DNA from: Laburnicola sp. R22_1
Lineage: Eukaryota > Ascomycota > Dothideomycetes > Pleosporales > Didymosphaeriaceae
Reading direction: 5' to 3'
Assembly (NCBI GenBank): GCA_014281115.1
Contig: JACONQ010000007.1
Location: 620,001-684,000, forward strand
DNA: 64,000 nucleotides
The notes under the pieces were generated by a model. That model was not told where the DNA came from, made no database searches, and saw nothing but the letters and a program-made list of their open reading frames with translations. Both the position numbers and the translations under genes were made by a program. Below are positions 1 to 64,000 of this stretch, piece by piece. The stretch's first letter is position 1, and each line of letters opens with the position of its first letter.

Positions 1-297
1 GACAAGCTCCACGACGCCGACGTCAACTACAGGGCAGCCTGCGCCCTGTCGAGCCTACGCAAGATGCCCCCGCTGGCCCCAGTCACAATCAAGAAGCCAG
101 TGATGAACACGATACAGCAGGAGCGCAACTGGGCTGCTGCCAACCGCAACACGGTGCGAGGCACCCACCAGTGGAGTCCAGCAACTGAGTCCATGGACGA
201 CGACATGGACGAAGCTTCTTTCCTCGCCGGTGTGGAATATGCCATCCGGAACATGAACATGTTTACCAAGCGCATAACCACCTTTGTAAAGGAGTAA
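1..297 (+). CDS. C-terminal end of an unidentified protein (5' part outside window)
   Basis: The frame is open from base 1 to a TAA at 295-297 and gives 98 residues. I do not recognise the family. The visible tail starts with DKLHDADVNYRAACALSSLRK, then a basic Pro-containing stretch, an acidic patch (SMDDDMDEA) and an aromatic/basic end (ITTFVKE). Codon use is GC-rich and resembles the neighbouring genes, so I treat it as the last exon of a real gene rather than a chance ORF. No splice acceptor is needed inside the visible part. The neighbour downstream is 2 kb away. Function unknown. Confidence 0.55.
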   Translation, partial: DKLHDADVNYRAACALSSLRKMPPLAPVTIKKPVMNTIQQERNWAAANRNTVRGTHQWSPATESMDDDMDEASFLAGVEYAIRNMNMFTKRITTFVKE

Positions 298-2276
298 TGC
301 GGGTTGGCGGTGGATTGGTTGGTTGCCGGCACTGGGCCGGCGATGGCGCATGGATTTTCTTTTCTATTCTTTTCTCTCTGACTTTCTCCCGAGAGGGTGA
401 TAGCTCATGTACATGTAGCATTGGGCGAGGAAGCATGACGGCAAGCACGACGACAAGGACGATGGTAAGGACGATGGCAAGCATGACGGCAAGCACGAAG
501 GCTGGTCCCTATGTCTTAGTAGCATAATGCAACATTCAAAAACCCCTCTACGTCTTCTGGTGCACATCCATGATCTGAATTTTCTACAGCTCCTCTACAC
601 AATGCAGGTGGTGTCCCGTATAGCCAGCGTTTGCATTACTTGTCCTAGGGTAACAAATACGTGTCATGAGCACTGAGACCGTCGGGACAGCATCCCGCCC
701 CGTTGCCCCAGTGGATATTCACCTGTGAGCCACAGTCGAAACGTCGATTGCCACCATGGCTTTTGCCACGGCTCCCACGTCCGCCCTACCTCCCAGTGCC
801 GTGTACCGCCGCCCGCATAAGGACCGAAAAGGGGCTCATAGCACTCGGACCGCGCTGCCCCACCCCGGAGAAGTGCAGCATTGAGCTTTTTCCCCGCCCA
901 TCCGGGTCCGACGTTGTTGAATGGCTTGATTAATGACTCATGTGGAGTCTTACCATCGTTACCAAAAGTAATGCAGTCACACGGGGTCCAGAAAACACAC
1001 TACTACTAGTCCATTAATTCATTTCCGTCAGAGTCAACTCAGACTTTTACAGGTCATGACATTTGACAGCGCAAACCACGGTTCAACAGCCTGGTGCGTA
1101 GAAAACGGGCCGCGATGACACCGTGTCAACCATGGCGCGAGGGCCCGCGTCTATATCTGGCTGCATGCATATGACGTACTTGCACATGTGTATAGCTATA
1201 CCCCGGAGCCACATCCACCGCTATGACACACGCCATGAGCTGTCAACCAGACCATCGGCAGCCTGCCGCATAGACAGTATGCACGACCTAGCAGCGGAAA
1301 CGCTTACCGCTTGAACAAGCGGGGATAGGTGGCGGTACGGCTTTTGGGAAACCGGAGTGGAACCGCCGAAAAGGGTCCTGACACCCCGGGCCTTTTGGGC
1401 CTATCCGTCATCCTAGGGAGTGGTGGGTCCGTACAGCCTTCCACACTGCACCAGCGTAACACTGACTGCCACATGCGCTGTTGCTTCTTTTGACATGTGA
1501 GGAAAAGCAAGCGTGTTTGGTAATAGGATAGAGCCAAAAGGAAATGTAAAAAATTAATGCAATAGAATAGACAAGGCCCGTTGTTTAAAATTGATGGTAT
1601 GATGATAGTAAGGTCGTTCAAGTTGGAACTGCACATGTGTTTAGCAGTCGAGATGCGGACCTTGGAGCTAGATGACTGCAACAAATTCAGCATGTGACTC
1701 AAATTTTTTGTCGTCGAAGTGTTACCGTAAGGTATTTAGAGTGATGGTGAAAAAAAGGCTGCAGGTGGCTGCACAGGGGTATGATTTCAGGGGAGTGAGT
1801 CGTAGATCGCATTCCGCTGTGGCTGCAATACTCCCGTCCGAATGAAGGTCGCTGATGTCACAGCGTTGTGTTGATTTTAGCTGGAGAGCCATCATTGTGA
1901 GTTAACTGAAGCATATATCCCCTTGAAACCGTGGCTGTGAAATCTAGGTTTGTAGTAGAACAATGTACCTCCCGAGGTCTGACTCCAGGAAGGCGAGTCC
2001 GACTTTTCATTGTGATACGTGATATGATGCGGTAGTAAATTGGATCATTGAGATTATATAGGCACTTATTTTACCGATGAGCAGTAATGGGACACCAGGG
2101 CGTCAATCATCACGTAGCCTGTGCCAAGCCCAGTACGGTGCATTCCCGTGCACGTGAACACTACCCACCATACTAGCGGCTTGGCGCGCATCCAGAATAT
2201 CGGAACCGAGCTATCGAGAGCTTCCGACAACGCCGACGGCGCAACTTCTCCACAAACAAACACCACCACCCTCGCA
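298..2276. other. Intergenic, about 2 kb, no convincing gene
   Basis: Short ORFs exist on both strands (for example 703-933 plus, 1304-1702 minus), but none has recognisable domains, splice structure or a composition unlike random. A 12-bp tandem repeat lies at 431-502. The last ~100 bp before 2277 is CA-rich leader sequence typical of a fungal 5'UTR. Confidence 0.6.
431..502 (+). repeat. Six tandem 12-bp units
   Basis: Six imperfect 12-bp units of the form AAGSAYGAYGGC follow one another without gaps (431, 443, 455, 467, 479, 491). Read in frame they would encode Lys-(His/Asp)-Asp/Glu-Gly tetrapeptides. The frame is closed by TAG at 416-418 upstream and no ATG precedes the repeats in that frame, so coding use would require splicing that I cannot support. 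It sits 130 bp after the stop of the partial gene. Confidence 0.8.
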
Positions 2277-3162
2277 ATGGGAGACAAAATGGAGGGCGTG
2301 ATTCCCGGCGGCGGCGGTGCCGTCGACCCCAGCAAATACCCGGTCCCAATCGAAACGTATGTCCCACGAACCCCACTGTCGCATGTGCTAACCTCGTCGC
2401 AAGTGTCTACGTGAGTTGCTGCACTCGCACCGCACCCCACACCCCGTCGGCTCCTGCTGACCGCTTAGGTCAACAACCTCGAGGAACGCACCAAGATTGA
2501 GACGCTCAAAGAAGCCCTCACCGTCGTCTTCAAGCACTACGGCACCATCCTCGACATTATCGCCAAGAGCAGCCTCAAGCGCAAAGGCCAGGCCTTCATC
2601 GTCTTCGACAGCCAAAAGTCGTGCCTGGACGCCATCGAGGAAATGAACGGCTTCGAGATGTGGGGCAAGGCTATGAAGGTCTCGCGCGCAAAGTCGCACA
2701 GCGATGAGACGGTCAAGATCAAGGCCCCCGACATGTTCGACGAGCACAAGCGGAAGCGCTTGATGCAGAAAGGTACCTGTCTTGCGCTTTGGTGGGGCTG
2801 CTTGTGCTAACACGAAGACAGACTTCAAGCGCGCCGAGGAGGACGCAAAGAGGCAGGCCAACCCCGCTGCAGACAAGCCGCGCGCACCCAAGTCTGGTGC
2901 CGCCTTGATCCCCGACGAATACGTGCGACCCAACAAGACGCTCTTCGTGCAGAACCTCCCCTTCGGTATCGAGGAGCAGGATCTCGTGGATGTCTTCGAG
3001 CACTTCGAAGGCTTCAAAGAAGTGCGCTACATCAAGTTTAGGAACCTAGCCTTTGTCGAATTCGAGAACGAACAATTCGCCATCACCGCCAAGGAGCAGA
3101 CCACAGACACTCGGGTCGGAAAAGAGCAGAAGCCTATCAAGGTGACGTATCAAAGGCAGTAG
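2277..3162 (+). CDS. U1A/U2B''-type snRNP protein with two RRMs (spliced, 243 aa)
   Basis: Four exons: 2277-2356, 2404-2410, 2469-2772, 2822-3162. The joined length is 732 nt, 243 residues plus TAG. RRM1 spans about residues 28-107 (RNP2 VYVNNL at 28-33, RNP1 KGQAFIVF at 68-75). A basic, Ala/Lys-rich linker follows, then RRM2 at 169-243 (LFVQNLPFG; RNP1 RNLAFVEF). This two-RRM arrangement with VYVNNL is that of the U1A/U2B''/SNF family, which binds a U snRNA stem-loop in the nucleus. Fungal orthologues are usually annotated as U2 snRNP B''. Exon 2 is only 7 nt and supplies part of the RNP2 motif. All introns are 47-58 nt with GT..AG and CTAAC/CTGAC-like branch points. The start follows a CA-rich leader. 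The gene converges on VMA8 with 260 bp between stops. Whether it serves U1, U2 or both cannot be read from the sequence. Confidence 0.93.
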
Positions 3163-3422
3163 ATGATTGCATGTGGATTTAGCGTCTGGTGTTTCACTTT
3201 TATGCATTTATGATACCTAAAACACAATACAGTATGTTTTATCGCTATACACCGATATACTCTTACTCATTACTCAATATGTTAGGCTTGATAGCGCCAT
3301 AGCAACAACACCAGCAAATGGACCGGGGACTCTCGAGTATATGAGGGCGCAGATGTTTGAGTCGAAGAAGGCAGCGCGCAAGCTCGAGAAGGCTAAGCGC
3401 AAGGCCGAGGCCGGCGGCCGAA

Positions 3423-4421
3423 CTAGAAAATGACGTCCTCGTTCTCCGCATCACCGAGCAAGTCTTGAGTGCCTTGTTCATCAGCGACCCGTTGCTTGTC
3501 TTTGGATTGCTCTCTTTGGAGTTCCTGCTCGGCGGCGTCTCGTTGTTTCTTGCCGGAAACCTTTTTAAGCCGGTAAAACTCCTCACGATCCAACTCGTCC
3601 AGTTCAGAATTGATGTACTTGATTGTGTTCTCTGTTCGTGGAATGATGACGTGCTCACTGGCTCTCGTAAGTTGGGTGTGACGATAATCATGTTGGAGAA
3701 CGCACATGGCATTGACACGCCGATTGACAACCTTGATGACCTCGTCCAATATCACAAAGGCGGTCTGGAGACTGGCTAGTTCCACCAACGTCTCCACTGC
3801 CCTCGCATATGTCTCTCTACACTTCTGCACCTGTTGACCGCCCTTGCCTAAGCCCGTGAGAGCGAAGTCGTTGTTGCTCTCGGCCGTGTAGCTCTCAAAC
3901 TGCGGCAGCAGGACACCCGAGACGTTCTCCTGCTTGGTGCGCACGCGGAACCTGGCCTGCTTGGCCGACTCTTGAATCTGGTAGCCGATGTCGCCGCCAA
4001 CGGCATACGTGACTTCGGCGAGGGAGAATGCAGCGATCTGCATGACCCGGCCCATCTTGCGCTTCGCTTCATCGATGCGGCGTGTTATCTCTAGAGGATG
4101 GTTCAGCTTCCGGTACGAGGAGGTCACATGCAGGGGGCGGTCGCACCTCGAAAGCGTCTGCGGGGAGGAAGCGTGGTTAGCACATGCGATGGTTGCGAAG
4201 TCATAGAGGCGGCAACGTACTTTGTGAGGGCTTCGCTTTTGCGTTTCAGCAGGTCGTGGCCGGTCTGGGCGCCCTTGAGCTTGCCCTTCATCAGGGCCAG
4301 CGACTGGCGCGTGGCGAAGACGGCCTCTCTCGCCTGATGGTGGTGTCAGTCTTGTGCGGCATGGATTCTTCTGCGGCATGGACAGCCTCATCAAGCTGCG
4401 ACCTACCCCGCTGCCTGACAT
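3423..4421 (-). CDS. VMA8: V-type proton ATPase subunit D (spliced, 252 aa)
   Basis: Five exons on the minus strand: 4407-4421, 4221-4333, 4147-4157, 3706-4090, 3423-3657. They total 759 nt, 252 residues. Subunit D is the central rotor stalk of the V1 sector that couples ATP hydrolysis to proton pumping at the vacuolar membrane. Family signatures are all visible: TRQSLALMKGKLKGAQTGHDL, then ITRRIDEAKRKMGRVMQIAA, GVLLPQFE, GLGKGGQQVQKCRETYARAV, and the C-terminal helix with HVIIPRTENTIKYINSELDE. The acidic EDVIF terminus is the common fungal ending. Exon 1 encodes only MSGSG and exon 3 is an 11-nt microexon giving the TKRFRE junction. Without it the frame is lost. The start ATG is fixed by phase: only a 15-nt first exon joins correctly. 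Intron lengths are 73, 63, 56 and 48 nt. It is divergent from SYF1. Confidence 0.95.
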   Translation of the reverse strand: MSGSGVGRSLMRLSMPQKNPCRTRLTPPSGERGRLRHAPVAGPDEGQAQGRPDRPRPAETQKRSPHKVRCRLYDFATIACANHASSPQTLSRCDRPLHVTSSYRKLNHPLEITRRIDEAKRKMGRVMQIAAFSLAEVTYAVGGDIGYQIQESAKQARFRVRTKQENVSGVLLPQFESYTAESNNDFALTGLGKGGQQVQKCRETYARAVETLVELASLQTAFVILDEVIKVVNRRVNAMCVLQHDYRHTQLTRASEHVIIPRTENTIKYINSELDELDREEFYRLKKVSGKKQRDAAEQELQREQSKDKQRVADEQGTQDLLGDAENEDVIF

Positions 4422-4879
4422 GGCGCGATGCTGGGCCGACGGACGACGGACGACGGGCTTACGGAGCCAACAGGTCGGTCTGGCTGTAGGGGGGAGATGC
4501 GTGCGGCGGTGCGCGAATGCGGTGCAGCCAGAGGGGAGGAGGGCGCGCAATGGGGAGCTTGAGCTGTGTGCTGTGGACGTCACGGCGCGGGCCCTGTCGG
4601 CACGGCTCACCCTCTGGGCGGGAAGGCGCTGCTGGGCTCGCGCCTGCCGTCCGTGCTTGCGCGTGTTTTGGGCGTAGCTGCCTGCAGGCGTGAACTCCCA
4701 GGAAACGCCGCGGGCTGCCATTGGCCCCGCGCCATCTGCTGACCGCTTGTCCCGAGTCGCTCCTCCTCTGCACCAGAACTTTACCTTCGTCGCCCTCCAT
4801 CCGTCGCAGCTTCGTCCACCACGCCCGCTCCCGCGCCTCTGCCCACCGCGGGCCCTCCTCCGCCTGCGCCGGCGACACA
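4422..4879. promoter_or_regulatory. Shared divergent promoter of VMA8 and SYF1
   Basis: The 458 bp between the two start codons must hold both promoters. It is GC-rich, with a pyrimidine-rich stretch (4780-4860) just before the SYF1 start. I see no TATA box. This is inferred from gene layout, not from a recognised motif. Confidence 0.45.
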
Positions 4880-7410
4880 ATGCCTGGCGAGCTGCTCCGC
4901 ACCGTGACGGCGAGCCTCTCGCGGCCCGGCAAACGCAAGATGGAGCGCTCCAGCGACCTGGTCCTCATCTCCGACCAGGACGTGGCCTACGAGCAGGACA
5001 TCCAACGCAACCCCGGCAGCGTCAAGCCGTGGCTGGACTACTACGCCTTCAAAAAGTCGCGCGGCAGCCTGCTGGAGCAGGCCTTTGTGCTCGAGCGCGC
5101 CTGCACGACGCTGCCGCGCTCCTACAAGCTCTGGAAGCTCTACCTCGAGCTCCGCACCAAGCACCTCGAGAAGAAGAACCCCGCCAAGTTCGCGCCGCAC
5201 TATGTCAAGGTCAACGCCCTGTTCGAGCGCGCCCTGGTGCTGCTCAACAAGATGCCGCGCATCTGGGACATGTACCTCAACTTCCTCATGCAGCAGCCCC
5301 TCGTCACCACCACCCGCCGCACCTTCGACCGCGCGCTGCGTGCCCTGCCGCTGACGCAGCACAACCGCATCTGGGCGCTCTACAGGCCCTTTGCCACGTC
5401 CGCGTCGGGCGAGACCGCCGTCAAAATATGGCGACGCTACATGCAGATTCACCCCGAAGAGGCAGAGGACTTCATCGAGCTGCTCAAGGACATGCGCAAG
5501 TACACCGAGGCCGTCAAGAAGTACATGGAGATCCTCAACAACCCCAAGTTCAAAAGCAAAGAAGCCAAGGGGCCCTTCCAGTTCTGGACCGAGATGATCG
5601 ACCTGCTCATCGACCACGCCAAGGACATCGAAACGGGCGACGACAGCGGCATCGACGTCGAGAAGATCATCAGGAGCGGCATCTCCAAGTTCCCGGATCA
5701 GCGCGGCATCCTCTGGGTAGGTCTATCGCGCTACTGGATGAACAAGAACGAGTATGAGAAGGCCCGTGACGTCTTTGAGGAGGGCATCACCACAGTCATG
5801 ACCGTCCGCGACTTCTCCGTCGTCTTCGACACGTACATTGAGGCTGAGGAGACCATGATCGGCATCAAACTGCAGGAAGCTGCAGCTCGGTCCGATAAGG
5901 GCAAAATCGACCAGGATGCCGACGCCGACCTGGACATCCGGATGGTTCGCTTCGAGTCGCTTATGCAAAGGCGGCCCTTCTTGCTCAACGATGTGATGCT
6001 AAGGCAGAACCCGCATAATGTGATCGAGTGGGAGAAGCGCGTTGCTCTTTGGGGTGACAACCGCAAAGAGGTCGTGCAGACGTACACCGACGCCATCGCC
6101 GCCATTAACCCGAAAAAAGCCGTCGGCAAATTTCACGAACTATGGACCAGTTACGCAAAGTTCTACGAAACCGGCGGGGACCTTCAAAATGCCCGTGTTA
6201 TCATGGAGAAGGCGGTAAAGGTGCCATTCAAATCGGTCGCCGAACTAGCCGAGATGTGGTGCGAGTGGGCCGAAATGGAATTGCGCAACGAAAACTTCGA
6301 TAGAGCTGTCGAGATCATGGCGAAGGCGACGCAAGCGCCAAAGCGGTCCACTGTCGACTATTTCGACGAGTCGCTGACGCCGCAGCAAAGAGTGCACAAG
6401 AGCTGGAAATTGTGGAGTTTCTACGTCGATCTTGTAGAAAGTGTGAGCACATTGGAAGAAACCAAAAAGGTGTATGAGAGGATTTTCGAGCTTCGCATCG
6501 CTACGCCGCAGACTGTCGTAAACTACGCCAACTTGCTGGAAGAGAACAACTACTTCGAGGACTGCTTCAAGGTCTACGAGAGAGGGCTGGATCTCTTCAG
6601 CTATCCCGTGGCATTCGAGATATGGAACCTGTACCTGACCAAAGCGGTCGATCGAAAGATTGGCATGGAACGGTTACGGGATCTGTTTGAGCAAGCTGTG
6701 GAGGGATGCCCACCCAAGTTCGCAAAAGTATTGTACCTAATGTACGGTGCGTTGGAAGAAGATCGCGGTTTGGCCCGCCACGCCATGCGCATATACCAGC
6801 GTGCAACGGAAGCTGTCGCCGACGAAGATCGCATGGAAATGTTCAACTTCTACATTACCAAGTCAGCGTCGAACTTCGGTCTTACCTCCACAAGACCCAT
6901 CTACGAACGCGCCATCTCCGCTCTGCCTGACCACGAGGCCAAGGAAATGTGTCTCAAATTCGCCGAGATGGAACGACGGTTAGGTGAAATCGACCGAGCA
7001 CGAGCAATTTATGGCCATGCGAGCCAGTTTTGCGATCCGAGGACCAGCCCTGAATTTTGGAAAAAGTGGGAATCGTTCGAGGTTCAGCACGGAAACGAGG
7101 ACACTTACAAAGAGATGCTTCGGATCAAGCGGAGTGTTCAAGCTCAATACAAGTATGTATACTTCCTGTATGTTGCAATGATCAAGCAAGTACTGACAAT
7201 ATGCAGCACCGACGTCAATTTCATCGCCTCTCAGTATCGTACGTACTTCAAAACTGTATGGGGAGCATGCAATGGCGACGCTCCGACGGCGCCGAGCAAG
7301 TACTGACAATATGCAGCACCGACGTCAATTTCATCGCCTCTCAGGCCATCGCACGTGGTCAGCAAAACGGAATCCGACGGAGCTGTCGGCCAATTGACGA
7401 CGATTTATGA
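4880..7410 (+). CDS. SYF1: Pre-mRNA splicing factor SYF1 (XAB2 family), C-terminus altered
   Basis: Syf1 is a HAT-repeat (half-a-TPR) scaffold of the Prp19/NineTeen complex that helps activate the spliceosome. The protein is an almost unbroken series of HAT units, e.g. SVKPWLDYYAFKK, ALFERALVLLNKMPRIWDMY, FPDQRGILWVGLSRYW, FDRAVEIMAKA, ARAIYGHASQFCDPR. Near the end comes GNEDTYKEMLRIKRSVQAQYN, which is diagnostic. Exon 1 is 4880-7152. My preferred model uses the second of two duplicated acceptors (intron 7153-7316, exon 2 7317-7410), giving 788 aa ending in IDDDL. The first acceptor (intron 7153-7206) gives 790 aa ending at 7306. The usual fungal tail continues in the same frame just after the TGA at 7408-7410 (ALERQAKAPAGFVAAS, 7417-7464), so the C-terminal tail has been disrupted. 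ATG 4880 is chosen because the ORF upstream of it is low-complexity leader. An alternative start is Met at 4940. Confidence 0.9.
7185..7344 (+). repeat. Direct 50-bp duplication carrying the SYF1 3' splice site
   Basis: Bases 7185-7234 and 7295-7344 are identical over 50 bp. Each copy contains the TACTGAC branch point, the ATGCAG acceptor and the first 28 nt of the following exon. A 60-bp unrelated segment (7235-7294) separates them and contains a potential donor (GTACGT at 7239). Confidence 0.95.
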
Positions 7411-9474
7411 TTTACGGCTCTGGAGCGACAAGCAAAGGCACCCGCAGGTTTCGTTGCTGCCAGCATGTTGTTTCCCTAGCGGGCTGTCTTGTTTCTTATC
7501 TCGCGCACATACTCTTCTTTGGATACCTGGACGGGAATCCTTGCATACCCGGCGTTCATACCTGGTGGGTACAAAATGATGGCTACACTACTACTGTGAG
7601 CATGAGGTTGGGTTGGTTGGGAGAGGCTCGAGGATGAAGGATTTCTTTTGTGAGGGGGGTTCCAGGTTGGGACGGATTGTCCTATGATATGGCGCGTACA
7701 GCAGGCAAGGTTCAGGGACGAGTGGAACTTTCTCTCGTTGAGATGTGCGCGTCGGGTTGGTGGATGGAAGGTTGCGCTGGGGCATGCTCTTTGCGCTTTG
7801 GCTGCTTTCACTTCTCAGTCAGATGGACGCGCTTCTTGACAACAGGTCACATATTGGCACGGTAGATTTTTTTTCTCCTATTTGGATGTTATATACACAC
7901 ACAATGCCCCTCAATAGTATCAAAAAAAAGTTATCTCCTCTGAGTCTGAGCTGGAAGCTGCATCTGTCCTGTGACTAGGTTAGGTAGGCTTCGTGTTGCA
8001 GACACTTTTCCTACGGTGCTGCGACCACGTGGGACTTGAGTTCCTGAGGTCGTGATGAGGCGCTTGGTTCGTTGTTGGGGTTTCATGTGGGTGCTGGTGT
8101 TGGCAGGGCGTAAACGTAAACTTGTGGTCTGTGGGTGCGTGATGCACATGCAAGCACTGCGCCTCGCTCGGCCGGCCGGCGCGGGCGTGGGCGTGGGCGG
8201 CGTTTGGCGTTTTGTTGAAACGTAAGTGCATGCCGGGGGAGTTTGAGAGTAAGTGGAAGCCGAATCTATGTCTGACGTGGGGCAATTTATTTAATGGAGG
8301 GGATGCGCGTATGATGGCATGGAAGGGGATCTGGGAGGGAGGGAGATGGATGGATGGCATCTGCGTCTTGAATTGAATTGGCGGAATCTGGGGGGAGGAG
8401 GCTGTTGAGTAACTGTCGTGAGTACCTCTGGTACTGTTACCAACAGACTATCTCCATTGAGAAAGCATGTAGTTTCCCAATGGGGGTGTGTGCATTTCTA
8501 AATGAACTCGAAACAACTCTGTCTGCAGTGTGGCCGCATGCATCCGTTTGTTCTTGCGCACCGTGATTGCCCATCATAGCTCTGGAGTCTAGACCTTATA
8601 TGGTTAATAGACGCTAACGTCTGTCCAACCAATCACCGCTGTTATGGATGACACTTCGCACCTCCACGAGTCCGACACATCGATCAGATTCACATCCCCA
8701 GATTGACCGCGGGCTTGGAGGGGACGATACTCCCCCTTTGAAGCTTTATCCGCTGCACTGAGTGGGTGGACGCCCCCGCTCGTCTGACGTAACACCCTTT
8801 CCGTTCATCGAAGGTCAACATCCGCGCAGATAAATTGATCTGGGCCTGATGAATGCGTGAAGGTCCTGGTGTTGTGGTCTGCGGGGCTGGAGATGAGTGA
8901 TTAGTTTGGGGCTCGGCGTGAGATGGAGCGCTGGAAGGGGAGGGGGGAGGACGAGGGGAGATGATGGTGAGCTGGAGGCGTTGACGCAACGGGAGGGGCA
9001 AGGCGCCGATACTTCTTTTCTTGTCCTTGTGTGGGGTATATATACCGGGTGCTGGCCCTCGGTGTTGATGATGGATATCTTGCTCTTTTGTTGAGCACAA
9101 CGCTGAGGAGTCACACCCACGCTTCTGTTTGTGCGTCTGTTTTACTGAGAAGTTGTACTCGATATAGCTCGAATCTGCTTCAGTGTCAATCATGGTAACG
9201 AACGGTATGTTGTCACTCTTATTCGCGCCTTCCTCTATCCTGAACACACTTTAAACTACAACAAGCAGCAAGTACTATCACGCACAGATATCGACAGCAC
9301 GCCCACAGACAATCCCTCAACCAACAAAAACCTCTCCACCACCCACCCCAAAGACACCACCGGTACAACTCCCTCCTCATACCCGCCCCATCGTCCATCC
9401 TTCCCACGCTATCACCCAGCAACCATGACGACACGAACCTCTCACACTCCCCATCCGACCGCGAAAACCGCCGC
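7411..9474. other. Intergenic and probable 5' region of the next gene
   Basis: 7411-7480 still encodes the orphaned SYF1 tail. From 7480 to about 9150 I see only short unsupported ORFs, T-rich patches near 7866 and 7921, and GC-rich purine tracts (8920-8960). At 9192-9203 an ATG followed by GTATGT, and an acceptor near 9289, suggest an upstream leader exon of the small gene at 9475, but I could not join it in frame. Confidence 0.45.
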
Positions 9475-9759
9475 ATGAGCCGCGAATGGGACGCCTCGAA
9501 GGTGCCGCCGTCGCAGTTCCAGCGCCGCAAGGGGAGCATCTATTCCACGCCTAGTTCGCGGGATGGACATGTTAGTGATAGCTCGAGGGATCAGGCGTAT
9601 TGGGATAAGCTGAAGGAGAAGGTATGTTGGTTTGTTACTTGCGCGGGGTGTTGCTGTGATGGGTGGCGCATCTTGATCTTAGGGCGAGGGGTTTTGTGCA
9701 TTGGAGTGGTTACTGACAGACGTGAATAGGGCTGGATTCCGGGAACGAATAAGCACTAA
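9475..9759 (+). CDS. Small hypothetical protein, two exons (58 aa as drawn)
   Basis: Exons 9475-9621 and 9730-9759 are joined across a 108-nt GT..AG intron to give MSREWDASKVPPSQFQRRKG...KLKEKGWIPGTNKH. The peptide is hydrophilic, lacks a signal peptide or membrane segment, and has a Lys/Arg core. It reads like a conserved small ascomycete protein, but I cannot name the family. The frame stays open upstream (NHDDTNLSHSPSDRENRR), so the true start is probably in one or more earlier exons between 9192 and 9430. The Met used here is the first in-frame one I can support. Confidence 0.55.
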
Positions 9760-10589
9760 ATCCCGTTCTCTTTTTGAGAACAATCCCGTTCTTCTATGGG
9801 GCTGAGTGGCGGACCTCAGTCCCACCGGGTCGCGTACACAGTATATCCTTCCCAGTCCTGTATTATTTATCTCACATCGCCGCGGGCATACAACCTCGCT
9901 AGCTCCGATGTCACAATGCTACGGAACGACCTCACACAGGTACCGTTGTAAACTTACCAATACCTAATGGAATGTAAACATGTACTTTTATCGCGGTGGG
10001 GTTTGCGCCGTGGACCCTGCCTGCGTCATCGGTTAGTGCGGTGTGCCCCTGAATCTGGGCGCGTAATCGATGGCGTTGGAATGCGGGGGTGGGGCTACAG
10101 CGAAACTGACCCACGGTGGGGAGTTGAGCTATCTAGAAGGTATCGTACTTGATTAGTGCGTGTTAGATCATTGATACGTTCCCGCCTGCGCGAAACGCGT
10201 GCGTCTACTATTCCAATCCGTGAGGACATCTTTCTAGATGCGTATTCGTCGACAAGGACGTTGTGCGATATGTAGCTGCACGATGCGAACTGTATTCCAG
10301 GAGGGTTCTCAGTTGGAGACGAAGTTTGGACAATTACGTTGCTTTCAGGGATGCGTGCGAGTGTTTTTCTATTTATGATTTTCTTTTTTTCGGCGGTGGT
10401 TAGAGGTGAGATACGCATGCAGGAATCTTTGAATGTGTTGTTCATGAAGCCCTGGACACGATAAATTGGCAGTAGTGCGCAGAGACGGCGCAACAGACTG
10501 TAATGATGACCATCGTTATTGTCGTCATTGTATAGCATGCCAGTAGAGCCGCAGGTTTGTTCGGGCATAGAGTCCAGTTTCTCCTTCAT
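9760..10589. other. Intergenic, nothing recognised
   Basis: There is a 165-codon minus-strand ORF at 10095-10592, but its peptide has no domain, no low-complexity bias typical of a real gene, and no intron signals. Otherwise this is featureless intermediate-GC sequence leading into the repeat array. Confidence 0.5.
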
Positions 10590-13500
10590 CATGGGTTCTT
10601 CACGAGCTTTGAAGACATAGGGCTTTTGTGTTCCTGCTTTTTTTTTGGGGGGGGGGGGAAAGACTTAGGATGGGAGTACACGCCAGCGTAATACCTGCTT
10701 TTTGAGTTTTGGAAACCCCATGTCTGAGCTTTTTGCCTTTTTTAGGGAAGCCCGAGATGGAGATGAAGCGAAACACAAATTCTCCCATCATAATTGCCTC
10801 CCTACAAGTTTTGGATACTATAGGTGTTTCGATCCTTGATTTTTTAGGAAAGCCTAACATGGAAGCACACGCCAACATTATCGCTTCTGTGCGAGCTTTG
10901 GATACCACATGGCCTTCTGCTCTTGGTTCTTATGAAGTATCGAGATCTGCTCGTCGGAAGACAGTAGAACCATGAGAGTAATTTTAAGGCTTCGAGTCGG
11001 GACTCACACTCATCGGTGTTTTTAGAAGCTTGCTCTCACCCCATAGTTTTAGCAAGTGCGGTATTCATAACTCGAGAGCTCTTGTGTGAGTATGAATATA
11101 AGCGCGTTGGCCACGAAGAGCCATGGGGTTGCCGATTTCCGTTCTTGGTGGGTTCATTTGACGCTTTTGGGATTTTGCAGTGTGCGGTGCAGCATCGGGC
11201 AGGTAGTGGACATCTAGGGGGCGTTATGCGGATACCCATATGGGCGGAAGAAACATAATGGAAGTCATCGATTTGTTTGTGGTCGCTGGGAGAAGACATT
11301 GACTTCTTGGAGGGTATTCTGATTGCTAGTTTAAAACAGCCTGTTCAGGTAGTGCAGTTGGGAAATCGGGACTGGAGTACCGCACAAGGACATATTTGAG
11401 AAGCGACGCGAATTTCAATGGGGGAAAGATAACGCGAGCCTGGAAGCAGAGAGGAGCATCGCATGGTAGTGTGCGATTTTATCGTGGGATTTTTTTTTGA
11501 CAGTCTCCCAGCAGCTGAGCCCATGGCTCCTAGTTGAGTGCGGTTTGTAAAGCTGCATTTATGCTCGGTTTTGTTACTTTGGAATTCCTCCCAGCATTAG
11601 GCGTTTTTCCCAATGTTTCTGTTGTTCCACTCAATCCGCACGTGTGCATTGCTGTCTTGAATTTTTCAAGTCTTTCCCTCACGCATTAGGCGTAGTGATT
11701 CAGATTTTAATTAACAATAACAGGCGGCTTTTGCCGTTGGAAGACTGGCACAAATATACGAGACCATTTTATAAGCCAGTGATGTATATCGCCAACAGAG
11801 TCGCAGAACATATGTTCTCGTCTTTTGTGTTTTGGTGTGCTCAGCAACGAAGAATATTTTGGAGAAACGTTGATTTTCGACCTCCAGCTTCCCAAATGGC
11901 ACGCTCTTCAGGAGTTTTGGTCTTCCTCCCACCCATCAACAGCGCTACAGTAACTCTGGTAGACGGAGAGATAAGAGTAGGTACGCTGGAGCTGCGCAGG
12001 GCACCATATTCTGAACATCATTCCATTTTGAGAGAAATTTTAGACGGAGTGAAGCTGGATAGAGCGCAGGAACATGTCCCACCGCGTACCTGGTTCTAGT
12101 GAAAAGCTTCCAGAGGCTATGACAAGTGAGTGCTGCAGTACTTTTGGAGCGCATTCATTGTTGCTAATGCCCTTTTGGGTTTCTCGGAACAGAACCATTG
12201 TTCTCGATTTTGGATGTTTTTGATCTTCATTCTCCTCACACATAGTCCTTCCAGCTTTTAGTTTTAGATCCGTCTGCACACATCAGGGGTACCGGAAGCA
12301 ATTTTAGTAGATGGAAGAGGAAACGTGAAGTGTGAGGAGAGACGAGAAAGGGTCTACGTGGATTTTATATTCTTTCGATACTGGCTTCCATAATCACACG
12401 TAGGACCTCTACACAAAGTTTTGTGGCCCGCAGCGGGCAGACATGACATCATGGTTTTGTCTTTTGAGTGCGAGACGTCAAAACGAGGAAACCCCCAATA
12501 ATAGTCCAAAGACTTTAGTGGTTGGAAGCGCGTTATAATATAGTAATAGCAAGCATATATTTGTCAGGTCGTCTTTTAGAGTCTACAGTAGCTATGCATC
12601 CTTTAGGCGAGGTGCCGTCCATTGCCATGTCCGTTAAAGTTTTATAGTCTGCAGCGGGTAGCCATGGGCGCGAGGATTATTATTTTCAGCGCGCGAGACC
12701 CACCAACATGGCGCTGAAATGGACAATTTTTAGTCGCTTGTCACGAAGCTGTGAACCAGTGTGAAGGAGAAGTGGTCTGGAAAGAACGCCATTTTAAATA
12801 TCCATCTGCCGTCCGAACCTCCTCAAGATTTTGAGACAGGCCCATCTCTGCAGAACATTGCAGGGGACTCTGCCCACTTTGCTTGCCTTGCAAAGTTACG
12901 CGCCAGACGACATTGGCAAACTTGCCGAGTCGTCGAACACCATATGGTAGGTATTGACTGTTTTCAGATATAGCAAGACACAATAAGTGTAAGCTTTACC
13001 TACAAAAAAACAAGGCATTCATGGGATAGTTTAGGAATTTTAGAACTCGCCCATAGTGTGATTAATTGTGGGTTTCGAGCGCACAACACAGAACAACCAT
13101 CGAGTTACTCTTAACATTTTTTTGATCTTTAGTCGCACACAGCAGAGGGAACGCATCGAAGTGTGCCGTTGCGTTTTTTTCTGTTTTAGTAAAGTTAACA
13201 GACTCACAGAGAGTGGGTGGACTAGATGTCTGATCTAGTGCGGTATATATACGCGGACCGATGCAAACACAAGACATAATAGCTGGTCCAGAAATTTTAG
13301 AACGACTCATCGTTCCACAAGTCGAGATTCTTGGTATCGCACAGCAGTAGAACCATCTTCGGTTGGTTCGCGTTTTTTAGTTAAGCCGTGGGACTCTCAG
13401 GTGGAGTAGATGTCAGTCCCGGTGCGGTATATATACGCATACCGCGTGTTCCACCAGACGGCATAAGATGTAGCGGTTTGGTTTTGAAACCACTCATGAG

Positions 13501-15010
13501 ACCAGAATCCTAGAATTTTAGACTCGCACAGCGGACGAACCATGCAGGCTCCTTTTTCTTTTTTTTTTAGTAGAGCTAGCAGACTTGAAGAGAGAGTGTA
13601 TGCGAAGTCTATGACTGGTTTCAGAGCGGTATTTATACACCCGTAATATGCAAACGCAAGACGTGGCATGGTCACTTGAGGATCTTGGGCCCGGGCATAA
13701 ACCACTGACCGAGCCTTTTGAGCTCACACAGCAGAAGAACCAACTTTTAGCTGTGAAACTGTTTTTAAAGCCGGCATAAACCACCGACCAAGCCTTTTGA
13801 GCTCACACAGCAGAAAAACCATTTATCAGTTGTCAATTGTTTTTAAAAGTTGACAGAATTATAAAGGGAGAGAGTGTGTGAAATGCATGACTGGTTTCAG
13901 AGCGGTGTTTGTACATCCTGAATATGCAAACCCACGGCATTGAAACTAGCTCTCAATCTTTTATAGAACCAAGCTATGGTGCCATATCTCTAGCGTTTCG
14001 AGCTCACACAGCACAAGGCCCATGCTATCCTTGATAAGAGCTTTACGAAGCTGGCAGGCCCGCAGAAAAAGCATAGAGTACACGCCTTATCCAGCGCAGT
14101 ATTTATACTCCAGCGGCATAGGGGAACGCAAGACGGCATGTTACAACAACCCTCCCGACTCCAAGCATGCCTGTTGATCTCGTGTAATTTGATTTCCCGA
14201 TCCCGGAAGCAGAGACGACATGCCGACCTGCCATTGTTAATTTGAGACACCCACGTCGTCCCATCGTGCATATCAATTGGCTTTTACTGGTGAAGAGCAA
14301 CATGACAACTCCATTCATCTTTTAAAGTACGGAGGATTCCTGCAACTGATGGCTAACTCGGCTTTTCATGCGAGAAAGGCGGTCCCAAGGCGCGGCATAT
14401 GTGCATTTTGGCACTTGTTTTTTAACCAAGCGGTATTTACCAAGACAAGGAGCCACGCGGACACGTGAGGTAGTCCGATAATTTTAGGGCTTCGCACGAA
14501 CGGCATGAAGTTTTAGAATTGAAGCTTGCGACTTCGTCGGAGGAGAACACATTAGGCCATGTGAAAACGATTTTTTAATGAGAGAGCATGTTTGGTGGTA
14601 GTGTGGAGAGTACGCAAAGTGGGAAACAGGGTTTTTATATTTGGCAGTGCATTGGCGTTCCGTATGTCCCGGGGCGAGCTTGTATCGGTCGTACGACTAC
14701 GACAGGACGCAGGCTGGTAACGGGAGGGTCCGCGCTCGGCGACAACATTGGGGCCGTTAGGCATTGTTTTTTGTTCTCGAAAAAAGCTAGCAGCTTGAGC
14801 CCATTGCTTTTTTTAACCATGCTTTTTGATATCCCTTTCCGCCCACATGTGCATTCACCCGCAGATGTTTTGCGCCGCACAGGAAAGTCCATAGTCATTG
14901 TCGCTTGGTGTTTTTAATGAGGGAACGAAGCTGGACGTTGGTGTATAGAGCAAAACAGAAAAAGCTGAGCAAGAGCGTTTTTATATCTACCTGACATTCC
15001 GTCCCACATG
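10590..15010 (-). repeat. Array 1: diverged ~48-bp A-tract/ATG units, minus orientation
   Basis: Read on the minus strand, units consist of (C/T)(T)AAAAA followed about 23-24 bp later by ATGG/ATGGG, then ~20 bp of GC-richer sequence. Clear examples: TAAAAAA to ATGGGG near 10720-10750, CAAAA to ATGATGGG near 10785-10815, and AAAATA to ATGG near 12660-12685. On the plus strand the same signal appears as repeated CCAT...TTTTTAG. Units are strongly diverged and partly merged. Boundaries are approximate. The array is not AT-rich, unlike the RIP-damaged transposons, and encodes no long ORF. A T9G12 tract at about 10638-10659 is an expanded form of the unit's poly(C)-poly(A) junction. Confidence 0.7.
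13060..14140 (-). repeat. ~200-bp higher-order blocks with TATA-like boxes inside array 1
   Basis: Five diverged blocks share three landmarks in constant order (plus strand): CACAGCAG-type boxes near 13133, 13338, 13524, 13722 (and 13801) and 14002; a T-rich TTTTTAG; and a TATATATAC/ATTTATAC box near 13243, 13427, 13629, 13903 (degenerate) and 14101. Each TATA box is followed by an ATGCAAAC/GCAAGAC-type segment. Spacing is mostly 185-205 bp, with one 75-bp internal duplication near 13720-13800. Confidence 0.75.
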
Positions 15011-15062
15011 AGATAATATACAAGTACAACCGAAAAATTACATGTCCACCTCTTCAACTCAA

Positions 15063-16257
15063 TCACAACTGCTCAACCCACCTAAGAACCTCCTCCGCTC
15101 CCCTCTCCCACTCAACATGGTTCTGCAAATGATGTCCCAAGCCCTTTACCACCCTAAACCCCACACCATCCCACTCACCTCCCTGCTCGCGTCTCGATCC
15201 CGCATCAAATGCAGGCATACCCTCCAACGCACCCTTCCTCGCCAATTCCCTCCAAGAACTCTGATACCGCTCTGCCGCGTCTCGCAATACCGCCGGCGTA
15301 CACAAAACGTCCTTCTCCGCCGCCAACACAAGCATTCGCTGACTCACACTCGGTGCTTGATCCTGCCTCCCATCATGCTCAGAAGACGCCGAAGCTCCAC
15401 GGAGTCTCCACCCAACTATAGACGAAACCACATCCGGCCCAGTAACAATCCGAAAGAGAGCCTGCAAAGGCCAAAGCATAGATTCATACGGCGAAAGCAG
15501 CCTCTCAAACCGTCGTACAACCTCCACAGGCGTCGAGGGCGTGAAAAACGCCTCGTGGACTTGCGATGTCGTCGCAAGGATGCAGCGCGGGTGGAAGGCG
15601 CGATACGGGAAATGTATCGGCGCCGTCGCGGCCCAGAATGTGTAGCAGGACCATCTGTTCCAGTGAAGTCAGCTCGGCCGTATATATCTTTTTTGGTCAG
15701 GAGATGGGAAATGGATGGGTGACGTACGAGCCAAATCCCGGAACAGCAGCAAGTATGCAATACCCATGCACAGTAACCATCTTCCGACTCAATGCATACT
15801 GGCTAAGCGCACCACCAGCCGAGTGCGCGACGAGAATAACTCTTACTCTCTCATCAGCGTTCAATGCTCTCCTTTTCTCTTCCGTTTCCTCCACATATTT
15901 TACTCCCGCGGCAAGGTCTTCCGCCATTGTCCCCCTCGTCGTGAAGTACATCCGCCAAAAGCCGGGGTACCAGCTCTTTCCGTGCCCTCTGTAACTCATT
16001 GCATAGCATGGGATGCCTCGAGCTACGAAGTATTGCATGTAGGGAAGCCATACCTCGGCGCAGCCGAAGCCGCCGTGCGCGAAGAAGAGAGGTGGTTGGG
16101 CTGGATTGGACTGCGCGGTGGGTATGGCGGAGAGGAGTTCAAGGGGGCCTGAGGGCGTGTGGATGTAGGTTCTTGTGATGCCTTTGGGAAGCTCCGAAGG
16201 GGGAGGTGGATTTGGTGATGGGGCGCGCCATTGGAGTGCGAATGGACCGAATGGCAT
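15063..16257 (-). CDS. Alpha/beta hydrolase-fold protein (spliced, 373 aa)
   Basis: Exons 15728-16257 and 15063-15654 flank a 73-nt intron (GTACGT..ACAG, branch CTGAC). Joined length is 1122 nt. Hydrolase landmarks: oxyanion-side HGG at residues 61-63, SYRGHGKS at 88-95, nucleophile elbow AHSAGG with Ser146 (a G-to-A variant of GxSxG), a probable acid Asp292 in AAEKD, and His351 or His352 in GLGHH near the C-terminus. The order and spacing fit a serine hydrolase of the lysophospholipase/haloperoxidase-like AB_hydrolase group. The substrate cannot be told. No signal peptide is obvious; the N-terminus (MPFGPFALQW) is not cleavable-looking. An in-frame Met lies upstream at 16410, but that extension overlaps a GC-poor leader, so 16257 is preferred. 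It lies between array 1 and a transposon. Confidence 0.82.
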
Positions 16258-16624
16258 CGTAAACTTCCAAGTCACCGAAGTAGAGAGGTTGGTTAAGGTT
16301 TCAGCGTGATAAATTGATGGTGTATGTGGATGATGGCGACCATGGGCATTTATAATTCTGAGTCTATAGAACGCGCGAAAATAGATCGGGATGTCACAAG
16401 AACGCGGCAATTCGAGGTTCCGCCTTTGCTAAAAAGGGCATTCTCGGTGGTAGCTTCCTCAGCCGCACCTGAAACCTTCGACACGAAGGCATCGTAGCAT
16501 CCGCATATAATGCAACGGTAAAATTTTGACAGAGGTCATGATTCTGATGACTCTGTAGGTAGGGCTGAGGTTTCAAAACGGAGTTGGATGGTCGATGTTG
16601 TGGGGGCGATCGACTCGCCGGCTA

Positions 16625-18750
16625 CCCTAGCTTGGCAGTCCGTGCAACGCGTCACTCCATGCAACACCCCGCCATGCAACACCCCAACTTTGACGCGCCA
16701 TATCTCCACCAATATGGATCCAATTGAGGCTGCGATAGCAGCAATCGAATCGCGAGAGCCAGGAGAATCTTTCTCATATAGACAGGTTGCAAAGGATCAC
16801 GGTGTTGTGACTTCTACACTAACGCGTCGGCACCAAGGCGTCACACAAGCAGGTGCAGCTGCCAACTCCGCGCGTCGAAATATCAGCCAACAACAAGAAG
16901 TAGAGCTTCTACAATATATCAAACAGCTCACTAAACGTGGCCTTCCTCCTACAAGGCAGATGATACAGAGCTTTGCTTCACATATAGCCAAAAAGCAGAT
17001 CTCAATATCCTAGGTTGATCGCTTTGTACGGCGGAACAAGGAATCCTTAATATCTCGATAGACGGCCAGCATCAACAACAATCGCCACAAAGCTAATTCT
17101 CTAGCTAAATATAAGCTCTACTTCGAGCTCTTACAGCGTAAGATCGAACAATATCAGATTAAGGCTTGAGATACGTACAATATGGACGAGAAAGGCTTTC
17201 TGCTCAGCATTACCTCCCACTCCAAGAGGATCTTTAATAGGCCTCTATACAAGGCTAAGACTGTAAGGCAAGTAATATAAGATAGCAGCTGTAAGTGGAT
17301 ATCGATCATAGCTTGTATATGCGCTGACGGATCTGCCTTGGCCCCAGGTCTTATCTATTAGGCCAGCTCTATTAACATACAATCAAGCTGGGCCAAGGAT
17401 ATTAATCCTGAACACTATTAGGCCTTTATTACAGTATCAGAATCTGGCTAGAGCAATAATTAGATCGGCCTTGCATGGCTGTAATAGGTGTTTAATTGGC
17501 TCACAAAGCCAAAATCTGGACGATCGTATCGGCTATTGATCCTTGATGGCCATAGATCTTATATCACAATAGACTTTATTGACTTTTGTGATCGCAATAG
17601 GATCCTGCTAGCTATATATCCGCCTCATTCTACGTATACGTTGCAGCCTCTTAATGTCTGCGTCTTCAAGCCTCTATCAACAGCATATTCGAACGAGCTA
17701 TCAGCCTTCATAAACAACAGCCAGGGACTGGCCTCAATCGCTAAGAGAGGTTTCTTTAGCCTGTTCTGGCAGGCCTAGGTCAATACAATAAGGCAGCTAT
17801 TGATCCTCTGGGCCTTTAAAGCTACAGGCATCTCCCCGCTCGATCCAACAACTATACTTAATAGATTTGATTAGTCTTAACTATCTGAGCAAGGATCACA
17901 AGAAAGCTTAACCTTAGTACTTAGTGCTTCAGATTGGAGAAAGATCGATAGGCTACTAAGGGCCGCTGTGGATACAGGCGGAGATAATAAGGCCAAGAAG
18001 CTTAGTCGAACTGTACACCATATCTCTGTACAGAAACAGCTTTTAGAGCATGAAAACAATGGCCTCCGCGAGGCCCTATCGATATAGAAGAAGCGCTTAA
18101 AGCGAGGCAGGCCTTTACCTCTTAATTAGCCAGATGAGTATTATGGTGGAGCTGTTTTCTGGTCACCTTATAGCGTGCAGCGGGCCCGCGATCGTCAACA
18201 CTAAAAAGATATAGAGGATTAGCAAAAACAGCTTTAAAAAAGTGAGCAAGCAGAGGCTCGTCGGTCCAGCCAGCAGCTCAAGGCAAGACTTCTCCAGGAG
18301 AGGCGTATTGCTCAAGCAGCTGCTAGAGATGCGCGCGCAAAGCAGAGGGCCAATAAGGCTGCAGATCAACGTCTTAAACAACAGGCCCGCAAGGCACAAA
18401 GTCAACTTCAGAAACGTATCAGATTATCCTAAAAGGGTAATAAGAAGGCCTTAAAGCCTTCTGGTAGATCTATTAAGAAGAAATAGGCTCAGCGTGAGGC
18501 TGTAGATATTAATAAGGCCTTATCTGTTGCATCCGCCTCACAGTCACGCAGAGGCCGAATTATTAAAATACTAAGCAGATATTAATAATCTGAGTAGCTA
18601 GCAATTATCTACGGGCCTTAGAGACCTTAACTCTAGAAAATCTTGTGATATTATTTTTTGTGGCTGTCTCTATAGCCTTATGTTTGTGGCCGAGCGATTA
18701 TGTTGGGGTGTTGCATGGAGTGACGCGTTGCACGGACTGCCAAGCTAGGG
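16625..18750 (+). mobile_element. Fot1/pogo-type DNA transposon with perfect 46-bp TIRs
   Basis: The TIR starting CCCTAGCTTGGCAGTCCGTG is perfect at both ends (16625-16670 and 18705-18750). TA target duplications lie at 16623-16624 and 18751-18752. The element is 2126 bp. Perfect TIRs imply a fairly recent insertion, while the body carries many in-frame TAGs from CAG, the RIP signature. It abuts the foldback element on its right, sharing the TA. Confidence 0.93.
16714..18585 (+). pseudogene. RIP-inactivated pogo/Fot1 transposase
   Basis: The reading frame starts at ATG 16714 (MDPIEAAIAAIESREPGESF). An intact helix-turn-helix region (YRQVAKDHGVVTSTLTRR) continues to 17013. Beyond that the DDE domain is recognisable between stops: YNMDEKGFLL, SCKWISIIACICADG, LLILDGHRSYITIDFIDFC, IYPPHSTYTLQPLNVCVFKPL. 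The C-terminal part is Lys/Gln-rich coiled-coil-like (about 18240-18430). Stops are nearly all TAG/TGA explicable by C-to-T at CpA. Non-functional. Confidence 0.9.
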
Positions 18751-18752
18751 TA

Positions 18753-19447
18753 CTGTGTCCGTGCACTCAACGCCCGGATTCAGTCAACGCCCGCCTTTTA
18801 CTAGGAAAATCAAAGAAAATAAGCAACTTCACAGCTATATAACTCTTTAGCTACTTTTTCTTTTTAAAAGCTTTCTTAATTAAAGTTATAGAGAAAGACT
18901 ATCTCTATAACTCTAGAATTTTGGTTTTCTAATAATAATTAATTTTAAGAAAAAAGTATAAAAGTACTAAAACTTAAGTCTCTAAATTTAAAAATAAATT
19001 TTTTTAGAAGTAAAGTATGCTGTTTAGAATATAGTTTATATTAAGACTTTTTTTATAAAGGACTACTTAAGAAGATAGATTATCTTTCCTAATTTTTTTA
19101 TTTAAAAAAATAAAAAGATAATATAACTTTCTAGTTAATAGTTTTATTAGAAAGAACTTAATATAAACTATATTCTAAACAGCATACTTTACTTCTAAAA
19201 AAATTTATTTTTAAATTTAGAGACTTAAGTTTTAGTACTTTTATACTTTTTCTTAAAATTAATTATTATTAGAAAACCAAAATTCTAGAGTTATAGAGAT
19301 AGTCTTTCTCTATAACTTTAATTAAGAAAGCTTTTAAAAGAAAAAGTAGCTAAAGAGTTATATAGCTGTGAAGTTGCTTATTTTCTTTGATTTTCCTAGT
19401 AAAAGGCGGGCGTTGACTGAATCCGGGCGTTGAGTGCACGGACACAG
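18753..19447. mobile_element. Foldback MITE with ~300-bp inverted arms
   Basis: The 695-bp element starts CTGTGTCCGTGCACTCAACG and ends with its exact complement, flanked by TA (18751-18752 and 19448-19449). The arms (about 18753-19050 and 19155-19447) are almost perfectly complementary; I see a one-base length difference in a T-run (18848-18866). The loop is about 100 bp and AT-rich. There is no coding capacity. The TA duplication suggests mobilisation by a Tc1/mariner-type transposase. It could form a very long hairpin if transcribed. Confidence 0.92.
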
Positions 19448-19449
19448 TA

Positions 19450-20538
19450 CCAGATCGCGCTAAACTGCATTGAGCCCGATGAAGAGAACTGGTGGGTCAT
19501 GCAAGTGGGTAGTCCGGAAGAGTGCAATGAGTAAAAGCACAAGCTGACAGGTGTGTGCACGAAGGAAACTGAGGACGAAGGAAAAGATTGAAGCGGACAG
19601 ATGGTACCTACCCAAGGCAGCAGTTGAGGCTACTACCTACATATTCATGGCCAAATATCCCGCGCTAGAAAGTGCATTACTTCAATATTCTACTATAAAA
19701 TCAGAAGAGAAAAACATCGCGAGCCTTTCTTGACACGGCTACGATAAGATAAGAAGTTCCCAGTGACGCAGGGACTTTAACGCCCCGGCCCCGCATGCCA
19801 CGAGACACCAAGTACATTTTGTCGGGAACGCCAATCACAATAGGGCCCGTGATAAGGTATCTTCACCATTATTAATTGTTTTGGGGAGCTTTCATGGGTG
19901 TCCAAATTGGCAAGAAGCTTCATATGCGCAACCTAGCTTCCGGACATAAGATACCTACCCACTGGTCACGAGTTCTCGGAGAAAGTAGCGGTGGATCTTC
20001 GATAATCCCCAAATATCAGTAGTTGAAAATACCGAATACGGAATGGAAGAGTTTGGCGGCAGTAAAGGCACCTGGGCAGCATGTAACAACTAACATCACC
20101 CCACCTTATACACCTATTGGGGCACAGTATGACCGCCATATGTTACACGGAGCGACCGGTGAGCTTAATTCGGCATGTACCTCGTCATCTCGTATCAGGT
20201 GGATTATATGCTGATCCCTGCTATCCAATAAATGTTCCCGATGTTGTGTCGTACATATGCCACGATCCGGGTAAAACGCCTTCCGGTCCGTCAACCGAGT
20301 GGACTCATGTTGTGGCTTGTGTTTTTCTTGTTTTATTCGGGACGCCCAGCTGCTTATGCTCGTGCCATGAGATAGGTCGAACTTTGGAAATGCATCCTTC
20401 AAGCTGAGCCGCTCGCTCAGAGCCTTGTCTGCGCCGTCGTCTTCCGTCCTTCGTCACTCTTTCTCCTACGCTCATACATCGGCAAAAGACTTTAGCCTTC
20501 TTTCTCTTCAAATGGGGTATCTTCGTTGATATAGCTGG
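19450..20538. other. Intergenic, upstream of the NLR gene
   Basis: Non-repetitive intermediate-GC sequence with only short unsupported ORFs. The last 100 bp is pyrimidine-rich and probably the leader of the gene at 20539. No recognised motif. Confidence 0.5.
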
Positions 20539-23500
20539 ATGTCGAACTATCGCGGCGACGTTGAAGCTGGGGCTCAAGCGGAACATGAGTTTCACCCAGC
20601 ATCACCAGCCTTGCGACAGTCCTGGTCAACTCGCAGAGGTCCAACTCTGTCCCGCATATTCACTCATCTCTCTTTCTCTTCCAACAAGTCGACGAGCGAA
20701 TCCACAGATGACAAGCGTGGAAAGCTCGGTCTTAACCTCCTCTGCGACCGCGCCGAACCTCTTGTCGACATCGTATTCGTACATGGCCTTGGTGGAGGTT
20801 CCCGCAAAACTTGGTGTAAGGATGATGATCCAAGGCTCTACTGGACGAAAGAGTGGCTACAAAGGGATCCTGATTTTAAGAATGCGCGTGTATACAGCTT
20901 TGGATATGACTCGGAGTGGGTGACAAGGAAAAGTTCACGGCTGGATGTACATGACTTTGGAAAGTCTTTGTTATCCGCCCTATTCGGCGATCGTTTCATT
21001 AGGAGAGGACGAAATGTATAGCATACCTTACGCACAGGTGGCATTTTAGACTGACATGGACTTAGCTTCCGATCATACTCGTCGCGCATAGTATGGGTGG
21101 GCTCGTCATAAAAAAGGTAAACCTTCAATGCGCAGTCTTTTTGTACTACGCAGGCTCTCATACTAAGATGTCCCTAGGCTTTCCTTCTCTCACGTAATGA
21201 TCCAGCTTTCCAGGAGCTTGGTAAACGATTCCATTGCATGTATTTTCTGGCAACTCCCCATCATGGTGCTGCTTCAGCTGAACTACTCTCCTTCGTAGTG
21301 CGGGCCTCTTTCTCCGGAAGCCATCCTTTCGTAACCGACCTACATCAAGCCTCCCCTGCCATTCAGCAGATCAATGATGAGTTTCGGCACTCTGCTTTCA
21401 GCCTTGCGGGTGGTATTTTTTCGTTCTACGAAACGAATCCTATGTCACTATTCGGCATTGGCGAACGATTCATCGTCACCAAAACCTCTGCTATCACAGG
21501 TCTCCCAAACGAGCAATCAGCCCCTCTTCTCAATGCAAACCATCGAGAGGTCTGCAAATTCAAAACTCCCTCTGACGGCAATTTTTTGACGATCCGAAAT
21601 GCGTTCCTCATAACGGTGGACAAAATCAAAGATGCTTGTACGTTTGTTTCGATCGCTTTAGAGTTGTGTTTTTGTGTTGACATTTGTGAGGGCATTTTGC
21701 GCATCGTGAAGAGCTTCACAACCAGAAACGCCGCCTTCGCAGGTTTCTTTACATTTCAGAACAGCTAGAGAGAGGATCTATCGACGTTGACGAAACACTC
21801 GCAGAAGGCTCTTGCGAGTGGCTCGTACAAGATCGACAGTTTCAGGAGTGGCGCAATTCGCCCTCTTCCAATCCTCTCTTCTGGCTAAGCGGACGACCTG
21901 GTACGGGGAAAACTTGCTTGACAAATTACGTAAAAGAACACCTCAACGACCTAGGTTATGACATTAGCTCATTCTTCTTTCTAGCAGCTGACGAGGTTTT
22001 GACAACCTTAAGTAGCTGCCTTCTTTCGATAGCCTATCAAATGGCTTGTTCCAATACAGCCATTCGAGAAGCGTTCTTGGACATGCAAGAAGACGATGTC
22101 CAGATAGACAAGGATAAGCACTTTTCTATTTGGAAAAAGCTTTTCCAGGGAACGATTTTCCAGACAACACTTCTCAAACCGCATTTCTGGATAATGGATG
22201 CATTAGATGAATGCAAGCACGCACCAAGCCTCTTCCAGCTTATCCTAAAAACTCAGCACAACTTTCCTCTGCGCGTCTTCATATCATCCAGACCAAGCAG
22301 CGAGCTTCACGGTCAACTGCAGGGGATAACACCTCCGCCTCGACTCCAATCCATACTGCCGGAACATACTGAGCAGGACATTCGGCGGTACATCGAACAG
22401 AATGCGCATTTTACGATGAGAAGACAGGACACCAAAGAAAAGCTTGTGCAAACCTTGATCAAGAGATCTGAAGGCCTATTTCTCTGGGTCAAGCTAGTGA
22501 TGAGAGAGTTGAAACAAGTTTACAGCGATGCCACATTAAAGAAAGTCTTGGAAGATATCCCCCGTGGAATGGACGATTTATATCTCAGGTCGCTGCAACC
22601 ACTCAGCCAAGCTACTCACGGGAGGCCACTCGCGCGGTCGATCATGATGTGGACCTCTTGCGCAGTACGTCTACTACTGTCATCTGAGTTGCAATGCGCA
22701 CTGCATCTCCACATAGATGACGAGGTCTTCGACTTAGAAAGTCAGGTTTCCGCACTGTGCGGACATCTTGTCTATGTCGATCAGCATCATCGTGTTCGCA
22801 TGGTGCACCAGACGGCTCGGACGTTTCTTTTGAATCCCGGCAACCAATCTAAATTCTCACTATCCGAAAAACAATGCCATAGTGAGATGGCGCTCACCTG
22901 TCTGAAGCGGCTCATCCAAGATGACTTCAAAGCCCCACAGTCTCGAAAACAGAGTACCAGTTCGAATACATCATCTCCGTCTCCTTTCGACGGTTATGTT
23001 ACCAAATCATGGTATGAACATGTCATTAAGTCGTCGTCACAGCATCACGAATTGCACGACATGATCTACAAGTTTCTCAGTTCCCGTCAAGGGTACGTTC
23101 TCACTTGGATAGAACAGATTGCTAGATCGGGCGATCTCTCTCCTCTGATTAGAAGTGGTACGGCCTTGAGGACATACGTGAAACGGCGTGCAAACCATTT
23201 CCCAGTGATCAAGAAAGAAGGCGAGACCATACTATCTTGGAGTACGGATCTGATCCGTATCGTGTCGAAATTTGGACGCAGCTTACTCAGATCACCACCA
23301 TCCATCTATCACATCGTTCCCCCACTATGTCCTCGAGAATCTGCGCCGTACAAGCAGTTTGGACGCTCAAAACGAGGAATATCGATTGTAGGGCTGACTC
23401 CAATCACCTGGGAAGATCGCTTGGCTACGATTCCCTATCATAAAAGCACTGCTACATCCGTCGCCTGTGGAACGGTTCATTTTGTAATTGGAGCCTCGGA

Positions 23501-25526
23501 TAAACGAGTCAGACTATACACGATAGCCACCTGCCAGTTGTACACTGAATTCATCCACGGAGAAGCAATTCGATCGGTAGAGTTCAATGTTTCTGGCCAA
23601 ATGGTTGCATCAGCATCTCGGAAGTCTGTCTGTGTCTGGGATGTCGCAGACAAGAAGCTCATAGCACGGTTCACAATACCAAGGCCCAGTGTTGCAATGG
23701 TCTTTACAACCGACAACAAGTACCTGATGTTGGCATGCCACGATAATCAAATCCACACCTTCGATATCTTCGGTGCTGAAAATGGACATCGAGTGGAGCA
23801 GTGGTTCATTGACTATGATTCTGAACCAATCTATAGACCACCGGATACCGCCACCTTTTCTGTTGAGCAAAAATTGCTCGCAGTAGTTTATCGTGCAGGT
23901 CATATCCACATATGGAGCTGGGATGATGGCTACCTGGGATGCTGCAAGAAGCCTCACGCAGAATTCGAAGTCCATCCCTTCCATACAAGCTCATTATGCT
24001 TCAGTCCTGCACCAGAAACAAATTTACTCGCCGCAGCGTACGAGGGAGGAACGATACTTGTGCTTGATCCCTTGGAGGAAGACGGTATTGTCAAAGCTTC
24101 CTACATCACAGCCACCGACACGCAGGTCCTGTCTTGCTCACCCTGTGGAAGAACTCTTATAAGTGGAGACTCCGTCGGTTCAATCCGCATCTTCGACTTT
24201 GAGACGTTCCAAGACGAGAAATTAAAGCTATTGTATGTGATTCATGGGGAAGGAAATAACATTCGTAGCGTTGCGTTTTGTGCGGACAGTCTTCGTTTCA
24301 TCGATATACGGGGACAACGAACGAACATATGGGAGCCAGCGGTACTTGTTCGACGCGAGGTCAGCGAGGAGATGAGCGAGACGGCTTCACTGGAGGTTGA
24401 GGAGACTACTATACCACGGGCAAGAGAAATGGATATGATTACTGCAATGTCTCTCGAGGAACCTTCTGGGAAACACGTCTTTTGCGGAACCGAGGGCGGA
24501 TCAGTGAAAGTCTTCAGCACCTCCACGGGCAAGCTGATCCAGACGCTCTACGTACACAGTGGCGTGACTATTGCGCATATCATCTTCAACAATGGTGCGT
24601 GCATTATTGCAAGCGCCGATACCGCTAGCCGGGTACTTGTCTATCAACTCACAAGCATGCCCAACGGAATTGGCTTCGAGACTTCAGCACTACTTTTGGA
24701 CCATCGTATGCCAGAACCTATCGAAAAGCTGATATTTAGCCCAGATGTGACCCACATCCTGATAGGCACTACGACGGTCGACAGAGTGTGTTCCCTCGTT
24801 TCAAAAACTGAGGAGCCAGTGTCACTGACCTGGACAACGCGCAACAGGGGTGTTTGGATGCAGGATCCTGCATCTGCAGATGACCTTCTTCTGGTCACGG
24901 GAACTGTTCTCCGTGTTTACAGTTGGCAGAAACTCGAAACTCGAACATCACCTCATGGTATCCAACTAATGGTTGAGGAAGATGCTGCTGTACCAACTGA
25001 CTTCGAAATCCGTGCTGCGCGGGGAGTTTCCGGGAAGTACTTTGCCACGGAGTACTCAGCACTTACGGGAAGACGGCGCTCACGGATCAGAATGTTACTC
25101 TGGGAACTTGAAGATCTGCCACCAACTATCCCTGAAGAGCATGCCTCCCAAAAACCAGTCCTTCGCGACATTGGAGATGGAGTCGCACGGCTTTTGGGTA
25201 CACTTGGTTGCGTCATCTCCATCAGTGCAACTGCTATAATTTTTCTTGATGACGACGGATGGATTTGTTCTTTTGAATTATCTCTACTTGAGTGGGAGAA
25301 TGTGGAGTCAAGGGCGCGGACTTATAAGCGACATTTCTTCCTTCCGGCAGACTGGCTAAGCACAAATGACGAGTTGATAATTGCGTGTTCGGAAAAGGAT
25401 GATGTGGTTGTTGCTAGGGATGACGAGGTGGCCGTTATACGGCGAGGACTGGAGTGTGTACACGAAGTCGAATTCCCTGCAACTGCACTGAGCACGCAAT
25501 CAAGCATAGTACTAGAAGCTGCTTAG
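20539..25526 (+). CDS. NLR-like protein: alpha/beta hydrolase, NACHT, WD40-like repeats (1607 aa)
   Basis: Exons 20539-21015, 21066-21116, 21178-21637, 21691-25526 join to 4824 nt. Residues about 75-310 form a lipase-like domain of the DUF676/SesB type: VDIVFVHGLGGGSRKTW, AHSMGGLVIKK with Ser168, and FLATPHHGA. A linker (QKRRLRRFL, GSCEWLV) leads to a NACHT NTPase with P-loop GRPGTGKT (397-404) and Walker B WIMDALDE (495-502). LFLWVKLVMRELK and VHQTARTFLL motifs are typical of fungal NACHT C-flanks. From about residue 918 to the end are degenerate WD40-like repeats (ASDKRVRLY, SASRKSVCVWDV, GDSVGSIRIFDF, GTEGGSVKVFS). Such proteins act in non-self recognition and heterokaryon incompatibility; a specific role here is inference. 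The reading frame is intact. The repeats are diverged from one another, unlike the near-identical repeats of rapidly evolving HNWD genes. It stands 60 bp upstream of the transposon nest. Confidence 0.92.
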
Positions 25527-25769
25527 CTTTTGTTTGGTTTTACCTAGCGGGTACAACTCGCGCAGCTGAAAACAAGTCCATGATTAGACAGAGTTGCCAT
25601 CAATCAATCAGGATCAATTTTAAAGCTGTGATTGATTTGATTGATACTCAGAGACCTCGGAAACTAGTTTGATTGATTGAAGGTGATTTTAGAGGCGTAT
25701 TAATTAAAGATTAATTAATTAATTAACAGAAAAATCGCCTAGAGATAATATTTGTGTGCAGGGAGCTAC

Positions 25770-27592
25770 AGAGGCTTATCCCACTACGATACCTAATAGA
25801 TCTCTTATATCTCGAGCTCTGAGAGCTCTACTAGAAGCTCTCCGTCGGGCGTCTCCTAGGACAGAAAATATCCAGCTCTCAGCCAGCTCTATACGCAGGT
25901 GATTGTAGAAAGTAATTAAGGGCTTATTTTTCAACGTTTTAGCTCTATTATATTGCCAACCTTAGAGAACACTCTCTTACAGTAACAGGAGAATGCTAGG
26001 ATTAACAGAAGATTAATAGCCAACTAAAAAAGGCAGGGATATATATTGCAGAGAGATAGCCAATACCTAATAGGATCTGTATAGTATATATAATCCTTAG
26101 GAACGCTTAATTTATTGTGCCACCAACAATTAAATTTGTTAGTACTGTTAATAAAAGGAGCTGCAGTTTCAGCTCTTAGAGGCTTAATATATAACTTAAC
26201 ATAGTTATTAATATTATTAACGCGTTTTAATTGTTTACGCAGAGGAGAGTTAATAGGGCAGGCATCTTCTAATTTATACTTATTCTATAGCTCTTAGAAC
26301 TGCCTATTAGCTTTTTTAAGCTATACTTTGTACTCTCTAGTCTATAAGTTTATAAAGTAATACTTATAATATAGGTAGAGGACTATAAAGACGTAATAAA
26401 CTAGCGTCTCTTTAAGTAGCGTATAATACTTTAAGAGCTTTATATAAACTACTATTATATTAATTTTTAAGTAGTTTTTAGAAGCATTAGGCTTATTAAA
26501 ATTAATACTTATAAAGCTCTTAACAAGCTACTTAAATTAAGAGAGGAGGTACTTAAAAGTAGGATATACCTTATAAATTGCTCCAAAATAGCTAGAGTTG
26601 CCGCGGCCTTCAAGTCTCTTTATGGCCTCCTTTAAGAGCTAAAGAACCTTAATATATTAATTAATTATAGCCTAATTAGTAGCGCTAAGGCCTTTAGTAG
26701 GAGCTCTAGCGTTAGAAGGAGCCTTGCCGCACGCGCAAGCTAAGGACTTATCCCTTAACACCCTCTTCGCCCTATAATTAATAAGAGCATTAATTAGGTA
26801 GTAGAGAAGAATAGCTCTTACTATAAAATTAAGGTAGCTATTCTAGCGTGTAATAATAGGCCTTATAAGCTCTAAGAGCCGCGCAGGCTCTCCTACCTTG
26901 CGCATTAACTACTAAAAGTTATTAAAAAGGTTATGCTACTAAGGCGTTAATATTAAGTGTATAACGTCTATAAGGACTCTAATAGAGCCCTTCTCTCACC
27001 ACTTGCATAGGTATTTCTTCTCTACTTTAAACTACAATATATTATTATTAAAGGCGTCTTTGTTAGCTCTAAATATTATAGTTTGCCCTACTAAATTAAG
27101 CAAGTAAGAATAGCAGTAAAGGCGCTAGTCCCATAGAAAAAAGTTATAATAATTACCTAGCGCATTAATAGCTATATTATTATTTGTTGTATTATTACGT
27201 ATAAAGTACCTAATTAAGCTGCTATTAATTCTAAAGGCCTCTAGTGTTTTAATAATAACTTTAGCGACTCTGTTGCCTATATACGCGCTACTAAGCTAAG
27301 GGAGGGCAAGAGGCAAGTCGTAGAGCTTGCCGCAACTATTAATATAATAAGCAATAAGCCTATAAAACGCGCTCTTACTACTCTTTATAGTCTAGCTATT
27401 AAAGCTTATATAGACCTTACTAAGCACGCGAGAGAGCTTAGCTTACACCTAAGGCTAGAGATTTGCGTATAACCTTAGTAAAAAGGCAGCGACACTTATA
27501 TAGCTGCAGAAAGTAGCTAGCTTAGCCTTTAGGTTAGCAGCGCGCAGAAGCTTTTAAAAGGACGGCGTTTCTACCTTATATAGTAAGTAACG
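25770..27592 (-). pseudogene. hAT transposase remnant (C-terminal two thirds)
   Basis: On the minus strand the hAT C-terminal dimerisation region is recognisable near 25870-26000 (ERVFS, GNIIELKR, then SWLRAG). The central domain is recognisable near 27100-27245 (YFIRNNTTNNNIAI; LLNLVGQTIIFRANKDAF, with stops between). The frame is broken by many TAA/TAG. The N-terminal part is displaced to 30617-30881 and 41826-42567 by nested insertions. No functional protein is possible. Confidence 0.75.
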
Positions 27593-27678
27593 TACTTTGT
27601 ACTCGAGTCGATTATTCTATTAAGTCGATTACTTTGCTAAGACCCCACCAAAACGTACTATTAGCAATAGTACAACGC

Positions 27679-29420
27679 GATGTCTTAACTATATAATAAA
27701 CTACTAGCGTTAAAAGAAGCGCGTATATAGCTTACAATATAGGCTATTAAATAAGACGCGACACTTTCTTAGCAACGCGCTGCAGCCCTCTATAACGTCT
27801 CTTAAAGTACACTTAGCAACTAACGCGCTGGAAAGACGTTTAGACGCGACTGCGCACCTAACAAAATAAGACTTACTATAAGAGAGGAGTAGGTAATTGT
27901 GCAGCATATACTTAATCTAAACGCATAAGGATTTCTGCCCCGGCTTAATGCTATAAAAGATATGGCCGATTCTTTACTGGCTGCACGCCACTACAAGCCA
28001 GTTGGCTAGAGGTGGCCTTATGACTTTGTTAAGCGCCAGCCAAAGCTTTAAGTCAAGTTCAATCGAAAGTACGACTATAAGAGAGCTCTCTAGAAGAATT
28101 CTAAGGTAATATAAGACTAGTTCCGGCTTGTGAAGAATATAAAGGCCAAGTATAGTATCCTAAATAAGGACACCTACAATTTTAACGAGTCTAGCTTTAT
28201 AATAGACATAATATTAACTAGAGCGATAGTTACAGGCTCTAAGCGTTAAGGACGGCCAAAGCAGATGCAGCAGGGTAATAGGGAGTAGACAACAGTTATC
28301 TAAGGCATTAACGCAATAGGGTGGTAGATCCCACCCTTTATTATCTTTAGGGGTAAGAACTACCTCTTCGCCTAGTATAAGGAAAAGGATCTACCTTATA
28401 ATTAGATTATTGCAGTCTCTAAAAATGGCTAGACAATAAATAAGCTTGATCTGCAATGACTAAAGCACTTTAATAAGCATACAAAGAGGCGTACTACTAG
28501 TAGAGCACATTTACTTATTATTAATAGCTACAAAAGTCACAACTCGCTTAAATTCTAGAATTACTATAAAAAGAGTAATATTATTACTCTCTATATGCCT
28601 CTATATTTATCGCACCTCTTGCAGCCACTTAATGTGGGTTGTTTTGCGCCGTTAAAGAAGGCGTATAGGCGCTAAGCCAAGAATCTAATGCGCAACCACA
28701 TTACGCACATCACCAAAATTAAGTTCCTATCTTGCTTTATTGCTGCTTTTAAGGCTTTAATTACTAAAAGTAATATTAAAGGAGGCTTTTAAGGTGCTGG
28801 CCTAGTGCCCCACAACATCAGGAAAAATTTTGAGCGTGCGTGCGCACCTGTGGCACCTGGGCGGCTCTGCGCACGCTTGCGCACCAAAAGCGCTCCAAGC
28901 GCACCCGCGATACTACTTTTTTTTTAGCGTGCGCATGCGCAAGGTTGCGCAAGGATGCGCACCTATGCCGCCAGTGCACCTAGGGCACCTAGGGCACCTA
29001 GTGCTTATAGGGCACCTATAGCACCTAGGCTATTAAAATAATGCTGATTAATCAGCAAATAAAGCTCTTTAATTGGCTAAAATTAAAAAAGCTTAGTAAT
29101 CTACTTAGTAATCTGCTTAGTAAGCTTTTAAAAAATTAGATTTTTTAAAGTATAAAGTCCTTTACTAAATAGCAATTAGTAACTAATATAATAGTATTAA
29201 TTACTAGCGTATTATATAGAGCTTCTATCTAACCCTAAATTCTAAGTTTTGTAGGTTTAAAAATAGAAAAATATAGTTTTATAATTATTTAAAAGAATTA
29301 GATTAGACGAAAATTAGTGGCTTGGCAAAGAATACTATTTAAAAAAAGTTTAAACTTTAATAACTTTTTAACTACTTTACTTTTATTAAAACTTTTTTAA
29401 TATTTATATATTATATTATT

Positions 29421-29463
<43 letters not shown>

Positions 29464-30472
29464 TTACGTAATATATATAAAAACTAGCAAAATAAAGAGT
29501 TTCTTATTAATTACTAACTAATTACGTAATAAAAAAGGTATTTTTAAATTAAATAATTAAAGACTAGTATTTTCTTTATAAATCTATTAAAAATTAAATT
29601 TATAGCTTTACTAGTTAAAAAGTTATAAAGCTTTAAAAAAATTATTTATTTAGACTATTTGTGCACATTTGCGCAAGTCTGCGCAAGTCTGCGCATCTTT
29701 AAGCATTTTTGTGCTAACAAATTGCTTGTGCAAAAATGCGCATAAATGCGCAACTCTGCGCACGTCTGTGCACGTCTAAGCAACTTTTCTAAAAAAACTC
29801 TTTTAATATGCATATCTGCGCACCTCTGCGCACCTTTGCGCATCTTTAAGCATTTTTGTGCTAATAAATTGCTTGTGCAAAAATGCGCACAAATGCGCAA
29901 CTTTGCGCACGTCTGTGCACGTCTGAGCAGCCTTTTTAAAAAAACTTTCCTGGTGAACCCACAAGTTGTAATATCGCAGCTTAACGTCCGTCTACGTACG
30001 CCTCTACTTTGTACTATTTGCGATAGTATATAGGAGTTGCAAACTCCGCGAAATAGTATAAAACTTAGGTCGCAATTAACGCTAGTTAAGCAGAGAATTT
30101 AAAGGCATGTAGATAGTTCCCTAACTTATATAGTTAAGGCGGTGGAAAAGCTCGTTAAAGGCGCCAAGCTAATAGGGCATTCTTTAGTATTAATAACTAA
30201 ACGCAACGCCAAACTTTAAGCTACTAATAAGGCCGCCACGCAACGTAAATTGCATAAAAGAAAGCGAGTATAGCGTAAAGAAGTCCTTACAGCTAAAGAG
30301 AGCCAGCAGCTAGCCACTCTAAAGGAGTTTAGAGCGCGCAGTGATGGGCAAAAGGCAAAGAAGAGGGTGCGCGCTAATAGAGGCGAATCTACTCAATAGC
30401 GCTGTGGACGCTGCGGCAAGCCCAGGCATAATAAAATAACCTGTAGGCAGCCTATAGAAGTAGATTCTAAAT
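27679..30472 (+). pseudogene. Pogo A transposase, RIP-damaged and split by an insertion
   Basis: Pogo/Fot1 transposase blocks are visible between stops: VIVQHILNLNA, GFLPRLNAIKDMADSLLAARHY, DFVKRQPKL, and the DDE region (NAIGWWIPPFIIF-like; LQPLNVGCFAPLKKAY). After the nested element, LNVRLRTP and a Lys/Arg-rich tail end in a CCHC knuckle (CGRCGKPRHNKITC, about 30408-30450). The zinc knuckle at the C-terminus is shared with pogo B. The split is at the codons for PHN/PQV near 28815/29956. Confidence 0.85.
28816..29955. mobile_element. TGCGCA-rich non-autonomous element, copy 1 (1140 bp)
   Basis: Termini CATCAGGAAA and the complement of CACCAGGAAA; the insertion interrupts the pogo A transposase, so the pre-insertion sequence can be inferred, with a 2-bp AA duplication. 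Left third: many TGCGCA/GTGCGC motifs. Middle: AT-rich, including a (TA)n run at 29425-29457. Right 300 bp: an array of TGCGCA spaced every ~10-12 bp (29659-29935). No coding capacity. A second copy is at 42568-43666. Confidence 0.85.
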
Positions 30473-32519
30473 AGATTAGCCTATTTAGACTATTAAAAAT
30501 AGTTTGTATTAACTCTATACTATCGTGAATAGTACAGAACTTAGTGGGGTCTTAGTAAAGTAATCGACTCGATAGAATAATCGACTCGATAGAATAATCG
30601 ACTCGAGTGCAAAGTACATTAATTATTCTTAGTAAGCTAGTTAACTATAGTAAGTTAAAAACGCTGCTAATTAAAGTTTCTAAAGGTGTTAGACACCTTC
30701 TATAACATACCTATGCTACTATACTATATAAGAGCCCTAAGAGTATGCTACCCTAACTCTAGTTAAGCTAACTACTTGCCTGGGCGAAGGTGCCTATAGC
30801 CAAGTCGCCTCTGCTTAACGTAATTCTACGCCGCTATTATTAAGCTTGTTGTCTCTAGTATCTTTTTAGTGCTAGGCACCCTATATAACGTGTTCGTGTA
30901 TATAATGCGTAGATTCGCGTAATGCATAGGCAATACCAAAACGCCCTACTTTTAATACGCGATAACTCTATTAATATAGATCTAATTTAAGCGGCTATTA
31001 ATAATATTAAATTAATAGAGCCAGGCGAAACTTTCTTATACACAAAAACTGCTACTAAATATAGTGTTGTATAGTCTATATTAATCTAAAGATATTAAGA
31101 GATAACGCACCCTATATAAGTTAAGAACTCTAGCCAGCAAAAGCTTACCTTATAATAAGAGTAGAAGCTTATATAATATATTAAAAGACTTATAAAGAGA
31201 TATACACCTCCTACTAGAGAGATAATATAAAACTTTGCCTCTATAATAGCAAAAGAGCTAGTTAGGAAGAGCTAGATTACCTACTTTATTAACTAACACA
31301 GTATTTATTTTATCTTCTAATAAATAGTTAGCATAGATAGTAATTACTACAAAGCTAATTTAGTAGATAAATATTACCTCTATTTCTACCTTCTATATAG
31401 CAAGATTAATTAATATTAGATAGATTCTTATTATATCTATAATATAGATAAGAAAGGCTTCCTAATTAGTATTATTAGTAGATTAAAGAGGATATTTAGT
31501 AGATAAATATAGAAGAAGAAGAAGGTTAGAGCATTACTCTAAAATAGTAATCGCGTATAGATTACGCTCCTAGCATGTATCTGCGCTAATAGATTAGCTC
31601 TGCCACTAAGCCTTATCTATAAGACTGCTAACAAGAGCATCTAATTAAGCTAAATAGAGGATATTAAGGTAGGAAATTATAAAGTCTTTATTACCTTATT
31701 ATCCTCTAGCTAGACAAATAATAATATTAGGCTTACCTAGCTTAAATAGGTGTTTAACGTGTTTATAAACGAGCTGCAAATATAAGTAAGCTGTGAACCC
31801 TACTAACTTTCTATAACGTATTACCTATTAACTATAATAGCTTAACTAGCACTTATTTAATTGCCCTATAACGAAGCAGATATCTCCCTAGCTATCTTAG
31901 CTATTAATTAGAATTAGATCCAGAGCGTTAATTATGCTGTAGCGACGTTTAATATTCCTAAAAGCACGCTTTACAGCCAATGCGCTAGAACTACTACGCA
32001 ATATAATTATGAGCCTAAATTAAAGAAGCTTACTAAGCTAGAAGAGGAGGTTATTATTAAGCATATACTTAACCTAGATTCGTGAGGCTTTGCGCCTACT
32101 CTAGGTGCTATACAAGATATGGCAAATAAGCTACTTACTAAGCGTAGCGTAGGTTATATTAGCTAGTAGTAGTCTAGAAACTTTGTTAAGCGAATAGACA
32201 GCCTTATAACGCGATTTAATCGAGTCTATAATTAACAGCAAGCCCTCTACGAGGACCCGACAGCTATATAGGCCTAGTTTAAGCTAGTAGTATATATAAA
32301 GACCATCTACGGTATCTATAATAAGGACACCTTTAACTTTAATAAGACTAGCTTTCTAATAGGCAAGATATCCTTCTAGCTAGTTGTTATAGGCTTAGAG
32401 AGACGTGGTTAGCCAAAAGCAATCCAGCTAGACAATTGTAAGTAGGTGACAACAATCTATAGAATTAACGCTACTAGGTAGGCAATTTCGCCCTTTGTTA
32501 TCTTTGCTAGTAAGTACTA

Positions 32520-32709
32520 TGTAAGGGCGCCACTAGAACGTCCAATAGTTAATAAGGCAGAATAGGATAATATTAGGAGGTAAGTGGTAATAAGACAAAT
32601 CGCTACCCGCTCTTATCTAAAGTGAGAGGGTTTTTTATCTAAACCCCCACTAGGCCTAAAGAAGACATAAGTCCCCATTCGGCCACCTAAGCGATAAGGA
32701 GGCCTTACA
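32520..32709 (-). repeat. 3' LTR of the gypsy element
   Basis: 190 bp, TGTAAGGGCG...CCTTACA. It differs from the other LTR by roughly 15 positions, all transitions, fitting RIP rather than ordinary divergence. Confidence 0.93.
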
Positions 32710-32988
32710 GTATCCCCCTTCTAGGATTAACCCGATTCGGGTTGCCCTAGAAGATTAAAACGTGCGATATCCTATTATGTTCGCTTAAAAAATAAACAAT
32801 CGCTAGTCTTATAACTGCATGGCAATGATTGTTGTTATATTAGGCGCCATTACGCCATTAAGGTGCTCTAGGGCACCTAACTAATTCAGGAGCTGAAGGT
32901 GCCGTTAAGCGAGGCTTAGCGCAGTTGTTTTGGTTTTTGCCTCCCCTCGCACCACCCTTGCTCCTCGCGCCTTCACTAGTCAATTCAG

Positions 32989-33680
32989 TATGTACTATCC
33001 TGCTCTTGTTGTTCTAATGCGTCCTAATGTCCCTTTCTACAGCAAGATGGCCCTTAAGAAGACGCTCGCCGTACAGTGGGCAGAGTTGGCTCGTAAGTAA
33101 CCCGCTAGTGCTAATCTGTGCGTTTGTTGCGTCAAACTTATCTATGAGGGAGATCTACTCCACACATGCCACTTTCCAAATACTAAACTTGTCCTATTAA
33201 TCCAAATTAACAGTGTTTAGCTGTCTAGGTGTAGTAATTACTTAATTTGGAACGAACACTGCCTTATAGTAATATATGCCTACATTAGGCGCTATTATGC
33301 CGCTAACTAAGACAATATAGTGCCCTATTAACTTTAACGCTAAGCTTAATAGTCTTATAGCTGCTCAGGCTCTCCTTTGTGGTGGTAATTCTGATAAGAA
33401 CAAGAAACGCGTCCGCGAGGCTGCCAAGAGGCTCGTGAACCGCATTAAGTGGGTGTAGTCGTCCTTATGGCGCTTTCTGTTAACTAATCACTTCTTAGCT
33501 TGTTTAAGCCCTACGCACAGAATCTCTGTGTCCATAATAGCAGTAATGTCTGTTAATTAACCTATTGCTTTACTAAGAAGCGCGCTTATACTAATATAGA
33601 ACGCGAGACTAAGTAATATCGCTATAAGAAGGCCATCAACTGCGCAACCCACAAGAGTGGGACCCCAAAGCAAGACAAGG
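32989..33680 (+). other. GC-richer coding-like segment inside the gypsy 3' region
   Basis: Between the chromodomain and the 3' LTR lie about 1.6 kb not needed by the retroelement. On the plus strand a CT-rich leader precedes ATG 32989; MYYPALVVLMRPN... stays open to 33101 and ends at a strong donor-like GTAAGT. Further coding-like pieces follow (CGGNSDKNKKRVREAAKRLV, about 33376-33446). I cannot build a complete gene, nor recognise a family. It could be a captured host segment, an antisense ORF, or the remains of another insertion. Confidence 0.3.
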
Positions 33681-34419
33681 TCTGTAATTCTGCCTTTTGT
33701 CCCATTATGTTATATACTAACATAGTTATAGAACAAATACGGACTAACGCGTTATTAGGAGTTTCGGAGTAATAGTAAGAGTTCCACTCGCGGTCATAGT
33801 TGTGAATAGTGCCTTTTCAGCTTCTTAGTAGTGCTTTTGGCCCCTTTAGGGGCCTTAGGCCAATGTGTGTGTGTGAGGGGGACCTCTAGGACTATTATAC
33901 CTTAGTGTCCCTAAGAGTAACAGCTCCCTATAATATAAGAGTCCGTTAGGACTTAAATAGCGCCTTCTGGCGGGCGGCGACGCCCTAAAATATCTTAAAC
34001 CCAGGATCTTAGAATATTCTCTTCTTTTGGCTCTAAGTAAAGTGTAATATGCTCTTATGGTCCTTTATAGTCCTTTTTAACTAACCTCTAGAGATACCAT
34101 AATCTTTCTAAGTTTATATTGCCTTTATAACATCTTACGCTATTAAACACCTTTGTAATTACAGTAAAAAATCCTTTGTAGAGAAAAATAAGTAAAGATA
34201 GCAAGTGTACTTCCTATAGTAATTCCCTAACTATATAGTTAACCTAAGTCTAATCTCTTATCCATAAAAGAAAGGAATTAAAATTCCCTATTAAAATTTC
34301 CTAAGGAGGTTCTTTTATCTCCCTTCTGCAGTCGTTTGACTCGAACAAGAGCCTCTTTGCTAGCGTCCTAGAATATCCTTCTTTTTTTAGAATTCTTTAA
34401 TAGCGTTGGCACTTAGATT

Positions 34420-37400
34420 AGTGCCTAGCTCCCATGAGTTTTCTTCTTCTAAGTAACCTTCCTATTTAATAAGGTATTCCTAGATTCTAACTAATAACTG
34501 TCTACTCTCTAGCACCTTCTCTATATAATACACGTTATCGCCAAATATGTGTAGGGTGTCTATAATAGGACCTACTTAAGACTTAATAGCTCCTCTTTAT
34601 TTATATAGCTCTAACAACAATATATAGAAGATCGGGTGTGCGTTTAATTCTAGAAAGTTAACTCTATAGGCTTTTTTCCCCATAGGGTACTCGACTATGC
34701 CTAGTCTAATAAACTTCTAATTAAGTTTACGCTTAGGTTGTGCGGAGTTTAGATGTCTAGTAGATATAAACACTTAATCCTCCAGTTTAAGACTAAGGTA
34801 CTTTCTCTTCTTATTAGCATACTTCTTCTGGTACTTATTCGCCGCTACAATCTTTATTCTACATTAAGCCTACAGTGTAATAACTCTTGCTACAATCAAC
34901 ATGCCTAGTGGCGATTCTCCATCGCCAAGCGGCATTCCGGGCCATTCTGGCGCACAAGGATCCGCTCTATAGTATGCGCAAAAAGGAGTTACTCTAGTTG
35001 CTACGTTTACGCTATTATTATACGCAAATTCCGCAATTAGTAACTATCTTGCCTAGTTATCCTATTCTAGGTAGCAAAAACACTAAAGATACTGCTCAAG
35101 CGTCTAATTCTGCCTTTTAGTTTGCCCGTCTATTTGCGGATAATAGGCTAATAATAACACCCTCATAGTATTAAGGTAATAACAAAAAGAGTCCCAATAG
35201 CAAGAATTTATTATTAGACCTCTGTTTAATAAGATCGTCTTAGAAGTGCCGTGTAACCTAACAATATCTCGAATCTAGGCTTTCGCTAAGTCCTTCGCAT
35301 CCTAATCTGTCCTGGCAGGTATATAATGAGCCATCTTTGTCAGACAGTCCACTATCACTAGAATAGCATTATAGACTTGGCTAAGTATTTAGCTAGGGGG
35401 TAAGTCCACAATAAAATCCAAGGTAACGTCCTCCCAAGGGCCATTTGGCACAGGCAAGGGATTTAAAAGACTATATGGTTAGTGTTAAGGTGCGATAGAC
35501 ATTCTGCACTTTAAATAGTTATAACAGTAGTCCTTAACTTCGCGTCGCATTCCTTTCCATCAGAAATGCCTCCTTAACTTCTCTAACGTCTTCTTCGCCC
35601 CAAAATGCCCACCTATAGGGCTATTATGGCACGTCCAGAGGGCCTTCGCCTTCTCCGCACTCGTTATAAGCACTTTGATTCCATTTTACTCCATTACGCC
35701 TTCTTCTAACAACTCTTTACCTAACTATTAGGGCTAAGGTTCTTCTAGAGCCTCAACTTTATCCTTAGTCTCTAAGTCGGATTCAGAGCTACTATCTATT
35801 AACGATATTGGCTCTTCTACAATTGCTCTCCCAGGTTCGCGCCTCCTTGGCCGCCTTTGTCCCTAGGGTGCCGCTTGCTGGAATCTTATAATCGCACTAA
35901 TCAATTAGGTAGTTAGTTTATTAAAAGTATCCCTACTTAACAATATTCCCAAAGGCTCTATATAAGCCCTGTTTCCTTTCTCTACTAGGTATTGCGCCTC
36001 GCTCATATAGTCAGGGCGTCTTAATAGTCCATCCGCTGGGTTTTTCTTTCCTAGCTAGTGGATAATAATAAAATCGTACTCTGCTAGCCTCTTATAGATC
36101 CTAACCTGCTGGTAGTTTAATTTCTTTATGTCTATAAACTATCGCAAGTTATTATAATCTGTAAGAATAATAAATAGAATACTCAACAGGTAGTGTCGCT
36201 AATATTCGACACTTCTATTAATAGCCAGCAATTTCTTATTGTGTGTATTGTATCGAAGTTATGTGCTGTCCAGCTTCTGTAAAAAGAAACCAATGGGTCG
36301 CCATTGCAGGGTTCTATTAGATTTGGGCACATTCTGGCTTAATATGCCAGATATCGCGCCACCTAAGACATCTACCTTAAGTCTTGTCTCTCTATTAGAC
36401 TTAAAGTGCACTAATATAGGCACTACTATAAATGCGGCCTTTAACTCTTTAAAAGCTGCTCTTGCCTACGCATCTAGGTGTAAGAGTTAGCTTTCCTCCC
36501 TTCTTTAAGCATGCCCACCCTAGGCAGCACTAGACTCCTTCTAAGTAAGTTTAGTAAGGGGTAGAGCCACTCTTAAAAATCCTTTAATAAACATCTGGTA
36601 ATAATTTATAAAACTAATAAACACCCTAATATCGCGCACTATCTTAGGGAGTGGCCACTCTATAATTATTTTTACACAGTCTTTATACACTCTAACTCTC
36701 TTTTGGCTAATAATATAGCCTAGATACTCTATCTCTTCCTAATAAAACTCGTACTTACTAAGTTTAATATACAGTTTGGCCTTACGTAGCCTTTAGAGGA
36801 CTTCTTTTACGTATTATTTATGTTCCTCTTCTATATTAAAAAAGATAAGTATATTGTCCAAATAGACAATACACGTTACATTAATTAGTCCTACTAGGAC
36901 TTTATTAATATGCTCCTAGAATTGTGCCAAAGCATTAGTTAAACTAAACAGCATTACTAAGTACTCAAAGTGTCTATACTTCGTACGAAAAGCTGTCTTC
37001 CATTTATCGCCTTTTTTAATTCTTATTCTATAATATGCCTCTTAGATATTAAGCTTAGTAAAGAACTTCGCTTTTGCTAATCTTTCTAAGGACTTAGCAA
37101 TTAAGAGTAACGCATAACAATTCTTAACAGTAATCTTATTAAGGTTGCGATAATCTACGCATAGCCTCAACATACCATCCTTCTTTTTCGCGAATAGAAT
37201 TAGTGCTCTAGCTAGTAACCTTAAATATTGTATCCAGCCTCTTCGCAAGTAATCTACAATATACTTGCGCAAGACACTTAGCTCGCCCTTAGATAAGTTA
37301 TAGAGGGGCTAATAGGATGGTTATTCCCCAGGAAGAAGATTAATACTTAGGTCGGTCGCGGAGTGTTCCGTAAGTACCTCTAATTAATCACTATTCACTA

Positions 37401-38160
37401 TATTAGCGAACTCTTAGTATACCTATAGCATTATAGCCTCTACTAAGATTATGAATATTCTATTACCTATATAGCCGATGTAACACGCGTATAATTCCGC
37501 AGTTAAGTCCAACATTATCGAACTAAACTGTTCCGCGTCTTTAAGGGCCACTTTGGCATAGTTAGGCGCATTCTGCCCTAACTTTCCTTAAAATAACAAT
37601 CGACCTGTGCAAAAGTTAAGTTTTGGATTATATGTGACAATCTACAGTAATCCTAAGTACATCTCGTACTTCCTTAGGTCCGCTCCTATGAATAGGACCT
37701 AGTAGGTCTCTCTATAACCTCTGGCATTTACTAGGTGCACTTTAGTAACTACAAATCTATATACAGTAATATTCGCACTATTTGCCGCCTCTGCTATAAA
37801 GTCTAGCAAGGGCATTACTATTAGATCTCTCTTCTTTGCAAAGCAAGCAGAGATTATATTAAGTTTAGCGCCACTATTAACTAGTGCCTTAACTAAGCCT
37901 AAATCCCCTACTATAGCCTGCACTATTATCGCAGTTGGCCTCTTTAGGTAAAGCATATTATAGAGTTTTCCAAGCTACTTGTTCTCCTTATACTTAACAA
38001 TTGCGGCCAATAGAATAGAGTCTAGTCCCGCCAGCCCTTGCCTTTTCCCGCGGACTCTAATGCGTCCTTAGAATGGAAAGGTAGGTCTGGATTTCTCTCC
38101 TTCTTGCAATTAGAGAAGACGTGGCCTCTCTTACTATAGTTTTAGCAAGTAACCTTTAGA
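34420..38160 (-). pseudogene. Gag-pol of the gypsy chromovirus, RIP-inactivated
   Basis: Visible from N to C: a zinc knuckle C..YSKRGHVFSNCKK at about 38106-38148, with its second Cys codon area mutated; an aspartic protease with the DSGA site changed to NSGA (37699-37956); and reverse transcriptase with FAKKKDGMLRLCVDYRNLNK (37042-37272), whose catalytic box reads VYLDN instead of YLDD (about 36850-36870). An integrase H2C2 finger (HSPIGGHFGAKKTLEKLRRH, about 35560-35640) and core (TLDFIVDLP, VDCLTKMAHYIPA) follow. Last is a chromodomain (EYLI..EGYLEEENSWE, about 34430-34530). Stop codons interrupt every domain. The Asp-to-Asn changes in protease and RT are G-to-A in origin. Confidence 0.87.
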
Positions 38161-39291
38161 TTATCTTTATCCTTTTCCTTCTGTGTTAAGGTAGACTATT
38201 TATAGTCCTTACGCTCCTTTCTACCGCGTTTAGCCAGCCTAGCTAACTTAGCAGGGGGCGTTATTAACTTAGGCCTCTTTAATAAGTCCTTAGACTTGCC
38301 TTTGCTCTTAGCAGACCGCCCTTCCTCTTAGTAAAGATAATTAGCAATCTCTTCCACCTCTACAAGAGTTTTTCTCTAAGAAGGTGGGTAATGTAAAACT
38401 TCTCTACGTAGCTTATTATCTATAGAAGCTATAAATTTAGCTACCCTATAATGCTTATTCTGCTCCTTAATTTCATCCCATAAAGAAAAAAGGTAGTTAA
38501 GTAAGTCTGTTAGAGACTGGCCTGCCCTTTAGCGGCAGTTCTTTATCGTCTTAAACGCCGTCTGCCAGCGTTCTAATAGAGTGTCCAGGGCATTAAGCAT
38601 TCGTTCTATTAACGTCTGCTAAGTAGGAGCCTATTCAGGGTCTGTCTGTTATTGTTAATTAGAATATAACTCGAATTAACTTCGAAGGTCCTTAGACAGA
38701 TACTATCTACTAAAGGTAACCTTACAATCTTCTATAACAAAGCGAGAAGGTGCTTGCGAGAAATAAAACTCGCAATCCCACTTCTATTAGTTATAATTAC
38801 GACGATTCTTGCGGTTATAGACGTGTAGTAGGGGTGGTCGCGGCAAGATACTCTATTTAGCAGCTACCAGGAACAATGAGGCCACAGTGGCCACGCGCAG
38901 GGTACTAGTAAGCTTATTAAGAGCTGCTACATCGCCAGCTTCGTATTATTATTAAATATCCTTAATGCGTTGTATTTCCTATTGTTCCTATTTCTTGCGC
39001 GCTTAGTCCTACAGTTCTGCAAGATAAGCCGCCCTTCTATTAGCTTCTATCGCATTTAGCTCCTCCTAAGGGGCTCACAAACCCTTAGGGCTATTATTAA
39101 TTTCTTATTAGGTAGCCTCCCCAAGTTCTTCTACTCGTTCTTCTACCTACCTAACAGCACTAGCTTGCTGCCAAGTGTTTCTAAATGGGCCGCCTAGCTC
39201 CTAGCTCGCGAAAGCAAGGCGTCCACTAGGTCTACGTATTGCCATTATGGCGGCGAGAATTCTATCGCTGCCTATAAGGGAGCGATTCGAA

Positions 39292-39481
39292 TATAAGGGC
39301 GCCACTAGGACGCCTAATAGTTAATAAGGCAGAATAGGATAATATTAGGAGGTAAGTAGTGATAAGACAAATCGCTACCCGCTCTTATCCAAAGTGAGGG
39401 GGTTTTTTATCTAAACTCCCGCTAGGCCCAAAGAAGACATAAGTCCCCATTTGGTCACCTAAGCGATAAGGAGACCTTATA
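39292..39481 (-). repeat. 5' LTR of the gypsy element
   Basis: 190 bp, TATAAGGGCG...CCTTATA; the terminal TG and CA are both mutated to TA by C-to-T/G-to-A changes. Confidence 0.93.
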
Positions 39482-42400
39482 TACTACCTCTTAGCCTAGT
39501 ATAAGGGCGACAATATACTAGGTAACTAGACTATTAGTCTTAGCAATAATAGGTAGACTATAAACAAGCTTAGTGTTGCCTAGCTATAGCACTTTATTAA
39601 GCATACAGTAGAGCGTAGAGTAGACGCGCGTTAGCTCCTAATACTTCATAGCTATAAGAGCTACAACTTACTCGAATTCTAGAAGATCTGCAAAGAGAAT
39701 AAAATCTATACCCTATACATACTACTATATTTGTCACACCTTCTATAGCCACTTAATATAGGCTACTTCTCGCCGTTAAAGCGAGCGTACAGGCGCTAGA
39801 TTAAGGGCCTAATACGCAACTATATTAACTATATTACTAAGCTTAAGTTTCTACTAGCCTTTCGCGCCGCCTACAACTAGTTAATTACAAAGGAGAATAT
39901 CTACGCAAGCTTTTAAGGCTCTGGGCTAGTCCCACACAATCTAGAGGCAGTGCTCTTAAAGCTTAATATTAAGCTTCGTACACCATCGCCAGGGCTAGCG
40001 CCAGCAGCCCTACTAGAGGCCCTATAGAAGTCTACAACACTAAGCAACGCACGTAAGCTAGGCGCTTAGTTAACTCTAGTTTGTAAGCAAATTTAAAGGC
40101 ATTAGAAATTCTCTTCTACCTTAGTTATCCAGTCGCTTAATTGGCTTACAAGAGGCGCTAAGAGAATAGCGCATTTAATAGTGCTTATATATAAGGAGAT
40201 AGCTACTTTACAAAGAGTAAATAAGGTAGCTATAACGCATAAATAGCGTAAAAAGAAGCGAATCTAAAAGCGAGGCACTCTATTAAAGGCAGAGAGAGAG
40301 GATATTATTACTTAAAAGGCTGTTAAGCAGCAACTAGAGGGAGAAATACGGTAAGGCAAGGCGTAGTTAGTTGTGAGCCAGCAGGCTTCTACGCGCTGCA
40401 GGCGCTATAGGGAGCCTGGGCACAACTCGCGCACGTGTAAGAAGGCTTCTATAGATACTGCTTAATTTAGAATAGCTATTATATTAATAGAATATTAATA
40501 CGTTGTAAATTTATATACTACGAAAGGCTTAGAGACTTAGTAGGGTTCGCAGCTCGCTTATATTCGCAGCTCGCTTGTAAACACGTTAATCGCTATATAA
40601 GAAAAAAGACCTAATAATTATATTAACTTTTAATTCTAAATAGCCATAGCTTTTATATTACTATAGACTTTATTAACTACTATAATTAGAATAAAATTCT
40701 GCTTACTATCCTGTCTCCTTATTTAACTTATACGCTTTAGCCACTTAATATTATAATATTTAAGCCTCTATTAACAGTCTACTTAACAGAACTGTTAACA
40801 CACCTCTATAGAAGTTAGGGTCTAGTTTCTATTACTAAAGGCGACTTCTTTCCCCTATTCTAGAATGCGTAGAAGGCTTTCTTTAAGAAATTAACAATCC
40901 TTAGCTCTTTTAGGGCAATAGGTATATCACTACCTAATCTAAATATAATCCTTAATAGATTTACTAAATCTTAAGATTTAAGAGAAAGCTCTCTATTATT
41001 ACTTAGCAATTATAATTAGAGAAAGATGGATAGGCTTATACGCTCTGCAGTTAAGAATTAGAGTAGTAGAGATATATAGAAGCTTTATTAATCGCTCTAC
41101 TACCTATCTATCTAAAATAAGCTACTTAAGTATAAGATAGATAGGATTAAGCAGACACTATCTATTAAGGAGAAGCGTAGAAATAAGAGCAAGACTTTAG
41201 ATCTCTAACAGCATTAGGAGTATTATAGTAGAGCAGTCTTCTAGTTACTAAGGAAGCTAAGGAAGGCATATGTTTATTAATCTATTAAGGAGCAGGAGGA
41301 GAAGCAGTAGCAGCTTTAAAAAGCAGAGATAGTAGAGCTAAAGAAGGCAGCTAAGTTATATAAGGAGAAAATCTAGCAGAAGAAGCGTATTACGCAAGAG
41401 ACAGCTAAGAAGGCAAAAGAGAAAGAGAGAGCTAAAAAGGCAGCTTAGCGCGCTGCCTAGAAGTCTGCCTACAATGCAGAAAAGGCTCTATAACTATCCT
41501 AAAAGGGTAAAAGAAAGGCCTCTTAGCTATCTCTATAGAGTAGAAAGTATTGGAAACGTTTTATTAATACTGTAAATATTAGGGAGGCCTTAGAGGACGT
41601 ATCTACTACCCTAACCAAATCTACACACTACAGTCGCAATATTAAGCTTCTAGATAGATTTAAATAGTGTAAATAAATCGCAGCTATTAACTTACTACCC
41701 TATAAGAAAATCTCGTAATAATATTAATTATAGGTAGTTCTATAGCCTTATTTTTAATAGAGCGTTTTTGGTGTTGCCTACACATTACGCGAATCTACGC
41801 ATTACACGCACGGACACGTTATATAGTAGTAGTAACAAAGAAAAAAAATACGTCTTATATCTATCTAGAGCGCAACGTAATATCTATAAGTGTAGAGCAC
41901 TAATTTCTTAAACTTCTATATATATATAAAGGCTTTATATATAGTAGTAACCTTACCTAGTTAATTCTATTAAAGTTATCTGCAAAACAAGCGTCGAATT
42001 CGAGCCTAGGGCTATTAGAGCTAGGTAAGAAGGCAACTAAGAGAGTAGTGGCAGCTTAAGTTAACGCAGCTTAAGCTCTTAGTGTTAGAGTTTCTAATAG
42101 TCTATAAAAGGACGTTAACGCATTTAAGGGCCCTAAGAGCATTGCGTTAATTAAGGGTAGAGCCTCTATATTAAAGGACGCGGTATTGCGATTCCAGAGC
42201 TTAGTCTTAAAGCTCTAGCTACCCTAAGACTTTAGCAGCTTCTATATGCTCTATAAGTTAAGCGCGATAACTAGAGGTGCCGCTAGTCTTACTACTGTAC
42301 TTAAAGAGCTCCTTTTACCCTTATTTTGTAAGGCTAGGGCTATTATATAAGTATAGAGAGGAGGGCGCGAGAGAGCGTTAATAGAGAGGGCAAACGCAGA

Positions 42401-42567
42401 TAATTTAAGGTGCTTAGCTAACTTAGTTAATTATCTAATTAGGAAATTGCTTAAAACTCTAAAAACGCGTAAAAATTACTATATTTATTATTTTTTTGGC
42501 TTTAAAAAGCCATCTTAGCGTTAAAAATAACATTAAAATAGATTAATTATATTAGAAAGATTAATTA

Positions 42568-43666
42568 TATTAGGAAAATTTTTGAGTGTGCGTGCGTATC
42601 TATGGTATCTAGACGGCTTTACATACACTTACGCACTAAAAGCGCTTTAAGCGCACTTATAATACTACTTTTTTTTAGCGTATATATATATAAGGTTATA
42701 TAAGAATGTGTACCTATACTACTATAGTACCTAGACTATTAAAATAATGCTGATTAATTAGTAAATAAAGCTTTTTAATTGGCTAAAATTTTAAAAAAGC
42801 TTAGTAATCTACTTAGTAATCTGCTTAGTAAGCTTTTAAAAAATTAGATTTTTTTAAAGTATAAAGTCCTTTACTAAATAGTAATTAGTAAATAATATAA
42901 TAATATTAATTACTAGCGTATTATATAGAGCTTCTATCTAACCCTAAATTCTAAGTTTTGTAGATTTAAAAATAGAAAAATATAGTTTTATAATTATTTA
43001 AAAGAATTAGATTAGACGAAAATTAGTGGCTTGGCAAAGAACACTATTTAAAAAAGTTTAAACTTTAATAACTTTTTAACTACTTTACTTTTATTAAAAC
43101 TTTTTTAATAATTATATATTATATTATTAGTACTATATATTTATATAATATTATTCCGTAATATATATAATAACTAGCAAAATAAAGAGTTTTCTATTAA
43201 TTACTAACTAATTACGTAATAAAAATAGTATTTTTAAATTAAATAATTAAAGACTAGTATTTTCTTTATAAATCTATTAAAAAATTAAATTTATAGCTTT
43301 ACTAGTTAAAAAGTTATAAAGCTTTAAAAAAATTACTTATTTAGACTATTTGTGCACATTTGCGCAAGTCTGCGCAAGTCTGCGCATCTTTAAGCATCTT
43401 TAAGCATTTTTGTGCTAACAAATTGCTTGTGCAAAAATGCGCATAAATGCGCAACTCTGCGCACGTCTGTGCACGTCTAAGCAACTTTTCTAAAAAAACT
43501 CTTTTAATATGCATATCTGCGCACCTCTGCGCACCTCTGCGCACCTTTGCGCATCTTTAAGCATTTTTGTGCTAACAAATTGCTTGTGCAAAAATGCGCA
43601 CAAATGCGCAACTTTGCGCACGTCTGCGCACGTCTGAGCAGCCTTTTTAAAAAAACTTTCCTGATG
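42568..43666. mobile_element. TGCGCA-rich non-autonomous element, copy 2 (1099 bp)
   Basis: Same order and ends as copy 1 (TATTAGGAAA, RIP-changed, and CTTTCCTGATG), in the same orientation, inserted in the 5' part of the hAT element with a TA duplication. The left third has lost most of its CpA/TpG-context bases (e.g. GCGCACC in copy 1 reads GCGTATC here). The right TGCGCA array (43351-43642) is nearly unchanged from copy 1 and has one extra TGCGCACCTC unit. Confidence 0.88.
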
Positions 43667-43800
43667 TAGGATAATAGCCCTTATCCTAATTGCTGCAAAA
43701 TTTGTATGGGCGGAGGATTGACCTGATTGATAGGATCAATTGGGCGAAAATCGATCAAAAACTGATCTCCTGATTGATTGATGGCAACTCTGTGATTAGA

Positions 43801-44396
43801 TACATCATGATAATGCAGCTACCACGCAGGAGTCGCAACAGACTATGACATCTAAAACCAGTGAACGCGCAGAGTCATACGTGCAGATTCATTCATTCAT
43901 TCGTTTATTCATATCTATTGACTGCGTTCTTTAGAGCCCTCACAGCTTTCCCTCACAGCGTTATACCGTGTACCGAAAGGTTTGCCATGATTTTCTCTCT
44001 GATTCATAGTTCATAACAAGGTTTCCCTCACAGCGTTATGCCGTGTACCAAAAGGTCGCAAAGTCTCGCTCATTTGATTCATAGTTCACTTAACCTTTTA
44101 CAAACTATATGACCTCATAGAACAACAAAGGTTTACCAGCTAAAGTATATGAAAAAAGGTCTTTCACAGATCATGAGACTTAGCAGGACAACCACGGTTC
44201 ACGCCTTCACACGTGGCATGAGCAACTTTAGGTACACACAACACGCTATTATTTCAACCGTTCTCTTATGCAACGCGGTGAAATGGAATTGTATTACAAC
44301 CATCCGACATAAGACCCTACAAGGTGGACCAAAAAGTGCATGAGCCCCTAACCACTCGAAACTACCTGTGACTCCATCCAAATTTCCACCATCCAT
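43801..44396. other. Intergenic between transposon nest and ammonium permease
   Basis: Contains a short ATTC microsatellite (43888-43906) and the 75-bp duplicated segment listed separately; otherwise no gene. Presumably includes the permease 3'UTR on the minus strand. Confidence 0.6.
43947..44091 (+). repeat. Tandem pair of ~75-bp repeat, related copy at 57.9 kb
   Basis: TTTCCCTCACAGCGTTATRC followed by CGTGTACC(G/A)AAAGG starts at 43947 and again at 44022. Both units end in GATTCATAGTTCA. A diverged third copy at about 57899 (TTTCCCGCACAGCGTTTTTA, then CGTGTACCGATAGG) lies at the end of array 2a. Confidence 0.85.
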
Positions 44397-46066
44397 TCAT
44401 CCCGAGTTAGGAACCCCATCCTCCGCCCGCTTAAGGCTTCCCTGGCTACTATTCGGCGCCGTCACCCCCTCAAAAGCATGCTGCTCCATCATACTCCAGT
44501 CCCCAATCTGCTCATCAAAAAATTGGTCCACATCCAGGCCAATCATCTCCGCCTCCTCGGTAACCCGCAAATGCATAAACGGAATAAACTTAAGCGCATA
44601 CAGCAAAATACAAGTAACCACAAAAGAATACGACGAGATGGCGCAAATCTCGGCAATCTGGCGGCCAACCTGGACGCCCACGCCGTCGAGAGCGCCCTCA
44701 TAGATGGACGCGCCGTCGAGCGCGGACACCCATTTCTGCGCGAAGATGCCCGTGAAGAAGGAGCCGCACATGCCGCCGATGCCGTGCAGCTTGAAGACGT
44801 CCATGCCTTCGTCGATGCGCAGGATTCTGTCGATGTGCTTGCAGAGCGAGCAAATGGCGCCGGTGAGGAAGCCGATGAGCGCGGCGATCCAGATCGAGAC
44901 GTAGCCTGCGGCGGGCGTGATGCCGACGAGACCGGCGATGGCGCCGGAGCAGGCGCCGACGAGGGAAAAGTGGCCTTTGCTGCGGATGTAGTCGACGAGG
45001 ACCCAGCCGAGGACGCCGAAGCAGGCGGCCGTGTTGGTGTTGAAGACGGCTATCATGGAGCGCATGGAGGCGTTGAGGGCGGAGCCGCCGTTGAAGCCGA
45101 ACCAGCCGAACCAGATGAAGACGGTGCCGATGAAGACTAGTGTAGTGTTGTGGGGCTTGCCGTGGAATTTTTCTCCTTTGTGGACACGCTTTCCTAGGAC
45201 GAAGGCGTAGGCAAGAGCGGCCCTGCGCATGGTTAGCCACACGGACTTGGAAAAGCATCTCGATTCACTCACCAACCACTAGCAACGTGGACAGGGCCAC
45301 CGCCGGCAAAGTCAAGGGACGGGAGATTGTACAGCCACCCGTTCCCGTTCCAGGTCCAGCAAGCAATGGGGCAGTAGACAATAGTCGCCCAGCAGAACGA
45401 GAAGATGAGGGAAGGCAGAATGCGGCCGCGCTCAAAGCTACCACCAGTGACAAGGACTACAGTACAAATGCAGAAAAGCATCTGGTACAGGCAAAAGACG
45501 ATTTCCGGGAGCAAGGCCGAGCCAGGCGAGGGAGCCGACATAACATTCTTCATCCCGAAGTTGGCCATGTCGCCGATGAACGGGCTTGCCGTGCGAGAAT
45601 AGGCAAGCGAGTATCCCCAGAACATCCATTGGAAGCAAACACTTCTTGAGGTTAGCGATTCCTCAAGATAAAGTGGTTTGGCAATGGCCACTTACACTCC
45701 GGCGACAGCGAAAGACTGGAACAAGTGGGAGAGAGAAGACTTGCGGCGCGCAAGACCACTGTATAGGAATCCGATGCCGGGGATGATGAGCCAGACGAGG
45801 AAGGAGCAGGTGATGATGTACACGTAGTGGAACTCGAGACCGGCATACTGAGCGTTGACATCTACGTCTAGAGAGTCGCCGCCGTTCGGCACGGCCGGGT
45901 CGAATTCGGGCTACAATAATGGTTAGTCGTGGGTCTGGATGTTACTCATGTTGCGGTAGGAGTAAAGAAGGCATGAATGAAGCCATAGCAGAACATTTCG
46001 ACAGCGCAGTTGGGCTTACGTATTCGATGAGAAGAATGAACTTACAGGGGTAGGCGCAGTAGACAT
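44397..46066 (-). CDS. Ammonium permease, MEP/Amt family (spliced, 476 aa)
   Basis: Exons 46046-46066, 45696-45910, 45273-45641 and 44397-45222 join to 1431 nt (introns 135, 54 and 50 nt). The protein carries the Amt/Mep transmembrane series: FHYVYIITCSFLVWLIIPG, WMFWGYSLAYS, WNGNGWLYNLPSLDFAGGGP with VHVASG (first pore histidine), FIWFGWFGFNGGSALNA, NTNTAACFGVLGW, SLVGACSGAIAGLVGITPAAG, and FKLHGIGG (second pore histidine). These are plasma-membrane ammonium transporters with 11 predicted membrane segments. The extended cytosolic tail ends in an acidic/serine stretch (about 400-476). Length and motifs are normal and the reading frame is intact despite lying 600 bp from the transposon nest. 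The start is fixed by a 21-nt first exon MSTAPTP. GATA motifs upstream suggest nitrogen control. MEP1/2/3 subtype not assigned. Confidence 0.94.
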
Positions 46067-46660
46067 CTTGTCGGTACTAGGTTGAACCTTTCTCAGGCTT
46101 CCTCACCGTCAAGTCAGGTACTTACGTGCTGTCGTTCCCGAAGAACAGAACTCGCAGGTCCACAGGCAAGGGGCAAAAGGCAAGGGTCGTTCCATCCCTA
46201 TATACACTTGCCCCATGCATTGCCCAGACTCTGAAATCAGGCAAAACCGGCCCTGAAAAACTCCCGCTGCACTTAGACTACGCCGCCATCTTGCACCACC
46301 CACCCCCATCCTTCACCCACACGCCAGCTCGCGGCCCAGCTGCTACCTTGGCAAAGATAAGGACATCCGCACAGTGCCGAGCCATGGCAAGACAATACGA
46401 GAAATCAGAAGCACACCAGCGCCGCATGGGCGACCACGCTCCGCTAGACCACAATGCCAGGCACGCGAAGGGTAAGGCTGCTCTGTACACTTCAAGGACA
46501 GACGCTCGCTTTGGAGTCGTACCAGTCGAGGTCGTGATAACGATACGGGATGCACGCAGTCCGCTAGCCGCCTAGCCAGCCGCTAAGCGAGTGCCAACGC
46601 GCCCGTTACTGTGGACAGCCCAGCTGTGGCTGACCCGGACGTCTTGTCTATCAGTTCCCC
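46067..46660 (-). promoter_or_regulatory. Ammonium permease promoter with GATA-type sites
   Basis: HGATAR-type motifs occur at 46355-46360 (AGATAA), 46535-46540 (TGATAA) and 46648-46653 (TGATAG on the minus strand), 290-590 bp upstream of the start. A TATATAG element lies at 46198-46204, 132 bp upstream. AreA/NIT2 GATA factors control fungal ammonium permeases; binding here is inferred. Confidence 0.5.
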
Positions 46661-47168
46661 TTACAGCAGAAAACAGCCTGTATCTTTTGCCCCGGGCCGC
46701 TGCTGATACAGGGCCTTGCCTGTCTTTGTGATTCGATGTATGCCGTCCCGGCGTCCCGGGCGCCAGGACTGACTGGCTGCCACGCAGCACTTTGGACCCT
46801 ACATGCTACCTGATTTCGACATGAAGGTACCGTACTCGGAGAGCATATCCGTTTTTCGGGTCTTCTCGCCTGGTTTGGGGCCATTTGATGCGCGTCTTGG
46901 AAGCGCGTGTTGTTGCTCAGGTCGCCGACTGTTTGTTTGGCTGACTGATAAGGGTTGTCATGACGCTCTGTGGTAGCCTCAGGTTTCGAGTCATTCGACG
47001 GCGTTGTGCTGGGCAATGGCTTGAGCGTCTGTGGATGTGACATCGGGATCAGCATGTGATGGAGCAACATGATGGTGACGAGTGTCATTGACGTTCTCGT
47101 CTCTGATCGTGAGCACATGGAGTAGGTGCTTCGACACCTGGGGAGTCAAATAAAGAAGCTAGGAATCG
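46661..47168. other. Intergenic, no gene seen
   Basis: Only short unsupported ORFs (e.g. minus 46651-47118, low-complexity). Another TGATAA motif occurs at about 46946. Confidence 0.5.
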
Positions 47169-48186
47169 TCAGTTCGTACATAGCGGTCTCGATGCGTAAG
47201 TCCATACCTCCAACTTATGGTTGCAGACAACTAAACTTCCATCTAGCACTAAACAATAGGTATTCGCAACCTCCCTCTCTATCCACACACCAAAATACGC
47301 CTCCCCCCTCAAATCCTCCAACAGCCCACACCTCCCCGGCACCCACCCCAACACCTCCCTCGTCCACGCACTCGACACCGGATTATCAGCCGCAACCGCC
47401 CCGGCCAACGCCCCAAACCACTCCCCCGCCTCCTCCCCCCCCAACCCCCCTAACCTCCACCCCAAGCCTCTCCCCAATAACCCCAGCAACGTCCCTCATC
47501 CTCACCCCCTCCTCCGCAACAATATGCACCGTCGACCCCGCGGGCAGCCCTCTCTCCACCGCCAACCGATACGCAACCGCCGCATCATGCACATGCGTCG
47601 CAGGCCACCTATTCATCCCCTCCCCCACATACGCCGCAACGCCCTTCTCGCGCGCCGTAGCGATCAGCGTAGGGATAAACATTGCATCTCCCTCGCCATG
47701 AATCACAGGCGCAAGCCGCACCACCACGCTCCGAATACCCCTCGCGGCCAACCCCCTCGCCAACTCCTCCGACTCTCCGCGCGCCGCGAACGCCCCCGAA
47801 CTCGCGTCATGCCGCTCCTCTTCGGTCGCCAGACGCCCCTGCGGAAGCAGCAGCGTCCCGTTCGTTACGAGCAAAGGGCGGGCTGAACCCGCCAGCGCGT
47901 CGGCCATGGCGGTGATGGCGCGCTTGTCGGTGTCAACGCTGGCGGAGACGTGGGCGAAGTCGTGGATGAAGGCGAGGTGGATTACGGCGTCGCAGGCGGC
48001 GGCGCCGGCTTGGAGGGAGAAGAGGTCCGAGAGCGAGCCTGCGTGCGGGGTTGCACCGAGGGAGGTGAGGAGTTCAGCGGAGGTGGGCGATCGGGCGAGG
48101 CCGAGGACGGTGTGGCCGGAGGTGAGGAGCTCTTTTGTGACTGCTTGGCCGATGAAGCCGGAGGCGCCGGTGACGAAGATGCGCAT
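47169..48186 (-). CDS. NAD(P)-binding SDR/epimerase-like protein with a homopolymer frameshift
   Basis: Starts MRIFVTGASGFIGQAV, the glycine-rich dinucleotide motif TGASGFIG of extended/atypical SDRs. Family features follow: NAD-domain DAVIHLAF, VTNGTLLLP, a VVRLAPVIHG substrate-domain stretch and a THVHDAAVAYRLAVE block. From about 47438 the frame reads glycine-rich nonsense and stops at 47386. Removing one G from the G8 run at 47435-47442 restores EEAGEWFGALAGAVAADNPV...GLLEDL, the usual C-terminus, which then runs to 47169. So the gene is either frameshifted or has a sequencing/assembly error in a homopolymer. The classical YxxxK pair is not obvious, so substrate and activity are unknown. 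Confidence 0.8.
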
Positions 48187-49172
48187 GGTGGGTTGGTCGA
48201 GGTTAGACGGAAAGTTATCAAGAGGGTTTCTCTGAGGGGGGGGGAGAATAGGAGATGGTTGTGTTGTTCAATTGACTCATTGGGGAGGCCCAGACTGGAC
48301 ATTTGGCTCTTTCATATGCTTCACTGGTGGACTTAACGCCCGTTTATCGGGCGAATGCTATCACGCCCTCGATTGTCTCAACTCGCATGCCCAGCTGCAG
48401 CATCATCGTATGTTGCTGACATTTGTACCGTGAAACTCCAAGTGGTCCCTTCACATTACCCGAACGAGTATAGCGGGTTGGTAATGCGATAACTACCTAC
48501 CTCCGCTCTCTAACTCCGATGACCGGTAGATCGTAACCTCAACTAGCCATCCCTCGTCTCTAACGCCCCAACCCAAGCATGGCGGAAAACAAAGTGTAGT
48601 TCGCAGCTGCAGAAGTACTGCTATGGCGACATCGCAGGCATATAGATGCTATGGTCCGTGAGCCAGTCGCAAAAATCGCTTAGACAATCGTCGGAAGCGA
48701 AGGGTCCTATTGCCTTGTTGATACCGCTGTGGTCTCGGAGGTGCGAAAATGTATGCTGGTGGATAGGGAGATATGCGGGAATAGATGTTGGGGTATGAGA
48801 TTGTGCCTGGCGCGGTATCATGACGCCAAAGAGGTGATTCCGGGCTTGCTGCCTGGCCTGCCTGGAGTCTCCATCCTTTACTCTGTGGACTATGAATGAA
48901 CTTGAGTGCTATGAATGCGAGGTTCCAGCGTCCATAGACGAGGGACGGGCTTTCCGGGGGCTTCGTGAAGTAATGTTTTGTGCTCATGCTCTTCAACACA
49001 TCTTTCGCATGCCAACGTCGCGACCTGCCTCTTCCGCTTCCTACGTCTGATGAATCCTTGATCCTCCATCCCTACACATCGCTCTACACCCAAACGTAAG
49101 AACCTGTTGTAACACGATGCCGTACGTACAGCGCTTGTTCGCGGGTAGGGTGCGACAGAGCAAAGGGTTGCT
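48187..49172. other. Intergenic, no gene seen
   Basis: Contains the SDR promoter and the PEX12 3' end. A G-run occurs at 48237-48243. ORFs of up to 142 codons are shadows without domain support. Confidence 0.5.
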
Positions 49173-50564
49173 TTATACAACAACTCGCCTGAGGGCCTCG
49201 GTGCCACCAAGCACTTTTCTTCCTGTAACAGCATCTCTTCCCTTTCCACTTTCCCACCGGCCTTCACGGCTGCCTTCTTCTCTTTCCCAGCCTTCATCCT
49301 CCTCCTCGCCAGTCCCATTCTTGAAGCCTGCGGCCCCCTCCATAAAAGCTACCTGGCGTTCATGCGACCCTTCGACCCACTGGTGTATGCATTTATAACA
49401 GTAGACGAACCCGGTTGGAGAGGCCGTTGCCGTCACAATTGGGGCGGCGCATATCGGACACAATTGCGAGTTGGCCGGAGTGGGTACGGTGAAAATAGGT
49501 AACAGCGTAGAGGCAGATATTGGAGGATCGATGCGTTTGCTCGTTTCCGACGAAGACGAAGGTCGCTGTTTCTCGCCGTATTGTTGTTTAGATGGCGCTC
49601 GCTTGGTCGAGGGGGGTAAGCTAGAGAGGACAGGTGGGGGAAGTTCGATGTTCTCGCCGGCTTTTCGCGATAACTGTCGTGCAAAATCTGAGGCGTACCA
49701 CCACTCCAGAAATTTTAAGGCAAATATACTTGTGGGTAGCAGTATCCTTAGGGAGCTCAGCAAGCGAGGCTTGATGCTGCGCGCTATGTTCGTCGGCGTG
49801 AACATGGAGCCGCCTTCCCCTGGTCGCGCTGGACCCACCTTCTTTGGTTGTGTCGCCAGCTCGATGGCATGATGGTCCGCCGCGCCCAGTCTTCGTATCC
49901 GTGTGCCAATCAGCCATAAAAAGGGCGACGAGTATTTTGATGAGTCGAACAGATATGCCATGTTGAAGACTAGCAGTGAAAAGTAGTAGGCTGCATTCAC
50001 ACTCGGGTAAATGTTCCGCAAAAACCACTTGTAGTAGAACATCAATCGCTCTTTTATGCTTGCACCGGCCCTGAGGCCATCTCTTTCTCTGTTGTAGCCT
50101 GCACCCAGTATGTTGGAGTGCGCGGCATGGATGTCGTAGCCTTCGTCCAGTTTACCCTTGAGCCATGGCAAGCCCACGAGCACGGCCAGATTCGGCCAGA
50201 TATCTCCCTCTCCTAGCTTCACAGCATCCCTCACGGTTTCGCTTGCTCCCAGCTGCGCGCGCGGAATCTCGCCGCCTTTCACGCGCAAGACTCGTGCGCG
50301 CTTGAGACCATAGAAGTTCTCAGTGAAGGAGCCGCCATAGGTGCGCAGGAAGTGGCGCTCGACGAGCAGCATAAGCAATGCATAGACCTCATCGAAGGAA
50401 TTGAGGACAGGCAGCAGATAGCGCGGGTATCGGTGCGTGGAGACGGCAAGGAGGTAGCGGAGCGATGGCGGGAGCAGCGCCGAGAGCTGCTGTTCGGAGA
50501 GGAGCTCAAAGAGGGAGGGTTTGAGGTCGTCGATGCCGTGCTGCAGGCTTGGTAGGAACTCCAT
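49173..50564 (-). CDS. PEX12: Peroxin-12, peroxisomal RING-domain protein (463 aa, intronless)
   Basis: PEX12 forms the peroxisomal membrane ubiquitin-ligase complex with PEX2 and PEX10, needed to recycle the PEX5 import receptor. N-terminal Pex2/Pex12 domain: [73 protein letters not shown] (membrane segment). The C-terminal RING is degenerate, as in the family: CPIC at 369-372 and CYKC at 389-392, followed by IHQWVEG. The cysteine set is reduced compared with a full C3HC4 RING, as known for PEX12. Residues 411-463 form a charged tail. ATG 50564 ([12 protein letters not shown]) is chosen; an in-frame Met at 50639 would add an unconserved leader. It is divergent from the PQ-loop gene with 199 bp between starts. 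Confidence 0.94.
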
Positions 50565-50763
50565 GGTTGCGCAGTGCGGTGGGTGAACGGAAAGCAGACA
50601 TTCACGGGCAGAGGTGGGCGAGGGTGTTTGGGGGTGCAAACAGCGCGCTGGGCCGAGGCATCGGAACGGCAGTCACGCTCGGCTGCACTTGCCTGTTGCA
50701 GCTCCGACATCACAAGCTCCCATGTCACCATCACTCCCCCAACAACACGGCCGACTCCTAGGT
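50565..50763. promoter_or_regulatory. Compact divergent promoter of PEX12 and the PQ-loop gene
   Basis: Only 199 bp separate the two start codons, so core promoters and leaders overlap. I see a CA/CT-rich stretch before 50764, and no clear TATA. Confidence 0.5.
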
Positions 50764-51760
50764 ATGCTACCCACCGATTCGCAGCGGTGCCGGGAACTGT
50801 CCCACCCGGACATGGCCAACTTCTCCGTCTCCGTGTCAGTCTATGCGCTCTCTGCACGCTGTGCTTGCTGGCTCCCGTTGCTAACCGCCGGTCTCCAGCT
50901 TCATCTTGGTCGGCATACTCGTCTCGTACCTACCACAACATGTCAAGATAATAGCACGACGCTCGTCGCGTGGCCTGAGCCCCATGTTCGTGCTGCTAGG
51001 CACCGTCTCGGGCACGGCCAGCATCGCTAACATCTTAACACTGCCTGAAAGCACGCGGGACATGTCTTGCTGCAGTGAGATTGGGCGGTTCCCGTGTGCA
51101 GCGGCGCTACTAGGCATAGCACAGATCGGCGTGCAGTGGACATGCTTCTTCTTCATGTAGGCATATAAAGGTGCTTCTATTCCACCCGCTGACGCGTACA
51201 GAATGCTACTCTTCCTCATCTTCTTCCCACCCAACACCGGAGACTCGGAAGAGCAAGATACGGCCCTTCCGACGTGGAAAGAGGCAATCCTCGTGCTTGC
51301 CCTCTCCCTCGCCTTCTTCGTCTTTGCCTTCCTCGGCTCCGTCGTCTTCGTGTACGCCGCACCGACCCATCTCAGAGGCTGGGCGAACTTCCTGGGTCTA
51401 GTAGGGACTTCGCTCGCCGCTATCCAGTACATTCCCCAGATTATAACGACTTGGAGACTGCAGGAGACCGGCAGTCTGTCCATACCTATGATGTGCATCC
51501 AAACGCCGGGCAGCTTTGTGTTTGCCGCGAGCCTGGCCGTCAGATTAGGACCGGGGGGCTGGAGTGCCTGGGGCTTGTTCATCTTGACGGGGATGCTGCA
51601 GGGATGCCTCTTAGGTATGAGTCTGGGGTTTATGTGGAGGGACAGACAAGCTGCCAAGTCTGGGAGCGCTCACGCTTCCAACGGACATGGCGTGGTTGGC
51701 GAAGAGGACAGCGAGCAAACGCCGCTCATCGGCAATGGAAGAGGCGGTAGTAGTAGATAG
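50764..51760 (+). CDS. PQ-loop repeat transporter-like membrane protein (295 aa)
   Basis: Exons 50764-50834, 50899-51156 and 51202-51760 join to 888 nt. The phase works only with the GTCAGT donor at 50835 and gives the join NFSVSVFILVG. Two PQ-loop motifs occur: SYLPQHVKII (PQ at 36-37) in ILVGILVSYLPQH, and YIPQIITTW (PQ at 188-189), each starting a three-helix bundle in a seven-helix protein (lysosomal cystinosin/Ypq-like fold). Hydrophobic segments: 22-40, 49-65, 85-118, 139-162, 171-190 and others. The tail after about 255 is hydrophilic (SEQTPLIGNG). Likely a vacuolar or endomembrane amino-acid-type transporter; substrate unknown. It is divergent from PEX12. Confidence 0.88.
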
Positions 51761-52343
51761 CATCGAATCATCTACTTGTTTCGTGTTGACCTATACTCAG
51801 GCACCAACTTATGACTGTACCAACGCTACGCAGCACCTCTACACATGCGCGACCAAATATAGTTGGCGGGATGTGCATAGGAAATACCTTGATGGTGCAA
51901 CATCTTGCTGCCATATGCACATCTCCACGGGCCGCAGGATTCGCCTATTACATCGCCACACAGCAGATTTCGAGCCGAGCTTCTGCGAAAGCGGGGTGCT
52001 GTGAAAAGCGATTTGATAATCACCTGCAGGCGTGTGACAGAGAGCGACCTTTGAGTCACTGGGCTTCGGGGTTTGGCTGCAGGTTGCAAGCTATGCTTCA
52101 AAGAAAAGGGCGGCGAGCTACTTTGAAAGCTCCAAATGCGCCGCTTGGAGCTACCGCATTGGTCCAGCGACACCGCAAAATCTAGTTCACCCGGAATCCA
52201 TCCGCACTTGCGCCCTTCAAGACAATCAGTCTTTTCCTCCCCTCCTGCAGGCCCTCAATTCTTTTCACCCAAAATCCTCCTGTCTTCGATTTGGGTGCAG
52301 ATGCGTGGTTGTTTGTGTAACTGAACAAACCCCGCAGCGCATC
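51761..52343. other. Intergenic: 3'UTR of the PQ-loop gene and MATE leader
   Basis: No ORF of interest. The MATE start is preceded by a pyrimidine-rich leader (52215-52320). Confidence 0.5.
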
Positions 52344-54416
52344 ATGACTCCAGCACAAGACCCCCAAACGGACGCCGAATATGCACCGATTTCCGACATA
52401 ACGACGCAATTGGAGAGGCTCTCGTCCTCGCCGCAAATTGCAGAAGAAGCGATTGCGAGGGACTATGAAGAAGACGATTCGCCATCCGAGGACGAGTCCG
52501 AGTCAGACTCTGATGGCTCATCGACCGTCCGACAATTCTCCATGATTCACTCGTTCCGCCGGCCGTCATACATGAACCCAGGCGCTCGCGGAACCGCCAT
52601 ATTCTCGTCCAGCGTGCCAACGAACAGCCACTTCATAGATACGAAGAAGCACAAATATTTATCTAAGAAAGAGCGTGAGGCGATGCGGGACGCGGAACGC
52701 AGTTTACTTCGCGATAACGATCTTTTGCCTCCAAAGCATCCGCGTCGAGGCAGCGAAGGACTACTTTCTGGCGGTCTTGCAAGGAAGCTGTCTCTTCCGG
52801 GGTTAAGAAAGATTAAGAGTGCTACGGTCGGTGGTGGGACAGAAAATGAACCGTCTGAGCGGAATCCCCTTTTGGGAGATCTGAGGCTGCCTTATGCAGG
52901 TCTTGATACACCGAAGACGATCGGTCAACGGTTCGAAGAAGCGGTTGCGTCGGGGCGACTGAGAACGACGTGGCAACGAGAAGCAAAGGTCCTGCTGAAA
53001 TCATCGGCACCACTGATTCTCACATTCTTATTGCAGTACTCGCTCCCTGTAGCAAGCATCTTCACAGTTGGACACATTGGAAAGATCGAACTCGGCGCTG
53101 TGAGTCTAGCAAGTAGTGCGTACCATCTATTTCCCCTCGCTAATGCAACGAGGCATGCTAATGAATCCAGTGACCGCATCGATCACGGGCTATGCTGTGT
53201 ACCAAGGCCTAGCCACATCACTAGATACCCTCTGCGCTCAAGCCTACGGGTCCGGCCGTCCTCATCTCGTGGGTCTCCAACTGCAACGAATGATATACTT
53301 CCTCTGGCTCGTCACAATCCCCATAACCATCATCTGGGCCTTCGGCCCCCAAATCCTCGCCCACATCGTCCCCGAGCAAGAAACCGCCCAACTCGCCGGG
53401 CTCTACCTGCGGATCCTCATATTCGGCGCCCCCGGCTACGCCGCCTTCGAGAGCGGCAAGCGCTACCTTCAGGCACAAGGCCTCTTCAGCGCAAACATGT
53501 ACATCCTCCTAATCTGCGCCCCGCTCAACGCCCTGCTAAACTACGTCTTCGTCTGGCGCCTACAATGGGGCTTCATCGGCGCCCCAATCGCCGTCGCCAT
53601 AACCGAGAACATCATGCCCGTCCTGCTCTTCTGCTACGTCCGCTTCGTCAACGGCTACCAATGCTGGGGCGGCTTCGACAGGCGGGCGTTCAAGAACTGG
53701 GGTCCGATGATCAGACTCGCGATACCGGGGCTCGTCATGGTACTCGCGGAATTTCTTGCATTCGAGATCCTGACCTTGTCAAGCAGTTGGCTTGGTCCTA
53801 CTACGCTGGCTGCGCAGAGCGTGCTAGGTTCCGTGACGGGGATCACGTTCCAGATCCCGTTTCCGATGGGCGTGGCAGCGAGTACGCGGATAGCAAATTT
53901 GATCGGCGCGACGCTGGACGAGCACGCGAAGATGGCGGCGAAAGTGGCGTTGGTGTTTTCCGTTATTGTGGGCTTCTTTAATCTGCTACTTTTGTCGCTG
54001 CTTCGGAATTATATCCCGAGATTGTTTACGCCGGATGAGGAGGTCATTGATCTTGTTGCTAGACTCCTGCCTCTCTGCGCGGCGTTTCAGCTTTTCGACG
54101 CTATACAGGCGAATTGCAACGGTATTTTGCGGGGGCTGGGGAAGCAGGAGATTGGGGGGTATATTGCGCTCTTTGCGTACTATGTTATTGGGCTGCCTAT
54201 TAGTTTTGGGTTGGGGTTTGGGGCGGGGTGGGAGTTGTATGGACTTTGGGCTGTAAGTGATCCTTTCGAGCTCTGGGTGAATAAGAGACATGCTAATAGA
54301 GATAGGGACCTGCGATTGCGCTTGGTGTCGTTGCGGCGATTGAGGGTGTTTATATTTATAACACGAGCTGGGAGAACGCGGTGATGGCTGCTGAGGCGCG
54401 GAATGCGAATGCGTAG
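52344..54416 (+). CDS. MATE-family multidrug/organic cation antiporter (654 aa)
   Basis: Exons 52344-53115, 53171-54252 and 54306-54416 join to 1965 nt. The long soluble N-terminus (about 1-215) is Ser/Asp/Glu-rich (EDDSPSEDESESDSDGSS) with KKHKYLSKKEREAMRDAER. The MATE core begins near TTWQREAKVLLKSSAPLILTFLLQY, with the first MatE half containing GYAVYQGLATSLDTLCAQAYGSG, a signature of eukaryotic MATEs. The second half holds FQIPFPMGVAASTRIANLIGA and CNGILRGLGKQEIGGY. Twelve membrane segments are predicted. These vacuolar or plasma-membrane H+/Na+-coupled antiporters export toxins or drugs. Both introns are 53-55 nt. An unspliced read-through of intron 1 gives a different frame, so splicing is required. 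ATG 52344 is the first in-frame Met after a stop-free leader. Substrate unknown. Confidence 0.93.
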
Positions 54417-54795
54417 GTTGAGTGGTGGGAGGGAGACGTAGTAACCGAAATGAGATGGGTATCTAGACTTAGACCGAGATTTGGTCATGTGGGGTATGGC
54501 ATTTAGCGTACATCTCTCCGATTTAGCAGCTCACTATCCGGCGTTTCTGAGCGATTCGTTGTATTACAGTGATACCCTCAGCGTCACTTCAATCTATCAC
54601 ATAATCTTTCGCCACCGGCACTTCATTAATGGTACTCATCACCATCACCACTATGCATTTCGTCATCGCATATTCCGCATACAACACGTGTTCTACCCCT
54701 AGATTAATCTTTCATCGGACAGATCCCAAATATATAACCTACACCTCCCCCTCACCACCTTCTCTCTCCACACACACACTACTTACATGGCTCCC
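54417..54795. other. Intergenic, low-complexity CAT/CAC-rich
   Basis: 3' region of the MATE gene; contains CATCACCATCACCACTATGC (about 54638-54657) and a CT-rich stretch that leads into the repeat array. Confidence 0.5.
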
Positions 54796-57700
54796 ATTAA
54801 AAGAAGCCTTTATGAAGGCACATGTGCTCCGTGCCAGATCCAAAAGACATTCCCAAAGATATCATGGGCGTCTGTCTCCCCGCCGTCCAGAACCAAAAAT
54901 ACAGCCTTCAAGTCGATATGTGGATTCTGCTCTGCGGCGTTTAAAAAACCAGAATAGAGACCATATGTGGACTCTGCTCTGCGGCGTTAAAAAGTGGTCC
55001 CTAGAGGCCCTATGTGGTCGTCCCGCGGCTCCAATTTTGAAATTCCTAAACGCCGAAAGGAATCGTACATGGGCGGTTCTCGCGGCGGTTGGAAAAACGA
55101 CAGTCGTCGGACTGTATGCTGGGTGGGTTTTGGTTTTGGGTTGTAAAAATAGCGACGGCAAGCTGCCATGGGTGCTCCGGCTGTCGCGCACGAAGCGTGT
55201 CTATCTACCTTAGTCTGCCTGCTACAAAACCAGCTAAGGAACCGGTCATGGGCGCTCTTCTCGTCATTCGGAAAGCCCTACTGCGCATCTTATGCTGGGC
55301 TGGTTTTGGATTGCAAAAATGACGAGGACCCTAACGCCATGGGAGTGGTCTTCATGTGGGTCTCTTCTCCACTGGACCCGGCGATTCAAAATCGTGTCCT
55401 ACCTTGAGTATGCAGTCTTGCCACCGCTTGCGCTTTCATTGCTAAAAGAAAGTCCGCTCGAGGTTCTTCATGCGCGCTTTCTCTGGCTTAAAAGACGAAA
55501 CGATAACTTACAAATGTGCCGTCTCCACTCGACTCGGCGACGCAAAACGGCTCTTCACTCCCACTATGCTCTCCTTCCATTGCTTCTGCTTCATTCCAAA
55601 AAGCAAAAAAGTGGATTATCATGCGCGATTTCTCTGGCTTAAAAGAAACGTAGGACACACATACATGTGCTCTTCTTACTCAACTCAGTAGATTGAAAAC
55701 GCTCCAAAGTATTGTAATGCAGTCTTCCATCTCTAAAAGAACACATTTGATATGCTAGATGGGCGCTTTCCCCGGCACCCACAGACTCAAAATCACAATC
55801 TCTCGCATCATGTGCTGAGCTTTTGCGTCTGGTTGCAAACAAAATCTCCACTGGCACAAGCATAATTTCTGTTCTAAAACCGCTTCACTGGGCCAGTGTG
55901 GCTGGACTTTGGACGCTCTGTGTGTATAAAGCGCGACAAATCCTCTGTATGTGGAGTTTTCACTTCCACTACGGCTTTGTGGCTACTAAAAAGACTTGTT
56001 GTTTGGTTCTATGTGGGTGGTGGACTGGGGCTTTAAAAACAAGAAAGTGTTAACATTATGTGTGTTTGGTCTGAGAGTCTAAAAAAAAATTGGGATCCTT
56101 ACATGTGGTTCCAGTGGCGGGAAGGACAACGCATAAAGAAATTGCTACGTCGACCGTCATGTTTTCTCCCCGCTCCTTCGCTGCTCAAGCCCGCATCTAG
56201 ACATCGAGCGCGCAGAAAACATTGAATTGACAAACTGGTGCTGTATATTTCTATCTGCTCTGTGGACTCGTCAAAAAATTAAGACCGATACAATATGGAG
56301 GGCTGGGACATCTAAAATGTCGAAAGTACAACTTGATGTGGAGAATTCGGGACTTTCAAAATTCCCCCAATCTTCCGAACATGTGTTGGAGAAGCCCAGA
56401 CTACATCAAAATTTCTGGAAGGATCGCTGATGTGTCTGCCAGGGCGAACCAAGATAAAAGCAGGAGCGGCCTAAATAAAACACGGACAGACCAATGCTAT
56501 GGGGGAAGCAGGAGGATTGGATATATAAACCTCCTCTTGTTGTTCTTTCTTCTTCACACTGCAGTGTTGCCTGGCTTGTCCCAAAACCTTTGTGGCTGGG
56601 TTCCATGCCTGGTGTTTGTTTCAAACTCGATCTAACAAACATTATGTCCTCTTGCTCCGTGTGGCTAAATACGATATACAATGAATGAATGCGTTCTCCA
56701 TTCCTCTCTGCCTGTCTCTGAAAGGATTCTAAACAGTCGCGATGTTGGATTCCTCTCTCTGGCGCTGAATACGATCTACCTTTCCGCCCTGGGATACAGC
56801 ACATTCGACTCTAAAAACAACGATATTCCAGCACATGTGCTCCTCGGGCCTGCGTGCTTCTAAAGTAGCACAGGCAACTTTATGCTTCTTCTGCTTATCT
56901 AAAGTGCTAAAACAGCGTTGCATGCGTGAAGACCGCCTCTTGCAAAATCCTCCGTAGCGGCAATCCATGGAGGGGAGTTGGGTTTCTAGAGACCTTGGTA
57001 GACATGTTCAGAACAGCATTGAATCAGCATTATGTCGGGCTCTCTTACTTCTTCTTGAAATTTCCAAATAACTGACTAGGGTCGACTACGCTGCGTTATA
57101 TTCTTCCAGTTCGAATTTCCAGACGTGAGCCTCTTGGACATAAAAGTAAACGACATCTGGTTATGTCGCTTGGGTCTTGGCCCTTGGGCGTTTAGTTCTG
57201 AAGCGATGTGAGTTGGATTGTGGGTATATAATGCCTCTTTTGGGGCTGTTTACTTGTCTACACTTCTCTTGGGTATCTGAGTAAAAATTCCTTAACCGAT
57301 GGGTCGATGTCGGTCTGGATCTGGGTCTAAATATCACAACCTCCAAACAGTATGCCCTCTTAGTGCAAGACGGCCTCCATATCTCTAGCCTTAAAACTAC
57401 CTGTCTAAATGTTCATATGATTCTAAAATTGCTCCTGGATATCCATCATGTTGTTTCTTTCTTCGGGTAGCCAGCATCTATGATGAGGTTGGCTTAAAAC
57501 CATGAGAATATTCAAAGTTTGAGTATACTGCAAGTAAAACAAAAACACGGCATGCCCCATATATGCGCGGTATTCTGCACATGCCAGCTCATACAACCTC
57601 TTCCGGGCTGGGTGTCAAAGTTAGCCGTGGCAAACATGAGGGCGGGCTGGTGTATAACAACAGTCTGCCAATAGACGCAAAAGACGTTAAATGAGAATCA

Positions 57701-57960
57701 AATCAAGACAAAACAAACGCATGTCTTTTTTGGGAAGATCACCTTTAAACAGAAATGAATGTGAAAACAATGCAGACCTGCACGAGGTGACGCGGTGCCG
57801 TCTTGGAGTCTACATCTTCAAATGCGTTTATGCAGCGCTTTGCAAATTTGGATTGGCAAGGCGTATGGGGCTTGAGATAGTTGAGTGCTACCCCAGCAGC
57901 TTTCCCGCACAGCGTTTTTACCGTGTACCGATAGGGCGTGAAGTCTTGTCTTTTTGAATG
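54796..57960 (+). repeat. Array 2a: ~48-bp A-tract/ATG units, plus orientation
   Basis: A-tracts (TAAAA/CAAAA) start at 54798, 54841, 54894, 54942, 54988, 55046, 55091, 55144, 55224, 55271 and 55314. The following ATG(T/G/C)GG boxes start at about 54822, 54864, 54918, 54964, 55012, 55069, 55116, 55168, 55248, 55292 and 55340. So period is about 43-58 bp (one 80) while A-tract-to-ATG distance is 21-26, mostly 23-24. Further clean runs: 55443-55490 and 56313-56460 (TAAAAT, CAAAAT, CAAAAT, each 23-24 bp before ATGTG). More than 40 recognisable units. The last part (57000-57960) is more decayed. No conserved frame. Occasional TATATAAA boxes with a CT-rich downstream stretch occur (e.g. 56520). 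Confidence 0.8.
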
Positions 57961-57970
57961 AATGCTCAGT
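57899..57970 (+). repeat. Diverged third copy of the 75-bp repeat from 43.9 kb
   Basis: TTTCCCGCACAGCGTTTTTA then CGTGTACCGATAGG, about 80 percent like the tandem pair at 43947-44091. Confidence 0.75.
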
Positions 57971-58099
57971 TCAAGTCGATTTCAAGACCAGAGACTGGGA
58001 CACTTCATTTTAATCTAGTGCTAGCCAAGGAGAGCGGATACAACCGCATTTTATCTATGTGGAGAACGCACGAGCACCTTAAAATAGCTTCTTGAAACC

Positions 58100-60181
58100 C
58101 TAAACTAGAAAGAATTCACTCTCGTGGCGATGACCCAGAAGCTCCCCATCCATGACCCCATCACAATAAGCCTCCCCTTGGTAGAAAAACACCTCCTTAT
58201 CACCTCGTCTACCCTTGGGTCTAAGCACAGAACAAACTCGTCCTCCCAGGAATACAACAACGACGTCACCAGGGGACATGAGCGATGTCCCCATACCTAC
58301 GTAGCCCTTTTGGGTAATGTACAGACGCATCCCATTCATCTTAGCCATGCTCAACCGATAGATGCCCGGCTCCTCATCAGGCGGCAACGCCTCCACACCC
58401 CTCTTAAACTCTTCCAAACTCTGCGTAGTCTTCCATGCCTCGAACCAATCTTGAGTTTTGTTCCAGTCTTCGAAAGCCTTGGCTGTTTGGGAGTCTCCTT
58501 TCCGAGCCCCCTTTGGCGACATTGCTTCGCATATGTCCGCTATGGGAGTGCGCCACACTGCCTCCTTCCGGCGTTGTTCTGACATATATATGGGCTGATT
58601 TTTCATCTCTGATATCTTGCAAAGAAATCGAGCCTGGGATAACCACTCTTGGTGGCGCAAGGGATCACCTCCCTCGTCGGAGAAGACGCTCCCTACGTCC
58701 TCTACGGTGTCGACTAGGAAACCCGTCAGGCCCAAAATTGTACTATCAGCGCTCGGTAGGACAACCGGCAGAACATCTCCAGTGGGCGAAAAGAGATGTT
58801 GCTCGCCTTGTCGGGGGTAGGGATAAAAAGACGGTCGTAGGTTCGGATGCCAATCGGGCACCCATGAAGGGAGATCGACGTTGTCCTTAGGAAATTGAAC
58901 GAAAGATAGGATCTCAAGGTTGCCACATTGAATTATGGCCCGCGCTGCATCCGTAAGAGCCTGTAGCCTCGACTTAGTATAATCAGCCTGGAAGCCTACT
59001 TGTTTCAACTGTTCCGCGTCGCAAGCAAGGCCGAGCAGTCCAAATACGCGATCACGCGCGTCGGTAGCTTGAGTCGGACGCTGGACATAAGCCTTGCGTA
59101 ACAACTCCAACAAGGTGTCTCCGGGCCCAACTCCACGCTCAAACTTCAGTCTTTGGGCTCGCGCGCTGAATATAGGGGGCGACGGATCGTTCATGATGAT
59201 GTCTGACAAGAGCGACTGGCAATCATCAGAGAGCTTGGGCTGAGAAGAGACTCCGTAGATAATAATCAGGCGCGTGAACTTGACAAAGTCAACTGGCACC
59301 CTCCGAAAGCCACGTACAAAGTGGGGGTCGGCGCCGAGACAGAACTCTTGTATTATCCAGACACGCGTCATCCAGGGACATTTGTCCCAGTCTGCGATGG
59401 CTTGGAAGCACTGTATCAGGCTTGCATTCGCCTTCTGAATGATGGCACTTAGCTCTTGCCATCTTGGGTCGTCTGGGTTTTTGTCGGAAAGAATGCCATG
59501 CAGGACCGGAAAATTCTCTGGAGTGTAGTAGTCCTGCAGTTTCATATCAAACGCTGCCTGGCCGATTTCAGCATAGAAGTCCATAGCATCGTCTGAGTTC
59601 TTCTCGGCCGGACCAAGCCACACGAGCACCTGTTCGGCTGCACTGTAGATTTGACCCATTATTCGGACCTGGTGGGTTTTCTCCTGGTCATCCTGCTGAT
59701 TGATACAGATTTGGTCGATCCAGATAAGAAGGGGCTGAGACTTGCTGCGGAGGTGTCTTAAGGCGGTGTCAAGAGATTCTGTAATGAGGAGTTGGGCGCC
59801 ATCGATATCGATGGAATGAGTGAATTTGGAGACTCTCCAGGTGTATGAAAGAGCTTTAAACGGATATGGCGAGTCGATGGGAGTGGTCTTTATGCTGCCG
59901 TATAGGGATGAATTATGGTGAACGGCGCTAGACTCCAATTCATCTGGCCCGAGGATGGAGGGGTGGAGTTGGAGAAGACGGATGTACAAGGAAGCTGAAG
60001 GTAGCTTGTCATAAGAGAATATGCAGACTCCGTTCCTGTCGTCCGCTGAGGATGCGGTAGGCCCAGTGCTATTTGACTTTTTCAAATGGTCGTCCATCTC
60101 AAATTCCAGCGCTGCTTTCAGCTTGAAGGAGGAGATGGATACATATGTGACTTCGGTTGTGATACCTGGTGACAGTCGCAT
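58100..60181 (-). CDS. HET-domain protein (693 aa, intronless)
   Basis: The HET domain at about residues 108-290 carries the three classic blocks: FKALSYTWR (108-116), LLIWIDQICINQQDDQEKTHQV (151-172) followed by IYSAAEQVLVWLGP (178-191), and WMTRVWIIQEF (~275). RVFGLLGLA and the C-terminal block LYITQKGYVGMG...GDVVVVFLGG (about residues 623-650) are typical of the long HET-6/Tol-like class. HET proteins trigger programmed cell death on fusion of unlike hyphae. This gene may instead have another, fungal NLR-like role. The frame is intact, without RIP-type stops. An in-frame Met at residue 29 (MDDHLKKSNS) could be the real start. It sits between arrays 2a and 2b in opposite orientation to their units. 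Confidence 0.92.
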   Translation of the reverse strand: MRLSPGITTEVTYVSISSFKLKAALEFEMDDHLKKSNSTGPTASSADDRNGVCIFSYDKLPSASLYIRLLQLHPSILGPDELESSAVHHNSSLYGSIKTTPIDSPYPFKALSYTWRVSKFTHSIDIDGAQLLITESLDTALRHLRSKSQPLLIWIDQICINQQDDQEKTHQVRIMGQIYSAAEQVLVWLGPAEKNSDDAMDFYAEIGQAAFDMKLQDYYTPENFPVLHGILSDKNPDDPRWQELSAIIQKANASLIQCFQAIADWDKCPWMTRVWIIQEFCLGADPHFVRGFRRVPVDFVKFTRLIIIYGVSSQPKLSDDCQSLLSDIIMNDPSPPIFSARAQRLKFERGVGPGDTLLELLRKAYVQRPTQATDARDRVFGLLGLACDAEQLKQVGFQADYTKSRLQALTDAARAIIQCGNLEILSFVQFPKDNVDLPSWVPDWHPNLRPSFYPYPRQGEQHLFSPTGDVLPVVLPSADSTILGLTGFLVDTVEDVGSVFSDEGGDPLRHQEWLSQARFLCKISEMKNQPIYMSEQRRKEAVWRTPIADICEAMSPKGARKGDSQTAKAFEDWNKTQDWFEAWKTTQSLEEFKRGVEALPPDEEPGIYRLSMAKMNGMRLYITQKGYVGMGTSLMSPGDVVVVFLGGRVCSVLRPKGRRGDKEVFFYQGEAYCDGVMDGELLGHRHESEFFLV

Positions 60182-60560
60182 CGTCGTATTGGTCGCGCAT
60201 GGACTAAGCTCAAACTGTTCAAAGGACCTGTCTATACGAGCCCAGTTTCAGCTGTGGCGGGGTCAGTCAAAAATACCGCACGAAGCTGCGTGTACAAGCG
60301 AGAACGAGAACGTTAAATATGTGGGTTATTGAGAAGCCACGGTTCCATAACTTCGCAGAGGAAGTGAGGAAAGTGGTTGGCCAAGTCAGTACAGATGGAA
60401 TCCTAAGTGGCCCAACCTTACTTCGCGGAGGTTCGGCAAGAGGAATGCACCATTGTTTACCCTCTCCAGATGTGTATGTATGGATTGATAGCCGTCACGA
60501 ATACGGTACTGGGACAAAAGTTTAAGTACAATGTGTCACCTCAGGATAAGCAATACCAAG
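60182..60560. other. Upstream region of the HET gene
   Basis: Probable promoter and leader; no clear TATA box within 100 bp of 60181. A CA/GA-mixed stretch with short ORFs only. Confidence 0.4.
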
Positions 60561-63180
60561 GCTAAATGTATTCAAAAAAAAATTGTCATGTAGCTGTAAA
60601 ATCAAACACTTGCATCCCTACCTTATATCATATCATTATAAGAACAGAGAATTGCCATCTACTGGTTGCTTCGAAGTTCTACCAGGGCCAGCGTACTGAA
60701 AGTTCTCGCATGTCCAATTGTCGAAGAAGCGTCCTTAACGATATCCGCATATCCATCTCGAATCACTAAAATTGAGAGATTTCTATATAAATCCCCATGA
60801 AAATCTTCAAACTTTGTTACCTCCCACCCCATGTTATTTTTACCAACCTTTAAAATCAGTGTTGGCAGAGATGGATGCCTTGTTGGTTGTTCTAAAAGCA
60901 AAAGAAGCCATGAATGTGGCCCTGTCCGGTTTGAAATCCATAAATCCTGAAAAGCATGTCACCAAGGCTATAGTGATTGCGCGGTAACCTAGCTCTAAAG
61001 AAGAACTGGACTCGGCGATGCTTTACTTCTCTTGGCTGATCCTCATGACTCATTAGAAGGCTTTTTTATTTCAAAAAAAAAAAACAGATGAAGATCAAAG
61101 ATGTGCTTCTCCACGTCCAATCTGCGTGATAGGTTTAAAAAGTCCAGAACCTCATGCAATGTCCTTCTTCCCCGTCTCATACTCAATCATACAATGCACG
61201 ACGGCTCTTGTAACTTCCACGAGAAAATACCACGTCACTCTACAACTACGAAAATCTTCACGTATAAAGTCGCCCTCGTGCACAAGGAGCCTTCTTTTCT
61301 CACACGTGACTCACACACGCACGTCTTACTAAAAACTAGTCCACCCTACCACATGGCTTTCGTGTGCGTCAGATCGAATGAGAGATTACCATGTCGGAGT
61401 CTTGTTTTCTATGCAAAATCAGCGCTTTCATCCCCTTGTGGCGGGCCTCTCCTGCATTCGGAAGAAGTTAAAAAACTCAGATCTTCTCCAGCATGGGGCT
61501 GCCCGTCGAGACACATATTGCTTCAATCACAACTAAAGCAAAAAAGGCCATGCTGCAAACTCAGAAGGTTCAAGATTATAAAAGCCTGTCTCGCACGCCA
61601 AACAAGCTTTGCTTCTGCCCATACCAGCTTCTCTTGTTCTTAAAGACGCACGGCAAATGGAACTATGTCTTTCGCGGCATCTAAAGAGCTCTTGCTAGAG
61701 GTATCATGCCGAAGCTTTGACCTGGTGGACCAAAAATCTATTACGATTATGCTAAATGTCCGGCGCCCTACTCTCGGAGCTACTTACAAAACCAAGAGTG
61801 TCTTCAATCATGTGTCTTTCCCAAGGAACCATCTTCCAAACTATGTCGTCGTACCTTCTCTCTTACTACAGCCATTAATTGGACAAGAATCTCCAGAACT
61901 TCAATAGCCGCATACAAAATGTCGCTATTTTTCATCATAACTCTCTCACAACTTCCTCCTCCGCTTCTCTATTCTATAGAAAGGGACTGGTAGGAGTTAT
62001 GGGAGCGCCTTCTCTAAAAGATAAATTACCATGCCCCTATGTGGGTTCCTCCTTCCGCACACAAAATCAAAGCACAAACCCCATACAAGTATGCCTTTGC
62101 TTAATCGCGGTCTTATCAAAGCTGCAGTATTGAGGGATATGTGGTGGTCGTGCGGTTCCTCTCCTCCTTAAAATGTACAATCATTGTAACATGTTCTAAC
62201 GAAAACCTCTCCAGGAACTTATCCATGTGTTGCGCGCCTGGCGACCTCCCTCCACCCCTGTTCGAAATGTTTCTAGTCGAGCCATATTGAAGGACAGCTC
62301 TTCTCGCCCACCTACCTCTCACCCTCTCACTCTACACGCACATACCCTCGCTCTAAAAAAAATTGTTGGCGAATCACGCATGTTCTTTTTGAGTCTCTAA
62401 AGGGCCAAATTTCCACCCTCATGTCTCTCCTTCCAGCGCCGGAGCAAAATTTAACCAAAAATACTTCATGTGCGGCCACCTCCCAGCACCCCGACCAAAA
62501 ACAAGCTTTTCTTCCGCCATGCGGTCTGCTCTGCTTCCTCCTCGGATCCTCAAATCACACCCGTCTACCCACCCAGTCAAACAAACGAAATAATGACCCA
62601 TGCGCCGCGGCACCCAACCCTCTCCATCCATCCATCCACCCCCCTCAACCAAAACCTCAGACAACCACGGATATATAAACCACCCCTCAACACCACCTAC
62701 CTCTTCTTCCACCCACACTCTTCCTCCAAACCATTAAAACTATGTGAGGTAGCGGCGATGTGCTCTCCGCGTCCCCCCCCCAAAAAAAATCAATAAGTCA
62801 TGCTATGCGGCGTCCTAGCTTCTTCCTTGCTCTAAAACACCCCCACACGCCAACTTACGCTCCCCCACCTCTCCAGCACTAAAACCCTCTAAATCCAACT
62901 ATATGCTCTACCCTCCGCACCAACCCTCCAACGCTAACTTCCATCAACAAACCTCATGCGTCCACCGCCCCACCCTGTTCTACACCCACTAAAATTTCGA
63001 CATTAAGCGACCATGGCGAGTCGAGTCGTGTCCTCCCTTCCACGCTATTAAACAAGCGCTCTAAAAAAAAACGCTCACGAAAACCCCCATGTCCGCCTTT
63101 GCTTTCCTGCCCCACACACAACTGCACACCACACCACACCACTGTCAGTGAGCATACTAAAAAAACGAGATCGTCCTGTC
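60561..63180 (+). repeat. Array 2b: ~48-bp A-tract/ATG units, plus orientation
   Basis: Continuation of array 2a beyond the HET gene. Clear units: TAAAAACTAGTCC.. to ATGG at 61329-61352 (23 bp); TAAAAAACTC.. to ATGGGG at 61469-61493 (24 bp); TAAAAGATAA.. to ATGTGGG at 62015-62039 (24 bp); CTAAAAAAAAACGC.. to ATG near 63060-63090; ACTAAAAAAACG.. to ATG near 63157-63182. A C9A8 tract occurs at 62774-62790. Some A-tracts are expanded to 9-13 A. Units are more diverged than in 2a. Confidence 0.7.
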
Positions 63181-63826
63181 CATGCTCTCGGCTCCTGCTC
63201 CACTCCTCTTCAATCGCCTCCACTGCATTCCACAACCCCTCACTCACACACCACCCAAAAAGGAAAAGGAAACAACAAGGGAAAATACCAGTGCGGTACC
63301 CTACAAAAAATGCCACGTCCCGCTCAGCATGCCTCGCCCTGCTCTGCCCCTGATCATCCCTCATCCCTCGGACAAAAATCTTAAACAAAGACACACTACG
63401 TCCAGAGCACCACGACCGGCCCATCATACACGGCCCAACATCAACCACTATACATCAATCATCAATCACGACAGTAAACAGATGCGCACCAGCACCAACA
63501 TCCAACAATGAAGAAGAGCAACAAAGTATAATTATAACTAAACCCAGAAACAAAAGTATCACTAAACGTGCACCCCCCCATGACCTCAATCTCAGCCTCT
63601 ACAAGGCCAAACGAAAGAGTCGATTACCAGAGAAGCGTTCTCACCAAGAAAAGTAGAAAATAAAAAAAGGACAAACCGCACAAAGAGGTATTGAACATCG
63701 CCGCATTACCGGTGGAAACGAAAAGAAAGTTTGGACAGAGCTACCCAGTCAGGAGCACCCCGAAGAAGACAGTATGATCGTCGCACCCTCGCTCACGGAC
63801 ACACCTCGCACTTTGCTCACAAAGCC
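63181..63826. other. Intergenic, C/A-rich
   Basis: CA-rich, without recognisable gene; probably the 3'UTR of the gene ending at 63827. Array signals fade after about 63180. Confidence 0.5.
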
Positions 63827-64000
63827 TCACATCATCTTCCCCTTCCCTTTCCCCTTGGAACTCAGAGGTGGAAAGTCATCAACCTCCACCTCTTTCCTGC
63901 TCTGCTCCTCCGCAAGACTAAGCTGCAGCGCAAACTCAAGATCAGACAACTCAGTGTCCTTGCTCGAACCCGACGCCACACCCGCCTTACTGGCCCGCGT
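63827..64000 (-). CDS. C-terminal end of a UIM-like motif protein (5' part outside window)
   Basis: 58 codons are open from base 64000 down to TGA at 63827-63829. The peptide contains ELSDLEFALQLSLAEEQ, a good match to a ubiquitin-interacting motif (acidic-x-x-x-Ala-x-x-x-Ser core), followed by an acidic VDDFPPL and a Lys/Gly-rich tail ending KGKGKGKMM. UIM plus basic tail suggests a ubiquitin-binding protein; the family cannot be named from this fragment. Codon use is normal and there is no RIP. Confidence 0.6.
   Translation of the reverse strand, partial: TRASKAGVASGSSKDTELSDLEFALQLSLAEEQSRKEVEVDDFPPLSSKGKGKGKMM

What the first reader, a model, noticed from the sequence alone, without database searches (positions are those of the whole stretch)
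10590..63180. Phased ~48-bp A-tract / ATG array in two opposite-facing stretches
Over about 10 kb in total (10.6-15.0, 54.8-58.0 and 60.6-63.2 kb) the sequence repeats a module: (T/C)AAAA, then ATG(G/T)GG 23-24 bp later, then ~20 GC-richer bp. In array 2a the A-tract starts step 43, 53, 48, 46, 58, 45, 53, 80, 47, 43 bp. The spacing between A-tract and ATG stays nearly constant while the bases between are mostly free. Steps are not multiples of 3, so it is not a coding repeat kept in frame. It is neither AT-rich nor RIP-decayed. Arrays 1 and 2 run in opposite orientations, flanking the NLR/transposon region and enclosing a HET gene. I know of no described family with this layout.
Basis: partly seen in the sequence, partly recalled or inferred. 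Interest (0 to 1): 0.9.

Follow-up and report, generated by a model that had tools for sequence, protein, structure and literature searches.

The report
Fungal repeat-spacer arrays, spacers replaced whole
Scattered through this fungus's genome are arrays in which related short DNA repeats alternate with unrelated spacers of about 18 letters that are likely swapped out whole, a layout that resembles bacterial CRISPR arrays although no relative of the CRISPR integrase Cas1 was found in the genome.

Summary
The three stretches hold 31, 31 and 15 modules YAAAA-(21 to 24 bp)-ATG against 2.2, 1.5 and 1.1 in dinucleotide shuffles; control stretches are at chance. Similar arrays lie on many contigs: roughly 3-4 thousand modules, about 1% of 64 Mb (estimate).

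The layout is repeat-spacer. Homology inside arrays tends to begin at ATG and end at the A-tract. These repeats are array-specific, A-poor and about 13-75 bp long. The ~18 bp between A-tract and ATG are unrelated even where both flanks are homologous: 28 of 35 pairs, flank identity 0.76, spacer 0.34, background 0.31. In 6 pairs that kept the spacer it diverged like its flanks (0.77 vs 0.79). So spacers look replaced whole, not eroded. A-tract centre and ATG lie about 21 bp apart, two helical turns. Nine spacer lineages tested occur nowhere else in the genome as exact 17-mers.

Cas1 was not found; coding-repeat and hairpin readings failed, poly(A)-signal and promoter readings found no support. 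Likely mechanism: site-specific spacer exchange. Main rival: concerted evolution of repeats around free linkers. Function untested.

The parts
10719..14938 (-). Array 1: modules from A-run 14915 down to 10743, minus strand, starting about 130 bp beyond the ORF at 15063-15668 (minus)
   Evidence: 31 YAAAA modules vs 2.2 expected
54799..57867 (+). Array 2a: modules from A-run 54799 to 57844, plus strand, about 0.4 kb downstream of the MatE ORF (plus)
   Evidence: 31 YAAAA modules vs 1.5 expected
60564..63184 (+). Array 2b: modules from A-run 60564 to 63159, plus strand, beyond the 5' end of the HET ORF
   Evidence: 15 YAAAA modules vs 1.1 expected
55470..55513 (+). Example unit: repeat with A-tract 55470-55493, spacer 55494-55513
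   Evidence: left flank 0.95 identical to the unit at 55621, spacers unrelated (0.40)
55621..55664 (+). Partner unit: repeat with A-tract 55621-55644, unrelated spacer 55645-55664
13698..13818 (-). Two units of array 1 (A-runs at 13798 and 13719, minus) that kept the same spacer (identity 0.88): a retained pair
58100..60247 (-). HET-domain ORF (715 aa) between arrays 2a and 2b; neighbour, not part of the arrays
   Evidence: PF06985 1.5e-30; homologues
52038..54384 (+). MatE ORFs on the 5' side of array 2a, same strand
   Evidence: PF01554
15063..16428 (-). Alpha/beta-hydrolase ORFs on the 5' side of array 1, same strand (Pfam match on 15697-16428 only)

Best explanation
These are repeat-spacer arrays in which array-specific repeats running from an ATG box to a YTAAAA box alternate with unrelated ~18-bp spacers, and each spacer is likely exchanged whole by a protein predicted to hold the two boxes on one face of the DNA. 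Shown: the fixed two-box module, its confinement to arrays, the repeat/spacer borders at the boxes, and the either-kept-or-unrelated state of spacers at equal flank divergence. Inferred: that tandem duplication makes the units, that a site-specific activity then replaces the spacer at near-constant length, and that one protein contacts both boxes. Untested and speculative: that the arrays serve as a store of unique ~20-nt sequences, for instance transcribed as small RNAs; the genome does carry several Argonaute genes.
For:: of 192 starts of ungapped homology blocks (96 blocks in 17 arrays, found without reference to the boxes) 46 fall exactly on ATG and 17 one base off (about 4 each at random); of 192 ends, 36 fall at A-run start+4 and 11, 14, 13 one to three bases on (about 4 each); identity runs about 0.7-0.95 up to the A-tract (58 left-anchored pairs) and drops to 0.24-0.59 after it; it is 0.45 just before ATG and 0.79-0.96 for most positions after it (67 right-anchored pairs); 35 pairs with both flanks homologous (control with shuffled right flanks 1-4 in 10 runs); 28 have unrelated spacers (0.341; background 0.307) at flank identity 0.764; 6 kept the spacer (0.769) at flank identity 0.787; 1 lies between; the order of two alternating repeats is kept along arrays while both spacers differ (L036, L035), as expected if spacers change after duplication; start-to-ATG distance grows from 22.0 to 24.3 as the A-run grows from 3 to 8 or more, so the distance is set from the A-run centre, about 20.5-21 bp to ATG, two helical turns; neighbours of A-tracts lacking ATG keep their next 18 bp better (mean 0.65, 9 pairs) than intact modules (0.44, 27 pairs; p 0.014); 11 spacers of 9 lineages found as 17-mers only at their own places. 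Piwi domain at about 8 places.
Against: No enzyme was identified and none with this activity is known to me. The 35 pairs come from 7 of 18 arrays, share units, and are not independent; 5 of the 9 broken-module pairs come from one array (L038). Most repeats within an array are only weakly related (mean pair identity 0.29-0.40 vs 0.29-0.36 shuffled), so the clear cases are a minority. One spacer pair is intermediate (0.50), one retained pair is only 0.63. Constant spacer length could come from selection on box spacing. No expression, binding or population data exist here.
Confidence: 0.4

Rival explanations
1. Concerted evolution around free linkers: the two boxes are an ordinary functional site (protein binding or transcription start), the ~18 bp between them drift freely at constrained length until unrelated, and the repeats are kept alike by gene conversion or selection; conversion stops where spacers are already unrelated, which would give the two-state picture without any exchange enzyme.
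For: Needs no new enzyme; explains box spacing and uniqueness of spacers. Spacer dinucleotide bias resembles natural DNA of this genome (r 0.86 with coding, 0.74 with noncoding; shuffled null 95% 0.69, maxima 0.90 and 0.80), as long drift would give.
Against: Conversion would have to act on islands of about 13-30 bp between unrelated spacers, short for homologous recombination (general knowledge). At equal flank divergence spacers are kept or unrelated, and some repeats are 23/24 or 24/24 identical beside unrelated spacers. It gives no reason why the freely drifting stretch is always bounded by intact boxes.
Confidence: 0.35
2. Clusters of thousands of tiny transcription units, like nematode type-I piRNA genes: A-tract as TATA-like element, ATG as start, the A-poor ~24-bp repeat as the short transcript, the spacer as untranscribed promoter DNA.
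For: Two boxes two helical turns apart; A-poor downstream segment (A 0.15); homology blocks equal the predicted transcripts; Argonautes present. Compatible with either of the other evolutionary readings.
Against: The module is not enriched outside arrays nor upstream of 37 long ORFs, so it is no general promoter of this genome; no RNA data; PIWI-clade piRNAs are not known from fungi (recalled).
Confidence: 0.15
3. Tandem poly(A)/termination signals: A-rich hexamer, about 20 nt, cleavage at YA, then G/T-rich A-poor downstream element, placed after genes.
For: Order and distances recall the mammalian poly(A) site as described in PMC12667328 (passages). Of 19 array borders that I could assign, 15 face a gene's 3' end and 4 a 5' end (hand tally; about 40 borders in all, the rest unassigned).
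Against: Single modules are not enriched in the first 400 nt after 44 ORF stops (0.09 and 0.11 per 200 nt, background about 0.1) nor anywhere outside clusters; the same review passage says yeast signals lack such downstream elements. Does not explain spacer replacement.
Confidence: 0.05

Closest known systems
CRISPR arrays
   Same: Short repeats alternating with unique spacers of nearly constant length, all in one orientation; spacers change whole while repeats stay related.
   Different: Eukaryotic nuclear DNA; repeats only about 65-95% alike, of variable length, often two kinds alternating; every array has its own repeat; spacers about 18 bp; no Cas1 found; spacers without a source in the own genome (9 lineages).
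Nematode type-I piRNA (21U-RNA) gene clusters
   Same: Thousands of very short units, each with its own upstream box at fixed distance, clustered in intergenic DNA (PMC6436959, passages).
   Different: Different motif (GTTTC core there), no tandem repeat units there as far as I recall, no evidence of transcription here, borders of replacement at the boxes not described there in the passages seen.
Minisatellites / dimeric satellite DNA
   Same: Tandem units of 48 or about 96 bp that duplicate locally.
   Different: An ordinary satellite diverges along its whole unit; here ~18 bp between two boxes are unrelated while the rest is homologous. Tandem Repeats Finder reports none of the three window arrays as such an array.

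Membership tests
CRISPR-Cas array | unique spacers of near-constant length between repeats | tested here: met
CRISPR-Cas array | near-identical repeats of constant length within an array | tested here: not met
   repeats about 13-75 bp, most only weakly alike
CRISPR-Cas array | cas1 in the genome | tested here: not met
   PF01867: no match in G000; rings in 9 of 14 control genomes
CRISPR-Cas array | spacers derived from invading elements | tested here: inconclusive
   9 lineages have no exact 17-mer source in the own genome; viruses not tested
Nematode type-I piRNA genes | Ruby motif (GTTTC core) upstream of each unit | not tested
   the boxes seen are YTAAAA and ATG; no scan for GTTTC was made
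Nematode type-I piRNA genes | short capped transcripts and PIWI-bound 21-mers | not testable with these tools
   no RNA data; Piwi domains (Argonaute) present
Poly(A) signal | present at ordinary gene 3' ends | tested here: not met
   no excess in 0-400 nt after 44 ORF stops; tested with the strict module, and these loci are enriched for arrays
TATA-Inr core promoter | present upstream of genes | tested here: not met
   no excess upstream of 37 ORF starts; ORF starts are not mapped transcript starts
Ordinary minisatellite | all parts of the unit diverge alike | tested here: not met
   28 of 35 pairs have unrelated spacers at flank identity 0.76
Coding repeat (e.g. repeat peptides) | unit steps keep reading frame | tested here: not met
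   39/27/40 by frame; L038 units of 96, 98, 105, 98 bp
RNA hairpin genes | spacer pairs with its own neighbour repeat | tested here: not met
   own vs permuted repeat: energy difference 0.06 +/- 0.13 plus strand, -0.05 +/- 0.13 minus strand

The most novel reading that the evidence does not exclude
A eukaryotic spacer-exchange system: thousands of two-box cassettes in a fungal genome whose ~18-bp interiors are actively rewritten by a dedicated enzyme unrelated to Cas1, giving the cell a renewable library of unique ~20-nt sequences, plausibly small-RNA guides.
Probability: 0.25. Interest if true: 0.95.

Novelty: categorically new. Interest (0 to 1): 0.8.

Why it matters
Arrays of related repeats with wholly unrelated, constant-length spacers are the mark of CRISPR; eukaryotes are not known to make them (recalled). 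If spacers are exchanged, a fungus has an unrecognised programmed diversification of its nuclear DNA, and the arrays give thousands of sites at which to catch the enzyme. If instead conversion maintains them, they are a sharp test case for how short repeats can stay alike around unrelated linkers. Either way a two-box module covering about 1% of a genome has no described equivalent in the searches made (listings only).

Tried and rejected
Coding repeat: no frame. RNA hairpins: A-tract to repeat folds better than mononucleotide shuffles (-0.95 +/- 0.10), but the same with a permuted repeat of the same array, so it is base composition; spacer alone no better than shuffled. Spacers in hand by eye seemed palindromic; the same test shows no excess. 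Pol III terminator on the other strand: spacers do not avoid AAAA (34 vs 29 expected) or TTTT (15 vs 17). Poly(A) signal and promoter: see rivals. Rfam: 0 matches in the window and in seven array loci. tRNA: 0. Cas1: none. Spacer origin in DNA in hand (288 kb): 15 units with a second 14-mer, several of them copies within their own array, about 7 expected by chance. Retroposition of the repeat as a short RNA with A-tail: would explain the borders, but not the kept alternation of two repeats.

A first pattern search (CTAAAAN{17,19}CATGTGG) gave 13 hits against 18 for its reversed control, so no excess by count; yet 11 of the 13 lie in arrays of 6-23 modules per 1.5 kb. The second pattern gave 159 against 30, but its list was cut (C1 to C14 shown) and some hits belong to one repeated, transposon-like sequence, so the genome estimate (4,154 modules, 0.6 Mb, from 10 pattern hits in 11 arrays) is an upper, rough figure. 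Arrays L015 and L016 (8 and 7 modules) were left out of the array statistics.

One search (36 of 58 spacers joined) found nothing, not even their own places: the search is blind to such short pieces and says nothing.

Full report
What is there. The window is C24:620001-684000 of an unnamed 63.93 Mb genome in 26 contigs. Its HET protein is closest to a metagenome protein (81%) and, among named ones, to Dactylonectria (49%), so a Sordariomycete-like fungus is likely. The three claimed stretches hold the module far above dinucleotide shuffles (31, 31, 15 vs 2.2, 1.5, 1.1) and only in one orientation each. Control stretches of the window are at chance. In 15 arrays 341 of 648 YAAAA tracts have ATG 21-24 bp on (151 at 22; about 15 expected per offset).

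Genome-wide. Pattern search in the own genome gave 159 hits against 30 for the reversed pattern, clustered on many contigs; a stricter one gave 13 against 18, 11 of the 13 inside arrays. Eight unselected 10-kb stretches (500 kb into contigs 1-8) contain no clear array; one strand of L034 is a weak candidate, 8 modules in about 5 kb. Arrays run from about 1 kb to more than 9 kb (L017: 64 modules). The estimate is 3-4 thousand modules, about 1% of the genome (rough). After masking of clusters, isolated modules are at chance (51 vs about 46).

Repeat and spacer. Ungapped self-similarity of the arrays, computed without reference to the boxes, has its starts on ATG and its ends on the A-tract. Anchoring on either flank shows the same step at base resolution. 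In L038 a unit of about 97 bp repeats with about 75 bp homologous and a different 17-21-bp spacer each time. In L036 and L035 two repeats alternate, order kept, while spacers differ. The strictest set is 35 pairs with both flanks homologous (1-4 in shuffled controls): 28 spacers unrelated at flank identity 0.76, 6 kept with spacer identity equal to flank identity, 1 between. A spacer that merely evolves fast would fall with flank divergence and show intermediates; this two-state picture speaks for replacement, or for conversion that halts at unrelated spacers. The pairs overlap and come from 7 of 18 arrays.

Geometry and composition. The A-run start moves away from ATG as the run lengthens and its end moves closer; the centre stays about 20.5-21 bp from ATG (centre computed by hand), so both boxes face the same side of the helix. 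Inner spacer bases are A 0.31, T 0.23; repeats A 0.15. Spacers carry a dinucleotide bias like natural DNA (r 0.86 with coding, 0.74 with noncoding; null 95% 0.69).

Surroundings. Of 19 array borders that could be assigned, 15 face a gene's 3' end and 4 a 5' end (six of the nine same-strand upstream neighbours have Pfam support, three are ORFs only). Loci were partly chosen for arrays, and half of the borders are unassigned.

Mechanism. I commit to tandem duplication followed by site-specific replacement of the spacer between two boxes (0.4). The conversion rival (0.35) needs no new enzyme but must act on homology of about 13-30 bp. Use as small-RNA genes is compatible with both; the genome has Piwi domains at about eight places, three near full length without stops, four of the places within 75 kb of C10.

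Known kinds. CRISPR is the nearest layout but membership fails (repeats unlike and of variable length; no Cas1). Literature searches in the held library listed no equivalent; two papers were seen in passages only.

Noticed in passing
13240-14110: Array 1 also carries, every ~180-280 bp, a near-palindromic TATA element (GCGGTATATATAC and variants, near 13241, 13423, 13623, 13903, 14098), suggesting a higher-order repeat.
   Followed up: partly
29092-29946 and 42800-43657: Two AT-rich stretches about 13.7 kb apart share several tandem repeats in the same order (12-, 10- and ~150-bp units), like the direct ends of one long element.
   Followed up: no
21690-25526: Open 1278-aa NACHT-type (NPHP3_N) plus WD40 NLR-like ORF in lower-GC DNA between the arrays.
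   Followed up: no
G000:C10:129427-203256: Four Piwi-domain places within 75 kb, some with stops inside, hinting at a local Argonaute expansion with decay (not examined for introns).
   Followed up: partly
L035:1777-2712: One spacer is found three times after the first repeat kind while the spacers around it differ.
   Followed up: yes
G000:C1:568983-568999: A 17-mer one base from an L035 spacer outside the known arrays; a single such match is near chance in 64 Mb.
   Followed up: no
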